Source: Solwaraspora sp. WMMA2065
GTDB taxonomy: Bacteria; Actinomycetota; Actinomycetes; Mycobacteriales; Micromonosporaceae
NCBI RefSeq assembly: GCF_030345075.1
Contig: NZ_CP128361.1
Coordinates: 2,976,001-3,040,000 of the forward strand
Direction of reading: 5' to 3'
DNA length: 64,000 nucleotides
This document shows positions 1 to 64,000 of the stretch, piece after piece. A program made the position numbers and the translations under genes. The notes under the pieces were generated by a model. It was given only the letters and a program-made list of their open reading frames with translations. It was not told where the DNA came from and ran no database searches. Numbering within the stretch: the first letter of the stretch is position 1; every line of letters begins with the position of its first letter.

Positions 1-2
1 CG

Positions 3-3000
3 TTGGACGTCGCCCACCCGGCAGCCCGCCACCGCGATCAGCTGCGGCGAAGCGGCGCACAGGTGCTGTTGCACGACACCGAGTCGACGACGCTGGCCGA
101 TGCGCTGGCCGGGCTGGTCATGGTCGACGTCGACACGGTCATCGTCAACGGGACCACTGCCGACCCGGTCACAGACGGCACGGCCGCTGCCGACCCGGAC
201 GGTACGGCGTACGTCATCTTCACCTCCGGGTCGACCGGCCGGCCCAAGGGCGTGCCGGTCAGTCACCGCTCGACTGGCGGCTATCTGCGCTGGGCGGTCG
301 ACACGTTCGGCTACCGCAGCGGTGACCGGCTGGCGCAGACCTCGTCGTTGTGCTTCGACGCCTCCGTCCGGCAACTGCTGGCGCCGCTGCTGGTCGGAGC
401 GACGGTCGTCGTACTCGCCCCGCAGGTGCTGCGCGACCCCGACGAGGTGCTGCGCCGGGTCGAACACGACCGGATCACGGTCTGGAGCTCGGTGCCGACG
501 CTGTGGGGTCAGCTGCTGGCGGCGGCGCAGCGGCGTACCGCCTCGGGCGGGCGACCGGACCTGTCGGCGCTGCGCTGGATCCACGTCGGCGGCGAAACGC
601 TGCCTCCCGGGCAGGTGCGGAGCTGGTTCGACCTGTTCGGCCCCGGGCACCGGATCACCAACCTGTACGGGCCGACCGAGGCGACCATCAACGCCGCCTG
701 GTTCCTGATCGACCGGCGGCCGGCCGACGGCCTGCGGCGGGTGCCGATCGGCCGGCCGGCCGCCGGCGCGACGCTGACCGTCGTCGACGCCGCCGGGCGG
801 CCCTGCCCGCCGGGTGAGGCCGGCGAGCTACTCATCTCCGGGCCCGGGTTGACCAGTGGCTACCTGGACGATGCGGCACAGACTGAGGCGGCGTTCGTCC
901 ACCGCGACTGCCGGCGCTGGTACCGCAGCGGCGACCGGGTCCGCGTCGGACCCACCGGGGACCTGGAGTTCCTCGGCCGGCTCGACGACCAGGTGAAGCT
1001 GCACGGCCACCGGATCGAGCCGGCAGAGGTCGAAGCGGCGCTGGGCAATCACCCGGCGGTCGCCACGGCGGTGGTGCTGCTCCGGACGCAACCGTATCCC
1101 CGGCTCGTCGCGTACGCGCAACTGCGGGCCCCGAGCGCGGACGTCGCGACGGACGCCGCCGACCTGCGCCGGCACCTCGCCGACCGGCTGCCGCCGCAGT
1201 GGGTTCCGGCCCGGATTCACCTGGTACGGGAGCTGCCGACGACCGCCACCGGCAAGGTTGACCGGCTGGCATTCACCGGGCTGCCGGGCGAGGATGCAGA
1301 CTCGGCCGACGACGCCCCGCCGCCTGCCGTTGGCAAGGCACCGCGCACCGGTACGGAGCGGCGGGTGGCGCAGGTGTGGCAGTCCGTGCTCGGGTTGCCC
1401 GCCATACACCGCGACGACGATTTCTTCGCCATCGGTGGCGACTCCATCGTGGCCCTCGACGTCTTCGCCCGGCTGCGGGAACACTTTTCGGTCTTGCCCC
1501 GCCCGACGGTCATCTACGACCACCGCACCCTGGCCGGGCTGGCTGCGGCGATCGACGAAGCCGCCGCCGGGGTGCCGGCGGACGCGGCGGCTCCGGGCCC
1601 GTCGTGCCCGGCCGCGTCCGCTGCGGACAGATCGACGGTCGCGTACGACCCACGGCCGTTTCCACTCGCCCCCGCCCAGCGTGGCTTCCTGCTCGCCGAG
1701 GCCGTCGCGCCTGGCAGCAGCTCGACCTGGCTGGCCCGGCTGCGGATGTCCGGTCGGCTGGACCGGCGCCGCTTCCAGCAGGCGGTCGACGTCACCGTGG
1801 CCCGGCATCCGATGCTGCGTACCGTGTTTCCGGCCGGGGCCCGGCCACCGGTGCAGCAGGAGTTGCCGGCGACGCTGCGGCTGCCGGTGCTGTTCGAGAC
1901 CATCGGGTCGGCCGACCAGCTCGACAGCCGGGTCGCCGGCCTGGTCGACGACCGGGTCGCGCGGGAACGTCAGCGGACGTTGGAGCCGTGGGCCTGGCCG
2001 TTGCTGCGGCTACTGGTGCTGGCCGTCGGGCCGGACGAGCATATCCTGCTGGTGCACGCCCACCATTTGATCGGCGACGGGTACAGCGCGGCGCTACTCG
2101 GGCGGGAACTGCTGACTCTGCACGACGCGCTGGCGGTCGGAGCGCCGGTCGACGTCGCGCCGCTGCGCACGACCTTCCGTGACTACGTGGCCTGGCAGCG
2201 GCAGCGGCAGCGGCAGGATGATCCGGATCCGCAGGCAGACCGCTGGTGGCGGGAACGGTTCGGGCAGCCGTACCGGCCGCCGACGCTGCGCGCCTCGACC
2301 GGTGCCGCAGGAACCGACAACACCGGGCAGTCGCACACCGCAGGATTCACCTTGGATGGTGCGGTGTCCGCCGCGCTGGGCCGGCTGGCCGCCGCCGCGG
2401 GCAGCAGCGGGTACGCGCCGGTGCTCACCGCGTACCGCCGGGGGTTGGCCCGGCTGACCGGCCAGGACGACCTGGTGATCGGTCTGACCGTGACCGGCCG
2501 GGATCACCCCCTACCGGACCTGCATCGGCTCTTCGGACCGTGCGCGGTGCTGCTGCCGCTGCGGCTGACCGGTGCCGGGCGGGCGTTCGACAACGATCTG
2601 GCCCAGGTGGCCGGCGAGGTCGCCACGGCCCGCCGGCACGGCGCCGAAGGGGAGCTGGTTCCGGCCGAGTCCGCCGGCAGCCGGCCGACGGCGATGCTGG
2701 CCGGGGCGCAGTTCATCTTCAGCTCCCTCGACTTCACCGGGATCGGACCGACCGGTGACGGCGCACCGGGTGGGTTGACGCTGCACTGGGACGACGGCGA
2801 CAGCGAACTGGAACCGCCGCCGGTCGGCACCGACGTGTTGCTGACCGCCCGACCAGTCGACGCCGGGCTGCGGGTCACCGTCCGGGCGACGGCACAGGCG
2901 CTGGACCCGGACCGCTTCGCCGACTTCGTCGCCGCGATGGCGGCCGACCTGATCGCGGCCGGAACGGACAGCGCCGGAACGGACAGCGGCCCGGACGCCG

Positions 3001-4193
3001 CCGCGGGTGCGGGGCTGCCGACGCGGCGGGCGACGGGACCAGACCCCGGGGCCGCGCTGGACGCGGCGATCGTCGGCTACCTGCCGGCACCGGCCCAGCT
3101 GGCGAGGTTGGCCAGGGTACCGGCGGCGGCGCTGCCCCGGGAGCAGATCCGCAAGCTGCTGTTTCCCGACGGTGCTCCCCGCCTGCTGGAAGAGTTGGTC
3201 ACCCCGCTCGGGCGGTCCGGTTTCGTCTGCCTACCGCTGTTCGCCGACGAACTCGACGGCGGTGTCGCCGACGTCGTGGCACGGGCGGTCGAGCACGCGG
3301 CAGGTCAGGGAGCACGCTGCGTGTCGCTCGCCGGGCTGGTGCCGTCGTTCACCGGCTACGGCTTCGACGTACTGCGGCAGGTGAATCCGGCGGTACGGGT
3401 GACGACCGGGCACGCGACGACCGCCACCTCGGTGGTGCTGACCACGCTGGCGGCCCTCGACGCCGCCGGTCGTGATCTCGCCGCCGGGCCGCTCGCCGTG
3501 GTCGGTCTGGGCTCGATCGGCCGGTCGGCGCTGGAGCTGCTGCTGGGCCAGGGTGGGCAGCATCCGCCACGGATCGTGCTGGCCGATCTGCCCGGCAGCC
3601 GGCGACGGCTGGCCGACTACCCGGACCGGTTGCGGCGCCTCGGGTACCGGGGCGACCTGGTCTGGGCCGATTCGACGCCCACTGCCGCGCCACCGGTGTA
3701 CGCGGCGACGACCATCGTCGCGGCGGTGAGCAGCGCCACGGAGATCGTCGACGTGGACCGGCTGCGCCCAGGGACCGTGCTGGTCGACGACTCGTTCCCG
3801 CATTGTGTGAACCCGGCCGCCGCACTGCGGCGGATGCGCGACGATGGCGACGTGCTGGTGGTGGGCGGCGGGCTGCTCTCCTGCGGCCCGGTGCGGCGGG
3901 TCCTGCCCGCCGGTCTGCCGGCGGCGGCAGTGGCCGGGTACGCGGCACGCACCGCGCTGCCGGACACGGTGGCCTCGTGCCAGCTGGAGTCGCTGCTGCA
4001 GGCGGACCGGCCGGAGCTGCCGCTGGTGCATGGTCTGGTCGACACAGATCTGACGGCGGCGTACTGGTCTGCGGCGCGCAGGGCCGGGACAACGGCTGCC
4101 CCACTGCATCTGGGCGGCACTACTGTCGCCGAGTTGATCGACGGGCGGCTGGCGGCGGCGCGGCACGTCCGCTCACAGAAAGGGGTAGCATGA
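3..4193 (+). CDS. Nonribosomal peptide synthetase, A-T-C-reductase (5' truncated by window)
   Basis: The frame is open at the left edge and the first residues match the end of adenylation motif A2, so the true start lies upstream. Domains in visible residues: adenylation 1-430 (A3 FTSGSTGRPKG, A5 NLYGPTEAT, A8 GRLDDQVKLHGHRIEP, A10 lysine in TATGKVDR); carrier about 445-520 with the phosphopantetheine serine S481 in GGDS; condensation about 552-985 with HHLIGDG at 687-693. Residues 1022-1396 are a Rossmann domain with GLGSIG at 1168-1173. It aligns along its length with cyanobacterial acyl-ACP reductase (AAR), including a cysteine at 1326 matching the AAR active-site cysteine. A hand-read specificity code is D-A-R-S-I-V-L-I-N-K; D235 fits an alpha-amino acid, identity unknown. 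I infer activation, one condensation and reductive release as an aldehyde. The stop overlaps the next start (ATGA). Confidence 0.93.
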   Translation: MDVAHPAARHRDQLRRSGAQVLLHDTESTTLADALAGLVMVDVDTVIVNGTTADPVTDGTAAADPDGTAYVIFTSGSTGRPKGVPVSHRSTGGYLRWAVDTFGYRSGDRLAQTSSLCFDASVRQLLAPLLVGATVVVLAPQVLRDPDEVLRRVEHDRITVWSSVPTLWGQLLAAAQRRTASGGRPDLSALRWIHVGGETLPPGQVRSWFDLFGPGHRITNLYGPTEATINAAWFLIDRRPADGLRRVPIGRPAAGATLTVVDAAGRPCPPGEAGELLISGPGLTSGYLDDAAQTEAAFVHRDCRRWYRSGDRVRVGPTGDLEFLGRLDDQVKLHGHRIEPAEVEAALGNHPAVATAVVLLRTQPYPRLVAYAQLRAPSADVATDAADLRRHLADRLPPQWVPARIHLVRELPTTATGKVDRLAFTGLPGEDADSADDAPPPAVGKAPRTGTERRVAQVWQSVLGLPAIHRDDDFFAIGGDSIVALDVFARLREHFSVLPRPTVIYDHRTLAGLAAAIDEAAAGVPADAAAPGPSCPAASAADRSTVAYDPRPFPLAPAQRGFLLAEAVAPGSSSTWLARLRMSGRLDRRRFQQAVDVTVARHPMLRTVFPAGARPPVQQELPATLRLPVLFETIGSADQLDSRVAGLVDDRVARERQRTLEPWAWPLLRLLVLAVGPDEHILLVHAHHLIGDGYSAALLGRELLTLHDALAVGAPVDVAPLRTTFRDYVAWQRQRQRQDDPDPQADRWWRERFGQPYRPPTLRASTGAAGTDNTGQSHTAGFTLDGAVSAALGRLAAAAGSSGYAPVLTAYRRGLARLTGQDDLVIGLTVTGRDHPLPDLHRLFGPCAVLLPLRLTGAGRAFDNDLAQVAGEVATARRHGAEGELVPAESAGSRPTAMLAGAQFIFSSLDFTGIGPTGDGAPGGLTLHWDDGDSELEPPPVGTDVLLTARPVDAGLRVTVRATAQALDPDRFADFVAAMAADLIAAGTDSAGTDSGPDAAAGAGLPTRRATGPDPGAALDAAIVGYLPAPAQLARLARVPAAALPREQIRKLLFPDGAPRLLEELVTPLGRSGFVCLPLFADELDGGVADVVARAVEHAAGQGARCVSLAGLVPSFTGYGFDVLRQVNPAVRVTTGHATTATSVVLTTLAALDAAGRDLAAGPLAVVGLGSIGRSALELLLGQGGQHPPRIVLADLPGSRRRLADYPDRLRRLGYRGDLVWADSTPTAAPPVYAATTIVAAVSSATEIVDVDRLRPGTVLVDDSFPHCVNPAAALRRMRDDGDVLVVGGGLLSCGPVRRVLPAGLPAAAVAGYAARTALPDTVASCQLESLLQADRPELPLVHGLVDTDLTAAYWSAARRAGTTAAPLHLGGTTVAELIDGRLAAARHVRSQKGVA

Positions 4194-4324
4194 TCACCAT
4201 CACCACCGAGACGCGAGCCGACCACCTGGCGGCCGATACGCGACGAGCCGTTCATCCGCACGACCACGGCGACTCGTCCGGGCTGCAGCTGCTGGCTGCG
4301 GACCGGCCCGGAGCCAAGTGGTGA
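4190..4324 (+). CDS. 44-aa ORF translationally coupled to the NRPS
   Basis: The ATG at 4190 overlaps the synthetase stop as ATGA and its own TGA overlaps the next GTG as GTGA, so ribosomes could pass through all three genes. The product has an acidic, His-rich middle (HPHDHGDSS) and a hydrophobic/basic tail ending in Lys-Trp. It has no signal peptide, membrane segment or family I recognise. It could be a small structural partner, an MbtH-like accessory (but it is too short and lacks MbtH motifs), a precursor or scaffold peptide, or only a coupling leader for the rhodanese gene. Expression as a protein is inferred from gene spacing only. Confidence 0.5.
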   Translation: MITITTETRADHLAADTRRAVHPHDHGDSSGLQLLAADRPGAKW

Positions 4325-4734
4325 CCCGGCCGCCCGAACGGCCCGGACCCGGCATCGACCGGCTACTCGACCAGGTACGCGAACGGTTGGACCGGGTCAA
4401 CCCGGTCGTTGCCCAGCAGGCCCAGCGCGAAGGTCGAGCGATGCTGGTCGACATCCGGCCGATCGCCCAACGCGCGGAGTTCGGGGAGATCCGCGACGCG
4501 CTCGTGATCGAACGCAACGTGCTGGAATGGCGGCTCGACCCCCGTAGCGCGGCCCGGATCGACCTCGCCGACGACCTGCGACTGTGGCCGATCATCTTCT
4601 GTCAGGAGGGGTACGCCTCCTCGTTGGCGGCCGCCTCGCTCCAGGACATCGGTTTAGCCCGGGCCACCGACCTGACCGGTGGTTTCGCCGCCTGGCAGGC
4701 CGCCGGGCTACCGGTGGTCAACCCGCACCGGTAA
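4321..4734 (+). CDS. Single-domain rhodanese-like sulfurtransferase
   Basis: A 137-aa protein with one rhodanese fold. The active-site loop reads C-Q-E-G-Y-A-S with the catalytic cysteine at residue 94, and the C-terminal GGFAAWQAAGLPV is typical of the family. The conserved aspartate is in LVDIRP. The GTG at 4321 forms GTGA with the upstream 44-aa ORF; another GTG at 4318 is possible. Single-domain rhodaneses carry sulfur as a cysteine persulfide. Coupling to an NRPS suggests sulfur delivery to the product or an intermediate, which is inference. A general sulfur-housekeeping role is less likely given the operon. Confidence 0.85.
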   Translation: MTRPPERPGPGIDRLLDQVRERLDRVNPVVAQQAQREGRAMLVDIRPIAQRAEFGEIRDALVIERNVLEWRLDPRSAARIDLADDLRLWPIIFCQEGYASSLAAASLQDIGLARATDLTGGFAAWQAAGLPVVNPHR

Positions 4735-4893
4735 GACTCCCTCCACCGCCATCGGACCACAGTGCCCTCCGCCGGTGGCGCCCAGGTACCACCGGGATGC
4801 GGGCAACGACCATTGATCGCCGGGCCGACGGCTGATCGAATGTAGTCCGGCCGGCCCGGCGAGAGCACCGCGGCCCGATCGTCAAGGAGCCTC

Positions 4894-5514
4894 ATGAGCA
4901 TGTCCCGTCGGAAGATGGGTCTACTGGGCACGGTGTCGGTCCTGGTGGCTGTCGCCGGCTGCTCGCCGTAACCGGAGGACCCGCCGGCCCCGGCCGTATG
5001 CGACCCGCAGCAGTTGGACACCCTCGTCGCCGGGACGTTGACCGTCGGCACCGACCAGCCGGCGTACCCGCCGTGGTTCGTCGACGACGCCCCGGAGAGC
5101 GGCGCCGGCTTCGAAAGCGCGGTGGCGTACGCCGTGGCCAACCAGCTGGGCTACGAACCGGACAAGGTCAGCTGGGTGCGGGTGCCGTTCAACAACGCCA
5201 TCGCACCCGGGCCGAAGGACTTCGACGTCGACATCAACCAGTTCTCCATCACCGAGCAGCGCCGGTCGGCGGTCGACTTCTCCAGCCCGTACTACGACGT
5301 CACCCAGGCGGTGATCGCGCTGGACGGGACGCCGGCCGCCGCCGCGACGACCCTGGCCGACCTGCGCGACGTCAAGCTCGGCGCCCAGGTCGGCACGACC
5401 AGCTTCCGGGCGATCACCGAGGTGGTGGCCCCGGCGGCCGAGCCGGCCGTGTTCAACAACAACGACGACGCCAAGGCAGCGCTGCGCAACGGCAGAGCGT
5501 CCGGTCGGTGCTGA
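4894..5514 (+). pseudogene. Polar amino-acid ABC transporter binding lipoprotein, broken
   Basis: From the ATG at 4894 the first 25 codons form a lipoprotein signal (SRR, hydrophobic core, AGC lipobox). Codon 26 is TAA (4969-4971), and the same frame then continues as a family-3 solute-binding protein (TVGTDQPAYPPWF, later DVDINQFSIT and AVDFSSPYYDV). It stops after NNNDDAKAALRNG, about two thirds of the usual length, where the sequence jumps to permease coding in another frame. So there is a nonsense codon in the signal/mature junction plus a deletion of the C-terminal lobe. An internal ATG at 5014 would give only a cytoplasmic fragment. It is the first member of a decayed three-gene operon. 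Confidence 0.85.
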
Positions 5515-6143
5515 TCGCCGCCGGTTCCACGGCCGTGCTCGGTGCCCTGCTGGTGACGGCGGTCGCGAACTCCCCCGGCTGGCCCCGGGTCCAGCAGTCG
5601 TTCTTCGACCCGGCCGTGGCGACGCAGGCACTACCGGCGGTGCTGCGCGGGCTCTGGCTCAACGTACGGACGCTGGTGTTCTGCGCCGTCGGGGCGCTGG
5701 CGCTGGGGTTGGCGATCGCGCTCGCCCGCACCCTGCGCCCGGCGGTGTTCTTTCCGCTGCGGGCCGCCGCGACCTCCTACACGCACGTGTTCCGGGCCGG
5801 CATCGAATCGGTGCACCCGGCGCAGCGGGCCGCCGCCCGGTCGCTGGGGCTCAGCCACGCGCAGACGATGCGGCATGTGGTGCTGCCGCAGGCGGTCCGG
5901 CGGGTCGCGCCGCCGCTGCTCAACGATTTGGTGGCGCTGCAGAAGGACGTCGGGCTGATCTCCCTGGCCGGCCCGGTCGACGCGATCCGCGCCGCCCAGA
6001 TCGAGACCGCCACCAGCTACAACTTCACCCCGTACGTGGTGGCCGGGGTGCTGTTCATCCTGATGGCGATCCCGCTGGTGGCGGTGACCGACTGGGTGAC
6101 GTTGCGGGCCGCCCGGCGGCAGACCTGGGCCGGCGCGGCATGA
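5499..6143 (+). pseudogene. Amino-acid ABC transporter permease remnant
   Basis: The frame carries the N-terminal membrane segment (VLIAAGSTAVLGALLVTAV), the loop before the first conserved helix, and the C-terminal EAA-type region (AARSLGLSHAQTMRHVVLPQA). The usual helix-rich stretch of about 50 residues between TSYTHVFR and FRAGIES is missing: the protein reads YTHVFRAGIES directly, as if two VFR/FRAG-coding segments had recombined. No start codon of its own remains, because the 5' end is fused out of frame to the binding-protein remnant. Its stop overlaps the ATPase start as ATGA. It cannot span the membrane like an intact HisM/GlnP-type permease. Confidence 0.8.
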
Positions 6144-6922
6144 CGCCGGCGGCGGACGCCGGCCGGCACGGCGGGCCACCGGTGTTGGCCTGCGCCGGGG
6201 TCCGCAAGGTCTTCGGCGACCGGGTCGTGCTGCGCGACCTGAGCCTCGACGTGGCCGAGCACGAGGTGGTCGCGGTGATCGGCGGCAGCGGCTCCGGCAA
6301 GTCGACCCTGCTGCGGACGGTCAACCTGCTGGAGACCGTCGACGACGGCACGATCCACCTGGACGGTCGGGACATCACCGACCCACGGGTCGACCCCGAC
6401 CAGGTACGTCAACGGATCGGGTTGGTGTTCCAGTCGTACAACCTCTTCCCGCATCTGACCGTGCTGGACAACGTCACACTGGCACCGCGCAGGGTGCACC
6501 GGCTCCCTCGGGCGCGGGCCGAGCGGCGGGCGATGGAGCTGCTGGACCGGGTCGGGCTGGCCGATCAGGCGAGGCAGTACCCGGACCGGCTCTCCGGCGG
6601 CCAGCAGCAGCGGGCGGCGATCGCCCGGACCCTGATCAACGCGCCCCGGCTGCTGCTGCTCGACGAGGTCACCTCGGCGCTGGACCCGGAACTCGGCGGC
6701 GAGGTGCTGGCCCTGATCCGGGAGCTGAAGAACGACGGGTAGATGACGATGCTGATCGCCACCCACGAGATGGGCCTCGCCCGGGAGGTCGCCGACCGGG
6801 TCTGCTTCCTGGCCGACGGCGCCATCTGCGAGCAGGGGCCGCCGCAGCGGGTGCTCGGCGACCCCGAGCACCCGCGTACCCAACAGTTCCTGCGCAGGGT
6901 CACCGGCACCGGGACAGGCTGA
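6140..6922 (+). pseudogene. Amino-acid ABC transporter ATPase with internal amber codon
   Basis: Walker A GGSGSGKST, Q-loop FQSYNLFPH, signature LSGGQQQRAAIARTL and Walker B LLLLDEVTSALDPE identify a GlnQ/HisP-type ATPase. After 200 residues a TAG (6740-6742) interrupts the frame exactly before M-T-M-L-I-A-T-H-E-M, which holds the switch histidine. The same frame then runs to a normal C-terminus (FLRRVTG) at 6922. The TAG looks like an extra codon or a changed tryptophan codon. Without suppression the product lacks its H-loop and should be inactive. The 3' end overlaps the convergent egtD by 23 nt. Confidence 0.85.
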
Positions 6923-7862
6923 TCGCGAACCGGCCGGCCGGGTCGGTCCACCAGTGGGTCAACTCGAAACCGGCGGCGGCCAGCTCGGCGGTCACCCCGG
7001 CCCGGCGGAACTTCGCCGACACCTCGGTCCGCAGCTCCTCGCCGGCGGTGAAGCTCACCGGCAGGTTGAGATCGGCCACGTGCACCCGCATGTCCCGCTC
7101 GGCACGCAGCCGCATCTCGATCCACTCCCGCTCGGTGTCCCACAGTGCGACGTGCCGGAACGCCGCCGGGTCGAAGTCGGCACCGAGCTGCTGGTTCAGT
7201 ACATGCAGCACGTTGCGGTTGAACTCGCCGGTCACCCCCTGGCTGTCGTCGTAGGCGGCGACCAGGGTGGCCGGGTCCTTGACCAGGTCGGTGCCGAGCA
7301 GCAGCCAGCCGCCGGTGCCGAGCGCCCCGTGCAGCTCGGCCAGGAACTCGGCCCGCTCGTCCGGCACCAGGTTGCCGATGGTGCCGCCGAGGAACGCGAC
7401 GAGCCGGTCGTCGCCGGCCGGGATCCGGCCGAGGTGACGGGTGAAGTCGCCGACGACCGCGTGGACCGGCAGCCCCGGGTAGTCCCGGTCGATGGCGGTG
7501 GCGGCGTCGCGCAGTGCCGCCTCGGAGACGTCCAGCGGCACGAACAGGTCGAGGCTGCCCTGCCGGCGCAGCGCGTCGAGCAGCAGCCGGGTCTTCTCCG
7601 ACGAACCGGAGCCGAGCTCGACCAAGGTCCGGGCCCGGGTGACGGCGGCGATATCGTCGGCGTGGGCGGCCAGCGCGGCCCGCTCGGCCCGGGTCGGGTA
7701 GTACTCCGGCAGGGTGGTGATGCGTTCGAACAGTTCGCTGCCGTACTTGTCGTAGAACCACTTCGGGGGCAGCCATTTCGGGTCGGCGGTGAGTCCGGCG
7801 TGGGCGTCGGTCCGCAGCGCGTGCCGCTGGTCGGCGTCGGTCAGCTCGATGTCGATCCGCAC
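6900..7862 (-). CDS. egtD: L-histidine N-alpha-methyltransferase, ergothioneine biosynthesis
   Basis: A 320-aa SAM-dependent enzyme that trimethylates histidine to hercynine in the cytoplasm. [10 protein letters not shown], the glycine-rich [25 protein letters not shown] and the C-terminal RFAISLSR are typical of EgtD, and the length matches. The GTG at 7862 follows GGAGGA closely and overlaps the end of egtC by 22 nt. It is last of four co-directional egt genes. The 3' end runs 23 nt into the convergent ABC-ATPase pseudogene. Confidence 0.95.
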
Positions 7863-8593
7863 AGATCCTCCACGGTGTAGGTGTGCCGGTCGGCGACGAC
7901 GAGCCGGCGGTCGGCGACCGGGTGCCAGGCCGGGTCGTCGTCGGACGGTTCGGAGGCGATGATCATCCGCTCCGGCCCGGCGAGGACGGACAGGGAATGG
8001 CCGACGGCGCTGGCCCAGGCCCGTTCGCCGTCGGTGAGCAGCAGGTTGAGCCGGGACGCCGGGGCGGCGGCCAGGACGCCGGTGACGGTGTCGGTGATCG
8101 CCGTGCCCGGGTCGACGCCGGCTCGCAGCCGGTGCCGCAGCAGCGCCCACAGCAGCGCCGAGTCGGTCGGCGCGTCGAGGGTGAGCAGGTCGGTCACCGG
8201 CAGGGTGGCGGCCAGCTCGGCGACGCTGTACGGCCACCCGGCCACCACCCCGTTGTGGCTGAACAGCCAGCGCCCGTCAGTGAACGGCGCGCAGGCCGTC
8301 TCGCCGAACGGCATCCCGGGGGTCGCCGAGCGGACCGCAGCCAGCACCGCGCCGGCGGTGGTGGCCCGACCCAGCTCGACCAGGCCGGGATCGGCCCAGA
8401 CCGGCCCGGACCGCCGGTAGCGGACCGGGCCGGACGGGGTGTACCAGCCGATGCCGAAACCGTCGACGTTGACCGTGCCGCCGCCGCGCATGTCCCGGGG
8501 TGCCCAGGACTGGCGGTACAGGCCGTACGGCGGCTCGACCAGCAGCTGCGTCAGGCTGACCGGCGGGCCCAGGTAGAGCTGGTGGCGGCACAC
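7841..8593 (-). CDS. egtC: Gamma-glutamyl-hercynylcysteine sulfoxide amidohydrolase
   Basis: A 250-aa class-II glutamine-amidotransferase-like Ntn hydrolase that removes the gamma-glutamyl group during ergothioneine synthesis. Cys2 directly after the initiator is the expected N-terminal nucleophile. FGIGWY, the RSATPG segment and [11 protein letters not shown] are family motifs. The GTG at 8593 shares one base with the egtB stop (TAGTG), which implies coupled translation. Length and order are as in mycobacterial egt operons. Confidence 0.95.
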
Positions 8594-9957
8594 TAGGCGG
8601 TCTCGCCGGGGTACGGGTCACGGGCGGTCCGGAAACCGCTGAAGATCTGCCGCCGGATCGGGTAGTCCCAGTTGCGGAAGGTGCCCCGGCAGGCGGAGCG
8701 GTCGGTGCCGAACGAGCCGCCGCGCAGCACCCGGTAGTCGCGGCCGAAGAAGACCTCCGAGTATTCGCGGTACGGGAACGCGGCGAAGCCGGGATAGCCG
8801 GTGAACCAGGTGCCGGTCCACTCCCACACGTCGCCGATCAGCTGGTGCACGCCGGCCGGTGACGCGCCGGCCGGGTAGGCGCCGACCGGTGCCGGGTGCA
8901 GGTGCCGCTGGCCCAGGTTGGCGTGCTCGGGGCCGGGGTCGTCGTCGCCCCACGGGTAGCGGCGGGACCGGCCGGTAACCGGGTCGAACCGGGCCGCCTT
9001 CTCCCACTCGGCTTCGGTGGGCAGCCGGCGGCCGGCCCAACTGGCGTACGCCTGCGCCTCGTACCAGCCCACGTGCACCACCGGCTCGTCGGACACGATC
9101 GCCGACCGCCGGCCGAACCGGGTGTAGCTGCCGTCGCCGTGCCAGTGCGCCGGTCCGCTGAGCCGGGCCTGCAGCCGGTGGGCCCAGCCCTCGGCGCTCC
9201 ACCACCGCTCGTCGTGGTAGCCGCCGTCGTCGATGAACTGCTGGTACCGGGAGTTGCTGACCGGCGCGCGGTCGATGAAGAAGGCCGGTACGTCGACGGT
9301 GTGCGCCGGGCGTTCGTTGTCCAGCGCCCACGGCTCGGTGGAGGTGCCCATGGTGAACGGTCCGCCGGGGATCAGCGCCTCACCGTCGACGCCTCCGGCC
9401 GGCGCCGGCGGCGTCGGCGCACCGCTGAGCACCGGCGGGCCGGCCCGCAGCTGGTGGGTGGCGAGCATCGTCTCGTCGTGCTGCTGCTCGTGCTGCACGA
9501 TCATGCCGAACGCGAAGCCCTGCTCGACCAGCCGGCGGCCGTCGAACGTCACCGTGTCGAGCAGGTCGAGGACCTTGTCCCGGACGGTACGGGTATACGC
9601 GCGTGCCTCGGCCGGGGCCAGCAGCGGCAACGCCGGACGGTCGGCGCGGGCGTGTTTGAACGCGTCGTAGAGGTGGTCGATGTCGGCACGGACCGGCTCC
9701 CGGCCGCCGACGTCGCGGACCAGCCACAGCTCCTCCTGGTTGCCGATGTGCGCCAGGTCCCAGACCAGGGGCGACATCAGCCGGGAGTGCTGCCGAACGA
9801 GGTCGTCGTCGTCGACCGGGTCGGTCAGGGCGCGGCTGCGCCGCCGGGCCCGGTCGAGGTCGGCGGCGAGCGCGGTACGCAGGTCGGACGCGGCCGCCGA
9901 AGGTGGCTCGTGTGTGGTCGGCGTCTGGCGGGTCGGGTCGTGGGCTGTCTCGGTCAC
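8593..9957 (-). CDS. egtB: Hercynine oxygenase (sulfoxide synthase)
   Basis: A 454-aa non-heme iron enzyme that joins hercynine with gamma-glutamylcysteine and oxygen. The N-terminal DinB-like part has the iron histidines H70 (DLAHIGNQEE), H156 and H160 (HEQQHDETML). The C-terminal half is a sulfatase-modifying-factor-like fold (PVVHVGWYEAQAYASWAG, RVLRGGSF). The GTG at 9957 has GGGAGG upstream and overlaps the egtA stop as GTGA. Longer open frame upstream overlaps egtA and is not used. Confidence 0.95.
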   Translation of the reverse strand: MTETAHDPTRQTPTTHEPPSAAASDLRTALAADLDRARRRSRALTDPVDDDDLVRQHSRLMSPLVWDLAHIGNQEELWLVRDVGGREPVRADIDHLYDAFKHARADRPALPLLAPAEARAYTRTVRDKVLDLLDTVTFDGRRLVEQGFAFGMIVQHEQQHDETMLATHQLRAGPPVLSGAPTPPAPAGGVDGEALIPGGPFTMGTSTEPWALDNERPAHTVDVPAFFIDRAPVSNSRYQQFIDDGGYHDERWWSAEGWAHRLQARLSGPAHWHGDGSYTRFGRRSAIVSDEPVVHVGWYEAQAYASWAGRRLPTEAEWEKAARFDPVTGRSRRYPWGDDDPGPEHANLGQRHLHPAPVGAYPAGASPAGVHQLIGDVWEWTGTWFTGYPGFAAFPYREYSEVFFGRDYRVLRGGSFGTDRSACRGTFRNWDYPIRRQIFSGFRTARDPYPGETA

Positions 9958-11297
9958 CTGGTACCTCCCCAGGGGTGGGTTCGCTGGTGCAGCCGTCGGC
10001 GCAGGGCGCGCACCACGGTGCTGGTTGTCTCGTCGGGCAGGCCGGTGTCGGTCAGGCGTTCGCAGGCCAGCTCGGCCAGCGAGTGGGCGGCCGACGCGAC
10101 AACCGGATCGGCTAGCCCGTCGCGGGCGGCGGGCAGCCAGCGGTCGGCCGCGTCCATCACCGTCGACGTCGCGGTCCGCAGCGTCTCGTCGCGGGCGAAC
10201 AGCGCGGCCAGCACCGCCGCCGGGACGATCCACTCGCCGCCCGGCTGCGCGTCGAGGTAGCGCAGCTCCAGGTAGCCACGTGGGCGGACCGGCGGAAACA
10301 TGGTGCTCAGATGCAGGTCGAGGTCGGCGTAGGTCGGCGGTCGGGGCGTGCCGGTGAGGATCCATTCGCCGAAGGTCGCCGGCCCCGGCAGCCGCCAGCC
10401 GGTGGGCTCGTCGACGAACAGCGGTGGCGTGTCCAGCACCCGCCGGGTCCAGTCGGCGACCGGATCGGACGGCCGCATGTTGGCGGTCGGATCGGCCGGT
10501 GCGGCGGTGCGGACCGGGTCGAGGGTCAGCCAGGTCGCCATCCGGCTCGACACCCAGCCGGTGCGCCGGCCGGCCCGCGACGGCGAGTTGGCGAACAGGG
10601 CGAGCAGCGGCGGACCGAGCAGGTGCGCGGCCGACCAACGGAGGGAGAGCTGCCGTTCGCTGCCGGTGTCCAGGCAGACCTGCAGGCCAGCTGTGCCGCA
10701 CATCATGTCGGCACCGGCCTGACCCTGCCGGGCGAAAGCCGCCGCCATCGCCGTGTAGCGGCGGTTGCGCAGGATCTGCCGGGGCGGCCGGTACGGATCG
10801 CATCCGGTCCGGCCGAGCAGCAGGCCGGCCCGGTCGAGTCGGCGGGTCAGCGCGACGACGTCGGCCGACGCGGCCCGGTGCAATGTGGTAAGGGATTCCG
10901 TCGGCGGGGTGGAGATCTCCACCTGCCCGCCGGGTTCGACCGTTACCAGTCCGCCCTGTGGAAGCGGGTCGTGCGGGCTGGTGGGGCGTAGTGTCCGCGG
11001 GGCGTGGTCACCGAGGGCAGTCGCGAGGTCGGCGGGGTCGAGCGGTCTGGCGGGGTGGTCTCGGTAGTGAACGGTCCATTCGAGTTCGACGCCGATCCGT
11101 CGGGGTGGGCCGGTCTTGAAGCAGATCCGGGTGATGTAGCCGGCGGCGGCGGTCGGGTCGGTGATGGCGGTACCGGCCGGGACGTCGGCCACGCTGCTCG
11201 GACCGGCCGACGTCGCAGACTCGGCGGCCACCGGTAGCACGTCGGGCGGATGGGCGGATGGTGGATGGGGAGCTGGTGGATGGGGAGCTTTGGTCAT
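9954..11297 (-). CDS. egtA: Glutamate-cysteine ligase, ergothioneine biosynthesis
   Basis: A 447-aa GCS2-type ligase making gamma-glutamylcysteine for EgtB. RIGVELEW, TVEPGGQVEISTPP and YLELRYLDAQP are the substrate- and metal-binding segments of this family. A proline/histidine-rich N-terminal tail precedes the domain. The ATG at 11297 has GGAGGAG 5-6 nt upstream. It is the first gene of the operon, so the inverted repeats at 11317-11350 sit in its leader or promoter. Confidence 0.92.
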   Translation of the reverse strand: MTKAPHPPAPHPPSAHPPDVLPVAAESATSAGPSSVADVPAGTAITDPTAAAGYITRICFKTGPPRRIGVELEWTVHYRDHPARPLDPADLATALGDHAPRTLRPTSPHDPLPQGGLVTVEPGGQVEISTPPTESLTTLHRAASADVVALTRRLDRAGLLLGRTGCDPYRPPRQILRNRRYTAMAAAFARQGQAGADMMCGTAGLQVCLDTGSERQLSLRWSAAHLLGPPLLALFANSPSRAGRRTGWVSSRMATWLTLDPVRTAAPADPTANMRPSDPVADWTRRVLDTPPLFVDEPTGWRLPGPATFGEWILTGTPRPPTYADLDLHLSTMFPPVRPRGYLELRYLDAQPGGEWIVPAAVLAALFARDETLRTATSTVMDAADRWLPAARDGLADPVVASAAHSLAELACERLTDTGLPDETTSTVVRALRRRLHQRTHPWGGTR

Positions 11298-11316
11298 CGC
11301 GTCTCCTCCAGTGAAC

Positions 11317-11350
11317 GATCGATCGCGGGTAGCGATCGATCTTCGCTACC
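11317..11350. promoter_or_regulatory. Two overlapping inverted repeats upstream of egtA
   Basis: The first repeat pairs GATCGATCGC (11317-11326) with its perfect complement at 11332-11341 across a 5-nt loop. The second pairs GGTAGCGA (11328-11335) with TCGCTACC (11343-11350). They share bases, so only one could form as RNA. As DNA they look like an operator for a dimeric repressor of the egt operon, 20-53 nt before the egtA start. Confidence 0.45.
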
Positions 11351-11542
11351 GTATCGTCACCGTCCGACATTTGCCGAGACACCGGCGGTCCGCGGGGCCG
11401 GCGGCGGGCGACGTTCCCCATTCCGCAACCCGGCGGTCACCTGCGGATTCGGGTCACCGGGGGTGGGATTCGCGTCACCCGGGGTGTGATCGCCGCCGGA
11501 CGGGGTACCGGCAGGGTCGGTGCCGACCGGAGGGGAGCCAAC

Positions 11543-11791
11543 GTGACCGACGGGGCAAGGATCGACGATGACCAGGTGGTGATGCGGGCGGCCCGGGCCG
11601 CGCACGCCCACGCCGACGCGACCACTCAGACCGCCCGGTTCCTGGACCGGGTCGGCGCGGTCCCCGACCCGGCGGTGATCGCCGAGTACGCGGCGCTGCT
11701 GGCCCGGGAGGAGTCGACCCGCGACGAGCGGGCCGACGCGCTCCGCGACGCCGGGCTGGACGTGCCGAGCCTGGACACCGACGCGGCGTGA
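11543..11791 (+). CDS. Small hypothetical protein, 82 aa
   Basis: The GTG at 11543 is preceded by AGGGGAG. The product is soluble, predicted helical and Ala/Arg/Asp-rich (RAARAAHAHADATTQTARFL, later EEYAALLAREES-like sequence), with no signal peptide or membrane segment. I recognise no family. It is transcribed away from egtA, so the 245-nt gap probably holds divergent promoters. Coding is supported by the ribosome binding site and actinobacterial third-position GC bias only. Confidence 0.55.
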   Translation: MTDGARIDDDQVVMRAARAAHAHADATTQTARFLDRVGAVPDPAVIAEYAALLAREESTRDERADALRDAGLDVPSLDTDAA

Positions 11792-11850
11792 CGCCAGCCC
11801 GATCAGCGCTGCCGCACGGTGGTCGAGGCTTGTCGTCGGGGTCCGTCTCC

Positions 11851-12057
11851 TCATTCGGCCTGTTCACGAGCCCGCCGTTGCGCCATGAGCAGTGCCATCT
11901 CCTCGGCGCTGGTGCTCTCGCCCCTGGCGAGAGCGTCGTCTGCCGCCGCTATCCGCGCCATGGCGGTCGGGTCGGAGAGCAGTTCGATGGTGGCCTCCAG
12001 CGATTCAAGATCCTCGGCGGAGATCAGCACCAGCGGCAACACCGTCATAGACAACAA
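11851..12057 (-). pseudogene. Truncated Phd/YefM-family antitoxin
   Basis: The 68 residues match the C-terminal half of Phd/YefM antitoxins: VLISAEDLESLEATIELLSDP is followed by the usual acidic helix. The N-terminal DNA-binding half normally preceding VLIS is absent, and no homologous coding lies upstream. No RelE/Doc-type toxin is adjacent. The ATG at 12057 may still allow expression of the toxin-binding part, but autoregulation would be lost. Most likely a remnant of a toxin-antitoxin pair. Confidence 0.6.
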
Positions 12058-12169
12058 TGTTGGCCTATGACACCGCCGGCATCCACAGGGTGGTCAGGTC
12101 GGGCAGGCGGAGACGAGGTCAAGAGATCCCCCGCGATCCGCGAAGGCTCCTGGGATCCGTACGGGCGGG

Positions 12170-12496
12170 TCAGCGCACAAGTTCGCGGCCGCCCGGAGCG
12201 GGCCACTGTACGGCGTTGGCGATCAGCACGGATATCGGCCCGGGTCGGGTGGTGATCTGCTCGACGACGCCCTGCACGGCGGCGAGGTCGCCGTGGTCCA
12301 GCCCGACGGCGCAGGCGTCGCCGCCTGCCTGGGCGATGGCGTCGACGACCTCCATCGCGGCGGCGCGGTTGGTGTGCCAGGACACCGCCACGGCGGCGCC
12401 TTCGGCGGCCAGATGCCGGGCGGCGGCCCTGCCGATGGCGCCGGAAGCGCCGGTGACCAGGGCAACCTTGTTCAACAGACCGGTTTCCATCACCAC
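12170..12496 (-). pseudogene. Truncated short-chain dehydrogenase/reductase
   Basis: The N-terminal 108 residues of an SDR: VALVTGASGAIGRAAA (TGxxxGxG) and a VLIANA strand replacing NNAG. The frame ends soon after, before the Ser-Tyr-Lys catalytic region, so less than half of a normal 250-aa enzyme remains. It is transcribed divergently from a MarR-like pseudogene across a region with direct repeats, an arrangement common for MarR-controlled reductases. The pair seems to have decayed together. Confidence 0.75.
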
Positions 12497-12500
12497 TCCA

Positions 12501-12525
12501 TAGCCGACTACAGGTTAGCCGACTA
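12501..12525. promoter_or_regulatory. Direct repeat TAGCCGACTA x2, probable MarR operator
   Basis: The decamer TAGCCGACTA occurs at 12501-12510 and 12516-12525, one and a half helical turns apart, in the divergent gap between the SDR and MarR pseudogenes. Position and half-site size fit the binding site of the adjacent MarR protein, now degenerate. Confidence 0.5.
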
Positions 12526-12902
12526 TGAATCAGGATCGAGCCGTTCGCTGCACCCGGGGCAGAACGTCCTACTGTGGATTCTCGGGCAGGAGCCCGACCG
12601 CCTGACGGTCTCCGAGGTCGCCGCCCGGCTCGGCGTGGAGCAGCCGACGGTGACCCGCAGCCTCAGTCGTCTCGAACACGGCGGCTGGTTTCGTCCGGGA
12701 ATCCGTACCGGGCGACCGGCGCCTCACCCGGATCGTGCTGACCGACAAGGGCCGGACCGGCGTTTCGCAGATCGAAGCGGCCTGGCGCACCCTCGCCGAA
12801 ACTGCGACCGCCGGAATGGCGAACGATCAGCGAGCGACGCTGGTCGAGCTGCTCGAAAAGGTACGCGGGAACCTGCTCACCCTCACCACCGAAACCGGCT
12901 GA
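12525..12902 (+). pseudogene. MarR-family regulator, frameshifted
   Basis: LHPGQNVLLWILGQ, LTVSEVAARLGVEQPTVTRS and the SRLEHGGW wing identify a MarR winged helix. The frame is lost at about 12700-12716, and the C-terminal half (RRLTRIVLTDKGR, then a dimerisation helix ending NLLTLTTETG) continues in another frame to TGA at 12900-12902. About 30 N-terminal residues of a normal MarR are also missing, and no in-frame start is visible, so the left boundary is approximate. Sequencing error could explain one frameshift but not the missing N-terminus. Confidence 0.75.
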
Positions 12903-12972
12903 GCAGACCGCCGTACGCCGTGGCGCCCGCCCGCCGGCAATTTTCGGTGGCGGCACGGTTCTGCCGGCTGCG

Positions 12973-14043
12973 ATGCTCACCACCGTGCCCGACCTCGCAC
13001 TGTTCTCCGCCGCACTCGGCGAACGCGCCGCGAATGACGAGTTCACCGGCTCGGTCCTGGTGACGTTGGGAGACCAACGGCTGCTGGCCGGCGCGTACGG
13101 CAACGCCAACCGGGCCTGCCGTACACCGTGCACCCTGGACACCAGGTTCGACACCGCGTCGGTCACGAAGCTGTTCACCGCCGTCGCCGTACTCCAGCAG
13201 ATCGAGCGCGGCGCGTTCACGCTGGAGACCTCGGCGGTCGAGTACCTCGGGCTCACCGGTACCACGATCTCGCCGGACGTCACCGCGTACCACCTGCTCA
13301 CCCACACGTCCGGGATTGCCGACGACGCCGACGAGTCGGACGGTGAACGGTACGAGGACCTGTTCGTCGACGAGCCGACGTACGCGTTCACCGAGACCGC
13401 CCACCACCTGCCGCACTTCGTCGACAAACCGCCGAGGTTCGCGCCGGGCGAGGGCTGCCGGTACTGCAACGTCGGGTACATCCTGCTCGGCCTCATGGTC
13501 GAGCGGGCCACCGGCGGCTCCTACCGCGAGTACGTGCACGCCAACGTCTTCGAGCCCGCCGGCATGAGCCGGTCGGCGTTCCTGCGCATGGACGTCGTCG
13601 CACCCGACGTCGCCGAAGGCGTGGAGGCGATCCGCGACGCCGACGGCACGATCACCGGCTGGCGGCGCAACATCTTCTCGTACCCGCCGGTCGGCGACCC
13701 GGCCGGCGGCGCGTACACGACGGTCGGCGACCTCACCGCGTTCCACCGGGCGCTGGTCGAGGGCCGGCTGCTGGGACCGGAGTCGACCGCGGCGATGCTC
13801 GTCCCGTACGCGCAGGCGGAGGGCAACCGGCGCAACGGGTACGGGCTGGAGTTCAGGACCGACGCCGACGGCCGGGTCCGCTACTACGGGAAGGTGGGCG
13901 TGAACTTCGGCGTCAGCGCGTTGCTGCGGCACTACCCCGGCCACGGCGCGGGCGACGGCATCACGCTGGCCATGCTCGGCGTCGGCGAGGACACCATCTG
14001 GCCGCTGGTCCGGCTGTTCGACGAATCGATGCCGCAGGCCTGA
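12973..14043 (+). CDS. Beta-lactamase-fold serine hydrolase (class C/EstB-like)
   Basis: A 356-aa protein with the SxxK motif S63-V-T-K66 in FDTASVTKLF and Y164-C-N166 as the YxN motif. HTSGIADD is the usual loop after the SxxK helix. No clear signal peptide, so probably a cytoplasmic esterase or D-amino-acid-type peptidase rather than a secreted beta-lactamase. It starts 70 nt after the MarR pseudogene and is followed by a strong stem-loop at 14108-14166. Substrate unknown. Confidence 0.85.
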   Translation: MLTTVPDLALFSAALGERAANDEFTGSVLVTLGDQRLLAGAYGNANRACRTPCTLDTRFDTASVTKLFTAVAVLQQIERGAFTLETSAVEYLGLTGTTISPDVTAYHLLTHTSGIADDADESDGERYEDLFVDEPTYAFTETAHHLPHFVDKPPRFAPGEGCRYCNVGYILLGLMVERATGGSYREYVHANVFEPAGMSRSAFLRMDVVAPDVAEGVEAIRDADGTITGWRRNIFSYPPVGDPAGGAYTTVGDLTAFHRALVEGRLLGPESTAAMLVPYAQAEGNRRNGYGLEFRTDADGRVRYYGKVGVNFGVSALLRHYPGHGAGDGITLAMLGVGEDTIWPLVRLFDESMPQA

Positions 14044-14107
14044 GGCATCCGGCTGCGGGCAGCGCGCGGTACGCGGCAGTTCCGGACGCCAAGGCAGGGG
14101 CACTACA

Positions 14108-14166
14108 TCGAGGTGAGGCTGAGACACCTCATCTCGCGCACTTGACGTGCGCCAGCCTCACCTCGA
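14108..14166. terminator. Compound stem-loop downstream of the serine hydrolase
   Basis: TCGAGGTGAGGCTG (14108-14121) is perfectly complementary to 14153-14166. Inside it, GCGCAC (14136-14141) pairs with GTGCGC (14147-14152) over a TTGAC loop, directly abutting the outer right arm. There is no U-run. It is probably a bidirectional terminator in the 410-nt gap 14044-14453, in which I see no gene; a structured small RNA or a repeat element are alternatives. Confidence 0.5.
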
Positions 14167-14395
14167 CGTCGAACCAGCCTGCCGGGCTTCACGCCGGGTT
14201 GTGCTGCCGCCACTTAGCAGTGAGCACAGCGGACAACCGGAAGGGAAGACAGCGATGGCAGCGCACGACGTGGTCAGCTTCGGGTTGATAGTTGAACGGT
14301 ACCCGGCTGGTCCTCGACGTCGGGCCCGCAACCCGATGAACGATGTCCTGGAACGAGCTCTCGTGCAGAGTCAAGAACCTCACCAGAGCATCGAA

Positions 14396-14432
14396 GGAAC
14401 CCCGGCCACAGCGTACGGGTGGCCGGGGTTCC
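14396..14432 (-). terminator. Terminator hairpin of the XRE-DUF397 operon
   Basis: GGAACCCCGGCCAC (14396-14409) pairs perfectly with 14419-14432 across a 9-nt loop, starting 21 nt beyond the DUF397 stop. GC-rich stem without a clear U-tract, as usual in actinomycetes. Confidence 0.7.
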
Positions 14433-14453
14433 GAAGGCGTTACCGGATGCGGG

Positions 14454-14654
14454 TCAGGGGGTGGCGGTGGTGTCCTTGGTCGACGCGACGAACGCCGACC
14501 AGGCGGCCGGGCCGAAGGTCAACGTACCGCCGGCACGGTCCTTGGTGTCGCGCACCAGGACCCGACCGGGAAGGTTGTCGGCCACCTCGACGCAGCTGTT
14601 CCCGCCGTTGGCCGATCGGCTGGACTTCCGCCAGCGCGGTTCACTTGCGCTCAT
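14454..14654 (-). CDS. DUF397-domain protein
   Basis: A 66-aa protein with the DUF397 pattern W-R-K-S-S-R-S, G-N-S-C-V-E-V-A and VRDTKDRAGGTLTF near the C-terminus. Its ATG lies inside the end of the XRE gene (14-nt overlap). DUF397 proteins usually sit beside XRE/DUF5753 regulators in Streptomyces-type genomes. They are thought to form regulator/partner pairs, sometimes described as toxin-antitoxin-like or Bld/Wbl-interacting. No enzymatic motif. Confidence 0.9.
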   Translation of the reverse strand: MSASEPRWRKSSRSANGGNSCVEVADNLPGRVLVRDTKDRAGGTLTFGPAAWSAFVASTKDTTATP

Positions 14655-15414
14655 CGAGCATCCTCAGCATCAGATCCCGGGACTGCACCACCGGCAGCGC
14701 GAGTCCGTCCACGGATTCCCAGGCTAGTTCCAGCTCGGTCACATCGCCATGGCCGGACACCACGGTGCCCTTCAACTGGTTGTCCAGGTAGCCGCAGCGC
14801 CGGCCGTCCGGCAGGTTGGCCAGCACGAACGCGCCGCCGAGACCGAGGTGCAGCCCGGCGTCGTCCGGCAGCACCCGGACTTTGACCGACGGCCGGTGGC
14901 CGAGGTCCACCAGGTGGCCCAGTTGCTTCGTCATCACCTCGCGGGGGCCACGGCTGAGGGCGAACTCATTGACGATGGCTGAGATCACCACCGGGTTGTC
15001 CCGGCCGAGCGTCGCGGCCTGCCGCTCCAGCCGGGTGCGCACCAGCTCATCGACGCGCCCGTCGTTCATCGTGGAGGTCGCCAACACCGCCCGCATGTAG
15101 CCCTCGGACTGGAGCAGTCCGGGGACGAGCAGCGGCTCGTAGCTGCGCAGCAGCAGTGCCCGACGCTCGTGCTCGACCCACGGACGCATCCACGGGTACC
15201 GGTCCTCCCGCGCCTCCGCCGACAACTTGGCGAACTTGTCATCGGTGCCGAACACCCGGTCCAGGTTGGTGGCGGTGTCGGCCTGCGGAATGTGCCGCCC
15301 CGACTCGAATCCCGCGATGAGCGACTTGGACACCCGCAGCGCGGCGCCAAGCTGGCCCTGATTCATCCCTCCCGCGATGCGAAGTCGCCGGATCTCGACG
15401 CTGAGTTCACTCAC
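14641..15414 (-). CDS. XRE-family regulator with DUF5753 domain
   Basis: 257 aa. Residues 5-60 form a helix-turn-helix (MNQGQLGAALRVSKSLIAGF, ESGRHIPQ). The rest is DUF5753 with the characteristic YEPLLVPGLLQSEGYMRA and VRVLPDDAGLH. The start is GTG at 15414 with a weak GGGGTGA upstream. It is cotranscribed and overlapping with DUF397. The pair is of the BldB/AbaA-orf-like accessory regulator type that actinomycetes carry in many copies; target unknown. Confidence 0.9.
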   Translation of the reverse strand: MSELSVEIRRLRIAGGMNQGQLGAALRVSKSLIAGFESGRHIPQADTATNLDRVFGTDDKFAKLSAEAREDRYPWMRPWVEHERRALLLRSYEPLLVPGLLQSEGYMRAVLATSTMNDGRVDELVRTRLERQAATLGRDNPVVISAIVNEFALSRGPREVMTKQLGHLVDLGHRPSVKVRVLPDDAGLHLGLGGAFVLANLPDGRRCGYLDNQLKGTVVSGHGDVTELELAWESVDGLALPVVQSRDLMLRMLDERK

Positions 15415-15581
15415 GTTGGATCACCCCGGTTTCGTGATGTGGTGGTTGTCCACCGGGGGCCATCTTGCACTGATCCGGACAGATAGTCCAGGATGGAACA
15501 GAAACTCGTGCAGGTTCCTTGGCTGTGCAGAAATTCCAGCCGCCGAATTGATCAACAAGCAGATGCCGTCGCGCCACGAGA

Positions 15582-15616
15582 AACGACCCCCGGGGGGAAG
15601 ATTCCCGAGGGTCGTT
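15582..15616 (-). terminator. Terminator hairpin after the extradiol dioxygenase gene
   Basis: AACGACCC (15582-15589) pairs with GGGTCGTT (15609-15616), and an inner GGGA/TCCC closes a 4-nt loop. Transcribed leftward it is followed by TTTC. It lies 22 nt past the stop at 15638. The rest of 15415-15637 shows no gene. Confidence 0.65.
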
Positions 15617-15637
15617 CACCTTTTCGAACGACGACGG

Positions 15638-16531
15638 TCAGAAACGGCCCCAGTCGTCGGCGGCCGGCCGCCACACGTCGATGTTGCGCGGGTCGACGGC
15701 CATCCGCCGAGCCCGGTGCGTGGCGTGCTCCTCCGGGGTGAACACCCGGTGGCGGTCACACAGCTCGTAGCGCGGGCCGTGCTTCGGGTCGTGCATGTAG
15801 AACGCGATCGACGTCGACGCCGAGTGGTTGACCAGGTCGGAGGCGATCGGCACCTTCTTGTACTGGGCCCGCGCCCGACCGCGCATCACGTGGTCGAAGC
15901 TCTTCATCTTGAAGCACAGATGCGCGACGTAGAACTCCTTGTTGCGCTGCAACGCCAGGCTGTGGTGATAGCGGTCCTCGCAGCGTAGGAAGACGGTCAC
16001 GTCGCCGACGTAGTCGCTGGGCAGGAAGCCGAGGACCTTGGTGTAGAAGTCGAGTGACTCCTCGTACTTGTCGGTGGCCAGGAACGGGTGCACCAGGTCC
16101 TGTGGGCGCAGCTCGATCAACGGCGGTTCGGCGTACTCGACGAACTCGGTGAACAGTTCGACGATCAGCCCGTTGGGGTCGCGTACGGCGAATCCGCGCT
16201 GGCACAGGCCCTTCATCCGCTCGTGCAGTTCGAGCACCTCGTGGCCGGCGGCGACGACCCGCTCTCGCAGATCGTCGAGGACCTCGTCGGACTCGACGCT
16301 GAACCCGACCGCGGTGGTCCACGACTCGGTACGGTGCGGTGCCGCGATCAGCTCGATGCTGTGGTGTTCGATGTCGGCGCGCAGGAACGCGTACTCGTCG
16401 TCGTGCTGCTCCAACTGCAGCCCGACGTGGTACTGCAGGAACTCGATGGAGGCGGCCAGATCCGGCACCTCGATCCGGGCGTACTCCATGCCGTAGGGCC
16501 CGCGGCGGCGGGTGGCGGCCTCGGTGGACAT
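15638..16531 (-). CDS. Type I extradiol ring-cleavage dioxygenase (VOC superfamily)
   Basis: 297 aa with two vicinal-oxygen-chelate domains (about 15-130 and 145-285), like BphC-type catechol dioxygenases. The iron ligands H148 (LVHPF), H204 (YVAHLCF) and E256 (RYELCD) are in place, so it should cleave a catecholic ring meta to the hydroxyls. The ATG at 16531 follows AGGGG by 6 nt; an ATG five codons earlier lacks a site. It is the last gene of the oxygenase operon 18826-15638, which suggests it acts on the diol made by the Rieske enzyme after any rearomatisation. Ring substrate unknown. Confidence 0.85.
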   Translation of the reverse strand: MSTEAATRRRGPYGMEYARIEVPDLAASIEFLQYHVGLQLEQHDDEYAFLRADIEHHSIELIAAPHRTESWTTAVGFSVESDEVLDDLRERVVAAGHEVLELHERMKGLCQRGFAVRDPNGLIVELFTEFVEYAEPPLIELRPQDLVHPFLATDKYEESLDFYTKVLGFLPSDYVGDVTVFLRCEDRYHHSLALQRNKEFYVAHLCFKMKSFDHVMRGRARAQYKKVPIASDLVNHSASTSIAFYMHDPKHGPRYELCDRHRVFTPEEHATHRARRMAVDPRNIDVWRPAADDWGRF

Positions 16532-16552
16532 CTGCGACCCCTTCATGGTGAA

Positions 16553-16858
16553 TTACGCGTCCCCGGCGGTGGGGATGCTGACGATGACCTGGCGTTGCAC
16601 GACCGGACGCCAGCGTTCCCGGACGAACCGCTCGTGCGACTCGCTGTGCAGGTAGTCGAGCAGGTCCTGCTCGGTGGCGAACTCCACGACGAAGCCGTGC
16701 GTCATGGTGGTGTCCCGGGTGCTGACGTTGACCCCGCTGCGCCAGTTGCGCATCGCCGGGTACTTCGCCGGGAAGGTGTCCAGCTCGGCGAGGACCGACT
16801 CGGCGACCCCGGCCGGCAGGTCGTCGCGGAACTTGAACGCCAGCATGTGGGTGATCAC
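16553..16858 (-). CDS. Dabb-family (stress-responsive A/B barrel) protein
   Basis: 101 aa opening with ITHMLAFKFRDDL, the typical first strand of Dabb proteins, with FVVEFATEQDLLDYLHSESH near the middle. The GTG at 16858 has AGGGA 8 nt upstream. Dabb domains form dimeric ferredoxin-like barrels; some are cyclases or decarboxylases in aromatic metabolism. Its place between ring hydroxylation and ring cleavage suggests an intermediate-handling role, unproven. An open frame extending upstream overlaps the beta-subunit gene and is not used. Confidence 0.8.
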   Translation of the reverse strand: MITHMLAFKFRDDLPAGVAESVLAELDTFPAKYPAMRNWRSGVNVSTRDTTMTHGFVVEFATEQDLLDYLHSESHERFVRERWRPVVQRQVIVSIPTAGDA

Positions 16859-16872
16859 GGCGGCGGTCCCTT

Positions 16873-17394
16873 CTACAGGATGAAGCTGAGCCGGGCACCG
16901 GGGTCCATCGACTCCATCACCGGGATGGAGCGGCGGACCCGGAAGCGCAGCCCGTCGTCGTCGACCTTGAGCACGTGCTCGTAGCGGCCCACGTAGGTGT
17001 AGGCGCCGCCGTCGCGGTAGCGGTGGATGAGGAAGTTGGCGCTGATCCACACCGTCTCCGCGCCGGCCTCCAGCAGGATCACGTTGGAGACCATCCGGTG
17101 GGTACGCGAGTGCGGGTTCTCGGCGTGCGCCTTGCGGCTCTTGAGCCGCTTCACCCGGGCCCGGATCAGGTCGTAGTCGTCGCAGACGAAGAATCCGGCG
17201 GTGGTGGCGTCCCAGCCGGCCCAGTCGGTGGTCGGCACCTCCATCCGGCCGTCCGGCTCGAACATGGTGAACCACTCGTCGAGGCGCCACTCGTCGAGCA
17301 GTTGCGCCTCCCGGTAGAGGAAGTCCTCCACCTGCGCCCGGGTCACTTCGCGGGCGCCGACGTTGAGCACTGCTCCGCTGGTCGTCGAGGACAT
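16873..17394 (-). CDS. Ring-hydroxylating dioxygenase beta subunit
   Basis: 173 aa of the SnoaL/NTF2-like beta-subunit family: VEDFLYREAQLLDEWRLDEW, FEPDGRMEVP and the C-terminal RFRVRRSIPV are typical. Beta subunits have a structural role in alpha3beta3 oxygenases. It begins 4 nt after the alpha-subunit stop, so the two are coupled. Confidence 0.9.
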   Translation of the reverse strand: MSSTTSGAVLNVGAREVTRAQVEDFLYREAQLLDEWRLDEWFTMFEPDGRMEVPTTDWAGWDATTAGFFVCDDYDLIRARVKRLKSRKAHAENPHSRTHRMVSNVILLEAGAETVWISANFLIHRYRDGGAYTYVGRYEHVLKVDDDGLRFRVRRSIPVMESMDPGARLSFIL

Positions 17395-17398
17395 CGGG

Positions 17399-18826
17399 TC
17401 ACTCCTTCCCGCTGGCGGTGGGCGCGGCGGAGCCGCTGGTGGCTGCGGATCCGGCCGCGAGGACGGCGGACGGGCCGGGTGCGCCGGGGTCGGCCGGCGG
17501 GTCGCCTGCGACGGCGGTGGCCGCCCCGACCCGGTCGGCCCAGTGTCGCCAGAAGCTGCGCATCGCACCCTCGTCGATGGAGCGGCCCTGGTTGCCCTGC
17601 TTCTCGTTGGCCATGCCGCGCGACATGTCGGACCAGTCGTGGGCGGGGTCGGCAGAGTCGGCGGTGGCGACGATGCCGCGCTGCACCGCCTCGTACGCCT
17701 CGATGTCGTCCGGGGTGGCCAGGCCGCCGGGGCCGACGAAGCTGACCATGGTCCTGATCCGCAGCGCGCGCACCGACTCCGGCTCACCGGTCTCGACGAA
17801 CTGCCAGGCCCGCACGTCGGTACGGTCCGGGGCGACCGGTTCAAGCTGGCGGATGGTGAGCGCTTCCAGGTCGAACAGCAGCAGGTTGGGGAAGACGAAG
17901 AGGATCCGGCTGGCGTCGGCGATCTCGGCGGCGAGCTCCGGCCCGAGCCGGGCGATCATCTCGTTGCGCTTGGCGACGGTACGGGCCTTCTCCTCGTCGC
18001 CGAAGCGCGGCTCCCAGACCATGCCGATCCGGCCGTTGTGGCCGGTGAGCACCAGCAGCCCGTGTCCGCCGCCGAGGTCGTATGCGTACTGGTCGTCGTC
18101 GGTGACCGCGAACCCGGTCTCCCGCAGGTAGCCGACGAAGGTGTTGTGGGTGGGCGCGAAGTGGTAGCCGTCCATGGCGTTCTCGACGGCGAGTTTCCAG
18201 TTGCCCTTGACGCTGTAGAGCTGCACGCCGGGCAGGGTCTGCATGCCATGCTCGCCGATCTTGGCGGTCAGCGACATGTAGTGCGCGGCCGGACCGAGGT
18301 GGGTGAGCAGGTCGGGCACGTCGGGGTCGAACGCGATGAAGACGAAGCCCTCGTGGATCTGCAGCCGGGGCACCTGGCGCAGCCGCATCGACTCGCGGAA
18401 GCCGGGGTCGTCGGGGTAGCTCTCGTCGCCGGGCAGCGCGGCCAGGTCACCGGAGTTGCTGAACGCCCAGGCGTGGTAGAAGCACTGGAAGAACTTGGTG
18501 TTGCCCTCGTTGTGCCGGCACAGGATGGTGCCGCGGTGGGTGCAGGCGTTGAGGAAGACCTTGACCTCGCCGGCGGAGTCGCGGCAGAAGATCAGCGGAC
18601 GGCCGCCGAGGGTGCGGGTCTTGAAGTCGCCGGCGTTGGGGATCTCGGTCTCGTGGCCGAGGTACAGCCAGGTGTGGCCCCAGATCCTCGCGATCTCGTC
18701 GCGGAACACGCCCGGGTCGCGGTACGCCGAGCGGTGCACCCGGAAGCGCATCGCCTCCCAGTCCTCGTCGATCAGCGCGCCACTGTCGGCTCCGCCGAGC
18801 GGTCGCACCGGCGTCTGCTGCGTCAT
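17399..18826 (-). CDS. Rieske ring-hydroxylating dioxygenase alpha subunit
   Basis: 475 aa. The Rieske centre is C95-T-H97 and C115-F-Y-H118. The mononuclear iron site shows D219 and the histidines H222 and H227 in NWKLAVENAMDGYHFAPTH. It is a cytoplasmic oxygenase that dihydroxylates, or monooxygenates, an aromatic ring with electrons from ferredoxin. The likely partners, a 7Fe ferredoxin and TrxR-like reductase, lie 7.5 kb away at 25033-26324 behind the same operator type. The ATG at 18826 has GAGGG upstream. The C-terminal 35 residues are Ala/Gly/Pro-rich. The operon order alpha-beta-Dabb-extradiol suggests a complete ring-opening unit. Confidence 0.93.
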   Translation of the reverse strand: MTQQTPVRPLGGADSGALIDEDWEAMRFRVHRSAYRDPGVFRDEIARIWGHTWLYLGHETEIPNAGDFKTRTLGGRPLIFCRDSAGEVKVFLNACTHRGTILCRHNEGNTKFFQCFYHAWAFSNSGDLAALPGDESYPDDPGFRESMRLRQVPRLQIHEGFVFIAFDPDVPDLLTHLGPAAHYMSLTAKIGEHGMQTLPGVQLYSVKGNWKLAVENAMDGYHFAPTHNTFVGYLRETGFAVTDDDQYAYDLGGGHGLLVLTGHNGRIGMVWEPRFGDEEKARTVAKRNEMIARLGPELAAEIADASRILFVFPNLLLFDLEALTIRQLEPVAPDRTDVRAWQFVETGEPESVRALRIRTMVSFVGPGGLATPDDIEAYEAVQRGIVATADSADPAHDWSDMSRGMANEKQGNQGRSIDEGAMRSFWRHWADRVGAATAVAGDPPADPGAPGPSAVLAAGSAATSGSAAPTASGKE

Positions 18827-18878
18827 CACCCACCGCCCTCTTTCGTCCCGTCCGCCCACCTCGGCGGTGCTACGTCAT

Positions 18879-18895
18879 GCGAGACAGTGTCTCGC
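18879..18895. promoter_or_regulatory. Operator site 1, perfect 17-bp palindrome
   Basis: GCGAGACAGTGTCTCGC: 7-bp arms around a 3-nt centre, the best copy of the shared dyad. It lies 53 nt before the oxygenase alpha start and about 200 nt before the divergent formamidase, between the two. Confidence 0.75.
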
Positions 18896-19101
18896 TCTCC
18901 GATGCTGCTATCAGAGCCCTCCACCTGTCAAGAGCAGGGCATTTTCCGTGATCGGGTTACTCACTGTTAACAGGACAGCAACATGTTCCTGCGGGTTCGG
19001 CGGAAACGATCCGGTCATCCACCCATCACCCGGCCCGCCAGCGGCACGCACCGCCGCGCGCCTCTGCGCCCGCCGGCCGGGTACCCCTTCCGGAGGAAGC
19101 G

Positions 19102-20208
19102 ATGCTCCAGCCGCACCAGGGACCGATCGCCGGCGCCCACTACCTGCCGACCACGCCCGACACCTGCCTGTGGGGCCGGCTGCCCAACCGCAGCCACGCC
19201 CCGGTGCTGCGGGTCCGCTCCGGTGAGACCGTGACCATCGACACCCTCAGCCACGAAGGCATCCTCGAAGACCAGGGCCGCGACCCGGTCGGCTACCTCA
19301 AGCAGTACGACGTACCCGCCGACGGCGTCCTCGCCGACGCCCGCGACCTGGCCGCCTCCGACGTCGCCCACGACTACGACGACGACGGCCCGCACGTGGT
19401 CACCGGCCCGATCACCGTCGACGGCGCACAGCCCGGCGACCTGCTCCGGGTCGACGTGCTCAACCTGACGATCCGGGCCCCGTACGGCTTCGTCAGCAGC
19501 CGGCACGGCTACGGCGCGCTGCCCGGCGAGTTCCCGCTCACCCCGGTCGACACCGGGCCCGACAGCGACCCGCGCGCCTACGGCAGCGTCTGCCACTTCA
19601 CCGAGGTCGTCTCCAGCGGCGGCCGGCTGTACGGCGTACTGCCGTTCGGCGCCGGCCGGGCCGCCCGGTTCCCCCTCGCCCCGTTCCTCGGCCTGATGGG
19701 CGTCGCCGTCGACACCGACGAGATGGTGCACTCGGTGCCGCCCGGCGGGCACGGCGGCAACCTGGACATCAACGAACTGCAGGTCGGCTCCAGCCTCTAC
19801 CTGCCGGTGCAGCTGCCCGGTGCCGGCTTCTACGCCGGTGACCCGCACTACGCCCAGGGCGACGGCGAGGTGGCGCTGACCGCCCTGGAGGCGCCGCTGC
19901 GGGCCACTCTGCGGCTGAGTGTGATCCCGGCGGCGCAGGCCGCCCTGCTGGTCGGTGCCGGCGAGGCCCCGCTGGCCGAGACCGACACCCACTGGATCCC
20001 GGTCGGCCTGGACGCCGACCTGAACGAGGCGATGCGCCGGGCAGTCCGGGCCGCGGTCGACTTCCTGGCCCGCACCCAGGGAATGCCCCGCGACACCGCC
20101 CTGGCCTACCTGAGCGCCGCCGCCGACTTCGAGGTCAGTCAGGTCGTCGACGCGGTCAAGGGTGTGCACTGCCTGATCCGCAAGGCCGACTTCCCCGCCC
20201 AGATCTGA
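19102..20208 (+). CDS. Acetamidase/formamidase (FmdA/AmdA family)
   Basis: 368 aa. Family signatures include TVTIDTLSHEG, VTGPITVDGAQPGDLL, GGHGGNLDINEL and DPHYAQGDGEV. It hydrolyses short amides (formamide, acetamide) to ammonia and the acid in the cytoplasm. GGAGGAAGCG stands just before the ATG. Transcribed divergently from the Rieske operon across operator site 1, it may release nitrogen from a formyl or acetamide fragment made in this pathway (inference). Confidence 0.92.
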   Translation: MLQPHQGPIAGAHYLPTTPDTCLWGRLPNRSHAPVLRVRSGETVTIDTLSHEGILEDQGRDPVGYLKQYDVPADGVLADARDLAASDVAHDYDDDGPHVVTGPITVDGAQPGDLLRVDVLNLTIRAPYGFVSSRHGYGALPGEFPLTPVDTGPDSDPRAYGSVCHFTEVVSSGGRLYGVLPFGAGRAARFPLAPFLGLMGVAVDTDEMVHSVPPGGHGGNLDINELQVGSSLYLPVQLPGAGFYAGDPHYAQGDGEVALTALEAPLRATLRLSVIPAAQAALLVGAGEAPLAETDTHWIPVGLDADLNEAMRRAVRAAVDFLARTQGMPRDTALAYLSAAADFEVSQVVDAVKGVHCLIRKADFPAQI

Positions 20209-20258
20209 CCCCGCCGCCACATCGCGGCACCTCGGCACTCCGCCGAGCGGCCCCTTCC

Positions 20259-20325
20259 CAAGATCATGTGAGCGCTATGGACGTCACGATGCGATTGTGG
20301 CGTACATAACGCTCACATGATCTTG
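20259..20325. repeat. Perfect 16-bp inverted repeat, 35-nt spacer
   Basis: CAAGATCATGTGAGCG (20259-20274) and its exact complement (20310-20325) flank 35 nt. It begins 51 nt after the formamidase stop. It could terminate that transcript, or be a dispersed palindromic/MITE-like element, since the spacer is long for a simple terminator. Confidence 0.6.
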
Positions 20326-20354
20326 AGCAACCGCAGTCTGGCAGGATCACCGGG

Positions 20355-20810
20355 GTGCGTCGAGCGTCAGCACCGCGAGCGGCAGCCAGGTGGTACCGGG
20401 GCGACTGCCACCTGCACTCGGTGCGGTCGACCGGCGGTGAGCTGACCCCGGCCCAGCTGACCGCCGCCGCCCGCGCGGCCGGGCTCGACTTCGTCGCCGT
20501 CACCGAGCACAACACGACCGATGGGTACGCCGACTGGGTCGACGGCGCCGGCGACCTGCTGGTGATCTGCGGCCAGGAGGTCGTCACCCGTACCGGGCAC
20601 TGGCTGGCCCTCGGCCTGCCACCCGGGCACCTCGTCGACTGGCGGTACGGCAACGACAACAGCGACGGCGACGACCGGATCGGCCGACAGCTCGACGAAG
20701 TGCACCGGGCCGGTGGACTGCGCGTCGCCGGAGTCATCCTCGCGCTGTGCCGACCACCCCGCGCCGACGGGCGGCGGGCCGCCGACGACCGACCGGGTCT
20801 GGCCAGCTAG
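20355..20810 (+). pseudogene. PHP-family phosphoesterase, C-terminally truncated
   Basis: The first 115 residues match PHP metal-dependent phosphoesterases: GDCHLHSVRSTGGELTP (HxH), FVAVTEHNTTDGY, then HWLALGLP. After HRAGGLRVA the conserved histidine-proline segment and the whole second half are absent, replaced by unrelated arginine/alanine-rich sequence up to the stop. So it is a broken gene, possibly frameshifted near 20730. It overlaps the convergent ribokinase by 4 nt. Confidence 0.65.
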
Positions 20811-21718
20811 CCGACGGTGAGCACCTCCGCCCGGCGCGGGGCGCTGGCCATCGCGCCGGGCCGGGTCACTGTCACCGCCGCCGCCCGGCTCGCCCAGCGG
20901 GCCGCGTCTTCGATCGCCGCACCGTCGAGCAGCGCGTCGGCCAGCGCCGCGCAGAACGTGTCCCCGGCACCGGTGGCGTCCACCGCGTCGACCCGCTCGG
21001 CCGGCACCAGATGCTCCCGGTCGGCGGTCACTACCAGGGCACCGTCGACGCCGAGGGTCACCACCACCGGCCCCCGGGTACCCAGCGACCGGGCCATCGT
21101 GGCGAGCGCGGCGACATCGCCGGTCCCGCCACCGGCCGGCACGGCCGCACCGGCCAGCGCCGCGAGTTCACCCCGGTTGGGCACCAGCACGTCGACCCGG
21201 GCCAGGGTTTCCGCGTCGATCGGCCGGGCCGGGGCCGGGTTCACCACGACCAGGCCGCGGGCGGCGGCCACCACCGCAGCCACCACCGCCGCGTCGACCT
21301 CCTGCTGCAGCAGTACGGCCGCAGCGTCGCCGATCAGGTCTGCGTACGGCCGCAGGTGCTCCGGGGCGAGCCACATGTTGGCCCCGGAGCTGACCGCGAT
21401 GGTGCTGTCGCCGTCGGCGGTGACCAGCACGATCGCCTGCCCGGTGGGGCGGGGTGCGCGCAGCACCGCCGAGGTGTCGACGCCCTCGGCGGCCAGCAGC
21501 CCGGTCAGCCACTCCCCCTCGGGGTCTTCGCCGACCGCGCCGACCATGGCCACCGACCGGCCCAGTCGGGCGGCGGCCACCGCCTGGTTGGCGCCCTTGC
21601 CGCCACCGGCCCGGGAATGGTCGGCGGCGCTGAGCACCGTCTGCCCGACGGCGGGCAGCTCGTCGAGGGGCACCACCACGTCGACGTTGAGGCTGCCCAC
21701 CACCACAATGTCAGTCAT
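20807..21718 (-). CDS. rbsK: Ribokinase (PfkB carbohydrate kinase)
   Basis: 303 aa. GSLNVDVVV at the N-terminus, GGGKGANQAVAAARLG and the catalytic DATGAGDTFCAAL are PfkB/ribokinase signatures. It phosphorylates ribose or a related sugar with ATP. Its position at the end of an aromatic/amide catabolic operon is unexpected; with the BMP-type importer nearby it may salvage ribose from a nucleoside-like substrate (inference). The ATG at 21718 is 4 nt after the cupin stop. Confidence 0.85.
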   Translation of the reverse strand: MTDIVVVGSLNVDVVVPLDELPAVGQTVLSAADHSRAGGGKGANQAVAAARLGRSVAMVGAVGEDPEGEWLTGLLAAEGVDTSAVLRAPRPTGQAIVLVTADGDSTIAVSSGANMWLAPEHLRPYADLIGDAAAVLLQQEVDAAVVAAVVAAARGLVVVNPAPARPIDAETLARVDVLVPNRGELAALAGAAVPAGGGTGDVAALATMARSLGTRGPVVVTLGVDGALVVTADREHLVPAERVDAVDATGAGDTFCAALADALLDGAAIEDAARWASRAAAVTVTRPGAMASAPRRAEVLTVG

Positions 21719-21722
21719 CGGC

Positions 21723-22100
21723 TCACCCCTGAGCGGCGGGACGCCAGGCATGCGCCAGGAAGTCGGGGCGCGGCGGGGCGAACACGTCCAGGTTGATGCA
21801 CGGGCCCTCGGTCGGCTCGATGTAGTGCTCGGCGCCGCGCGGCACCAGCAGCATCGACCCCGGACCCATGTCGTGCGGTACACCGTCGACGTAGTAGTTG
21901 CACCGCCCGCCGAGGATCATCACCAGCTGGTCGAAGTCGTCGTGGGTGTGCGGGTTGAGCGCCATGCCGACGGCGAGTTCGTGCCAGGCGAGGACCACCT
22001 CGTCGGTGGCGTACACCTTGCGTCGCACGCCGGGGCGCACGTCAGTGGCGGGGATGTCGTCCCAGTTGACCGAGGTGCGGTAGAGCTGCGGGTTCAGCAC
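21723..22100 (-). CDS. Small cupin protein
   Basis: 125 aa, single cupin barrel: PHTHDDFDQLVMILGG is the first metal motif (two His, Glu replaced by Asp-Gln) and GSMLLVPRGAEHYIEP the second. Cupins of this size include isomerases, dioxygenases and simple metal-binding proteins; the pathway role is unknown. It is 25 nt downstream of the HpcH aldolase and coupled to the ribokinase. Confidence 0.8.
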   Translation of the reverse strand: MLNPQLYRTSVNWDDIPATDVRPGVRRKVYATDEVVLAWHELAVGMALNPHTHDDFDQLVMILGGRCNYYVDGVPHDMGPGSMLLVPRGAEHYIEPTEGPCINLDVFAPPRPDFLAHAWRPAAQG

Positions 22101-22125
22101 GTCCGGGCTCCCTTCGAGGGCTGGC

Positions 22126-22923
22126 TCAATTGTCGGTGGCGAGGTGGCGCAGGCCGGCGCCGAGCAGCTGCAGGTCGGAGCCGGCGACCAGGTAGTTGGC
22201 GCCGGTCAGCCCGTACCGGCGCAGAATGCCGTCGGCCCGGCCCGGCGCCCACCCACCCAGGGTGACCCCGGCGACGCGGGCAGCGTCGGCGATCTCACCG
22301 ACCCGGCGCAGCAGCGGCGCCTGGTCGTCGGTGGTGGCCAGGCCGAGGCTGACGGCCAGGTCGGTGGTGCCGGCGAACGCCACGTCGACGCTGGAGTTGC
22401 CGTCCGGGCTGGCAAGCAGGTCGGGTAGCGGGTCGTCGGTGTCGGCGGTCTCGATCTGGGCGACCAGCAGCGGCGGGTCGGCGGCCTCGGCGGCCAGGTA
22501 GGCGTCCAGCCCGGCGGCCCCGTAGCTGGCGGCCGGGTGGGCGAGGCTGATGCTGCGCCGGCCGGTCGGCGCGTACCGCACGGCGGTGTGCAGCGCGGCG
22601 AGCTGCGCACGGGCGCGGACGGTGGACAGCTGCACCCCGGCGGCTCCGGCCTCCAGCAGCCGGTTGACCTGCGCCGGGTCGACCGCTGCCAGCCGTACCA
22701 GGGCCGGCAGGCCGAGCAGTGCGGCGTGCCGCAGCTGCCCGGCGGCGGTCCGCTCGTCCAACCCGGAGTGCTCCAGGTCGACCACGACGAAGTCGAGGCC
22801 GGCCTGGGCGGCCAGCTCGACCGCGTCGGTGCCGGGCAGTTTCAGGAAGGTGCCGACCACCCGCCGGCCGCGCCGCAGCCGCTCACGCAGCGCGGCCCGG
22901 CCGGTGTGCACCCCGGTGCGCAT
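22126..22923 (-). CDS. HpcH/HpaI-family class II aldolase
   Basis: 265 aa. GTFLKLPGTDAVELAAQAG, FVVVDLEHSGLDE and the glycine-rich VAFAGTTDLAVSLG place it in the HpcH/HpaI family, which splits 4-hydroxy-2-oxo acids into pyruvate and an aldehyde or catalyses the reverse. That is the expected final C-C cleavage after meta-cleavage of an aromatic ring. The ATG at 22923 has GAGGA 8 nt upstream. Confidence 0.85.
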   Translation of the reverse strand: MRTGVHTGRAALRERLRRGRRVVGTFLKLPGTDAVELAAQAGLDFVVVDLEHSGLDERTAAGQLRHAALLGLPALVRLAAVDPAQVNRLLEAGAAGVQLSTVRARAQLAALHTAVRYAPTGRRSISLAHPAASYGAAGLDAYLAAEAADPPLLVAQIETADTDDPLPDLLASPDGNSSVDVAFAGTTDLAVSLGLATTDDQAPLLRRVGEIADAARVAGVTLGGWAPGRADGILRRYGLTGANYLVAGSDLQLLGAGLRHLATDN

Positions 22924-22934
22924 CGGGTCGGTCC

Positions 22935-24131
22935 TCAGCTGGCCCGGCCGGCGGCACCGGCCTGGTCGGTGGGCAGGCCGCGCCACGGTACGGTCGGCAC
23001 CCGCTCGCCGGCCAGCAGCACCACTTCCGGCTCCAGCCGGGGCGCGGTGATCTGGTTGCCGGCCGCGTCGGGCAGCACCGCCTCGTCTGCGTCGGCGAGC
23101 ACGGTGACGTGCGCCGGGCCGCCTTCGACGAGGCTGCCGTAGCCTTCGGCGTCCAGGCCGGTCAGCCGGGCCGGGGCGCTGGTCACCCGGGGCACGATCT
23201 GCTCCATGGTCATGCCCAGCGCGCGTAGCTTGGCCATGCTCGTGACCAGGTCGAACACCGGGCCGCGCCAGTTGCGGGCCGAGGTGTCCGAGGTGATCAC
23301 GTCGGGGTAGAAGCCCTGCGCGATCGCCGGTTCGGCCACCTTGAAGCTGAGGTTGCTCTTGCCGTGCGCCGACTCGAACAGCACACCGCGCTCACGGGCG
23401 GCGTACACCTCGGGCAGCACCGTGCCGTCGGCCAGGATGCCGTACGGCTTGCCGGTGTAGCAGTGCGCGACCACGTCGCCGGGGCGCAGCATCTCCAGTA
23501 CGGCCGGCAACGGCTCCGGGGTCTCCCCGATGTGGATCATCAGCGGCAGGCCGGCCTCGGCGGACAGCTCCAGCGAACGCTTGAGCAGCGGCCGCCAGTT
23601 GTGCCCGACGACGTCCTCGGAGAGCCGGATCTTGAAGCCGCGGACCCGGTGCGGGTTGGCGGCGGCGACCGCGAGCGCGTCCTCGGGGACCAGGGTGTCC
23701 GGGTTCATCAGCTCGCCGAACCGGAAGTCGATCAGCCCGAGCACGCTGACGTTGAGGAAGTTGACCAGCCGCAGCTTGGCCGGGGCGGCGACGTACCGCT
23801 CGAAGGCGGCGAAGGTGGACGCGCCGACGGTGCCGGCGTCGCAGGCGGCGACGACGCCCCGGTGCAGGTGCGCCTCGTCCGGCGGGGCACCGACCTTGGA
23901 CACCTCGGCGAAGATGTGGGTGTGTCCCTCGACCAGGCCGGGCAGCACGTACCGGCCGGCGCAGTCGACCACCTCGCGGGCGTCGGCGGCCAGGCCGGGG
24001 GCGATCCGGGCGATCCGGGCGATCCGGGCGCCGGTCACCGCGACGTCGGCGACCTGGCTGGCACCGGTGGTGGAGTCGAAGACCTCACCACCGGCCAGCA
24101 CCAGGTCGTACCGGGGAGCATTCTCAGTCAT
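22935..24131 (-). CDS. Amidohydrolase (dihydroorotase/deacetylase-like)
   Basis: 398 aa metal-dependent TIM-barrel hydrolase. GHTHIF gives the HxH pair, RGFKIRL the probable carboxylated lysine, MIHIGE and VAHCYTG the later histidines, and SDTSARN the catalytic aspartate. The short Ile-Ala-Arg repeat near residue 40 is encoded by three copies of GATCCGGGC (about 24001-24027). Likely cleaves a cyclic or linear amide. It overlaps FAH by ATGA. Confidence 0.85.
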   Translation of the reverse strand: MTENAPRYDLVLAGGEVFDSTTGASQVADVAVTGARIARIARIAPGLAADAREVVDCAGRYVLPGLVEGHTHIFAEVSKVGAPPDEAHLHRGVVAACDAGTVGASTFAAFERYVAAPAKLRLVNFLNVSVLGLIDFRFGELMNPDTLVPEDALAVAAANPHRVRGFKIRLSEDVVGHNWRPLLKRSLELSAEAGLPLMIHIGETPEPLPAVLEMLRPGDVVAHCYTGKPYGILADGTVLPEVYAARERGVLFESAHGKSNLSFKVAEPAIAQGFYPDVITSDTSARNWRGPVFDLVTSMAKLRALGMTMEQIVPRVTSAPARLTGLDAEGYGSLVEGGPAHVTVLADADEAVLPDAAGNQITAPRLEPEVVLLAGERVPTVPWRGLPTDQAGAAGRAS

Positions 24132-25036
24132 CGGTCAGCGGACTTTCTGTGCGAAGGAGAGGACGGTGCCACCACGTCGGGGGTGCCGTCGGCGGTTTCG
24201 GCGCAGAACCGGGTACGCAGCGGCAGCACCCCGCCGACCGAGACCTCGACCAGGTCACCGGGGCGCAGGAAGCAGCCCCGGTCCTGGCCGGTGCCGGCCG
24301 GGGTGCCGGTGAGCACCACGTCGCCCGGTTCCAGCACCACGTACCGGGTGATCCAGGCGAGCAGCTGCGGCACCGGGAAGATCAGGTCGGCGCTGGTGGC
24401 CTGCTGGCGTACCTCGCCGTTGACGGTGGTCCGCACCTCGATGGCGTCGCGGTCGGCGACGGCGGCGATGTCCAGCACCGACGTGCCCAGCGCGCCGAAG
24501 CCGGGGAAGCTCTTGGCCAGCGTCGGGTTGCCCGACGCGGTCATCACGTCGCGGGCGGTCAGGTCGTTGGCGGCGGTGATGGCCGCGACGTGCGACCAGG
24601 CCTGCTCGGCCGGCGTACGGTGCATCCGGGCCCCGATGACCAGCGCGATCTCGCCTTCGTAGTCAGGCTGGGCGCTGATCGAGCTGGGCAGCGCCACGGT
24701 GGCGTCCGGACCGGAGCCGGCGCTGGCCGACTTGAGGTAGAGCACCGGTTCGGTGGGCAGTGCCCGGCCGGCGGCGCGGGCCTTGCAGTGGTAGTTGAGG
24801 CCGACTCCCCAGACCGCCCGGGTGCTGCCCAGCGGGGCGACCAGCTCAGCGGTGAGGGTGTCCAGCGGCAGCCGCTCACGTGTGGGTGCGGTCGCCGCGG
24901 GGTCGAGCCCGGTGCCGGCGCGCAGGAGGTCGGCGACGTCGCGGTACGGCAGGTCGAGCAGTTCGGCGGTGCCGTCGCCACAGATCCGGGCCAGCCCGTG
25001 CCGGGTGGCCAGCAGCTGCAGTCCGGGGGCGCTCAC
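24128..25036 (-). CDS. Fumarylacetoacetate-hydrolase-family protein
   Basis: 302 aa. The FAH core shows [22 protein letters not shown] (Mg-binding Asp/Glu), [21 protein letters not shown] and the C-terminal [15 protein letters not shown]. Members hydrolyse or hydrate 2-oxo-acid intermediates of meta-cleavage pathways. GTG start at 25036, GTGA overlap with the reductase gene. An N-terminal extension of about 60 residues precedes the core, common in this family. Confidence 0.88.
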
Positions 25037-26013
25037 GCGGCGTCCGACGAGTGGCCGGGCACGGTGCTCAGCGCCGGGTTGACCAGCGGTGCCAGGTTGT
25101 TGACGGCGGCGGCGGCCTCACCGAAGCCGACCGAGATCAGCCGCACCTTGCCCGGGTAGTCGGTGACGTCCCCGGCGGCGTAGACCCGGGGCAGGTTGGT
25201 ACGCATCGACCGGTCGACGGTGATGTGCCGTTTGGTCATCTCCAGCCCCCACTGCTGCATCGGGCCGAGGTCGGCGATGAAGCCGAGGGCGGCCACCACC
25301 GCCTGGGCGGGCAGCTCCTCGCGCCCGTCGCCGCGTACCTCGCTGATCGTGACCGAGGTGAGCTGTGGGTCGCCGGCGATGCCGCTGACCTCGTACGGGG
25401 TGACCACCCGCACGCTCGACGCGTGCAGCTGCTCGACGCTGCGTTCGTGGGCGCGGAACTGCGGCCGGCGGTGCACCAGGGTGACGCTGGCGGCGTACGG
25501 CTCCAGGGCGAGCGCCCAGTCGACGGCGGAGTCGCCGCCGCCGACCACGACGACCTGCTGTCCGGCGAGTTCCTCCAGCCGGGGCACGAAGTAGCGCAGC
25601 CCACGGCCGAGGTAGTCGCTGCCGACCGGCAGCTCGCGCGGGGTGAAGGTGCCGATCCCGGCGGTCAGCAGGACCGCCTTGGCGCGCACCCGGCTGCCGG
25701 TGTCGGTGCCGAGCTGCACGTGGTCGGCGGCGTTGGTCAGCTCCACGGCGCTCTCGCCCAGCAGGAAGGTGGGTTTGGCAGTGGCGGCCTGGGTGAGCAG
25801 GTCGTCGACGAGCTGCTGGCCTTTGATCGACGGTAGGCCGGCGATGTCGTAGATGTCCTTCTCCGGGTAGAGGGCAGCGATCTGTCCGCCCGGTTCGGGC
25901 AGCGAGTCGATGATCGCCACGGTCATCCCACGGAAGCCGGCGTAGTAGGCGGCGTAGAGGCCGGCCGGGCCGGCGCCGATGACAGCCAGGTCGACGTCGT
26001 GTTCGGCGGTCAT
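25033..26013 (-). CDS. Ferredoxin-NADP+ reductase, thioredoxin-reductase-like
   Basis: 326 aa flavoprotein with FAD-binding GAGPAG at 13-18, NADPH-binding [12 protein letters not shown], and [12 protein letters not shown] near the end. It lacks the CxxC of thioredoxin reductase, as expected of bacterial FNRs of this fold. It follows the ferredoxin gene with an ATGA overlap and should reduce it. Together they probably power the Rieske oxygenase at 17399-18826. Confidence 0.9.
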
Positions 26014-26324
26014 GAGCCGGTGCTCCCGGCGACGGCCGGGTGGTCGCGACCGACCCGGCCGATCTTGCGGGCACCGCCGGGGGCGCCGAGCTCGCTGAAG
26101 AACTCGGCGTTGATCGGGCCGAAGTGTGCCTGGTCGGCCGGCAGGTCGTCCAGGTGGAAGATCGAGGTGACCGGGCAGACCGGTTCGCACCGGCCGCACT
26201 CGACGCACTCGTCGGGGTTGATGTACATCATCCGGTCGCCCTCGTAGATGCAGTCCACGGGGCATTCCTCGACGCAGGAGCGGTCCTGTACGTCCACGCA
26301 TTCGTCGGTGACCACGTAGGTCAT
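26010..26324 (-). CDS. 7Fe ferredoxin (3Fe-4S/4Fe-4S)
   Basis: 104 aa. Cysteines follow CX7CX3CP (C9, C17, C21) and CX2CX2CX3CP (C40, C43, C46, C50), the standard FdxA-type pattern; C25 is extra, as usual. It carries electrons to oxygenases or P450s. It is first gene of the minus-strand operon 26324-20807, with its promoter in the divergent gap holding operator site 2. Confidence 0.93.
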
Positions 26325-26419
26325 CGGTCCTCCCGCATCAGTGGGCCTCTTCGCCGTCCTGCTCGCGTCTCGCGCCTCTGCGACCTGCGGTTATCTGGTT
26401 GGACAGCGGCGTCGTTGAT

Positions 26420-26429
26420 GTGACGTCAC
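26420..26429. promoter_or_regulatory. Short palindrome GTGACGTCAC
   Basis: A perfect 10-bp dyad in the 184-nt divergent gap between the ferredoxin and M20-like genes, 32 nt from operator site 2. It may be a second regulator site or core promoter overlap; chance is possible. Confidence 0.3.
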
Positions 26430-26460
26430 GCTAGAGACCCCACCCTGGCTATGTCAACAT

Positions 26461-26477
26461 GCGAGACGTCATCTTGG
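26461..26477. promoter_or_regulatory. Operator site 2
   Basis: GCGAGAC-GTC-ATCTTGG, 11 of 14 arm positions matching site 1. It lies 32 nt before the M20-like start and 137 nt before the ferredoxin start, in the divergent promoter region. Confidence 0.6.
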
Positions 26478-26508
26478 ATAACTGTCACGGGAGTGATGGG
26501 ATGAGGCA

Positions 26509-27858
26509 ATGAGCGAGGACCGGATCGTCGACGCCCTGACGGTGCTGACCGCCGGGCCGACCCCGTACGGGCAGGAACTGGCCACCGCCGAGCGGCTGGC
26601 CGGCTGGGGCACCAGCCGTTGGCCGGACCTGGCCTGGCGGGTCGACCGGCTGCCGGCGACCGCCGAGATGCCCCGCAGCGCCAATCTCGTCGTCACCGCC
26701 GGCCGCGACGTCACCGCCGGCCACAACGTCACCGCCGGCTGCGGCGACGCGCCGGAGCTGCTGATCTGCTCCCACCTCGACACCTCCCTCACCGGTGAGC
26801 CGGGCTTCGACGAGCCGATCACCGGCGTGTCCGGTCCGACGGGTGGACTGCGCCGCTCGGCCGGACCGGCCGGCGACGCCCTGGTCGACGGCTTCGGCCT
26901 CGGGGTCGCCCGGGCCGCCGCCGCGACCGCGCTGGTCGGTTTCGTCGCCGCCGCCGAGGCGCTGCGGGCGGCCGACCGGCCACACCGGCTGACCCTGCTG
27001 CTGGCCGCCACCGGAACCCACCGGTACCACCTGTCGCAACCGCCGGAGACTCCTGCGCGCGTGGTCCGGCAGCAGCCCGGCGGTGTCGCCCGACACCTGG
27101 ACCGGTACCCACCGCCGGCGGCGGCGGTGCTGGCCAAGTCCAGTCCGCCGGGCGTGCTGACCGCCGAACCTGGCGCCCTCTACCTGCGGGTGCGGCTGAC
27201 CGGCCGGTTCCATCCGGTGCTGGCCCGCGAGCGCGCGGTGCCGCCCGGCGGTCTGATCACCCATCTCGGTGTGGTGATCGAGGCACTGGAGGCCTTCCGG
27301 CGGCGGCACCTGGCCGCCCGCGCCGATCCGACCGCTGCGGTCGGCGCCGAAGTCGGCATCGGTGCGGTACGCGCCGGGCAGCCGGCCAAGCCGGATCTGC
27401 TGCCGGGCCGGCTTGACCTGCACCTGTACCTGGTGACGGTGCCCGGTGACGATCCGTCGCGGATCCGCGACGAGGTGCAGGCCGCCGTCACCGCCGCGAC
27501 CGCCGGCACTCCGCTGGCCGAGTGCCCGGTCTCGGTGGACGGGCAACTGGTCCACCCAGCCGCGGCGACGGCACCGGACGCGCCGATCGCCCGGCACGCG
27601 TGCGACGCCTGGACAGCGGCGTACGGCGAACAGGCACCGCCGGTCCTCGGCTGGACCGGTTCGACCGACGGGGTGGTGCTGCGCGGCCGGGGCGTGCCGA
27701 CGGTACGGCTGGGACCGCCCGGCCGGGGTGCCGATCCCGCTGATCCCCGCCGGGACCGGTACGCGCTGGCCGATCTGCGGATGTTCGCCGGCATCTATGC
27801 GGACATCGCGGTACGGCACACCGGCACCATCGACAGCGCAGGGTACCGTATGGCATGA
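26509..27858 (+). CDS. M20-family metallopeptidase homologue lacking the catalytic Glu pair
   Basis: 449 aa. ELLICSHLDTS matches the first metal motif (His, Asp), and GSTDGVVLRGRGVPTVRLGPPG matches the late strand of ArgE/DapE/CPG2 enzymes. The usual EE or DEE motif after the VLLLLAATG-like strand is absent: the sequence reads THRYHLS. So it may be an inactive relative, a binding protein, or an enzyme with shifted chemistry. Three short repeats of V-T-A-G lie at residues 63-77. The start has GAGG closely upstream. The 3' end contains operator site 3. Confidence 0.65.
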   Translation: MSEDRIVDALTVLTAGPTPYGQELATAERLAGWGTSRWPDLAWRVDRLPATAEMPRSANLVVTAGRDVTAGHNVTAGCGDAPELLICSHLDTSLTGEPGFDEPITGVSGPTGGLRRSAGPAGDALVDGFGLGVARAAAATALVGFVAAAEALRAADRPHRLTLLLAATGTHRYHLSQPPETPARVVRQQPGGVARHLDRYPPPAAAVLAKSSPPGVLTAEPGALYLRVRLTGRFHPVLARERAVPPGGLITHLGVVIEALEAFRRRHLAARADPTAAVGAEVGIGAVRAGQPAKPDLLPGRLDLHLYLVTVPGDDPSRIRDEVQAAVTAATAGTPLAECPVSVDGQLVHPAAATAPDAPIARHACDAWTAAYGEQAPPVLGWTGSTDGVVLRGRGVPTVRLGPPGRGADPADPRRDRYALADLRMFAGIYADIAVRHTGTIDSAGYRMA

Positions 27859-27869
27859 TGCTGTCTCAC
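27853..27869. promoter_or_regulatory. Operator site 3, upstream of IclR gene 1
   Basis: GCATGAT-GCT-GTCTCAC, 10 of 14 arm positions matching site 1, overlapping the M20-like stop and 91 nt before the IclR start. Fits autoregulation. One of the two weakest copies. Confidence 0.45.
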
Positions 27870-27959
27870 TTTCCGTACGCGTCCCGGCCGCTCGCACCCA
27901 CCCCCGTCCGGTGCGCACGCCCCGCCGCTTCCGACCAGGAAGCCAGATAAGGAAGCCAG

Positions 27960-28820
27960 ATGGCGGACGACAGCTCTCCCGCCGAGGTGAGCCCCCCGGT
28001 GCTCGCCGAGCCGAGCACCCCGGCGATCCAGACCGTGCAGCGCGCCGCGGTGATCCTCAACGCGTTCACCGCAGCCCGACCCCGGCTGAGCCTCAACGAG
28101 CTCACCGCCAGCCTCGGCACCAGCAAAGCCACCGCGCACCGCTACACCAAGGCGCTGCGGGAGAGCAACCTGTTGCGCTACGACGAACGTGAGGGCCTCT
28201 ACTCCCTCGGCCCGCAGATCCTCACCCTGTCCGCCGCCGCCCGTGCCGCCATGCCGGTGATCAGCATCGCCGGCCCGCACATGCAGCAGCTGGTCCGCGA
28301 GGTCGACGAGACCGTGGTGCTCAGCGTCTGGGACGGCGACACGGCGGTGGTGGTCCGCGCCGACGACAACACCGACCGGGTGATCCGGGTCAGCGTCCGC
28401 ACCGGATCCCGGCTGTCGCGCACCGAGTCCGCCCAGGGCCGGGTGTTCTGCGCGTTCCTGCCGGCGGAGGACGTCACCGGGCTGGCCGCCGACCTGGCGG
28501 CCTCGGCCGAGCTGCGCCACGAGGTCGACAAGATCCGCCGCACCGGCATCTCCGCCAACACGCCGTCGGTCAACGGGGTACGCAGCATCGCCGCGCCGAT
28601 CTTCCGGGGCCAGACGCTGATCGCCGCCATGGCGATCGTCGGCACCACCACATCGGTGCCGGAGGGCACCGACAGCCCGCTGGCCACCGCGCTGCAGCGC
28701 GCCGCCGCTGTGGTCACCGCCGAACTGGGCAGCGTCGCAGGCAACGGCCACCAGCAGCCGGGCGACACCGGGCGCAACGGCCACCGGCCGGGCGGCAACG
28801 GCCGGACCAGCCGGAGTTAA
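27960..28820 (+). CDS. IclR-family regulator 1
   Basis: 286 aa. The winged HTH at residues 20-80 (IQTVQRAAVILNAFT, LNELTASLGTSKATAHRYTKA) is followed by an IclR effector domain (SAQGRVFCAFLP, TGISANTPSVNGVRSIAAPIF). A flexible Gly/Asn/His-rich tail ends the protein. Central and flanked on both sides by operons with the same dyad, it is my first candidate for the regulon controller. It converges on a paralogue with a 4-nt tail overlap. Confidence 0.93.
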   Translation: MADDSSPAEVSPPVLAEPSTPAIQTVQRAAVILNAFTAARPRLSLNELTASLGTSKATAHRYTKALRESNLLRYDEREGLYSLGPQILTLSAAARAAMPVISIAGPHMQQLVREVDETVVLSVWDGDTAVVVRADDNTDRVIRVSVRTGSRLSRTESAQGRVFCAFLPAEDVTGLAADLAASAELRHEVDKIRRTGISANTPSVNGVRSIAAPIFRGQTLIAAMAIVGTTTSVPEGTDSPLATALQRAAAVVTAELGSVAGNGHQQPGDTGRNGHRPGGNGRTSRS

Positions 28821-29596
28821 CCGGCGATCGCCCCCAACGTCTCGGACAACTCCCCCGCGACCTGCCGCAGCTGGTCCGCCGCCGCGGTCTGCGCCGCACC
28901 GGCCAGCGCCACGCTGGTGCCGAGCACCGCGAGCGCGGCCACCACCTGGGTACGCTCGAACACCGGTGCGGCGATCACCCGTACCCCGAAATCCTCCGGT
29001 GAGTTGACCGCGACGCCGTCGCGGCGCACCTGCGCGACCACCTCCCGCAGCGCGGCGGACAGCCGCAGCTGCCGGGCCACCACCGGATTCTCGGCGGGCG
29101 GCAGGTAGGCGCAGAACACCCGGCCCTGGGCCGAGCGGGTCAGCTCCAACGGCGAGCCGGTACGCACGCTGAGCCGCACGTCACCGCTGGTGTTGTCCAT
29201 GCACCGGACCACCGTCGGCGCCTCGCCGTTCCAGATGCTCAGCACCGAGGTCTGGTTGGTGTCGCGGGTCAGCCGGTCGAGGTAGGGCTCGGCGACCGTG
29301 ACGATCGGCAGCGCGGCGCGGGCCGCCGCCTCCATCGCCAGGATCTGCGGGCCGAGCGTGTAGGTGGCGGTGGCGACGTCGAACCGCAGCAGATTGGCGG
29401 TGCGCAGCGCCCGCGCGTACCGGTGCGCGGTGGCCCGGCTGATCGCCAGGTCGGCGGTCAGCTCGGCCAGGGTGAGCCGGGGCCGTTCCACGGTGAACGC
29501 CCGCAGGATCGTCGCGGCGCGCTGCACCGTCTGGATGGCCGGCCCGTCGCCGGCCACCTCGCTCGTCTCACCCGCCGCCCGACCCGTGACCACCAC
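28817..29596 (-). CDS. IclR-family regulator 2
   Basis: 259 aa, clearly paralogous to regulator 1: IQTVQRAATILRAFT, ISRATAHRYARALR, TLGPQILAMEAAARAALP, SVRTGSPL, SAQGRVFCAYLPP. An inverted duplication or old pair is likely. The effector pockets differ (DNTSGDV against DNTDRVI), so they may sense different intermediates while sharing related operators. No dyad is visible directly upstream of its start. Confidence 0.93.
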   Translation of the reverse strand: MVVTGRAAGETSEVAGDGPAIQTVQRAATILRAFTVERPRLTLAELTADLAISRATAHRYARALRTANLLRFDVATATYTLGPQILAMEAAARAALPIVTVAEPYLDRLTRDTNQTSVLSIWNGEAPTVVRCMDNTSGDVRLSVRTGSPLELTRSAQGRVFCAYLPPAENPVVARQLRLSAALREVVAQVRRDGVAVNSPEDFGVRVIAAPVFERTQVVAALAVLGTSVALAGAAQTAAADQLRQVAGELSETLGAIAG

Positions 29597-29640
29597 GGCG
29601 CCACTCTACCGAGCCCTACGCCACCGGCGGGATAAGCCGG

Positions 29641-29692
29641 CCGACGGGACCAGCCAGCCGATAGGGACCAGCCAGCCGACAGGATCAGCCGG
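29641..29692. repeat. Three tandem 17-18 bp repeats
   Basis: Units begin CCGACGGGACCAGCCAG and repeat three times with small changes across 29641-29692, running into the 3' end of the SnoaL-like gene. Probably slippage-derived; no function evident. Confidence 0.6.
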
Positions 29693-30092
29693 CGGCGATC
29701 TGTCGGTGCACCTCGGCGCTGTCCCAGTAGTCGACCCGGCGGGCGATCAGCCCGTCGGCGTCCACCTCGAAGCGGAACATGCCCCGGATGCGTACCGGCG
29801 CGCGGCCGGCCGACACCAGCCGAAACGACATCCGGTACGCCACCGCCGCCCGGTCGCCCTCGACCAGCAGATCCTCGACCTCGTAGTGCAGGTCGGCGAA
29901 CTCGGCGAGAAAGCCGTCCAGCCGGGCGCGGTACGCGGCCCGGCCGGTGACGGTTCGGCCGAGCGCCGCGGTGTGCTCGTTGACGAACCCGGGACTGACG
30001 CAGCCGGCGACCGCGTCGGCGTCCCGGGCGTTGAGCGCGGCCAGGTACCGCCGCACCGCGTCGCGGGTGCGTCCGCCGGTCAGCTCCCCCAC
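29685..30092 (-). CDS. SnoaL-like (NTF2-fold) protein
   Basis: 135 aa. YLAALNARDADAVAGCVSPGFVNEHTA and a C-terminal strand pair (IRGMFRFEVDADGLIARRVDYWD) match the SnoaL/NTF2-like polyketide-cyclase family. Members are isomerases, cyclases or dehydratases of small aromatics. The gene overlaps the upstream VOC gene by 13 nt, so they are cotranscribed. Substrate unknown. Confidence 0.8.
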   Translation of the reverse strand: MGELTGGRTRDAVRRYLAALNARDADAVAGCVSPGFVNEHTAALGRTVTGRAAYRARLDGFLAEFADLHYEVEDLLVEGDRAAVAYRMSFRLVSAGRAPVRIRGMFRFEVDADGLIARRVDYWDSAEVHRQIAAG

Positions 30093-30529
30093 AGCCGCCG
30101 TACGGTGTCGAACACCTGCTGGTCGTGGGAGATCTCGATGACGTTGCCGTCCGGGTCCTTCAACGCGCAGATGTAGCCGACCGGCGGCGGCATCTGCCGT
30201 GGCTCCCAGTGCAGGCAGCCCATCTCCCGGGCCCGTTCGGCGATCTCGTCGACGTCGGACCGGTTCGGCACCTCGATGCCGATGTGCGCGAACGGGTGCA
30301 GCAGCCCCAACTGGCCGCCCTTGTCCTTGTTGAACGAGACCAGCACCAGCACGAACGGCGTCTCGACCTGCTTGTCGTTGGAGAGCCAGACGCTCTCGCC
30401 GTCGGCGTCGGCGAAGCGCTCCACCACCACCAGCGGGGTGAGCGAAGTATAGAACGAGATGGCCTTGTCAAGGTCGCCGGTGGGCAGTGCCACGTGCGTC
30501 CATCGGGCGTGGGTAAGGCCGGTCGCCAC
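30080..30529 (-). CDS. VOC-family (glyoxalase/ring-cleavage-like) protein
   Basis: 149 aa single VOC unit: WTHVALPTGDLDKAISFY, HIGIEVPNRSDVDEIAERA and DPDGNVIEISHDQ. Potential metal ligands are the first histidine, the HIG histidine and the terminal glutamate. The GTG at 30529 has GGAGG 5 nt upstream and places the VOC fold at the start; an ATG 19 codons earlier (30586) lacks a site. Could be a lyase or single-domain dioxygenase in the same catabolism. Confidence 0.82.
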   Translation of the reverse strand: MATGLTHARWTHVALPTGDLDKAISFYTSLTPLVVVERFADADGESVWLSNDKQVETPFVLVLVSFNKDKGGQLGLLHPFAHIGIEVPNRSDVDEIAERAREMGCLHWEPRQMPPPVGYICALKDPDGNVIEISHDQQVFDTVRRLWGS

Positions 30530-30696
30530 GGGAACCTCCAGTTGCCGAAATGTCTGTTGCAGCGCGTCTACCAGGCTATTCGGCACCGTAGCCGGGATCC
30601 ATGTGCCGGGGACACAAACCCGGCGATCGGCCTTCGAGCCGCTGCGACGGTGCCGCCGTCGGTGGTCGGCTGACAGGCTGGCGGCGGGAGGTTCTG

Positions 30697-31725
30697 ATGC
30701 AGTACCGCAGGCTTGGCGGCACCGGCGTCGAGGTGAGCACGCTATGCCTCGGCACGATGATGTTCGGTGCCTGGGGCAACACCGACGAGCAGGAATGCCG
30801 GCGGATCGTCGGGGAGGCGCTCGACGCCGGGATCAACGTCGTGGACACCGCCGACGTGTACGCGCACGGCGAATCCGAGCAGATCCTCGGCCGGGCGCTG
30901 CGTGGGCGGCGCGACGACGTCGTGCTGGCCACCAAGTTCCACGAACCGATGGGGGACGACCGCAACCGGCGGGGCAACTCGCGGCGCTGGATCCGTCAGG
31001 CGGTCGAAGCCAGCCTGCGCCGGCTCGGCACCGACCGAATCGACCTCTACCAGGTGCACCGGCCCGACCCGGGCACCGACATCGACGAGACCCTCGGTGC
31101 GCTGTCCGACCTGGTCCGCGAGGGCAAGGTGCTGATGGTCGGCTCCTCGGCGTTCCCCGCCGAGGAGATCGTCGAGGCGCAGTGGGTCGCCCAGCTGCGG
31201 CAACGGGAACGGTTCACCACCGAACAGCTGCCGTACTCAATCATGGCGCGGGGTGTGGAGGCCGGGGTGCTGCCGACCTGCCAGCGGCACCGACTCGGGG
31301 TGCTCGCCTTCAGCCCGCTCAACGGCGGCTGGCTGACCGGCAAGTACCGCTCCGCCGAGGTCCCCGCCGACTCACGGGCCGGACGCAACGCCGACCACTT
31401 CGACTTCCGCGATACCGCCGCCCGGCAGCGCAAACTCGACATTCTCGGCGAGCTGGAGAAGCTGGCCGCGCAGGCCGGGCTGAGCCTGATCGAGCTGGCC
31501 CTCGGTTTCGTACTGAGCCATCCGGCGGTGACCAGCGCCATCGTCGGCCCGCGCACCCTGCCCCAGCTGCGCAGTCAGCTCGGTGCCGGTGAGCTGACCG
31601 GGCTACCCGCCGCAGTGCTGGACCGCATCGACGAACTGGTGCCCCCAGGACACAACGTCAACCCGGCCGACGCCGGCTACCGGCCGCCGGCGCTCACCGA
31701 CCCGGCGCTGCGCCGCCGGGACTGA
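30697..31725 (+). CDS. Aldo/keto reductase
   Basis: 342 aa. The catalytic tetrad is visible as D and Y in DTADVYAHGESE, K in LATKFHEP and H in YQVHRPDP. GFVLSHPAVTSAIVGPRT is the NADPH-phosphate region. It reduces aldehydes or ketones with NADPH. GGGAGG stands 6 nt before the ATG at 30697. Divergent from the VOC-SnoaL pair; no shared dyad was found in the 167-nt gap. Confidence 0.92.
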   Translation: MQYRRLGGTGVEVSTLCLGTMMFGAWGNTDEQECRRIVGEALDAGINVVDTADVYAHGESEQILGRALRGRRDDVVLATKFHEPMGDDRNRRGNSRRWIRQAVEASLRRLGTDRIDLYQVHRPDPGTDIDETLGALSDLVREGKVLMVGSSAFPAEEIVEAQWVAQLRQRERFTTEQLPYSIMARGVEAGVLPTCQRHRLGVLAFSPLNGGWLTGKYRSAEVPADSRAGRNADHFDFRDTAARQRKLDILGELEKLAAQAGLSLIELALGFVLSHPAVTSAIVGPRTLPQLRSQLGAGELTGLPAAVLDRIDELVPPGHNVNPADAGYRPPALTDPALRRRD

Positions 31726-31754
31726 CCGGACCGGCGCTGCACCACCCTGTCCGA

Positions 31755-31773
31755 CCGCCGCCCAGGGCGGCGG
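31755..31773. terminator. Short GC hairpin between convergent genes
   Basis: CCGCCGCCC and GGGCGGCGG around a single A; inner pairs must open to form a loop. It lies between the aldo/keto reductase stop (31725) and the exchanger stop (31776), so probably a shared terminator. Confidence 0.5.
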
Positions 31774-31775
31774 AG

Positions 31776-32861
31776 TCAGGCGGCGCGGACCAGCAGCAGC
31801 ACCACCGTGACCAGGTAGACCACCGGGATGGCGACGCCCTCGAAGCCGACCCCCCGGCGTTCGCGCAGGAGCAGGCCGGCGGCGAGAGTCACGGTGAGCA
31901 GCGTGGTCGACCCGGCGAGGAGCAGACCGGCGGAAGCCGCGTCGGCGTATACCGACCCCGGCCGGTACGCCGCGTCGGCGAGGAAGATCATCAGTGAGTC
32001 GAACGCGTTACCGCCGAGAATGTTGCCGATCCCCAGCGTCAACGCCCCGATCCGGACTGCCGCGATCAGGGTGACCAGTTCCGGCAACGACGTGATCGCG
32101 GTGGTGACGGTGAACCCGACGAAACCGCTGGGCAGACCCGTCGCCGCGATCACCCCCAGGCCGCCCTGCCCGATGAGGTAGCCGGTGCCGCCGACGGCAG
32201 CGGCGAGTGCGGCCAGCCGCCACCACAGTCGGCGGGTGCTGGGCGCACCGTCGGCGTCGCCGTCGGGGTCGTCCGGGACGTCCTGCCGGGTGTCCGAGGT
32301 CTGCTCCGCCCGCCACATCGGGTTCTGCCGCAGCCGGCGGACCAGGTGCAGTCCGTACAGGTAGAGGACCGGGATCAGCAGGCTCGCCGGATGCACCCAG
32401 CCGAGAGTCAGGCCGGGCGTGGCGTAGGCGACGATCGGCAGGCAGAGCAGCGCCACCAGCACCAGCGCCTGCATGATGTTCTCCAGCGAGGCGGCCGCGT
32501 GTTCGATGTTCGACCGCCGGTAGAGCAGATCGGCGATGGCCAGCCAGACCGTCTGTACAGCGATGCCGCCAATCGGGTTGGCGATGGCGAACTGCGCGTC
32601 GCCCTGCCAGGCGCCGATCGCGGTGGTGGCGATCCCCGGTAGCGAGGTGACCGCGCCGAGCAGCAGCGCTCCGGCGACGGCCTCGCCCATTCCGGTCCGG
32701 TCGGCGAGGGTGTCGGCGGTCGCCGCCAGCGACTTGCCGGCGAAGACGATGACGAGCAGGGCGACCGCGAGCGCAGCGATGCTCGGTGCCAGCGGCCAGG
32801 TCGACCCGGTCACCGTCGCCCACCGTCGCCTCGTGACGGATGGCCCGTTGACGGTGGGCAC
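31776..32861 (-). CDS. Sodium/calcium exchanger family (CaCA) membrane protein
   Basis: 361 aa with about ten hydrophobic segments in two halves. The alpha repeats are AGALLLGAVTSLPG in the first half and TTAITSLPELVTL followed by GNILGGNAFDSLMI in the second, as in YrbG/CaCA exchangers. An acidic cytoplasmic loop (DDPDGDADG) links the halves. It exports Ca2+ or another cation against Na+ or H+. It appears unrelated to the surrounding catabolic genes. Confidence 0.9.
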   Translation of the reverse strand: MPTVNGPSVTRRRWATVTGSTWPLAPSIAALAVALLVIVFAGKSLAATADTLADRTGMGEAVAGALLLGAVTSLPGIATTAIGAWQGDAQFAIANPIGGIAVQTVWLAIADLLYRRSNIEHAAASLENIMQALVLVALLCLPIVAYATPGLTLGWVHPASLLIPVLYLYGLHLVRRLRQNPMWRAEQTSDTRQDVPDDPDGDADGAPSTRRLWWRLAALAAAVGGTGYLIGQGGLGVIAATGLPSGFVGFTVTTAITSLPELVTLIAAVRIGALTLGIGNILGGNAFDSLMIFLADAAYRPGSVYADAASAGLLLAGSTTLLTVTLAAGLLLRERRGVGFEGVAIPVVYLVTVVLLLVRAA

Positions 32862-32987
32862 AGCCGAGCCGTCTTCGTCCGTTCAGGTCCCATGACCGAC
32901 CTCGCTACCCGATCACTGTCACGGCGAATCATCCGCCCGTGATCCGGTCGCCGGATAGCCGGGAGCCGTCGCGGGTATTTGAGCAGG

Positions 32988-33098
32988 ATGTTACTCGACA
33001 ACCCACATCATCTGTGGCGAGTCACCGCTGTCGGTGTCCTGATCTACGTCCTTCTCGTCGGCGTACTCAGGGCGTCCGGCAAACGGACCCTGCGCTGA
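32988..33098 (+). pseudogene. DUF421/YetF N-terminal fragment
   Basis: A 36-codon frame (ATG 32988, TGA 33096-33098). It holds the first membrane helix and the conserved RASGKRTL of DUF421 proteins, then stops. The remaining 150 or more residues are missing. After the stop, an 18-bp GC-rich unit repeats twice (33099-33140). A deletion remnant. Confidence 0.6.
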
Positions 33099-33163
33099 GC
33101 CGGGCGGTGACGCCGAGCCCGGCGGTGACGCTGAGCCGGGCGCGCCGGTAGTCAGGTAGCCGA

Positions 33164-34078
33164 CTAGGTGGTGCCGCGCTGGAACGGTTTGGCCAGCGCT
33201 CTCGGTTCTCGGTGCTGGGTGGCGAAGACCAGCATGGCCAGCAGCGCCAACAGGTACGGCGCGGCGATGAGCAGCTGCGAGTTGATGGTCACCCCGAGCG
33301 CCGGCAGCGCCAGCCGCATCGCATCGGCGAGACCGAACACCGCACAGCCGACCATGGTCCGACCGAGCCGCCAGGCACCGAAGATCACCGCGGCGATCAC
33401 CAGGTAGCCACGACCGGCGGTCATGTTCTGGTTGAACGAGCCGACCTCACCCACCGCCAGGTAGGCACCGCCGAGCCCGGCGAGCAGACCACAGAACAGC
33501 AGCGCCTGCCGGCGCCGGTGGTTGACCCGGATCCCGCTGACGTCGGCGGCCTGCGGGTTTTCCCCGACCGCCCGCAGCTCCAGGCCCCACCGGCTGCGCT
33601 CCACCAGCCACCAGGTGAGCGGTACCGCGATCAGCAGCAGGTACGCCGGCCAACGCTGTACGAACAGCATCGGTCCGATGATCGGGATGTCGCGCAGCAC
33701 CGGGATGTCCACCCGCCACACCTGGTGCCCGGTGAAGCTGCTGATGGTGATCAGATAACTGGTCAGGCCGAGCACCAGGGCGTTGAGCACCAGACCGACG
33801 ACGAACGTGTTGATCTGGGCCCGGTGCGACAGGTTGGCGTGCAGCACGGCGACCAGCACGCCGACGAGGGCACCGGCGGCCAGCCCGATGGTGGCGCTGC
33901 CGGTGGCGCTGGCCACGGCGATCGAGCCGAACGCCGCGCCGAGCATCATGCCCTCGACCGAGATGTTCAGCGTGCCGGCGCGCTGCGCCACGTACTCGCC
34001 GCAGGCGGCGAAGGCCAACGGGATGGTCAGCCGCGCCCCGCTGGACAGAATGGTGGCGATGTTGTCGGCGGCGCTCAT
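33164..34078 (-). CDS. BMP-type (nucleoside-like) ABC importer permease 2
   Basis: 304 aa, eight or more hydrophobic helices, GTLNISVEGMMLGAAFG and LRAVGENPQAADVSGIRV: the NupQ/YufQ branch of the branched-chain/ribose permease superfamily. It is last in the importer operon, with its ATG overlapping the stop of permease 1 (ATGA). Confidence 0.9.
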   Translation of the reverse strand: MSAADNIATILSSGARLTIPLAFAACGEYVAQRAGTLNISVEGMMLGAAFGSIAVASATGSATIGLAAGALVGVLVAVLHANLSHRAQINTFVVGLVLNALVLGLTSYLITISSFTGHQVWRVDIPVLRDIPIIGPMLFVQRWPAYLLLIAVPLTWWLVERSRWGLELRAVGENPQAADVSGIRVNHRRRQALLFCGLLAGLGGAYLAVGEVGSFNQNMTAGRGYLVIAAVIFGAWRLGRTMVGCAVFGLADAMRLALPALGVTINSQLLIAAPYLLALLAMLVFATQHREPRALAKPFQRGTT

Positions 34079-35391
34079 GCCGGCCTGCCTTCCATGGTGG
34101 TCTTCTCGCTACCGGTCGACCCGCTACCGGTCGACCCGCTACCGGTCGACCCGCTACCGGCCGCCGCCTCCGGGACGTCGATCGCCGGCACCTCGGTGCC
34201 GGGCGCCGCCGGCTCCCCCGTCGACGGGGTCGGGGTCGGCAGGCCACCGGTCGGCGGCGGAGTGCCCGCCGGTTCACCGCCGGCCCGCCGCCGGCGTAGC
34301 AGGGCGATCACCGCAGGCGGCGCCACGAACGCCAGCACCAGCAGCGCCTTGACCACGTCGACCAGGAACGACGGCACCCCGGTGGCGGCCAGAAAGCTGG
34401 ATCCGGCGCGCAGCACGCCGAACAGCACCGCCACCGGAATGGCCAGCAGCGGATTGTTCCGGCCGACCAGGGCGACCAGCAGGCCGTCCCAGCCGAGGTT
34501 CAACGACATTCCCGGCTGCAGCCGGTGGCTGCCGATCGGGCTGGTCAGCAGCAGCGCGCCGGCCAGGCCGGCGAAGGCTCCCGAGATGGCCAGCGCCATC
34601 CCACCGAGGGCGCCGACCCGGACCCCGGCGTGCTGGGCGGTGACCGGGTTGAGCCCGAGCATCTTGAGCCGGAACCCCCACCGGGTCCGGGTCATCGCCA
34701 GGCTGATCGCCACCGCGATCAGGACGGCCAGGATCAGCCCTCCGTTGACCTGCAGGTTCGGGTACTCACCGAGGGAGGCGAGCCGGGCGTTCTCCGGCAG
34801 CGGGTTGGACTGTGGCGAGACCACCCCGGTGCCCAGCCGGGACTCCTGCAGCAGCCACGGGGTGTTGACCGCGAACGCCACCAACTGCTGGGCCAGGAAG
34901 GTCATCAGCAGCGTGCTGACCACCACGTTGACCCCTCGGAAGCGGTACATCAGCGCGCTCAGCCCGGCCCAGCCGCCGGCGGCGAGCAGCGCCGCGAGCA
35001 GCACGACGACCAGCAGCAACGGCCCGGGCAGGGCGAGTCGCAGGCCGACCCAGGCACCGGCCAGCGCCCCGATCAGCACCTGGCCCTCCTGGCCGATGTT
35101 GAAGAAGCCGGACCGGGCGCTGACGCAGGCACCGACCGCGACCAGCAGCAGCGGTGCGACGTAGAGCAGCGAGTTGCTCCAGGCTCGCGGGCTGGCCATG
35201 CTGCCCTGGTAGAGCGCCTGCACCGAGGCGCTCGGCGAGCCGCCGGTGACCGCGATCAGCAACGCGGACAGACCGAGGGCGACGGCGACCGTCACCACGG
35301 TCGCCGCGGTGACCTGCCGGCCGCCGGGGCCGGGGGTGAGCCGGGCCAGCAGCCGCCGGCCGGCCGGGTCCGCACCGGTCAACGTGGCCAT
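34075..35391 (-). CDS. BMP-type ABC importer permease 1
   Basis: 438 aa NupP/YufP-like permease with GFFNIGQEGQVLIGALAGAW and RGVNVVVSTLLMTFLA. About 340 residues of membrane core are followed by an extra C-terminal tail of about 80 residues rich in Pro, Gly, Thr and Ser, ending in GSTGS repeats (see the tandem repeat at 34109-34160). The tail is not typical of the family and should be cytoplasmic and disordered. The start overlaps the ATPase stop as TGATG. Confidence 0.9.
   Translation of the reverse strand: MATLTGADPAGRRLLARLTPGPGGRQVTAATVVTVAVALGLSALLIAVTGGSPSASVQALYQGSMASPRAWSNSLLYVAPLLLVAVGACVSARSGFFNIGQEGQVLIGALAGAWVGLRLALPGPLLLVVVLLAALLAAGGWAGLSALMYRFRGVNVVVSTLLMTFLAQQLVAFAVNTPWLLQESRLGTGVVSPQSNPLPENARLASLGEYPNLQVNGGLILAVLIAVAISLAMTRTRWGFRLKMLGLNPVTAQHAGVRVGALGGMALAISGAFAGLAGALLLTSPIGSHRLQPGMSLNLGWDGLLVALVGRNNPLLAIPVAVLFGVLRAGSSFLAATGVPSFLVDVVKALLVLAFVAPPAVIALLRRRRAGGEPAGTPPPTGGLPTPTPSTGEPAAPGTEVPAIDVPEAAAGSGSTGSGSTGSGSTGSEKTTMEGRPA
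34109..34160. repeat. 15-bp tandem repeat in the permease tail
   Basis: CTACCGGTCGACCCG repeats three times with a partial fourth copy, encoding GSTGS units in the permease 1 C-terminus. Copy number may vary between strains. Confidence 0.85.
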
Positions 35392-36974
35392 CAGTGGCTC
35401 ACCCCGCCGACCAGCATGCCGAGGCGTTCCGCGGTGGCCTCGGCGGGATCGAGCACGCCGACGATCCGACCCGAGGAGATCACCGCCACCCGGTCGGACA
35501 GGGCCATCACCTCTTCGAGTTCGGTGGAGATCAGCAAAACCGCCACCCCTTCCGCGGCGGCCTGCCGCAGCCGCACGTACATGTCTTCGATCGCGCCGAC
35601 GTCCAGCCCGTGGGTGGGCTGGGCGGCGATCAGCACCCTCGGTCCGGCGGACAACTCCCGGGCCAGCACCACCCGCTGCTGGTTGCCGCCGGACAGGCTG
35701 CGCACCGGGGTGTCCGGGGACGGGGCGATGATGTTGAACTCGGTCATCCGCTGCCGGGCGATCTGCTGGATCCGTCGCCGGCTGAGCACCCCGCCGGCGC
35801 CGGAGACCCCGGCCAGCGACTTCATCACCAGGTTCTCGGCGATCGTCATGTCCAGCACCACGCCGGACCGGTGCCGGTCCTCGGGCACGATGCCGAGTCC
35901 GGCGGTGTGCAGCGCGCCGGCCCGGTCGAGGTCGACCGGCTCGCCACCGATCTCGACCGTGCCGGAGTCGGGCACCAGCAGCCCGGAAAGCAGATCACCG
36001 AGGGTGGCCTGGCCATTGCCTTCGACGCCGTACAGGCCGACGATTTCCCCCGGTGCGACGTCGAGGTTGAGGGCGTCGAGAATCCGCAGCTCACCGAGGA
36101 GCACGGTGACGTCGCGCAGCCGCAACGCCGGCGGGGAGCCGGCGGCCGGCTGGCCGCTGGCAGACGGCTGGTCGCCTGCTGGCTGGTCGCCGGAACGATC
36201 GACCGGCAGCATGCCCAGCGCGGCGCTCTCCGCCCGCAGCGACACCTCCCGACCGACCATCTGCCGGGCCAGCAGCTGCGGGGTGGTCTGCGCGGTCGGC
36301 CCGTGGAAGACCACCGCGCCCCGGCGCAGCACGGTGACCCGGTCGGTGGCCGCGATGATCTCGGCCAGCTTGTGGCTGATCAGGATGACCGCCCGGTTCT
36401 CCGCCTGCACCACCCGGCGCAGCACGGTGAACAGTTCGGCCGACTCGGCCTGGGTGAGCACCGACGTCGGTTCATCGAGGATCAGCACCGACGGGTCGCG
36501 GCGCAGACACTTGATCAGCTCGACCCGCTGCCGTTCCCCGGCGGAGAGCCGGTCCACCCGGGCCATCGGGTCGATCGGCAGGCCGTACCGCTGGGCGACC
36601 TGCTCGACCTGGGCGCAGGCCGCGCCCTTGTCGACCCGGCCGCTGTCGCCCATGATCACGTTTTCCCAGACGGTGAGTGGGTCGATCAGGCTGAAGTGCT
36701 GGTGCACCATGCCCAGCCCCAGATCGGCCGCCCGCTGCGGAGTGTCGATCTCGACCGGCTCGCCGTCGCGCAGGATGCTGCCGGCGTCCCGGTGCACCAG
36801 CCCGAGCAGGATCTTCATCAGGGTCGACTTGCCGGCCCCGTTCTCGCCGAGGAGGCCGTGGATCTCGCCGGGTCGGACGGCGAGATCCACGGCGTCGCAG
36901 GCGACGACCGGACCGTAGCGCTTGCTCACTCCGCGCAGGGTGAGCGCCGGCGCCGTGTGGCCGTCGGTGTGCAC
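35391..36974 (-). CDS. BMP-type ABC importer ATPase, two nucleotide-binding domains
   Basis: About 527 aa, RbsA/NupO-like. Domain 1 has Walker A GENGAGKST, signature LSAGERQRVELIKCL and LILDEPTSVL. Domain 2 has a degenerate Walker A (GVEGNGQAT) and LSGGNQQRVVLAREL, as usual. It drives uptake with the two permeases and the lipoprotein. The GTG at 36974 has AGGTGG 8 nt upstream; a GTG four codons earlier overlaps that site and is less likely. Confidence 0.92.
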   Translation of the reverse strand: MHTDGHTAPALTLRGVSKRYGPVVACDAVDLAVRPGEIHGLLGENGAGKSTLMKILLGLVHRDAGSILRDGEPVEIDTPQRAADLGLGMVHQHFSLIDPLTVWENVIMGDSGRVDKGAACAQVEQVAQRYGLPIDPMARVDRLSAGERQRVELIKCLRRDPSVLILDEPTSVLTQAESAELFTVLRRVVQAENRAVILISHKLAEIIAATDRVTVLRRGAVVFHGPTAQTTPQLLARQMVGREVSLRAESAALGMLPVDRSGDQPAGDQPSASGQPAAGSPPALRLRDVTVLLGELRILDALNLDVAPGEIVGLYGVEGNGQATLGDLLSGLLVPDSGTVEIGGEPVDLDRAGALHTAGLGIVPEDRHRSGVVLDMTIAENLVMKSLAGVSGAGGVLSRRRIQQIARQRMTEFNIIAPSPDTPVRSLSGGNQQRVVLARELSAGPRVLIAAQPTHGLDVGAIEDMYVRLRQAAAEGVAVLLISTELEEVMALSDRVAVISSGRIVGVLDPAEATAERLGMLVGGVSH

Positions 36975-37035
36975 AGTCCGTTCCACCTCGATAGTCGGGT
37001 CAGCAAGTGGTTTCCGATGTGCGGTCGGTGGCGGG

Positions 37036-38115
37036 TCAGCCGCCGAGCCGCTCCACCTCGGCGGCGGTGTCGATGTTGCCCTCGGCCACGTCGGTGACGA
37101 AAGCCTCCATCCGCTCGGTCTGCTCCGCCGTCGGGTCGCAGATCTTGATCGCCGGGTACGGGTCGATACCGATCTGCCACACCTTGGTGGTGCCCATCTC
37201 CAGCTCGCCCTCGGCGAACAGGGTCAGCGCGGCGGCGAAGTAGGCACCCGGGTCGAAGATGACCGAGATGTCGAACTCCGGCTCGGTCGAGTCGCACCGG
37301 TCGGTGCCCGGGGTCAGGGTGATCGCGCCGCCCTCGTTGGCCAGTTCGGTTGCGGCGTCGGTGGCCCCACCGAGGTACGGGTAGACCACACTGACGCCCT
37401 GGTCGATCTGCGCCTGCACGGCCTCCCGGGCCTTTGCGGAGTCGTTGAAGTCACCGGTATAGGTGATCACCAGCTCGGCCTCGGGGACCACCATCCGGAT
37501 CCCGGCCTTGAAAGCCCGGGCGGCGTTGATCGCGAAGTCGACCTCCATGCCGGTGACGAAGCCGGCCTTGGTGTCACCGTTCTCCTCCATCAGCAGACCG
37601 GTGGCGTATCCGGCGGCGAGCATGCTCTGGTTCGGGTCGTCGCTGGAAATGACGATCTCCGGGGTCTGCGGGATGTTCTCCGACGACGGCACGTACCAGG
37701 CAACGTTCTCGCAGGCCGGCTCCTCGGAGGCGGGGATGGCGTCCTTGAGCTCGGAAGCGCCCAGCGCCACCATGTCGACGCCCTGCTGGCACAGCGCCCG
37801 GGCCGAGCTGAGCGCCTCGGTCGGCGGCACCGAACCCCGCTTGATGACCTCCCAGCCCTGCTCGTTGGCGAACCGCTCGGCTTCGGCGACAAAGCTCTCG
37901 TAGTAGCCGTTGTCGTTGATGTCACCGGGGCTGAGCACCCCGATCAGCACCTTGCCGTCGCCGTTGACGTCCGGCTGGCCGGCGATGACGGTGCCGCCGC
38001 CCTCGGAGCCGGCGGGGTCCGGCGCGGTGGCGTCGTTGTCGGCGCAGCCGACCAGGGCGAGGCTGACGGCGCCGGCGAGCAGCGCCGCCGCACCCTTTCC
38101 GATCCTTATTGTCAC
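37036..38115 (-). CDS. BMP-family (Med/PnrA-like) substrate-binding lipoprotein
   Basis: 359 aa. A lipoprotein signal with LVGC lipobox (Cys at about residue 24) precedes a BMP fold: KVLIGVLSPGDINDNGYYESF, MVALGASELKDAIP and GFVTGMEVDF. Two cysteine pairs may form disulfides outside the cell. PnrA/BmpA relatives bind purine nucleosides, so a nucleoside- or purine-like ligand is the default guess. The GTG at 38115 has AAAGGA upstream. It lies between an amidohydrolase and the ATPase. Confidence 0.9.
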   Translation of the reverse strand: MTIRIGKGAAALLAGAVSLALVGCADNDATAPDPAGSEGGGTVIAGQPDVNGDGKVLIGVLSPGDINDNGYYESFVAEAERFANEQGWEVIKRGSVPPTEALSSARALCQQGVDMVALGASELKDAIPASEEPACENVAWYVPSSENIPQTPEIVISSDDPNQSMLAAGYATGLLMEENGDTKAGFVTGMEVDFAINAARAFKAGIRMVVPEAELVITYTGDFNDSAKAREAVQAQIDQGVSVVYPYLGGATDAATELANEGGAITLTPGTDRCDSTEPEFDISVIFDPGAYFAAALTLFAEGELEMGTTKVWQIGIDPYPAIKICDPTAEQTERMEAFVTDVAEGNIDTAAEVERLGG

Positions 38116-38126
38116 AGCTGTTCCTT

Positions 38127-39596
38127 TCACCTTGGGGGCGTCGCGCCGGCCGGTCCGGTCCGGTGCGCGCGGTACTCGGTCGCCGGCACGACAGGCCAGC
38201 GATGCGGGATGTCGATGCCGGCCCGGCGGAGCAGGTCCGCGCCGCGCGACGCGACCTCGGCCCGCAGGGCGTCGACGTCGACGGTGGTGATCCGTCGGTC
38301 CCGGACCACCGGCCGGCCGTCGACCAGTACGTCCCGCACGGTGTGGCTGGCCGCGCCCCAGACGAGCTGGGTGGCCAGGTCCCCGCGCGGGGTCCACGCG
38401 ATGGTGCGGGTGTCCAGTACGACCAGGTCGGCGGCCTTGCCGACCTCGATCGAACCGGTCAGCCACCCCAGCCCGACGGCGTCGGCGCCGTCGACGGTGG
38501 CCAGGGCGAAGATCTCGTCGGCGGGCAGCGGCTCGGCCGCGCCACGGTCACGGTCCAGCCCGGCGAAGAGCCGGGCCGCCCGCCACACGTCCGGGGTGTC
38601 GCCGGCATTGTGCGAGTCGCAGCCCAACGCCAGCCGGCCACCGGCCCGCCGCAGCTCGGTGTGCCGGCCCGCCCGGGTGAAGCCCTGTCCGAGCCGCAGG
38701 TAGGCGCCGGGGCAGGAGGCGACAGAGGCACCGCTGCCGGCGAGCGCGTCGAGCTCGTCGTCATCGAGCCAGACGGCGTGCCCGAGCAGCAGGCGGGGGC
38801 CGAGCACACCGAGGTCACGCAGGTGCAACACGGGCCGGGGGCGGCCGGCGACGGCGTACCCGGCCGGGTCCTCGGCGCTGGGCGACAGGTGCCAGGTCAT
38901 CGGCACGTCGAGTCGCTCGGCCAGCTCGGCGGCGCCGGTGAACAGCTCGTCGCTGACCAGATCGTGGCCGACCAGGGTGACCCAGCCGGTGACCAGCCGG
39001 TCGCCGGCCAGCGCGGTGACCGTCTCAGCCTGGGCGGCGAGGGTCTCGCCGGCCGGCATCGAGTACGGGGCATCGGCGGTGTCCCAGCCCCAGCGGCCGA
39101 CCCGGCCCCGGATGCCGGCGGCGCGCAGCCCGGCAGCGACCCGCAGCGGATGCGCCACGGTGCCCGGTTCGAGCAGGGTGGTGACGCCGTAGCTGAGCGC
39201 CTCGACGGCGGTGAGGGTGGCCGAAAGTTCGTCGTCGTCGCCGGTGACGGCGGCGTGCAGCGGCACGATCCAGTCGAAGATCGCCTGCTGGGCGGGGACG
39301 TCGTCGGGGATGCTGCTGCGGATCAGCGGGTCGGCGGTGGTGTGCTGGTGGGCGTTGACCAGGCCGGGGACGACCAGGCAGCCGGCCGCGTCGAGCTCCG
39401 GGGTGTGCGGGTACGCGACCCGCAGCGCACCGGTCGGGCCGATGTCGGCGATCCGGCCGTCGACCACCGCGATCGCACCGCCGGTGACCACCTCCCGGCC
39501 GGGGGCCATGGTGACGATGTCGGCGTCGACGACCAGCAGGTCGGCGCGGGCGGTGCCGGGTCCGGAGTCGGCGGTCGGGGCCGCGAGCGTGGTCAT
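38127..39596 (-). CDS. Amidohydrolase of the guanine deaminase/TrzN-AtzB type
   Basis: 489 aa. GLVNAHQHTT gives the HxH pair, then MTWHLSPSAED, LLLGHAVWLDDDE and LGCDSHNAGDTPD complete the single-metal site of cytosine/guanine deaminase-like and triazine hydrolases. It would remove an amino or other leaving group from a heterocycle. It is embedded between the importer and an MDR gene in one operon (40621-33164), which strongly suggests that the imported compound or a derivative is its substrate. Confidence 0.88.
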   Translation of the reverse strand: MTTLAAPTADSGPGTARADLLVVDADIVTMAPGREVVTGGAIAVVDGRIADIGPTGALRVAYPHTPELDAAGCLVVPGLVNAHQHTTADPLIRSSIPDDVPAQQAIFDWIVPLHAAVTGDDDELSATLTAVEALSYGVTTLLEPGTVAHPLRVAAGLRAAGIRGRVGRWGWDTADAPYSMPAGETLAAQAETVTALAGDRLVTGWVTLVGHDLVSDELFTGAAELAERLDVPMTWHLSPSAEDPAGYAVAGRPRPVLHLRDLGVLGPRLLLGHAVWLDDDELDALAGSGASVASCPGAYLRLGQGFTRAGRHTELRRAGGRLALGCDSHNAGDTPDVWRAARLFAGLDRDRGAAEPLPADEIFALATVDGADAVGLGWLTGSIEVGKAADLVVLDTRTIAWTPRGDLATQLVWGAASHTVRDVLVDGRPVVRDRRITTVDVDALRAEVASRGADLLRRAGIDIPHRWPVVPATEYRAHRTGPAGATPPR

Positions 39597-40621
39597 GGCC
39601 GGATCAGGATCTTGCCGACGAGGTCACCGGACTCCAGCCGGGCGTACGCCGCAGGCAGGTCGGCGAGCGGATATTCGGCTCCTCGGACCGCCCGCAGCCC
39701 GCCAGCGAAGTACGCATCGAGCATGGCGGCGAAGTCGGCCGGGGCGTACGCGCCGGCGCCGAGCAGGCGCAGACCCTGGTGGTACACCTGGGCCAGCGAC
39801 AGACTGACCTGGTCGCCGCTGGTGTTGCCGAGCAGCACCAGCCGGCCGCCGGTGCGCAGGCTGGCCAGGGAGCTGTGCCAGGTGGCCGCACCGACGTGGT
39901 CCAGCACCAGGTCGGCGCCGTGCCCGCCGGTGTGCTCCCGGACCCCGGCGGCGGTCCGGTCGTCCAGGTCGAGCGCCACGTCGGCGCCGAGGGAGACGGC
40001 TGCGGCCCGTTTGGCTTCGCTGCGGGCCACCGCGATCACCCAGGCGCCGCGGGCGCGGGCGAGCTGGATGGCGGCGATGCTGACCGCGCTGGTGGCTGCC
40101 TGGATCACCACGGATTCGCCGGGGTGCAGGGTGCCGACCCGGTGCAGGGCGTGCCAGGCGACGCTCCAGGCGGTGGGCAGTGCGGCGGCGTCGGCGAGGT
40201 CGACGTGGTCGGGGACCCGGTGGGCCACGGCGGCCGGTACGGCGACGTACTCGGCGAAGCCGCCGGGTCGGTTGCCGCCGACGACGCGCAGCGTTCGGCA
40301 GTAGCCGGGGTTGCCGCCGACGCAGGCGGCGCAGTGCCCGCAGCCGATGGTGGGGTCGAGCACGACCCGGTCGCCGGTGCGCAGCGTGCCGACCTCGGCA
40401 CCGGTGGCGACCACCTGCCCGGCGACGTCCATGCCGGCGACGTGCGGCAGCGTGAAGCCGGGGAGCAGGCCGGGCCCGCGCAGCTGGAGCAGGTCGAGAC
40501 GGTTCAGCGCGGCGGCGGTGACGCCGACGACGACGTCGGCCGGGCCGGGCTCGGGGTCCGGCAGGGCGCGCGGCCGTACGACTTCGGGGCCACCGAAGTC
40601 GGTCTGAACCATCGCCCGCAC
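39593..40621 (-). CDS. Zinc-type MDR oxidoreductase (alcohol dehydrogenase/quinone-reductase-like)
   Basis: 342 aa. The catalytic-domain GMDVAGQVVATG and structural-zinc cysteines (GCGHCAACVGGNPGYC) are present; the coenzyme domain has VVIQAATSAVSIAAIQLA. The GTG at 40621 has GGAGG 5 nt upstream. A further upstream ATG (40663) lies inside operator site 4 and has no binding site, so the shorter form is preferred. It is first gene of the importer operon. Confidence 0.88.
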   Translation of the reverse strand: MRAMVQTDFGGPEVVRPRALPDPEPGPADVVVGVTAAALNRLDLLQLRGPGLLPGFTLPHVAGMDVAGQVVATGAEVGTLRTGDRVVLDPTIGCGHCAACVGGNPGYCRTLRVVGGNRPGGFAEYVAVPAAVAHRVPDHVDLADAAALPTAWSVAWHALHRVGTLHPGESVVIQAATSAVSIAAIQLARARGAWVIAVARSEAKRAAAVSLGADVALDLDDRTAAGVREHTGGHGADLVLDHVGAATWHSSLASLRTGGRLVLLGNTSGDQVSLSLAQVYHQGLRLLGAGAYAPADFAAMLDAYFAGGLRAVRGAEYPLADLPAAYARLESGDLVGKILIRP

Positions 40622-40644
40622 CCTTACCTCCACCGGTCTACCAA

Positions 40645-40661
40645 ACAATATGCCGTCTTGC
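40645..40661. promoter_or_regulatory. Operator site 4, importer operon
   Basis: ACAATAT-GCC-GTCTTGC followed by AT; the right arm is good (6 of 7) and the left weak (3 of 7). It ends 24 nt before the MDR start, in the right place for repression. The rest of 40622-40802 shows no gene. Confidence 0.4.
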
Positions 40662-40802
40662 ATTGTGATCCGTGCTGCTTAGCGACGTACTCTGCCTGCG
40701 CTCCGGCAACCTGTCAACGCCTCGACCGAAACTGGCTCAGCTACGTAACGTGCCCGTGATCCAGGCCGGCACAACCGGGCGGAAGTCGCCATCGACCTGC
40801 GG

Positions 40803-41987
40803 TTATCCGCCGTCTGCGACGACGATCAGCAGCTCCCGCGCGACCAGCGCGGTACGCAGCACCGCAGCAGTCGACGGATGCAAAGGATCCACCCCCAGTA
40901 GCCGCTTGATCAGACCCACCCGGTAGCCGACGGAGTTACGGTGCAGATGTAGTTGTTCACTCACAGCTTGCCTGCTCCCACCGGTCGCCAGCCAGTGGTC
41001 CAGGGTGCGGAGCAGGTCGTCGCGCTGCGCGATCGGCCCCAGGTGCCGGTCCACGTACCAGCGCAGCCGGTCCGGCGGCACGGCCAGCAGCAGCTGCGCC
41101 AGACCAGCCCGCTCGAACGGCAGCTCGGCCGGCTCCGCAGCCGCCGGACTGTTGCGCAGCAGCAGCCGCAGCAGCAGCCGGGCGTCCCGGAACGAGTCCG
41201 GGGTCGCGGCCGGGCCGGTCACCGACCGGCCGCCGGCCACCCGGACCTGGCCGGCACCGACGATCTGTTCCAACCGGCCGCGCAGCCGGACCACCTCCCG
41301 CTCGGCGTCACCCTGCAGCAGGGTCCAGCCCAGCCCTCCGTCGGCCAGCACCGGCCGGTCCAGCCAGGTCAACGCGGACGCCCACCGGCGCCGCTGGGTG
41401 CCGGTGTAGCCGAGCGCCACGGCCGCGTGCGGTTGGTCCAGCCGCCACCGGTACGCCGCCGCGGCCCGCACCAGGTCCGCCTGGCCGGCCGGGGACCGGT
41501 CACCGGTGCCGTCGCGCAGCGCCCGCAGCAGCCCGTCAGCGCCCACCGGCGGTGGCGGCTGCGGCGGCTCCCGACGTACCGCCTCGATGAGCAGTGCGGT
41601 GACCGCGGCCCGGGCGTAGTCGAGCTGGCCGGCCCCGACCGGCTCGGCCAGCAGCAGGGCACCGAGCCGACGGCTGCCGGACCCGACCGGCACCGACCGG
41701 CCGAGCCAGCCGTCGACGCAGCGCACCCGGTCGCCGCGTAGCTCGACCGGGTCGGCGACCGCGCTGCCGCTGGTGCTGTCGCTGGTGGCCAGCAGCTCGC
41801 CGGTCTCGGCGACCAGCCGGCAGTCCCGGCCGATGGCCTCGGCCAGCCGGGCCAGCAGCACCGGCCAGCCAGCACCGCCGAACGCGAGGTCGGTCAGCCA
41901 CTGGGCGAACTGGGCCGGCGTCGGTTCGGCAGCCACGGCCAGCCGGGGCCGGACGGCCGGCACCGGACGGTCGGCCGCCCCGGTCAC
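40803..41987 (-). CDS. PucR-family transcriptional regulator
   Basis: 394 aa. The C-terminal HTH (LLRTLDHWLATGGSRQAVSEQ, LHLHRNSVGYRVGLIKRLLG) is the PucR/CdaR signature; the central part is a GGDEF-like sensor fold without its motif. PucR-type proteins often activate purine or amine catabolism. The GTG at 41987 overlaps the aldehyde dehydrogenase stop (GTGA), so the regulator is coexpressed with that enzyme. Confidence 0.88.
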   Translation of the reverse strand: MTGAADRPVPAVRPRLAVAAEPTPAQFAQWLTDLAFGGAGWPVLLARLAEAIGRDCRLVAETGELLATSDSTSGSAVADPVELRGDRVRCVDGWLGRSVPVGSGSRRLGALLLAEPVGAGQLDYARAAVTALLIEAVRREPPQPPPPVGADGLLRALRDGTGDRSPAGQADLVRAAAAYRWRLDQPHAAVALGYTGTQRRRWASALTWLDRPVLADGGLGWTLLQGDAEREVVRLRGRLEQIVGAGQVRVAGGRSVTGPAATPDSFRDARLLLRLLLRNSPAAAEPAELPFERAGLAQLLLAVPPDRLRWYVDRHLGPIAQRDDLLRTLDHWLATGGSRQAVSEQLHLHRNSVGYRVGLIKRLLGVDPLHPSTAAVLRTALVARELLIVVADGG

Positions 41988-43453
41988 GTCGGCGATCGAT
42001 CGAGCAGCCGGACCGCGACGGCCTTCTCCTGGGTGTACTCGCGCAGCGCCGCGTACCCGCCGCCCCGGCTGAACCCACTCTCCTTCTGCATGTTGAACGG
42101 GAACCCGATCACCCCGGCGTCGTGGAACTGGTTGACCGCCACCTGACCGCTGCGGGCCTGGCCGGCCACCCGCAACGCCCGGGACACGTCGGAGGTCCAG
42201 ACGCAGGTGAGCAGGCCGAAGTCGGTGCCGTTCATGATCGACACCGCTTCCTCGGTGCTCCGAAACCCCTGCACGGCCAGGACCGGGCCGAAAATCTCCT
42301 CGCGAGCCAGCCGCATCGTCTCGTCGACGCCGTCGAACACGGTCGGGGCCACGTACCAGCCGTCGCCGAACGCGGCCGTGGCCGGCTCCCCGCCGGTGAC
42401 CAGCCGCGCCCCGGAGCCCGGCGCCTCGGCCAGGAACCCCCGGACCCGCTCGTACTGGGCCTGGCTGACCAGTGGGCCCATGTCCAGGTCCTGTTCCCAC
42501 GACCCGACCCGGACCTCGGCCATCGCGGCGGCCACCCGCTCGACCACCTCCGCCCGGATCGACTCCTCGACCACCAGCCGGGAGCCGGCGTAGCAGTTCT
42601 GGCCGGCGTTCTCGGTGATCGAGGCGACGATCGCCGGTACGGCGGTGTCCAGGTCCGCGTCGGCGAAGACCACGTTCGGCGACTTGCCGCCGAGTTCGAG
42701 TTTCACCGGGACCAGGTGCTCGGCGGCGGCCCGCATCACCGCCCGGCCGGTGACGGTCGAACCGACGAAACTGATGTGGTCGACGTCTGGATGGCCGGTC
42801 AGCGCCACGCCGGCCTCCGGGCCGAGCCCGGTCACCACGTTGAGCACCCCGGGCGGCAGCCCGGCCCGCCGGGCCAGCTCGGCCAGGGCGAACGGGGCGA
42901 GCGGGGCGATCTCGGACGGCTTGAGCACCACGGTGTTGCCGGCGGCCAGCGCCGGGGCGACGTTCGCGGCGGTGAGCACGGCCGGCACGTTCCACGGGAT
43001 CACCACCGCGCAGACGCCGTACGGCTCCGGGCGGGTGTAACCGAAGTAGTCAGGGGTACGGGTGGGCAGGGTGACCCCGGTCAGCTTGTCGGCCGCGCCG
43101 GCGAAGTAGTCGACGATGCCCTGCGCGATGTAGATGTTGAGCCGGCCGCCGGAGCGGGGTTTGCCCACGTCACGGGCCTCATAGACGGCAAGTTCCTCGA
43201 CGTGGGCGGCGATCAGGTCGACCCACCGGCGCAACGCCGCGCCGCGTTCGCTCGACGAGGTCGCGGCCCAGCCGGGGGCGGCCCGGCGGGCGGCGGCGAC
43301 GGCACGGTCCACGTCGACGGCGCGGGCCCGGGCGACCGGCTGGATGCTCTGCCGGGTCGCCGGGTCGAGCACCGGAAGTTCGCCACCGTCGGCGGCTGCC
43401 TCCCAGGCACCGTCGATCAGCTGGCGGGCAGCGGGAATGTCCAGGTCAGCCAT
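41984..43453 (-). CDS. NAD(P)+-dependent aldehyde dehydrogenase
   Basis: 489 aa. VIPWNVPAVL, FVGSTVTGRAVM, the catalytic glutamate in LELGGKSPN and the catalytic cysteine in GQNCYAGSR are in place. It oxidises an aldehyde to the acid. AAGGAT precedes the ATG. It is divergent from an alcohol dehydrogenase, with one dyad (site 5) between them, so alcohol to aldehyde to acid oxidation is likely induced as a unit. Confidence 0.94.
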   Translation of the reverse strand: MADLDIPAARQLIDGAWEAAADGGELPVLDPATRQSIQPVARARAVDVDRAVAAARRAAPGWAATSSSERGAALRRWVDLIAAHVEELAVYEARDVGKPRSGGRLNIYIAQGIVDYFAGAADKLTGVTLPTRTPDYFGYTRPEPYGVCAVVIPWNVPAVLTAANVAPALAAGNTVVLKPSEIAPLAPFALAELARRAGLPPGVLNVVTGLGPEAGVALTGHPDVDHISFVGSTVTGRAVMRAAAEHLVPVKLELGGKSPNVVFADADLDTAVPAIVASITENAGQNCYAGSRLVVEESIRAEVVERVAAAMAEVRVGSWEQDLDMGPLVSQAQYERVRGFLAEAPGSGARLVTGGEPATAAFGDGWYVAPTVFDGVDETMRLAREEIFGPVLAVQGFRSTEEAVSIMNGTDFGLLTCVWTSDVSRALRVAGQARSGQVAVNQFHDAGVIGFPFNMQKESGFSRGGGYAALREYTQEKAVAVRLLDRSPT

Positions 43454-43485
43454 GGTGGAATCCTTGACCCTCCATGTTCCGCATG

Positions 43486-43502
43486 TCAAGATGCAGTCTC
43501 GC
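43486..43502. promoter_or_regulatory. Operator site 5, divergent ALDH/ADH promoter
   Basis: TCAAGAT-GCA-GTCTCGC; right arm perfect, left 4 of 7. It is centred between the two starts, 33 nt and 27 nt away. Confidence 0.6.
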
Positions 43503-43528
43503 TTCGTGAGTACACCGGGAGGATTTGC

Positions 43529-44611
43529 GTGCGGGTCACGGCGGCGGTACTGGACAGCGCGGGTGGACCGTTCACCCTGCAGGAGCTCGACCTGGCCGGA
43601 CCCGGCCCGGACGAGGTGCTGGTACGCGTACACAGCGTCGGTATCTGCGGCACCGACCTGGAGTTCGCCAACTTCTTCCCCACCCCGGCGGTGCTCGGCC
43701 ACGAGGGTGCCGGCGTGGTCGAGCAGGTCGGCGAGCGGGTCACCGGTGTCTCGGCCGGCGACCACGTGGCGATGAGCTTCACCTCGTGCGGCACCTGCCC
43801 GCTCTGTCTGACCGGCAGCCCGGCGTACTGCCGCAGCTTCGACGCGGTCAACTTCGCCGGCCGCCGCCCGGACGGCAGCAGCGCGCTGTCGCGCGACGGC
43901 GAACCGGTCAACGGGCACTTTCTCGGCCAGTCGTCGTTCGCCAGCCACGTGGTCGCCCCGGCCCGCGCCGTGGTGCCGATCAGCAAGGAGATCGACCTGC
44001 GGCTGGTCGGGCCGTTCGGCTGCGGCTTCGGCACCGGGGCCGGCGCGGTGCTCAAGGTGCTCCGCCCGCCGGTCGGGTCGTCGATCGTCGTCTTCGGTGC
44101 CGGCTCGGTCGGCGTGGCGGCGATCCTCGCCGCCCGGATCGCCGGCTGCACCACGATCGCCGCGGTCGACGTCAACGCCGACAAGCTGGACACGGCCCGG
44201 CTGCTCGGCGCCACCCACGGCGTCGACTCGCGCACCGGGGACGCGAAGGAGCTGCTCGCCGCGATCGCCCCGCACGGATTCGACTTCGCGATCGACGCCA
44301 CCGGGCGCGAGGAGGTGCTGCGGACCGCGGTCGAGTCGCTCGGCCCGCTGGGTCGGTGCGGCGTCGTCGGGGTCGGCCCCAGCGAGCGGATGAGCTTCGA
44401 CTGGCGCAGCATCCTCAACGGGCGCAGCGTCACCGGGATCATCGGCGGCGCCAGCCTGCCCCAGGTGTTCCTGCCGAAGTTGCTGGACCTGCACACCGCC
44501 GGCCGCTTCCCGGTGGACCGGCTGCTCAGCTACTACCCGTTCGAGCAGATCAACGAGGCGGTGGCGGCGGTACGCTCCGGCACCGTCGGCAAGGCCGTCC
44601 TGACGCTCTGA
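43529..44611 (+). CDS. Zinc-dependent alcohol dehydrogenase (aryl-alcohol dehydrogenase-like)
   Basis: 360 aa MDR enzyme. SVGICGTDLEF and VLGHEGAGVVEQVG hold the catalytic zinc ligands; CGTCPLCLTGSPAYC holds the structural zinc cysteines; VVFGAGSVGVAA is the NAD-binding turn. The sequence style is closest to benzyl-alcohol/long-chain class dehydrogenases. GGGAGGA precedes the GTG at 43529 by about 5 nt. Confidence 0.92.
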   Translation: MRVTAAVLDSAGGPFTLQELDLAGPGPDEVLVRVHSVGICGTDLEFANFFPTPAVLGHEGAGVVEQVGERVTGVSAGDHVAMSFTSCGTCPLCLTGSPAYCRSFDAVNFAGRRPDGSSALSRDGEPVNGHFLGQSSFASHVVAPARAVVPISKEIDLRLVGPFGCGFGTGAGAVLKVLRPPVGSSIVVFGAGSVGVAAILAARIAGCTTIAAVDVNADKLDTARLLGATHGVDSRTGDAKELLAAIAPHGFDFAIDATGREEVLRTAVESLGPLGRCGVVGVGPSERMSFDWRSILNGRSVTGIIGGASLPQVFLPKLLDLHTAGRFPVDRLLSYYPFEQINEAVAAVRSGTVGKAVLTL

Positions 44612-44628
44612 CCCGAGCGTGTCCCATT

Positions 44629-44645
44629 GCGAAACGTTGTCTCGC
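44629..44645. promoter_or_regulatory. Operator site 6, upstream of the P450
   Basis: GCGAAAC-GTT-GTCTCGC, 13 of 14 arm positions matching site 1. It begins 18 nt after the ADH stop and ends 92 nt before the P450 start, giving the P450 its own controlled promoter. Confidence 0.7.
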
Positions 44646-44736
44646 CATGTGAGTGGGATTACCCTCGGCTCCAGACACCCAGTGGCGCGGCTGGGAAACA
44701 CCGCGCGGCAGTCAGCACATGTGGAGCTCGCCCGCC

Positions 44737-46983
44737 ATGACTGAATCTCGTATCGCGGGTCCGTCCGACCCGCATTCCGCGGCACCGTTCGACCACCACT
44801 CCGCCGAGTGCAACGCCGACCCGGTCGGCTACTACCGGGCGTACCGCGACAGATGTCCGGTCGGCCGGACCGACGCGCACGGTGGCTTCGTCTACACCAC
44901 CCGGTACGCCGACGTGGTCCGCGTCGCCCGCGACGACGACACCTTCTCCTCGGCCCGCGCCGCCGCCGGTGGCGACGGCACCGCCATCGTCATCCCCCGC
45001 GGGCCGGGTCTGGAGCAGTACCCGATCGAGCTGGACCCGCCGGCCGCCGGCGACTACCGCGACCTGATCAACCCGCTGCTCACCCAGGACGCGGTCGCGA
45101 AACTCGCCCCGATGATCGCCCGGCACACCACCCGGATCATCGACGACTTCGTCACCGAAGGCTCGGTCGACTTCGTCCGTGACCTGACCAACCCGCTGCC
45201 GGCCGCCGTCACCCTGGACTGGCTCGGCTTTCCCGAAGCGGAATGGCCCAAGCTGGCCAAGCCGATCCACGACATCTTCGCCGCCCTGCCCGGCAGCGAA
45301 CGCGCCATCCGGGGCGGCCAGGGCCTGGCGTACATGGACGAACGGATCCGGGAACTCATCCACGCCCGGCGCGCCGAACCGGCCGACGACGCGGTCAGCT
45401 ACCTGGTCGCCCAGCGCCGACCCGACGGCGAACTGTTCGGCGTCGACGAACTGGTCTCCGTCATCGGCCTGCTGATCGCCGGCGGGGTCGACACCACCAC
45501 CTCGCTGACCGGCTCCACCCTGGTGCACCTGAGTCGCCACCCGGAACAGCGGCAACGGCTGATCGACTCACCCGACCTGCTCGACGGCGCCACCGAGGAG
45601 TTCCTGCGGGTCTTCGCGCCGTCCCAGTCGATGGCCCGTACCGCCCGCGCCGACGCCGAGGTCGGCGGCTGCCCGGTCAGCGCCGGCGAACGGATCCTGA
45701 TCCCCTGGGTCGCCGCCAACCACGACCCGGCGGTCTTCCCCGAGCCGGAGCAGGTCCGGCTGGACCGCGACGCCACCCGGCACCTCAGTTTCGGCATCGG
45801 CAGCCACCGGTGCGCCGGCGCCCACCTGGCCCGGCTGATGTTCCGCGAAATGATCACCCAGGTGCTGACCCGGCTGCCGGACTACCGGGTCGTCGAAGAC
45901 GGCCTCGTCGGCTACCCCACCAAGGGGAACCAGACCGGTTGGGACGCCATCCCGGCCGTGTTCACCTCCGGCCGCCGCGCCGCCGACGCGGCGGCCGGAG
46001 GTGCCCCGGCGCTCACCCGCCCCGGCGGCGACCGGGAACTGGTCGTCGGGGCGGTCACCCGGGCCGCCGACGAGGTGCTGGAGGTACGGCTGACCGCCGC
46101 CGACGGCGCACCGCTGCCGGCCTGGGCACCCGGCGCCCACCTGGAGGTGCGGCTGCCGTCCGGCCGGGTCCGGCAGTACTCGCTCTGCGGCGATCCCGCC
46201 GACACCAGCGGCTACCGGCTCGGCGTGCTGCGGGAGGCCGCCGGGCGCGGCGGCTCTGTCGAGCTGCACACCGTCGCCGCCGCCGGCGCGACCCTGACGG
46301 TACGCGGCCCGCGTAACCACTTCCCGCTGGTCGACGCCGACGAGTACCTCTTCCTGGCCGGCGGGATCGGGATCACCCCGATCCTCGCCATGGTCCGCGA
46401 AGCCGTCCGGCGCGGTACGCCGTACCGGGTCGTCTACGGCGGCCGCAGCCGGGCCTCGATGGCCTTCGCCGACGAACTGGGCGCCCTCGCCGGCGACCGG
46501 GCCGCGCTGCTACCGCAGGACGAGGCCGGGCTGCCCGACCTGGCCGGGCTGATCGGTGGCGTCGGCGACGGCACCGCCGTCTACTGCTGCGGACCCGGCG
46601 CGATGATCAACGCGGTGGAGCGGGTGTGTGCCGACGCCGGACGCACCGGGCAGCTGCACGTGGAGCGCTTCGCCGCTGGCGACGACCTGGAGGTGGCGTT
46701 CGACCCGGCGGCCAACACCGAGTTCGACGTCCAGTTGGCCCGCACCGGGGTCACCCTGCGGGTGCCGAAGGACAAGCGGATGATCGAGGTGCTGCGCGAG
46801 GCCGTACCCGGCCTGACCTACGACTGCGAGAAGGGCTACTGCGGGGCCTGCGAGACCCGGGTGCTGGCCGGCACGCCGGAGCACCGCGACTCGCTGCTCA
46901 CCGCCGACGAACGGGCCGCCGGGCGCAGCATGATGATCTGCGTCGGCCGGTGCAGCTCCGACCGCCTGGTGCTCGACCTCTGA
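44737..46983 (+). CDS. Self-sufficient cytochrome P450 fused to FMN/2Fe-2S reductase (CYP116B-like)
   Basis: 748 aa. The P450 part (about 1-410) has the I-helix GGVDTTT, an FxPEPEQVRLDR segment and the heme loop FGIGSHRCAG with C359. A short Ala/Gly linker leads to a phthalate-dioxygenase-reductase module: flavin motif RQYSLCGDP, NAD-binding FLAGGIGITPILAM, and plant-type 2Fe-2S cysteines C697, C702, C705 and C735. Such fusions need only NAD(P)H and oxygen. CYP116B relatives hydroxylate aromatics and O-dealkylate. GGAG lies 11 nt before the chosen ATG; ATG 44719 is an alternative start. Feeding an alcohol to the neighbouring ADH/ALDH is a natural role (inference). Confidence 0.93.
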   Translation: MTESRIAGPSDPHSAAPFDHHSAECNADPVGYYRAYRDRCPVGRTDAHGGFVYTTRYADVVRVARDDDTFSSARAAAGGDGTAIVIPRGPGLEQYPIELDPPAAGDYRDLINPLLTQDAVAKLAPMIARHTTRIIDDFVTEGSVDFVRDLTNPLPAAVTLDWLGFPEAEWPKLAKPIHDIFAALPGSERAIRGGQGLAYMDERIRELIHARRAEPADDAVSYLVAQRRPDGELFGVDELVSVIGLLIAGGVDTTTSLTGSTLVHLSRHPEQRQRLIDSPDLLDGATEEFLRVFAPSQSMARTARADAEVGGCPVSAGERILIPWVAANHDPAVFPEPEQVRLDRDATRHLSFGIGSHRCAGAHLARLMFREMITQVLTRLPDYRVVEDGLVGYPTKGNQTGWDAIPAVFTSGRRAADAAAGGAPALTRPGGDRELVVGAVTRAADEVLEVRLTAADGAPLPAWAPGAHLEVRLPSGRVRQYSLCGDPADTSGYRLGVLREAAGRGGSVELHTVAAAGATLTVRGPRNHFPLVDADEYLFLAGGIGITPILAMVREAVRRGTPYRVVYGGRSRASMAFADELGALAGDRAALLPQDEAGLPDLAGLIGGVGDGTAVYCCGPGAMINAVERVCADAGRTGQLHVERFAAGDDLEVAFDPAANTEFDVQLARTGVTLRVPKDKRMIEVLREAVPGLTYDCEKGYCGACETRVLAGTPEHRDSLLTADERAAGRSMMICVGRCSSDRLVLDL

Positions 46984-46998
46984 CCGCAGTGGTACGAC

Positions 46999-47032
46999 GA
47001 AGGGCGGGACCGGTCGACCGGTCCCGCCCTTC
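46999..47032 (+). terminator. Terminator of the P450 gene
   Basis: A 34-nt perfect palindrome: 15-bp arms starting GAAGGGCGGGACCGG around TCGA, 16 nt after the P450 stop. Confidence 0.85.
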
Positions 47033-47067
47033 TGCCATGTCACCGGCGCCGGTCAGCTGAATGCGGG

Positions 47068-47105
47068 CGGCCCGCTGCGCTACGACTTTGGAGCGCGGCG
47101 GGCCG
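47068..47105 (-). terminator. Terminator of the TauD-like gene
   Basis: CGGCCCGCTGCGCT (47068-47081) pairs over 14 positions (one G-U) with 47092-47105 around a 10-nt loop. It begins 19 nt beyond the stop of the minus-strand gene at 47124. Confidence 0.75.
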
Positions 47106-47123
47106 TCCACGTACCGGGAGTGG

Positions 47124-48194
47124 TCAGTTACCCCACTCAATGTTCACCTCGGCCGCCTCGGCGATCTGGAACCGGCCGCCCGGGACCACGTCCGCCGCGC
47201 CCCGGTCGCTGACGACGTTCTTGCCGAAGCCGTCCACCAGCGGGCGGCCGACGTCGCGCTTGAGCCACAGCCGCAGCAGGTGACGGCGACGCTCCGGCTC
47301 GGGGTAGTCGACGTAGCCGGTCCGCGAGTGCAGGGCGGCGTAGTTCAGCAGCCACTGCACGTCGCCGGGCTGGAAGTTCATGTCCAGCGCCAGGCCCGGC
47401 TCCTGGGAGATCTCGTCGTAGAGGTGCAGCAGCTCGATCTGCGCCTCGGTGAGTCGGGGCACCTCGGGGTAGTCCTGCGCCGAGAAGATCATCGAACTGC
47501 CGGCGTAGGTGCTGAAGATGCCGTCGACGTAGCTGCAGATCGGCGACAGGTAGGTCTTCGCCGGGGCGTCGTGGTCCTGCTTGTACCAGTCCCAGTGCCA
47601 CGGCTCGAACAGCAGCGGCGCCAGGTCCGGCCGGCGGCGCAGGATCTCGTTGTAGATGGTGGTACCGCTGACCAGGCTGCTCGCCCCGCCCTCCTTCGCC
47701 GCGCGCAGGCACATCAGCGCGACGACGTCGGAGCTGTCGGAGTGGAACGGCAGCCGGTCACGCACCCGCGACGGCAGCGCCGACGGGTCGTCGAGGGTCT
47801 TGTTGGAGGTGGCGATGACGTGGTCGAGCACGTCACCCATCTGGTTCTGCCCCATCGGTACGCCGAGGTGCAGCCCCATCAGGAAGAAGATCGCTCCGGC
47901 GAGGGTGTCGCCGTACTCCTCGGTGCGCAGCCCGCGGACCAAGATGAAGCCGCGGCCGGAGTCCATCTGCTGGGCACATTCGGCGTTGAGGCCGGCGCAG
48001 ACCGGCAGCGGGTAGTCGGCAGCGGTGACCGTACGCAGGTCGGGGTCGTCGGCGACGAACTTGCGCCCGACGGTCTCCAACTCGGTCCGCTCGGCGTCGC
48101 TGAGGTGGTAGATCCATTCGGTGGACTTGCTCAGCTCGTCGCCGCGCCAGGCGGACGGGCCGGAGATCGGGGCCAGGTCGATTGCGGTCGTCAT
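47124..48194 (-). CDS. TauD/TfdA-family Fe(II)/2-oxoglutarate dioxygenase
   Basis: 356 aa. The iron facial triad is visible as HSD in LPFHSDSSDV and the distal histidine in ALHSRTGY, with the 2-oxoglutarate arginine nearby (RRRHLLRLW). It hydroxylates an aliphatic position or cleaves an ether/sulfonate; the substrate is unknown. It is preceded by a 41-aa ORF and operator site 7, so it belongs to the inferred regulon. Confidence 0.9.
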   Translation of the reverse strand: MTTAIDLAPISGPSAWRGDELSKSTEWIYHLSDAERTELETVGRKFVADDPDLRTVTAADYPLPVCAGLNAECAQQMDSGRGFILVRGLRTEEYGDTLAGAIFFLMGLHLGVPMGQNQMGDVLDHVIATSNKTLDDPSALPSRVRDRLPFHSDSSDVVALMCLRAAKEGGASSLVSGTTIYNEILRRRPDLAPLLFEPWHWDWYKQDHDAPAKTYLSPICSYVDGIFSTYAGSSMIFSAQDYPEVPRLTEAQIELLHLYDEISQEPGLALDMNFQPGDVQWLLNYAALHSRTGYVDYPEPERRRHLLRLWLKRDVGRPLVDGFGKNVVSDRGAADVVPGGRFQIAEAAEVNIEWGN

Positions 48195-48362
48195 GATGAT
48201 GCGCTCCGAGGGTCGTCGGTTCTGATGGATGAGTCGGCCGGTGTCCCGGATGCGACGCGCGGTGGCGTGCGCGGACCGGTTCGGTCAGGACAGGTGTGGC
48301 GAGCCCGCCGTGTCGCCCGGCGTGTCAGGTGCCGGGGTGCGACAGACGGGCGTACTCGACAA

Positions 48363-48488
48363 TCAGAACGGGGTCTGCGGATCCCCGGCGGCGGTCCCGG
48401 GGCGCATGCCCTCACGCGGCGGGTGGACCCGCAGCGGCTCCTCGTAACCGCGCACCAGCAATCCAGCACCTTGCGGAACTCGGATCAT
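48363..48488 (-). CDS. 41-aa ORF under operator site 7
   Basis: The ATG at 48488 has a strong AGGAGAACGCC leader and starts 64 nt after operator site 7. The product is basic and proline/glycine-rich (MIRVPQGAGLLVRGYEEPL at the N-terminus) without membrane segment or known family. It is first in the transcript leading to the TauD gene, 168 nt downstream. It could be a small protein, a leader peptide, or a relic of a larger gene; the strong ribosome site argues for translation. Confidence 0.5.
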   Translation of the reverse strand: MIRVPQGAGLLVRGYEEPLRVHPPREGMRPGTAAGDPQTPF

Positions 48489-48551
48489 GGCGTTCTCCTG
48501 CGGCTGGGTGGTCGTGTCCGCCAGCCTAGGCCAGCACAAGTCGACCGTCAA

Positions 48552-48568
48552 CAGAGACGCCGTCTCGC
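48552..48568. promoter_or_regulatory. Operator site 7
   Basis: CAGAGAC-GCC-GTCTCGC, 12 of 14 arm positions matching site 1, followed by AAT. It stands upstream of the 41-aa ORF and TauD gene. Confidence 0.65.
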
Positions 48569-48606
48569 AATACGATCATTCCCGGGGCTCTCGGTAGGGG
48601 TACCGA

Positions 48607-49209
48607 CTAACGGAGCGCCCGGTCGAGCAGGTTGGCAAGCGTGTCGGCGGCCCCGGCCGCGTCGAAGCCGGGGTCGGCGAGGCGCTGCGCCACGATCGCG
48701 TCGATCGCCCCGTTGACGATGACGGCCGTACCACGGGAATCGACGTCGGCGCGGTAGTCGCCGGCCGCCGTCGCCGCGTCGATCAACCCCGCGACCGCCG
48801 CCCGGCGACCCTCGTCGTCCGGGCTGTCGGTGATCCCGGCGTCGGCGGTGATCGCCTCGATGATCATGCGAGCGTGATCGGGACGGGCGTCGAGGTGGCC
48901 GACCAGCGCCCGGATGTACGCGTACAGCGCGGCGGCACCCGACTGGTCGGCGACGGCCGCGCCGACCGCAGTGGTGAGCGCGTCGATCACCGTCTGGTAG
49001 GCGGCCCGGAGCACGGCGTCCTTGGTCGGGAAGTGGTAGAGCACGGCCGCCTTGGAGACCTCGGCGGCCTCGGCGATCCGGGCCAGCGAGGCCCCTCGGT
49101 ACCCGTGCTCGGCAACGAGGTCGATGGTCACCTGGACGAACTGCGCCCGCCGCGCCCGCTCGGTGATCGTCAGCGGCTTGCCTGCCAGGTCCGGGCCGGT
49201 CGATGACAT
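48607..49209 (-). CDS. TetR/AcrR-family regulator
   Basis: 200 aa. N-terminal HTH: FVQVTIDLVAEHGYRGASLARIAEAAEVSKAAVLYHFPTKD-type helix-turn-helix at about 24-70, with an all-helical ligand domain after it. Divergent from the alpha/beta hydrolase gene, with a palindrome in the gap. It probably represses itself and that hydrolase. It ends 39 nt from operator site 7, which is arranged for the other transcript. Confidence 0.92.
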   Translation of the reverse strand: MSSTGPDLAGKPLTITERARRAQFVQVTIDLVAEHGYRGASLARIAEAAEVSKAAVLYHFPTKDAVLRAAYQTVIDALTTAVGAAVADQSGAAALYAYIRALVGHLDARPDHARMIIEAITADAGITDSPDDEGRRAAVAGLIDAATAAGDYRADVDSRGTAVIVNGAIDAIVAQRLADPGFDAAGAADTLANLLDRALR

Positions 49210-49257
49210 GAGTCCGAGCCTACCTGTCGGGCAGAAATTCCACCGCGTGGTTAGACT

Positions 49258-49274
49258 TCTGACCGTACGGTAGA
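49258..49274. promoter_or_regulatory. Probable TetR operator
   Basis: TCTGACCGTACGGTAGA, an imperfect dyad around CCGTACGG, in the 104-nt divergent gap between the TetR gene (start 49209) and the hydrolase (start 49314). Confidence 0.6.
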
Positions 49275-49313
49275 TCGACGACAGCCGGAGCGCACGCCCG
49301 CAGAGGAGCCCAG

Positions 49314-50306
49314 ATGCGCCGCCTACTCCCCCGCCTGCGCCGCCGACGCTGGCTTGTCGTCGGCATCGCCGCCCTGATCACCACCATCGCGCTACTGACC
49401 GGCTGCTTCGCTGTCCGCACCCCCACGCCGGTCGGCCACTTCACCTCGGCCGCCGCCGCAGACCGCTTTCTCGCCGCGTACGACCGGGCCATGGCGGACC
49501 TGCCGAGCGCCGACCGGACCTTGGACGTACGGACCAGCTACGGCGTGGTACGGCTCTACCACTTCGCCGGCGCCGAGCCGGACGCCGATCCGCTGCTGCT
49601 GTTGCCGGGTCGAGCCGCGGCCTCGCCGGTCTGGGCCGACAACCTGCCCGCACTGCTGCGACTGCGCAGCGTCTACACCATCGACCTGCTCGGCGAGCCG
49701 GGGATGAGCATCCAGCAGCGGCCGATCGAGACCCCCACCGACCACGCCCAGTGGCTGCACGAGGTGCTGATCGAGTTGCCGGAGCCGGCCATCCACCTGG
49801 TCGGGCTCTCGATCGGCGGTTGGACCGCGATGAACCTGGCGGTGCACCGACCGGAGAAGGTCGCCAGTGTCACCCTGCTCGACCCGGTCCTGGTCTTCGC
49901 CGACCTGTCCTGGCAGGCGATCCTCCGGTCGATCCCGGCCAGTGTCCGCTGGTTTCCCAGGTCCTGGCGGGACGACTTCGCCAGCTGGACCGCCAACGGC
50001 GCCCCGGTCGAGGACGTACCGGTGGCCCGGATGATCGAGGCCGGCATGCAGACGTACGCGCTGAAGCTCTCCGCACCGCACCGGGTCACGCCTGAGGATC
50101 TGTCCGGGGTAGGGACACCGACGCTGGCGCTGCTCGCCGGCGAGTCCCGGATGCACGACACGGCCGAAGCGGCCGAGGTCGCCGAGCGGGCAGTACCCGA
50201 GGCGACGGTGATCGTCTACCCGGACGCCTCGCACGCAATCAACGGCGAGTACCCGGACCGGATCGCCGCCGACATTGCAACCTTCCTCGCAGCGTCCGGC
50301 CCTTAG
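49314..50306 (+). CDS. Alpha/beta hydrolase with N-terminal membrane anchor or lipoprotein signal
   Basis: 330 aa. An arginine-rich start and a hydrophobic stretch ending LLTGCFA suggest a signal anchor or lipobox, placing the enzyme outside the membrane. The nucleophile elbow is GLSIGGWTA, and the catalytic histidine is in PDASHAING. The ATG is close to CAGAGGAG. Controlled by the divergent TetR gene (inference). Substrate unknown; esterase or C-C hydrolase activity is possible. Confidence 0.88.
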   Translation: MRRLLPRLRRRRWLVVGIAALITTIALLTGCFAVRTPTPVGHFTSAAAADRFLAAYDRAMADLPSADRTLDVRTSYGVVRLYHFAGAEPDADPLLLLPGRAAASPVWADNLPALLRLRSVYTIDLLGEPGMSIQQRPIETPTDHAQWLHEVLIELPEPAIHLVGLSIGGWTAMNLAVHRPEKVASVTLLDPVLVFADLSWQAILRSIPASVRWFPRSWRDDFASWTANGAPVEDVPVARMIEAGMQTYALKLSAPHRVTPEDLSGVGTPTLALLAGESRMHDTAEAAEVAERAVPEATVIVYPDASHAINGEYPDRIAADIATFLAASGP

Positions 50307-50443
50307 CCGCCCAGGCTCGGCCCTGGAGCCACCCGCACGAAGGATTCGCGCTCACCACCAGCAAAAACGTTGATCAGATAAGTAGTGAATTCGGAAGCAT
50401 TCTCACGATAGCCGCCAAGCAGCGGACGACTCTGGAAAGACAC
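50303..50443 (-). pseudogene. Coding-like remnant, 46 codons
   Basis: A minus-strand frame with a GTG at 50443 encodes SFQSRPLLGGYRENASEF and then an aliphatic/aromatic stretch, ending GPSLGG. Its composition looks protein-like, but there is no ribosome site and no family I know. The frame stays open upstream to about 50490 without a better start. Probably a gene fragment in the low-GC patch. The rest of the gap 50307-50641 shows no other gene. Confidence 0.3.
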
Positions 50444-50641
50444 CGAAACGACCGGCTTGGATAGCCCAGTCGGAGGAGTCAGCGCTGGTCACGACATGAT
50501 CATTTCTGCTGCCGTACCGCACATCAGCTCAGATCGTTTCATCTGGCGTGTCAGGTAGGTTACGACGGGTAGCGCAGATGGGTGGATGCATCTAAGATGA
50601 GCCATGCCCAACCAGACGATGATCAACTCTGGGAGGTCACA

Positions 50642-50833
50642 ATGACTGCCGCCAACCTTCCCGGGCCAACTGTCACCGAACTCAATGCCTCCGAGTGGAA
50701 GCAAGCAGTCCAGGAGGCGTTGGATAAACTGCATATCACATACCAGCAACTCGTCGAGATGGCGAGGGCACGGCAGTTCGATTCACTGGAAGCACAGAAG
50801 CTGTGGATCTCCATTGGCGAATTCGACAAATAA
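50642..50833 (+). CDS. Small helical hypothetical protein, 63 aa
   Basis: GGGAGG stands 6 nt before the ATG. The product is predicted all-helical (SEWKQAVQEALDKLHITYQQ and a second amphipathic helix), acidic and cytoplasmic. Small proteins of this look are often first genes of two-gene regulatory or toxin-antitoxin-type units. Here the second gene would be the IS-interrupted ORF, whose start overlaps this one's 3' end. No recognised family. Confidence 0.6.
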   Translation: MTAANLPGPTVTELNASEWKQAVQEALDKLHITYQQLVEMARARQFDSLEAQKLWISIGEFDK

Positions 50834-50894
50834 GGCGCTCATCGAGCAGTCCCGACAGTTTGCCGAGAACCTGCGGATACTTCTCAACAACACA

Positions 50895-51776
50895 GAGGCT
50901 TATTCAGCAGGGCCCAGTAACCCACAGTGGACCCCCGATGAATGAGACGGCCCGCCCTCCCATAGGATGGAGTTTCCACACAACAACCAAAGAAAGCGGA
51001 CCGCCGAGCATGTATCATACCACCGGCTTCACGACCGATCAGATCCGCGACCTCTGCGTGCTGGTCCGCGCCGAATGCCGGAACCTGGGCATGGAACCGT
51101 GGCCCCCGGTCCTCGGCCTCTACCGTGCCCTCGTGGTCGCGTTGACCTACATGCGTCGTAACCGTGTCCAAGCGGAGATCGCCGAGGCGCACGGCGTCTC
51201 CCAGTCGACGATCTCACGGGCGGTCACCGCCATCACCCCGGTCCTCGACCGCGTGCTGGCGGGGTTCGTGCCGACCGCCGACGAGCTCGACCCGACCGCC
51301 CAGTACATCGTCGACGGCACTCTGTTCCCCTGCTGGTCATGGCGCACGGACCGCTGTCTGTACTCCGGCAAGCACAAGACCACGGGCATGAGCGTCCAGG
51401 TCGCCTGTACCCTCGACGGCGCGCTCGCCTGGGTCTCCGATCCCGTCACCGGCAACCACCACGACTCGTACGCGATCAACGACACCGGTGTTCTCGTCAG
51501 CCTGAATCCCGGAGACTGGATCGGCGACAAGGGCTACGTCGGCAACGGCATGATCACTCCGTACAAGAAGCCCAAGGGCGGCGAGCTCACAGAGTGGCAG
51601 AAGGAATACAACAGGCAGGTCAACAAGATCCGCTGGGTCGTCGAACAGGTCATCGCAAACCTGAAGACCTGGAGAATCCTGCACACCGACTACCGCAGAC
51701 CGCTCGCGACCTTCACGGAAACGATCTCCTGTGTCATCGGGCTGCACTTCTACAGGATTGCCTGTGAATAGACCTC
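50895..51776 (+). mobile_element. IS5-family insertion sequence, 882 bp
   Basis: The left end GAGGCTTATTCAGCAG (50895-50910) and the right end (51762-51776, reading inward GAGGTCTATTCACAG) are imperfect inverted repeats. Direct repeats ACA flank it (50892-50894 and 51777-51779), a 3-bp target duplication as in some IS5 subgroups. It carries one transposase gene whose stop lies in the right repeat. The ends and duplication look intact, so insertion is probably recent. Confidence 0.85.
51010..51771 (+). CDS. IS5-type DDE transposase
   Basis: 253 aa. An N-terminal HTH (QAEIAEAHGVSQSTISRAV) precedes a DDE_Tnp_4-type catalytic core with D102 in YIVDGTLFP, D173 in GDKGYVG and E212 in VVEQVIANLK. 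Full length, no frameshift, so likely active. Codon use is slightly less GC-rich than its neighbours. Confidence 0.93.
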   Translation: MYHTTGFTTDQIRDLCVLVRAECRNLGMEPWPPVLGLYRALVVALTYMRRNRVQAEIAEAHGVSQSTISRAVTAITPVLDRVLAGFVPTADELDPTAQYIVDGTLFPCWSWRTDRCLYSGKHKTTGMSVQVACTLDGALAWVSDPVTGNHHDSYAINDTGVLVSLNPGDWIGDKGYVGNGMITPYKKPKGGELTEWQKEYNRQVNKIRWVVEQVIANLKTWRILHTDYRRPLATFTETISCVIGLHFYRIACE

Positions 51777-52633
51777 ACAGTCTGCGACTCAGCGACGATC
51801 GCAGCCAGGATCGCACCCGATCAACACCATGCGATCGTCGGCACCCAACTAACCGGCATCACCGCCCAACCGGTCAGGATGAGGTCGGCCGCAGCGTCCC
51901 CCATCTGGCTCGACGTTATGTGCCGACTCAATCTCGACGAGGACGAGGGCACGTTTCTGACCGTCCAGGCCTCGGTATGCAGCCTGCTGGTAGGCGACGA
52001 GAAAATCGAGTTGTTACACTACGACTACGAACGAAACAAGGCCCGTTACACGGAAGCACATATCCAGGTCAACGCACGCCACGAGGCATTCGAACGCTAC
52101 CTTGCCGAGACCCGAAAAAAGGGGATAAACGGGCTGAACAAAATCCACCTCCCAGTTGGTGGACGCCGGTTCCGCCCCGCCCTGGAAGACCTTCTTGAGT
52201 GTCTTATCGTCGAAGATCTCGTGGCACCGAAGAATGACTGGGAGACTACCCTCAACCAGAGCCGGGACCGGTACCGTCGCAAACAAGCAGCCGCCGTGGT
52301 CCGGCGCGATCCCACATGCGCTGTTGAGGAACTCGAACGACTTGGCTACCAGGTCAGCCCACCGGGCGACGCCAACCGTCGGACGCTGCTGGACCGGCTG
52401 GTGCGGCCACGACAGCGCGGCGATGTTCCCGATGGAGAGCGTCAGAAGCCCCGAAATTCCCGCCGCAGACGCTGAATGCGTTCCGGTAGCGTCCAGGAAG
52501 GTACGCCACACAATCGCCTGGCGGTGGTGTTCATCAGTCGTGACGCAATGTGGCGACCCACCGCAGTCACCACCGCGATGCCACCCATCTCCGGGCCGGC
52601 GAGTTCCTCGATCTCCGGCGGCACCAGCGCGGC

Positions 52634-52648
52634 CTTACCGACGGTAAG
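52634..52648. promoter_or_regulatory. 15-bp palindrome before the VbhA-like gene
   Basis: CTTACCG-A-CGGTAAG is perfect. A TAGACA hexamer (52653-52658) follows and may be the -10 box, so the dyad would overlap the promoter. Confidence 0.5.
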
Positions 52649-52676
52649 TGTGTAGACAATCGGGCACACTCGGGAA

Positions 52677-52898
52677 GTGCTGGTTGAGACGTTGTCGGTT
52701 CGCGAAACCCGTGAGCAACTACCCGGCGAGACGGCTGCCGAGCGTACCCGGTCGTTTATGCAGGCAGCAGCCTCGGTAAGGGCTGAAGGGTTGACGGCGA
52801 GCGCCCACGTCGAGACTGTCATGGAGCGGTGGACTGGCGGCGAGATCAGCACTGAGCAGATGCGTAATCTCGTCCGGCGGCTCTATGGCGCGGCGTGA
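52677..52898 (+). CDS. VbhA-like antitoxin, orphan
   Basis: 73 aa. RTRSFMQAAASVRAEGLTAS followed by VMERWTGGEISTEQMRNLV matches the small helical VbhA antitoxin fold, including the inhibitory-helix region and the GEIS turn. VbhA proteins block Fic-type AMP-transferase toxins, but no Fic gene lies beside it here. It may be a solitary remnant, or serve a toxin elsewhere. The start is GTG with GGGAA upstream. Confidence 0.65.
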   Translation: MLVETLSVRETREQLPGETAAERTRSFMQAAASVRAEGLTASAHVETVMERWTGGEISTEQMRNLVRRLYGAA

Positions 52899-52906
52899 CC
52901 GTCGAT

Positions 52907-54529
52907 TCATACCTCGGCGTACCGGACCTCGCCGGCGACCACGGTGGCCAGGACCGTGCCGGCGAGCAGCGCGTCAGGGTCCGGGGTGAGTGGGTCGACG
53001 TCGAGCAGGGTCAGGTCCGCCGGCTCGCCGACCCGCAGCACCCCGGCGCCCCAGCCGGCCCGCCGGTTGCCGGCCACCTCGGCAGCGCCGGTGGTGAACA
53101 GCGCCAGCGCCTCAGGCGCGGTGATCGCCTGGTCCGGCCCGAGCGGCTCGTCGCGGCCCCGGACCCGACGGGTACGGGCCTGCCAGATGCCGTGCAGCAC
53201 CGACATCGGCGGCCCCGGCCCGTCCGAGCCGCCACCGACCGTCACCCCGGCGTCCAACCAGGACCGAAGCGGGTTCGCGGCGGCCGCGGCCGGCTCGCCG
53301 AGTCGGTCGATCAGGTTGAGCCCGAACGCCCACTGCAGCGCCGGATGCGCCGACACCGGCACGCCGAGCCGCCGGGCGGTGGCCATCGCCGCCGGCCCAG
53401 GGCCGAGGTAGGCGTGGATCAGGTGGAAGCCCAGTCCGGCGATCGGCTTGCCGGCCGCGACCTCGGCGAAGACCGACAGGGTGAGGTCGATCGCGGCGTC
53501 GCCGACGGCATGCACGCCGACGCCCCGCCCGTGCGCCGCCGCTGCCGCGCAGTGCGCCCGCACCGTGTCGGTACGCAGGCTCTGGTTGCCGTGGTAGCCG
53601 TCGGTGCCCGGCCAGGGTGACGACAGCAGCGCGGTGCCGAGCGAGCCGCCGCCGTCGAGGAACAGCTTCGTCGGCCCGGCGCGCAGCAGACCCGGCGCGG
53701 CCCGGTCAAGATCACAACCATCGAGGGTACGGCGAAGCTGCGCGTCGTCGACGTCGTCGCCGCCCAACGGCATCGCCACGGTACGCAGCCGCAGCGCACC
53801 GGCCCGGCCGGCCGCCGCGTACGCGGCCAGTTCGGCGGCCGGCACCGCCGGGTCGACGGCGGTGGTGATCCCGTGGGCGAGCAGTTCCGCCTGCCCGGCG
53901 GTGATCCAGTCGATCCTCGTCTGCTGGTCCGGCTCCGGGACCACCGCACGGACCAGGGCGACCGCCGGATGTTCGACGAGCAGCCCGGTCGGGGTGCCGT
54001 CGGGGTACCGGTCGATCCGCCCACCGGGCGGGTCCGGGGTGCCGGCGGAGATCCCGGCCAGCCGCAGCGCGGTCAGATTGGCGATGCCGTCGTGGCCCTT
54101 ACGGTCCAGCAGCACCGGCCGGCCAGGAGCGGCGGCCTCCAGCTCGGCGGCGCTGGGTAGCCGGCGTTCGGCCAGGTCACCGGGGTCGAAGCCGGCGTCG
54201 GCCTCGATCCACCGGCGGGTGGGATGCCGGCGGGCGTGCCCGCTGATCCGGTCGCAGATGTCGCGGACGCTGACCGCATCGTCCAGCCCGACCCGGGCGG
54301 CGGCCCGGCCGGCCCAGATCAGATGGACATGGCTGTCGACGAAGCCGGGTAGCACCACCGCGCCGGGCGGGGCGAGCTCCGGCGTACCGGTGGGGACGGC
54401 GGCGCGGGCGGCGCGCAGGTCGCCGACGGCGGCTATCCGCCCGGCGCGCACGGCGACCGCTTCGGCCCGCGGGCCGGCCGGGTCCATCGTCCGCACGTCG
54501 CCGACAACGAGCAGATCACCGCCGGTCAC
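52907..54529 (-). CDS. Amidohydrolase 3 (YtcJ/formamide-deformylase-like)
   Basis: 540 aa. GFVDSHVHLIWAG gives HxH, DRKGHDG and VGVHAVGDAAIDL follow, and GGGSDGPGPPMSVLHGIW carries the late metal aspartate. This family includes N-substituted formamide deformylase and related amidases. It is last gene of the 64000-52907 operon and overlaps the flavoenzyme gene by GTGA. Likely releases formate or an acyl group from an amide intermediate. Confidence 0.87.
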   Translation of the reverse strand: MTGGDLLVVGDVRTMDPAGPRAEAVAVRAGRIAAVGDLRAARAAVPTGTPELAPPGAVVLPGFVDSHVHLIWAGRAAARVGLDDAVSVRDICDRISGHARRHPTRRWIEADAGFDPGDLAERRLPSAAELEAAAPGRPVLLDRKGHDGIANLTALRLAGISAGTPDPPGGRIDRYPDGTPTGLLVEHPAVALVRAVVPEPDQQTRIDWITAGQAELLAHGITTAVDPAVPAAELAAYAAAGRAGALRLRTVAMPLGGDDVDDAQLRRTLDGCDLDRAAPGLLRAGPTKLFLDGGGSLGTALLSSPWPGTDGYHGNQSLRTDTVRAHCAAAAAHGRGVGVHAVGDAAIDLTLSVFAEVAAGKPIAGLGFHLIHAYLGPGPAAMATARRLGVPVSAHPALQWAFGLNLIDRLGEPAAAAANPLRSWLDAGVTVGGGSDGPGPPMSVLHGIWQARTRRVRGRDEPLGPDQAITAPEALALFTTGAAEVAGNRRAGWGAGVLRVGEPADLTLLDVDPLTPDPDALLAGTVLATVVAGEVRYAEV

Positions 54530-56502
54530 CGGGTCACCTGCCGGAAGGCGAGGGCCTCGTGCACGGTACGGGCGGCCCGCGCCCCGGCGTGCACCGCGTC
54601 GTGCAGCCGTCCCGGGCGCAGCGCGTCGCCGCAGCGCAGCACCGGCCGGCCGGCGGCCACCTCGGCGCCGGCCTCGTACAGGTCCTGGTGGGGTTCGCGA
54701 CCGACCGCAGCGACGATCAGCCTGGCCCGCAACACCGTCCCGTCCACCTGCACCTCCTGGTCGTTGGTAACCCTGGCCCGGTGGCCGAGCACGGTCCGCA
54801 CCCCGACCGACGCGAGCAGGTCGACCCAGGTCGGTGGGTCGTCGGGGGGTTCATCGTCGAGCACCCGGGTGGTGTCGCCGAGCAGCGTGACATCCGCACC
54901 GCGCCGGGCCAGCGCGGCGGCCGTGCTGGTGCCGGTCCGGCCGGCGCCGATCACCAGCACCGGACCGTCGGCGGGCAGCGGCACCAGCCCGCGCAGCACG
55001 TCGAGCGCAGGCACCGCGCCGGGCAGCGACCGCGCCACGCCGCCGGTGGCGACCAGCAGCCCGGCCCACTCTGCGCCGAGGTCCGTCGGGTGCAGCGCAG
55101 TGTCGACCACCTCGACGGGGCTGGCCGCGAGCCGGTCGGTCAACCAGCGCAGGTACGGGGCGAAGCTGTCGTGCACCCCGCTGTCCACCGCGTCCCGCAG
55201 GGCACCGCCGGGCCGGCCGCCGGTGTAGAGCCGGACCCGGTGTCCATGCTCGGCGAGCCGGTGTGCGGCTTCCAGACCGGCCGGACCGGCCCCGGCGACG
55301 AGCACCGGGGCGTCCGACGGCACCAGGTGAGGCGACCGGTTGGCCGGTCGCACCGGGCCGGACGACGCTGAGGCCGGCGGCAGGCTCAGCGATGGGTTGA
55401 CGGTGCAGGCGACCGGCCGGCCGATCAGGGCGGCGCGGGCGTGGCAGCCGTCGTTGCCGCGTACGCAGGGTCGGATCCGCCTGGCGGCGCCGGCGAGCGC
55501 CTTCTCCGCCCAGTCCGGGTCGGCGAGGAAGGCCCGGCCGAGCGCGACCAGGTCGGCGGTGCCGTCGCGCAGCAGCCCGGCCGCCTGTGCCGGTTCGGTG
55601 ATCCCGCCGCAGGCGATGGTAGGCAGACCGGCGGCCCGCAGGGTCCGGGCCGATCGCCAGACGGCCCCGGGTGGCACGGCGGCCGGCGGCACCTGGCGTA
55701 CCCGCGTGGCGTGGTTGCCGGACGACACGTGTACCGCGTCGACCTGGCCGGTGGCGGCCAGGGCCGCGACCAGCTCGGTGGTCTCGGCCAGCTCCTGCCC
55801 ACCAGTTTCGTGGTCGCGGTCGGACAGCCGTACGGTGAGCGCCACCTCGGCCGGCAGCGCGGCCCGGCAGCGGGCGACGACCTCCAGCAGGACACGACGT
55901 CGCCGGGCCGGATCGCCGCCGTAGTCGTCGTCGCGCCGGTTGGTGTGTGGGGAGAGGAACCCGGCGAGCAGGTAGCCGTTGGACGCCTGGATCTCTACCA
56001 CCTGGAAGCCGGCCTGGGCCGCGCGGCCTGCCGCCCGGCCGAAGCCGTCGACGACCGCGGCGATCTCGTCGACGGTGATGGCGCGGGGCCGCAGCCCGAG
56101 TCGGCGTTCGATGGCGGGCCAGGGCACCGCCGACGCGGCGAGCGCCTCCCCCGGCAGGGTGCGTTGTCGTCCGGCGTGGGCGATCTGCAGCCCGGCGACG
56201 CGACCGTCGGCCCGGATCCGCTCGGCGACCGGGGCCAACGCGGCGGCGTGGTCGTCGCTGGCGATGCTGAGATGGCCGGGGAAGCCGAGGGCGGCGCCGT
56301 CATCGATCGCGGTGAACTCGACGATGGTCAACGCGCTCCCCCGGCCGACCCGCGCATAGTGGTCCCGGTGCCACGGCCGGGCGTACCCGCCCGTGTCGGC
56401 CGCACCGGTCGAGGTGGGTGCCTTGACGATCCGGGACCGCAGCGTGACCGGCCCGAGCCGGTACGGGTCGGCGAGCAGCGTGGCCGCTTCGGCGGAGTCC
56501 AT
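54526..56502 (-). CDS. FadH-like NADH:flavin oxidoreductase/NAD(P)-binding fusion
   Basis: 658 aa. An old-yellow-enzyme barrel (residues 1-320; QIAHAGRQ, QASNGYLLAGFLSPHTNRRDDDYGG) is followed by an Fe-S segment and a pyridine-nucleotide disulfide-type domain (VLVAGAGPAGLEAAHRLAEHG). The expected cluster motif is CxxCxxxC...C; here it reads C-V-R-G-N-D-G-C with a later C, so the second cysteine is glycine. It reduces an activated C=C bond. TGATG overlap with the preceding gene. Confidence 0.88.
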   Translation of the reverse strand: MDSAEAATLLADPYRLGPVTLRSRIVKAPTSTGAADTGGYARPWHRDHYARVGRGSALTIVEFTAIDDGAALGFPGHLSIASDDHAAALAPVAERIRADGRVAGLQIAHAGRQRTLPGEALAASAVPWPAIERRLGLRPRAITVDEIAAVVDGFGRAAGRAAQAGFQVVEIQASNGYLLAGFLSPHTNRRDDDYGGDPARRRRVLLEVVARCRAALPAEVALTVRLSDRDHETGGQELAETTELVAALAATGQVDAVHVSSGNHATRVRQVPPAAVPPGAVWRSARTLRAAGLPTIACGGITEPAQAAGLLRDGTADLVALGRAFLADPDWAEKALAGAARRIRPCVRGNDGCHARAALIGRPVACTVNPSLSLPPASASSGPVRPANRSPHLVPSDAPVLVAGAGPAGLEAAHRLAEHGHRVRLYTGGRPGGALRDAVDSGVHDSFAPYLRWLTDRLAASPVEVVDTALHPTDLGAEWAGLLVATGGVARSLPGAVPALDVLRGLVPLPADGPVLVIGAGRTGTSTAAALARRGADVTLLGDTTRVLDDEPPDDPPTWVDLLASVGVRTVLGHRARVTNDQEVQVDGTVLRARLIVAAVGREPHQDLYEAGAEVAAGRPVLRCGDALRPGRLHDAVHAGARAARTVHEALAFRQVTR

Positions 56503-58022
56503 CAACGGCCCCGCAGCACCCGGGCGGCGCCGTCGGCGCGGGGGTCGCTGGCCGCGTCGAGGCCGGCCGGGGTGAGCCGGGACAGTTGGACGTGCCCGGC
56601 GTCGTCGTGACGCCGCGGCAGCTGCACCACCCGCAGGCCGAGGTCGGTGGCGGCGGCCCGCAGCGCGTCGGTGGCCGGGGTGTCGGGTTCGAGCAGCAGG
56701 CTGGGCCGGTCCTGGCCGACGTCGCGGGCGCCGATCACCCAGCGGGGGCGGGCCAGCAGGTTGGCCGGGTCGGCGGTGGTCAGCGCGTCGGCGGCGACCT
56801 GGGCCAGGATCCACGGCTGGGCCCGGCCGCCCTGGCAGCCGAGCGCGACGACCCGGTCCGGGCCGGTGGCTATCGCCGGGCAGAGGGTGTGCGGTGGGCG
56901 GGCACCGGGGCGCAGCCGGCCGGGGTGGGTCGGGTCGAGGCTGAACACCGATCCCCGGTTGTGCAGCACCAGGCCGGTGCCGGGTTCGCAGATGCCGGCA
57001 CCGAAGGTCTGGAAGACGCTCTGGATCAGGGTGACGGCGGTGCCGTCGTTGCCGACGGCGGTGACCGCGACGGTGTCGCCGGCCGGTTTCGGGCCGGCCG
57101 GCGGCGCCGGCCCGGTCGGTGGGTCGGTGCGAAGCAGCAGCCCGTCGAGGTCGACCGGGCCGACCCGGGGGTCACCGAGGAGGGTGTCGCGGCGCTGTTC
57201 GGCGGTCCGGGCGGTGGCCAACGCGGCGTTGGCGTTGGCGTTGGCGTTGGCGGCGAGCATGGCCAGCAGGGTGGCGCCCTGGCTGGGTGGCGGCGCGACG
57301 GACCAGGTCACCTGGGAGCCGGCGGCGGCGTACCGCAGTGGATCGGTCAGCTCGGCGGCGTGCCCGGCGAGGTCGGCGGTGGTCAGCGGGCTGCCCAGCG
57401 CGGCCAGTCCGGCGGCCAGCGCCTCGGCGAGTTCGCCCTGGTAGTAGTCGCGCCAGTCGGCGCCGATGGTGCCGAGGGTGCGGGCCAGCGCCGGCTGGCG
57501 CAGCACCGCTCCGGGCGGCAGCGGCGTACCGTCGCCGTCGAGCAGCAACGCGGCCAGGCCGGGATCGGCGCGTACCACGTCGAGCCGGCGCAGGATCGCC
57601 GCAGCCAGGCCGGGGCTGACCGGTACGCCGCCGGCGGCCAACTCGACGGCGGGTGCCAGCACCCGGGCCAGCGGCAGCCGGCCGCCGAGTCCGGCGAGCG
57701 CGGCCCAGCCGGCGACGACACCGGGCACGGTGACGGTCAGCGGTCCGCCGGGCGGCATCCGGTCGGCGGCTGCGCGCAGCGCAGCGACGTCCACGCCGCC
57801 GGCGGCGGCGCCGACCGACAACACCGCGCGTACCTCGTCGTCGGGGGTGCGGACCAGAGCGATCAGATCACCGCCGGCCGAGCACTGGTGCGGGTAGGCG
57901 ACGGTGAGCGCGGCGGCGGCGGCGAGGGCGGCGTCAACGACGCCACCGCCGGCCGCTACCACGTCGGCGGCGGCGTCCAACGCGGCCGGATGTGGTGCGG
58001 CGAGCGCGATCTCGATCGACAT
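56502..58022 (-). CDS. Gamma-glutamyltransferase-family Ntn hydrolase
   Basis: 506 aa. PHQCSAGGDLIALV, TVPGVVAGWAAL, PPPSQGATLLAML and the presumed autocleavage threonine in GDTVAVTAVGNDG fit the GGT family. No signal peptide, so cytoplasmic, unlike typical GGT. An Ala-Asn repeat (ANANANANA) encoded by a short tandem run near 57230-57250 lies before the small subunit. It may remove a gamma-glutamyl tag from an amine (as in gamma-glutamylated amine catabolism) or act as an acylase. Confidence 0.87.
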   Translation of the reverse strand: MSIEIALAAPHPAALDAAADVVAAGGGVVDAALAAAAALTVAYPHQCSAGGDLIALVRTPDDEVRAVLSVGAAAGGVDVAALRAAADRMPPGGPLTVTVPGVVAGWAALAGLGGRLPLARVLAPAVELAAGGVPVSPGLAAAILRRLDVVRADPGLAALLLDGDGTPLPPGAVLRQPALARTLGTIGADWRDYYQGELAEALAAGLAALGSPLTTADLAGHAAELTDPLRYAAAGSQVTWSVAPPPSQGATLLAMLAANANANANAALATARTAEQRRDTLLGDPRVGPVDLDGLLLRTDPPTGPAPPAGPKPAGDTVAVTAVGNDGTAVTLIQSVFQTFGAGICEPGTGLVLHNRGSVFSLDPTHPGRLRPGARPPHTLCPAIATGPDRVVALGCQGGRAQPWILAQVAADALTTADPANLLARPRWVIGARDVGQDRPSLLLEPDTPATDALRAAATDLGLRVVQLPRRHDDAGHVQLSRLTPAGLDAASDPRADGAARVLRGR

Positions 58023-58041
58023 GCGGATCAGTCTCGCCGGG

Positions 58042-58674
58042 TCAGTCGCGCTGGACCAGGATGGTACGGGCGAACGCCCCGTCTGCGCCGACCAGTTTCG
58101 TCGGCAGGCAGACCAGTTCGTACTCTCCCGGCGGCACGGCGTCCAGGTCGGCGTTCTCCAGGATGATCACGCCGGAGCCGAGCAGGGCGTGGTGGGCGTC
58201 CCAGGTGTCGGTGCGCCGGTGGCTCTCGATGGTCAGGTAGTCGATGCCGATCAGCGCGACCCGCTGGTCGATCAGCCAGCGGGCGGCCTCCGGGGAGAGT
58301 CCGACCCAGGATTCGGCGCGTTCGGTCTCACGCAGCGGGCCGGCCGAGTTGCTGGTCTTCAGCAGCACCCGGGTGGCACCGGCGACGCCGGCAGCGACCA
58401 GGTCAGCGACGGTCACGTCCCCGTCGACGGCGGTCAGGTCGGCGACCACGGCCGGGCCGACCAAGGTCTCCAGGGCGACCTCGTCGATCGGGGTGGCACC
58501 GTCGACAAAGTGCGCCGGTGCGTCGACATGGGTGCCAGTGTGTGCGCCGAGCCGCCACCGGGTGACGTTGGAGGCGTCGCCGTTGGCCAGCGACTCGACG
58601 ATCTCCACCTCAGGTTTGCGGCCCCAGTGCAGCATCTTCGGATGGATCGGCAGGGTGATGTCGTAGATCTTCAC
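58042..58674 (-). CDS. Cyclase/kynurenine-formamidase-like metal hydrolase
   Basis: 210 aa. HTGTHVDAPAHF is the zinc motif of this family, with DYLTIESH and VICLPTK-like strands following. Relatives hydrolyse N-formylkynurenine, isatin or cyclic amides. Its place beside creatininase and deaminase genes supports opening of a cyclic amide or imide. It starts 32 nt after the creatininase stop. Confidence 0.88.
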   Translation of the reverse strand: MKIYDITLPIHPKMLHWGRKPEVEIVESLANGDASNVTRWRLGAHTGTHVDAPAHFVDGATPIDEVALETLVGPAVVADLTAVDGDVTVADLVAAGVAGATRVLLKTSNSAGPLRETERAESWVGLSPEAARWLIDQRVALIGIDYLTIESHRRTDTWDAHHALLGSGVIILENADLDAVPPGEYELVCLPTKLVGADGAFARTILVQRD

Positions 58675-58706
58675 GCGGGTCCTCCGGGCGGGGCGTGGCG
58701 GGACGG

Positions 58707-59519
58707 TCAGGGCCGGTGAGTGGGGTCAGGCCAGGGTTCGCGCACGGCGGCGGCGACGGCCCGGGAGGTGGTGGCCACACAGCGGTCGTACTCGGCCCGG
58801 CCGTGCTCGGCGGTGGCGTCGGCGACGTCGCGACCCCACACGCCGGTGTCGCTGACCTGGTCCATTCGGTAGTCCCAGAACGAGTCGACGTCGCGGTGCG
58901 AGGTGGCCTTGTCCATCCGGACCAGGTCCGGATACAGGTGCAGCATCACCGAGGTCTCGAAGTAGTTGGCGTGCATCAGCCCGCGCCCGTGGTAGACGTG
59001 GCCATCGACCTCCGGTCCGGGGTACATGGTCACGTAGGCCAACGCCCGTACCCGTGAGTCGCGGTGGCGGACCCGTAGCTTCTCGGCGGAGACGTCGAGC
59101 GAGCCGTTGTTCCAGATATGCCCGTTGAGGAGGATGAATTGCCGTACGCCGCTGGCGTGCAGCGAGTCGATGACGTCCTCGACGACGGCGATCAGGGTCT
59201 CCGGGCGCAGCGCGATGGTGCCGGCAAAGTCGCCGTGTGAGGCGGAGACGCCGAACCCGATGGGGGGCACCACCGGCACGCCGGTGAGCGCGGAGACGTC
59301 GCGGGCGACCGCGTCGCAGATCAGCGTGTCGACAGCGAGCGGCAGGTGCGGGCCGTGCTGTTCGGTGGCACCGACCGGGATGATCACCGAGTCGACAGCG
59401 GTTGCCGTCTGGCCGGCCTCCGGCCAGGTCAGGTCGGCCCAGGCGACCGGGGTGCCGGGGCCGCCGAGCTCGGCGGCGAGCGCCGCCCGGTCAAGGTCGG
59501 TGCGGGACGGTTCAGACAC
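58707..59519 (-). CDS. Creatininase-family amidohydrolase
   Basis: 270 aa. IIPVGATEQHGPHLPLAVDT and LLNGHIWNNGS are the metal-binding motifs of creatininase/MftE-type enzymes, and the later E in ANYFETSVM is conserved. It probably hydrolyses a cyclic or linear amide. The GTG at 59519 has GAGAGGA 6 nt upstream; the annotated longer frame lacks support. Confidence 0.9.
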   Translation of the reverse strand: MSEPSRTDLDRAALAAELGGPGTPVAWADLTWPEAGQTATAVDSVIIPVGATEQHGPHLPLAVDTLICDAVARDVSALTGVPVVPPIGFGVSASHGDFAGTIALRPETLIAVVEDVIDSLHASGVRQFILLNGHIWNNGSLDVSAEKLRVRHRDSRVRALAYVTMYPGPEVDGHVYHGRGLMHANYFETSVMLHLYPDLVRMDKATSHRDVDSFWDYRMDQVSDTGVWGRDVADATAEHGRAEYDRCVATTSRAVAAAVREPWPDPTHRP

Positions 59520-59581
59520 GGTGTTCCTCTCTCGGTACGTGGACGGAGTCGGGCACGGCGCGGTACGTGTACGGGGCCGGG

Positions 59582-60037
59582 TCACCAGGCCCGGCGGGTC
59601 TTCTCCGGTAGCAGGTCGATGGCCTCCGTCGCGGTGACGGCGCCGTCGACGGTGGTGATCCAGACCCGGGCCTGCGGGCTGTAGTCGCTGATCAGCTCGC
59701 GGCACACCCCGCACGGGGCGATGACCCGGAACCGGCCGGCCGGCTTGATCTGCACCGAGACAACGCTGTCGACGGTGAGCGGCGTCCCGGCGGGCAACGC
59801 GGCGCGGGCCACGCCGAGGGCGACACCTTCGGCACAGATCGAGCTGCGCCGGCAGGACCCTTCCAGGTGCACGCCGGTGTGGATGGTGCCGTCCGGGGTG
59901 CGCAGCGCGGTGGCGACCTCGTGCCGGCCGGTGACCCAGACCTTCGCCAGCAGCCGCTGGGCGACGTCGAGCAGCTCGACCTCGCCCGGGGTCATCCCGT
60001 CCGGTGCCGGCACCGGCGCGACATCCTCGGCGGTCAT
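59582..60037 (-). CDS. Cytidine/blasticidin-deaminase-like protein
   Basis: 151 aa. Zinc motif C-A-E in SSICAEGVALG and P-C-G-V-C in APCGVCREL give three cysteines and the catalytic glutamate, as in small tetrameric cytidine deaminases. It would deaminate an amino-pyrimidine-like or guanidine-like ring. ATGA overlap with the amidohydrolase gene upstream. An additional N-terminal tail of about 20 residues is present. Confidence 0.9.
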   Translation of the reverse strand: MTAEDVAPVPAPDGMTPGEVELLDVAQRLLAKVWVTGRHEVATALRTPDGTIHTGVHLEGSCRRSSICAEGVALGVARAALPAGTPLTVDSVVSVQIKPAGRFRVIAPCGVCRELISDYSPQARVWITTVDGAVTATEAIDLLPEKTRRAW

Positions 60038-60798
60038 GCGGCGATCCCGAGCAGCCTGGCCATGTTGCCGCCCTCGACGAGCGCCCGGTCCGCGGCCTCC
60101 GGGATCGCCTTGGCAATCTTCATCCGTTCCAGGTCGAAGTCGGAGCCGGGCCACTCGCTGCCCAGCAGGATCTGCCCCGGACCGAGCCGGGCGTACGCCC
60201 GCTTGACGTCACTGATCAGGGTGGCTGAGGTCTCCAGGTAGATGTGCGGGTTCCGTTCGGCGACGATGATCGCCTCGGGAACGTTCCAGACCGCTCCCAT
60301 GTGGGCGATGATCGTCGGCACCTGCGGGTGGCCCTTGGCGATCTCCTCGATCGCCAGCGGCGCGCAGAACGCGTCGTCGAGGGCGTTGATCAGCACCATC
60401 AGGCCGTGTTCGGCGCAGGCGGCGAAGACCGGGTCGAGCAGTCCGTGGTCGGCGACGTGGTAGCCGTGCAGGCTGGGGTGCAGTTTGAGCCCTTTGAGGC
60501 CGGCGTCGGCGATCCGGGCGATCTCGTCGAGCGCGTCGTCGTCGGCCGGGCGGACCTGCCCGAAGCCGAACAGCCGGTCCGGGTGGGCCTTGGCCAGGCC
60601 GATGATGAAGTCGTTCTCGATCCGCTGGGCCAGGGAGCAGACCATAGCCATGTCGACCCCGGCGGCGTCCATCCGGTCCAGGATCCGCCGCGGGTCGAAC
60701 GGCGTGTACGGCGGCGGCGCCTGCCCCGGCCGGGCGCCGGTGAGGTAGTCGGATCGGCCCCGCACGTCCTGGGTGGTGTTGTACGCGTCGATGATCAC
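60034..60798 (-). CDS. Amidohydrolase-2 family protein lacking the HxH motif
   Basis: 254 aa. GLKGLKLHPSLHGY, PTIIAHMGAVWN, IYLETSAT and LLGSEWPGSDF match ACMSD/amidohydrolase-2 proteins. The N-terminal metal motif D-x-H-x-H is D-A-Y-N-T here, so two expected ligands are missing. It may be a metal-poor hydrolase or lactonase of altered chemistry. GTG start at 60798, GTGA overlap with the ABC ATPase gene. Confidence 0.83.
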   Translation of the reverse strand: MIIDAYNTTQDVRGRSDYLTGARPGQAPPPYTPFDPRRILDRMDAAGVDMAMVCSLAQRIENDFIIGLAKAHPDRLFGFGQVRPADDDALDEIARIADAGLKGLKLHPSLHGYHVADHGLLDPVFAACAEHGLMVLINALDDAFCAPLAIEEIAKGHPQVPTIIAHMGAVWNVPEAIIVAERNPHIYLETSATLISDVKRAYARLGPGQILLGSEWPGSDFDLERMKIAKAIPEAADRALVEGGNMARLLGIAA

Positions 60799-61802
60799 TG
60801 TGCTGTGCCTCCGGTGGTGACGGTCGACGGTGCCGGGATGTCCTGCGGCACCAGGGGAAGATGGCAGCGGACCGTGCGGCCCGGTTGGATCGATCGCAGT
60901 GCCGGCGCCTCGGTGCGGCAGCGTTCGACGGCGTACCGGCACCGGGTGTGGAACAGGCATCCGGCCGGTGGGTGGGCGGGGTCGGGCAACTCGCCGGCGA
61001 GCACGATCCGTTCCCGGTCGGACTCCCGGTCCAGGGTGGGTACGGCGGAGAGCAGTGCCTCGCTGTAGGGGTGTGCCGGCACGTCGAAGAAGGTGTCCCG
61101 GTCGGCGACCTCGATGATCTGGCCGAGGTACATGACGGCGATCCGGTCGGCGATGTGCCGCACCACGCCCAGGTCGTGCGAGATGAACAACATGGTCAGG
61201 CCGCGCTCCCGGGTCAGGTCGGCGAGCAGGTTCACCACCTGGGCCTGGATGGAGACGTCGAGGGCGGAGACCGGCTCGTCGGCGACGATGAACCGGGGTG
61301 ACGGGGCGAGCGCCCGGGCGATGCCGATGCGTTGCCGCTGGCCGCCGGAGAACTCGTGCGGCCGGCGTCGGCCGGCGTCGCGGCCGAGCCCGACGAGGTC
61401 GAGCAGTTCGTCGACGGCCCGGCCGGCGTCGGCCCGGCTGACCCCCCGACCGCGCAGCAGCGGCTCGGCGACGCTGTCGGCGATCCGCCGCCGCGGGTTG
61501 AGTGAGCTGAACGGGTCCTGGAAGACCATCTGCAGGTCGGCGCGGATCTGTCGGAAGACGGTGCCGCGCAGTCCGGTGATCTCCCGGCCGAGCAGTCGGA
61601 TGCTGCCGGCGGTGGGTTCGGTGATCCGCAGGATGGCCCGACCGAGGGTGGACTTGCCGCAGCCGGACTCGCCGACCAGCCCGAGGGTCTCGCCCTCGCG
61701 GATCTCCAGGTCGACGTCGCGCACGGCGCGGACCGGATCACCGCCGCGCCCCGGGTACTCCACCCGCAGTCCGGTCAGCTCGATCAGTGGCACGCTGGTC
61801 AC
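60795..61802 (-). CDS. Oligopeptide-type ABC transporter ATPase (DppF/OppF-like)
   Basis: 335 aa. Walker [10 protein letters not shown], signature [15 protein letters not shown], Walker [13 protein letters not shown], and a C-terminal oligopeptide-transporter domain with the usual C-x-H-x-H-C-R-Y-like [13 protein letters not shown] cysteines. It works with the DppD-like ATPase and DppB-like permease genes at the right. Confidence 0.93.
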
Positions 61803-62857
61803 GGTCGACCTCCGACCGCTGCCGGAGTGCGGGCGGCGTGCCGGGCCGACGCGTCGAGCAGGCAGGCGTCAACGTGGCCGGGTTCGCCGTGCCGGTGGGT
61901 CAACTCGGGCGGCGCGCTGTCGCAGTCGCTGTGGGCGAACGCGCAGCGTGGGGCGAAGCCGCAGCCGGGTGGTCGGTCGACGCCGGTGAGCGGACTGCCG
62001 GGGATCGCCGGCAGCCGGTCGGCGACCGGCCCGTCGACCCGGGGCACCGAGTCGAGCAGCCCCATCGTGTACGGGTGCTGCGGTGAGTACAGCACCTGGT
62101 CGCGGGTGCCCTGCTCGACGATGCGGCCGCCGTACATGACGGCGACCCGGTCGGCGACCTCGGCGACCACGCCGAGGTCGTGGGTGATCAGGACGATGGA
62201 GGTGCCGTGTTCGGCCTGCAGCCGGTTGAGGGTGGCCAGCACCTGGGCCTGGATGGTGACGTCCAGGGCGGTGGTGGGCTCGTCGGCGATCAGCACGGTC
62301 GGGTCGTTCGCCAGCCCGATCGCGATCATGACGCGTTGCCGCATGCCGCCGGAGAGCTGGTGCGGGTAGGCGCGGGCGTTGCGCGCCGGGTTGGCGATCC
62401 CGACGTCGGCGAGTAGCTCCTCGGCCCGCTGCCAGGCCCGCGCCCGGCTGATCCGTTGATGGGTACGGATCATCTCGGCAACCTGCGCCCCGGCCCGTTG
62501 CAACGGGTTGAGTGCGGCGAGGGCGTCCTGGAACACCACCGAGATGTCCCTGCCCCGGACCCGGCGCAGGTCGGCCTCGCTGGCGGTGGCCAGGTTCCGG
62601 CCGGCGAAGTCCACCCGGCCGCTGATGTGCGTGCCGGGTGCCCGGTTGAGTCCGACCAGGCTCATCGCCAGGGCGGACTTGCCGGAGCCGGACTCGCCGA
62701 CCAGGGCGAGGATCTCACCGGGGTGCAGGTCGAGGTCGACGCCGGCGACGGCGGGCAGCCGACCGGCGGGCACGTCGAACTCGACCCGCAGCCCGCGTAC
62801 GGACAGCACCGGCGCCGGCGGGCCGGCGGGGGCCGGGCCGGTCGGGGCGGAGGTCAC
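61799..62857 (-). CDS. Oligopeptide-type ABC transporter ATPase (DppD/OppD-like)
   Basis: 352 aa. Walker [10 protein letters not shown], signature [16 protein letters not shown], Walker [15 protein letters not shown], and the C-terminal [15 protein letters not shown] cysteine cluster. GTG start at 62857 overlaps the alpha/beta hydrolase stop (GTGA). Probable pair with the DppF-like ATPase. Confidence 0.93.
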
Positions 62858-63546
62858 CGGGGCGCTCCGGTGACGCTGGCGACGGCCTGCTCGACCAGGT
62901 CGGCGACGTCGCGGGGCCGGACCCGGGGGGTGAAGTGACTGCCGCCGACCTCGGAAATGGTGGCACCGGCACGGGCGGCCATGTCCCGTTGGGTGTCCGG
63001 CCGCAGTGTCCTGTCCTCGGCCGCGACCAGATACCAGGACGGCTTGTCGCGCCAGGCGGGCACCCCGGTGGGCTGCGCGAAGATGGCGTCGGCGCTGGGG
63101 CGCGAGTCGGCGTCGAAGTTGTCCCGTTCGGCTTCCGGCACGTCCCAGCCGATCTCCGCCCAGTACTCGGGGCTGTGTTCCGAGGCCCATTCGCCGTTGG
63201 GGCCACGCCGCATGTGCCGGCTGACCTCGGCCGGCGGGTAGCGGCCGATGATGTCCTGCACCGACTCGTCCTCGTCGGGGGCGAACGCGCAGACGTAGAC
63301 GAGCCCGACGACCCGGATGTCGCGCCCGACGTTGGTGATCACGACGCCGCCGTAGGAGTGCCCGACCAGCAGCACCGGCCCGGCGCAGTCAGCCAGCACG
63401 GCGGTGGTGTTGGCGACGTCCTCGACGAGCGAGTTCATCGGATTGGTGACCAGGTGGACCCGGTGCCCGGCGGCGCGCAGCAACGGTGCCACGCGGGCCC
63501 AGGTGCTCGGGGTGCCGCCGGCGCCGTGCACCAGCACGATATCCAT
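62854..63546 (-). CDS. Alpha/beta hydrolase (EstA/salicylate-esterase-like)
   Basis: 230 aa. LVHGAGGTPSTWARV starts the fold, the nucleophile is in LLVGHSYGGVVI, and the terminal histidine in GGSHFTPRV. A plant hydroxynitrile-lyase/esterase-like small enzyme, cytoplasmic. Located between permease and ATPase genes of one transporter, it probably hydrolyses an ester or amide of the imported compound. Confidence 0.88.
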   Translation of the reverse strand: MDIVLVHGAGGTPSTWARVAPLLRAAGHRVHLVTNPMNSLVEDVANTTAVLADCAGPVLLVGHSYGGVVITNVGRDIRVVGLVYVCAFAPDEDESVQDIIGRYPPAEVSRHMRRGPNGEWASEHSPEYWAEIGWDVPEAERDNFDADSRPSADAIFAQPTGVPAWRDKPSWYLVAAEDRTLRPDTQRDMAARAGATISEVGGSHFTPRVRPRDVADLVEQAVASVTGAPR

Positions 63547-63553
63547 GATGGAC

Positions 63554-64000
63554 TCATCCTTTCCGTAGGCGCGGGTCCAGGACCAGGTAGAACAGGTCGA
63601 CCGCTGCGTTGACCAGCACGAACAGCAGTGCGATCGCCAGCGCGGCGCCCTGCACCACCGGGTAGTCGCGTTGCAGCACCGAGCTGACCAGCAGGTTGCC
63701 GACGCCGGGATAGGAGAAGACGGTCTCGGTGATCACCGAACCGCCGAGCAGCGAGCCGAATTGCAGACCGAGCACGGTCACGATGGGCAGGCCGGCGTTG
63801 CGCAGCACGTGGCGGCGCAGGATGGTCCGCTCCCGCAGCCCTTTCATCCGGGCGGTCCGCACGAAGTCGTCGCTGAGTACCTCCAGCACCGAGGCCCGCA
63901 CGATCCGGGTGATGAAGCCGGCCATCGCCAGCGCGAGGGTGGTGGCCGGCAGGATCAGGTACTGCAGCCACGGCCCGACCAGCTCCGGCCGGTCCTGCAG
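63554..64000 (-). CDS. Oligopeptide-type ABC permease (DppB-like), 5' end outside window
   Basis: The C-terminal 148 residues of a DppB-type permease: the EAA-like loop VRTARMKGLRERTILRRHVLRNA, FGSLLGGSVITETVFSYPGVGNLL and a final helix before LDPRLRKG. The start lies right of 64000. It ends 7 nt before the hydrolase start and shows that the operon continues beyond the window, where a DppC-like permease and binding protein would be expected. Confidence 0.92.
   Translation of the reverse strand: MQDRPELVGPWLQYLILPATTLALAMAGFITRIVRASVLEVLSDDFVRTARMKGLRERTILRRHVLRNAGLPIVTVLGLQFGSLLGGSVITETVFSYPGVGNLLVSSVLQRDYPVVQGAALAIALLFVLVNAAVDLFYLVLDPRLRKG

Follow-up and report, generated by a model that had tools for sequence, protein, structure and literature searches.

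The locus analyzed here, a window of 64 kb from a Solwaraspora genome, raises the question of whether similar palindromic sites place its catabolic and uptake genes under joint control and, if so, which regulator binds them. The first-pass annotation had listed seven 17-mers resembling GCGAGAC-N3-GTCTCGC, with 14, 11, 10, 9, 11, 13 and 12 of 14 arm positions matched, and all seven are present with exactly these counts. They are given below as putative operators, without strand; operators 2 and 4 to 7 are assigned on arm count, matrix score and conservation.

Operator 1, 18879 to 18895: between the Rieske oxygenase (minus strand) and formamidase-like (plus strand) genes; 14 of 14 arm positions, kept in 8 of 8 aligned genomes
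Operator 2, 26461 to 26477: between the ferredoxin-FAD reductase operon (minus) and the M20-like gene (plus)
Operator 3, 27853 to 27869: ahead of IclR1 (putative autoregulation); the weakest site
Operator 4, 40645 to 40661: ahead of the ADH1, amidohydrolase and BMP-type ABC importer genes (minus)
Operator 5, 43486 to 43502: between the aldehyde dehydrogenase (minus) and ADH2 (plus) genes
Operator 6, 44629 to 44645: ahead of the self-sufficient P450 gene (plus)
Operator 7, 48552 to 48568: ahead of a 41-codon ORF and TauD (minus)

The genes concerned are the following.

15638 to 16546, minus: two-domain VOC protein, weakly extradiol-dioxygenase-like
17399 to 18859, minus: Rieske oxygenase alpha subunit; the ATG at 18826 may be the true start
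19102 to 20208, plus: acetamidase/formamidase family protein
20807 to 26324, minus: PfkB, HpcH/HpaI aldolase, amidohydrolase, FAA hydrolase and ferredoxin-FAD reductase genes; start at 26324 read from the sequence
26509 to 27858, plus: M20-peptidase-like protein, a weak assignment (no Pfam match, NCBIfam score well under the cut-off), kept in relatives
27960 to 28820, plus: IclR1, proposed operator-binding regulator, from its HTH_IclR and IclR_C domains and co-occurrence
28817 to 29596, minus: IclR2, paralogue of IclR1 (about 50% identity), the recognition helices being almost the same
33164 to 40621, minus: ADH1, amidohydrolase and BMP-type ABC importer (binding protein, ATPase, two permeases)
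41984 to 43453, minus: aldehyde dehydrogenase
43529 to 44611, plus: ADH2, zinc alcohol dehydrogenase (mycothiol/NDMA-dependent-like)
44737 to 46983, plus: self-sufficient P450-reductase-2Fe-2S fusion
47124 to 48194, minus: TauD-family dioxygenase
48366 to 48488, minus: conserved ORF of 41 codons, previously unlisted, that separates operator 7 from TauD

Each site had been said to stand in front of an oxygenase, importer, dehydrogenase, P450, dioxygenase or IclR gene. Site 7, however, directly fronts the 41-codon ORF rather than TauD; the centre of operator 7 lies 72 bp from the ATG of this ORF, which has no Pfam or NCBIfam match.

Could the likeness of seven sites picked by eye be due to chance? 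Plain counts of the pattern would allow it, as they are no higher than those from shuffles or a reversed control: with up to three mismatches there are 10 matches in the window against 14.9 expected, and with up to two there are 30 places genome-wide against 53 for the reversed pattern. Given this absence of enrichment in both window and genome, consensus counting was dropped as evidence. We then turn to a symmetric, palindromic 27-bp matrix built from the seven sites, which scores them at 25.1 to 30.0 bits, while the next-best of the 63,974 window positions reaches 11.3 bits. In a leave-one-out scan every omitted site ranked 7th of 63,974, with only the six training sites higher, a rank that is partly circular because the seven had been picked for their similarity. 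Genome-wide, a model search of all 6.74 Mb at E <= 10, with 150 of the 736 first-look candidates scored, gave 12 matches, all of them on six of the seven sites, and did not recover operator 3 (27853); within that scope, the scan called for by the first-pass annotation shows that the sites are not matched as often outside the cluster. Furthermore, of the 27 near-consensus places (up to two mismatches) beyond the window, 12 (L002 and L004 to L014) were scored again, this time by the 27-bp matrix; none of the 12 reaches the 25.1 bits of the weakest window site, with ten at 5.6 bits or less, L007 at 16.4 and L013 at 11.2.

The relatives and the loci outside the matrix are independent evidence for the sites. 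The 23-bp core has a mean conservation of 0.90 to 0.99 per site over seven to eight genomes, against 0.54 to 0.97 in the adjacent 40-bp flanks, where values come from gapless columns, so that indels depress them, and where some sequence is coding. As the first-pass annotation had proposed to check, the sites are kept in related clusters, namely in six genomes of the same genus and in G009, G037, G094 and G072. In relatives they front the same genes despite rearrangements, including at two loci outside the matrix, and they occur in named loci from Micromonospora to Rhodococcus as well as in Acidimicrobia and Chloroflexi MAGs; the consensus from 34 sites reads GNAATGCGAGATGNCATCTCGCATTNC. Across 29 loci fetched with IclR1 (510 kb), 77 positions score at least 18 bits, whereas five Markov simulations gave 0 on average. 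In 25 of the 29, a match scoring 13 bits or more lies no further than 300 bp ahead of the IclR match; in three loci (L067, L071 and L075) the 300 bp ahead of IclR1 contain no site. Two loci outside the matrix, a Streptomyces plasmid (L111) and G107, each carry seven sites of at least 15 bits, against null means of 0.2 and 0.1, respectively. By comparison, two control plasmids from Rhodococcus and Mycobacterium (L112 and L113), which carry Rieske relatives without IclR1, have best matrix scores of 10.8 and 15.9, the latter at a position roughly 8 kb away from the Rieske gene. The 29 IclR1-fetched loci, set against the Markov simulations, and the G107 sites rule out a chance likeness, and with conservation, genome-wide exclusivity and the loci outside the matrix all speaking against it, its probability is negligible.

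Which regulator, then, binds the dyads? IclR1 and IclR2 both score above the Pfam cut-offs for an N-terminal HTH_IclR and a C-terminal IclR_C domain, and their recognition helices read SKATAHRY and SRATAHRY, respectively. The form SK(A/P)TAHRY is carried by 31 of 31 in-frame homologue rows, a set that includes the IclR2-like gene of G037 (L110) and excludes the two window proteins, the distant control L078 and L054. In genome-wide searches, IclR1 is present in 13 of 101 relatives, a set that coincides with the relatives carrying the Rieske gene and was not fetched through IclR1; every one of the 13 shows motif matches, G094 with only one distinct site at E <= 1. Among the 88 relatives without IclR1, weak matches at E <= 1 occur in 14, as one site in 13 genomes and two in G032. 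Additional motif matches away from the main cluster are found in G009, G037, G072 and G085. As a set, the sites are specific to the cluster, conserved, and go together with IclR1. Of the binders suggested at first pass, the IclR family is the best supported, since the motif goes with IclR1 in these searches, and IclR1 is the likely binder.

The PucR (40803 to 41990) and TetR (48607 to 49209) proteins, which had been put forward as alternatives, are encoded within the cluster and beside operators. Nevertheless, each is absent from some site-bearing clusters: G037 retains four sites with neither gene in its 40-kb stretch, and site 7 is kept with no TetR gene in the stretches of G005, G003 and G009, which end 0.4 to 3.6 kb from TauD or the site. 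With the motif tracking IclR1, binding by PucR, TetR or an unlinked regulator is very improbable. IclR2 is likewise missing from some site-bearing clusters. The operators of the Solwaraspora genome might instead be bound by IclR2 alone or by an IclR1/IclR2 pair, which would agree with the near-identical recognition helix, with the adjacency of the two genes and with G037, where sites adjoin the IclR2-like gene. However, G008, G072, G085, G094 and G107 keep the motif and, at the applied thresholds, show one such IclR (in the first four, a single IclR of this type at 1e-40), and operator 3 fronts IclR1, while no strong site lies ahead of IclR2 within the window; we therefore regard this alternative as unlikely. 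IclR2 may still share sites with IclR1. In our judgment, the best explanation of these sequence patterns, held with good though not full confidence, is that the seven dyads are putative operators of one IclR-family regulator, IclR1, probably shared with IclR2.

For the regulon under IclR1 we infer repression, an effector and a substrate. By eye, operator 6 overlaps the promoter hexamers TTGTCT-N17-TACCCT, operator 7 abuts TTGACG-N17-TAGGCT, and a TTGACA hexamer lies inside operator 5. Effector-free IclR1, bound at or right beside the −35 region, would silence the promoters, its own included. A pathway substrate or intermediate, perhaps imported by the BMP-type ABC importer, would bind the C-terminal domain of IclR1, and the ligand-bound protein would leave the operators, allowing joint induction of the P450, the dehydrogenases, the Rieske oxygenase with its ferredoxin-FAD reductase, a possible ring-cleavage enzyme and the hydrolases. 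Alternatively, with the same regulator and operators, IclR1 might be an activator, as are the IclR proteins PobR and PcaU, and an operator near −35 is also compatible with activation. We consider this somewhat unlikely: the −35-like hexamers in or beside operators 5 to 7 look near consensus, making occlusion the simpler reading, and autoregulation through operator 3 is consistent with repression.

The catabolic and uptake genes of this 30-kb region thus probably form one regulon, joined by seven palindromic sites that are most likely bound by an IclR-type regulator encoded mid-cluster, and from this co-regulation we infer that its genes serve one pathway. The P450 fusion, which we take to be CYP116B-like, combines P450, reductase and 2Fe-2S parts within a single chain, and 6kbh and 6laa align over residues 35 to 776 of 776. 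PDB sequence matches of the enzymes yield families only and no substrate; the compound degraded is probably aromatic, with alkyl and amide or ring-nitrogen groups. The regulon recurs across several groups of soil bacteria. It is tempting to speculate, as a doubtful but possible extension, that it represents an undescribed pathway for one nitrogen-bearing aromatic natural product across Actinomycetota, Acidimicrobia and a Chloroflexi MAG, in which each of two paralogous IclR sensors would respond to a different intermediate through a shared set of operators, and the conserved micropeptide would work together with the TauD dioxygenase.

Taken together, about two dozen loosely annotated genes become a single testable unit with a named candidate regulator, IclR1, and a candidate sensor module, and the operator consensus flags the pathway in other genomes. 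It also served as a discovery tool, pointing to the 41-codon ORF, which led to a further cluster-bearing genome; G107 and G282, reached via this small ORF rather than IclR1, contain both IclR1 and the motif.

How does the regulon compare with known systems? The thc thiocarbamate cluster of Rhodococcus likewise combines a CYP116-type P450 with an aldehyde dehydrogenase and an NDMA-type alcohol dehydrogenase, but it is AraC-regulated and is not known to carry the Rieske and importer modules. The best NCBIfam matches of IclR1 are PcaR/PcaU/PobR and BhcR, at 96.0 and 84.5 bits against far higher cut-offs of 284.75 and 350; IclR2 reaches 83.3 bits for the former (TIGR02431), so that neither protein scores as a member of that subfamily, and the likeness is one of IclR control of aromatic catabolism. 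According to the accessible part of PMC13273656, the phenanthrene repressor PheR of Sphingobium is likewise of the IclR type and controls a cluster for uptake and ring oxidation, yet it has a 44-bp footprint with an essential GCAACG instead of the GCGAGAC-N3-GTCTCGC dyad. Among the papers listed by PMC searches on the operator (GCGAGATG, GTCTCGC, GCGAGAC) and the cluster, none describes either in its title or abstract opening; the supplementary tables of PMC8222616 may list the motif. Tandem IclR sites 18 to 22 nt apart are reported in the consulted portion of PMC8222616 for 94 orthologous groups, though not universally. Among 116 distinct sites here, 11 are paired with another box at a spacing of exactly 20 bp, within that range, in nine places (two pairs being counted from both sides), and one more is paired at 15 bp; strong second boxes alone were counted, as palindrome self-overlap inflates mean scores at offsets 15 and 20. 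None of the seven window sites has a strong 20-bp tandem box. Finally, the excerpted text of Suvorova and Gelfand (2021; PMC8222616) gives the IclR group 2 consensus as TGRAACA-N1-2-TGTTYCA, and operators of this group, e.g., those of KdgR, are, like the dyads here, inverted repeats with a one-base centre. The KdgR core GAAACGNCGTTTC, as given in the accessible part of PMC13273656, differs from GAGACGNCGTCTC here by one base per half, and the outer arms (AATGC/GCATT) and regulated genes differ as well. Compared by eye with these partial sources, the operator described here has the arrangement of the published group 2 consensus but not every one of its bases, and it resembles the KdgR variant more closely than the general form.

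All seven 17-mers of the dyad GCGAGAC-N3-GTCTCGC reported by the first-pass annotation (18879, 26461, 27853, 40645, 43486, 44629 and 48552) are present, with the arm-match counts it gave (14, 11, 10, 9, 11, 13 and 12 of 14). Consensus-match counts by themselves are not enough to support them, with 10 window positions at ≤3 mismatches versus 14.9 expected, and 30 genomic places at ≤2 mismatches versus 53 for a reversed-pattern control. When a symmetric 27-bp matrix was built leaving out each site in turn and the 63,974 window positions were ranked, every omitted site took rank 7, directly behind the six training sites; the seven-site matrix scored the sites at 25.1-30.0, the next-best window position reaching 11.3. 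A search of the whole 6.74-Mb genome with a 27-position sequence model (E ≤ 10; 150 of 736 first-look candidates scored) returned 12 matches. Every match falls on one of the seven sites, of which only that at 27853 was not recovered. The observation of seven shared dyads, hereafter operators 1-7, is thus confirmed; the consensus from 34 sites, both strands read, is GNAATGCGAGATGNCATCTCGCATTNC.

Cluster map, left to right (assignments by Pfam and NCBIfam)
15638, minus: two-domain VOC protein, leftmost of the map
minus: Rieske oxygenase
18879: operator 1, between Rieske oxygenase (minus) and acetamidase/formamidase (plus)
plus: acetamidase/formamidase
minus: PfkB, HpaI aldolase, amidohydrolase, FAA hydrolase, ferredoxin-FAD reductase
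26461: operator 2, between ferredoxin-FAD reductase (minus) and M20-like gene (plus)
plus: M20-like gene (weak assignment)
27853: operator 3, between M20-like gene and IclR1
27960-28820, plus: IclR1
minus: IclR2 (28817-29596), SnoaL, VOC
plus: aldo-keto reductase
minus: cation exchanger
minus: BMP-type ABC importer, amidohydrolase, alcohol dehydrogenase ADH1
40645: operator 4, between ADH1 and PucR
minus: PucR, aldehyde dehydrogenase
43486: operator 5, between aldehyde dehydrogenase (minus) and ADH2 (plus)
plus: alcohol dehydrogenase ADH2
44629: operator 6, between ADH2 and P450
plus: self-sufficient P450
minus: TauD
48366-48488, minus: small ORF, 41 codons
48552: operator 7, between small ORF and TetR
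minus: TetR

The enzyme set suggests ring oxidation with possible extradiol-type cleavage, as well as hydrolysis of amide or ring nitrogen, and the P450, ADH2 and aldehyde dehydrogenase suggest oxidative dealkylation. Residues 35-776 of the 776-residue P450 align with 6kbh and 6laa; the VOC protein at 15638 best matches 3b59 (1.3e-16) and, weakly, extradiol dioxygenases (2.3e-06). A DDE transposase (50803-51771, plus) lies immediately outside the cluster, and at 6900-10803 (minus) are histidine-specific methyltransferase and FGE-sulfatase/DinB genes, as in ergothioneine biosynthesis (EgtD, EgtB).

For most genes, the operator centre and the start codon adopted in this analysis are 28-102 bp apart; the distance is 145 bp for the ferredoxin-FAD reductase and 215 bp for the formamidase. 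By eye, operator 5 includes TTGACA, operator 6 overlaps TTGTCT-N17-TACCCT and operator 7 abuts TTGACG-N17-TAGGCT; these placements favor repression via −35 blocking. A regulator bound to the operator would thereby repress transcription, IclR1 might control its own gene through operator 3, and a pathway compound would release repression. Operator 7 lies upstream of TauD, with the small ORF between them. This ORF has no Pfam or NCBIfam family match, and a search of 298 genomes from the order found it in four, one being the genome that contains the window. It is 98-100% conserved in relative G009 and the five same-genus genomes whose stretch was fetched, and 76% in Micromonospora echinofusca (L056); its C-terminal part, well kept as PPREGMRPGTAAGDPQTPF, is recognizable in a Streptomyces plasmid locus (L111) and in genome G107.

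The sites are conserved in related clusters, as is the cluster itself. Its synteny holds in six genomes of the same genus and in G009; G037 has a reduced version, and in G094 and G072 (another family) the genes are rearranged. Proteins are mostly 45-82% identical across these genomes. A matrix from the window alone recovers 7/7 sites in five same-genus genomes and in G009, six of seven plus one elsewhere in the fetched stretch (which is without TauD) in G002, four strong sites in G037, and five and four sites of ≥18 bits in G094 and G072. Conservation is 0.90-0.99 in the 23-bp core versus 0.54-0.97 in the adjoining 40-bp flanks (7-8 genomes; gapless columns). Directly upstream of operator 4, a nearly invariant block (GCTGCTTAGCGACGTAC..., 40672-40700) in eight aligned genomes is possibly a second regulator's site.

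Searching with IclR1 yielded 29 loci from Micromonospora, Microtetraspora, Streptosporangium, Rhizohabitans, Dactylosporangium and Rhodococcus and from MAGs of Actinomycetales, Acidimicrobia and Chloroflexi, together with one Rhizobiaceae locus that serves as a control. The best named IclR1 matches suggest a host near Micromonospora. In their 510 kb, the window-only matrix finds 77 positions of ≥18 bits versus a mean of 0 in five Markov simulations, and the same orthologues are preceded by sites despite rearrangement. In 25 of the 29, the 300 bp preceding the IclR match contain a matrix match of ≥13 bits; L067, L071, L075 and the control L078 (a distant Rhizobiaceae MAG; IclR match 28% identical) have none there. 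Five Microtetraspora loci (L057-L060, L063; IclR match ~10001-10798) carry an IclR1 copy 77-84% identical with an operator ~100 bp upstream and no other cluster gene clearly nearby.

Since these loci were fetched through IclR1, they cannot show co-occurrence, which we assessed in 101 relatives (IclR1 at 1e-40, Rieske at 1e-100, motif at E ≤ 1, filtered more strictly and with scores for 75 candidates in each genome). An IclR1 homologue occurs in 13, the same 13 that have the Rieske gene, and motif matches in 13/13 with IclR1 versus 14/88 without, a strong but not perfect separation. Those 14 have one site each, but two in G032; G094 has one distinct site at this threshold, and G009, G037, G072 and G085 have additional matches outside the main cluster. 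The match G037:C1:8399742 and another IclR1-like gene of that genome (8409618) are separated by ~10 kb and perhaps belong to a second regulon.

Two further loci played no part in building the matrix. The unannotated plasmid of Streptomyces sp. NBC_00841 (L111), located via Rieske and IclR1 proteins, has sites preceding TauD, Rieske, ferredoxin-FAD reductase, IclR1 and an FAA hydrolase operon, one between aldehyde dehydrogenase and ADH2, and a 15.6-bit site preceding no gene identified here. G107, reached only via the small ORF, has an operator ahead of small ORF and TauD, IclR1 at 60%, six operators (24.5-30.7 bits) within the cluster and a seventh match (15.5 bits) outside. Each 40-kb stretch holds seven sites of ≥15 bits (null means 0.2 and 0.1, maximum 1). 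In two plasmid Rieske loci without IclR1, the surroundings of the Rieske gene contain no site of this strength.

As to the regulator, the first-pass annotation favored the IclR pair, with PucR and TetR as alternatives; neither alternative was found in the 40 kb of G037 that keep four sites. G008, G072, G085 and G094 (at 1e-40) and G107 (at 1e-30) have one IclR of this type, so these genomes do not need IclR2. As a paralogue ~50% identical to IclR1, with an almost identical recognition helix, IclR2 likely shares its predicted operators.

Taken together, an IclR-controlled catabolic regulon comprising the seven sites and their genes is supported, and no description of this regulon was found in the literature searched, at the level of titles and abstract beginnings. 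Tandem boxes of IclR regulators are reported to lie 18-22 nt apart (PMC8222616). No strong tandem box accompanies any of the seven window sites; across 116 distinct sites, a second box lies at exactly 20 bp in 11 (nine places, because two pairs count from both sides) and at 15 bp in one more. The published KdgR operator (PMC13273656) contains GAAACGNCGTTTC, which differs from the GAGACGNCGTCTC of these sites by one base per half.
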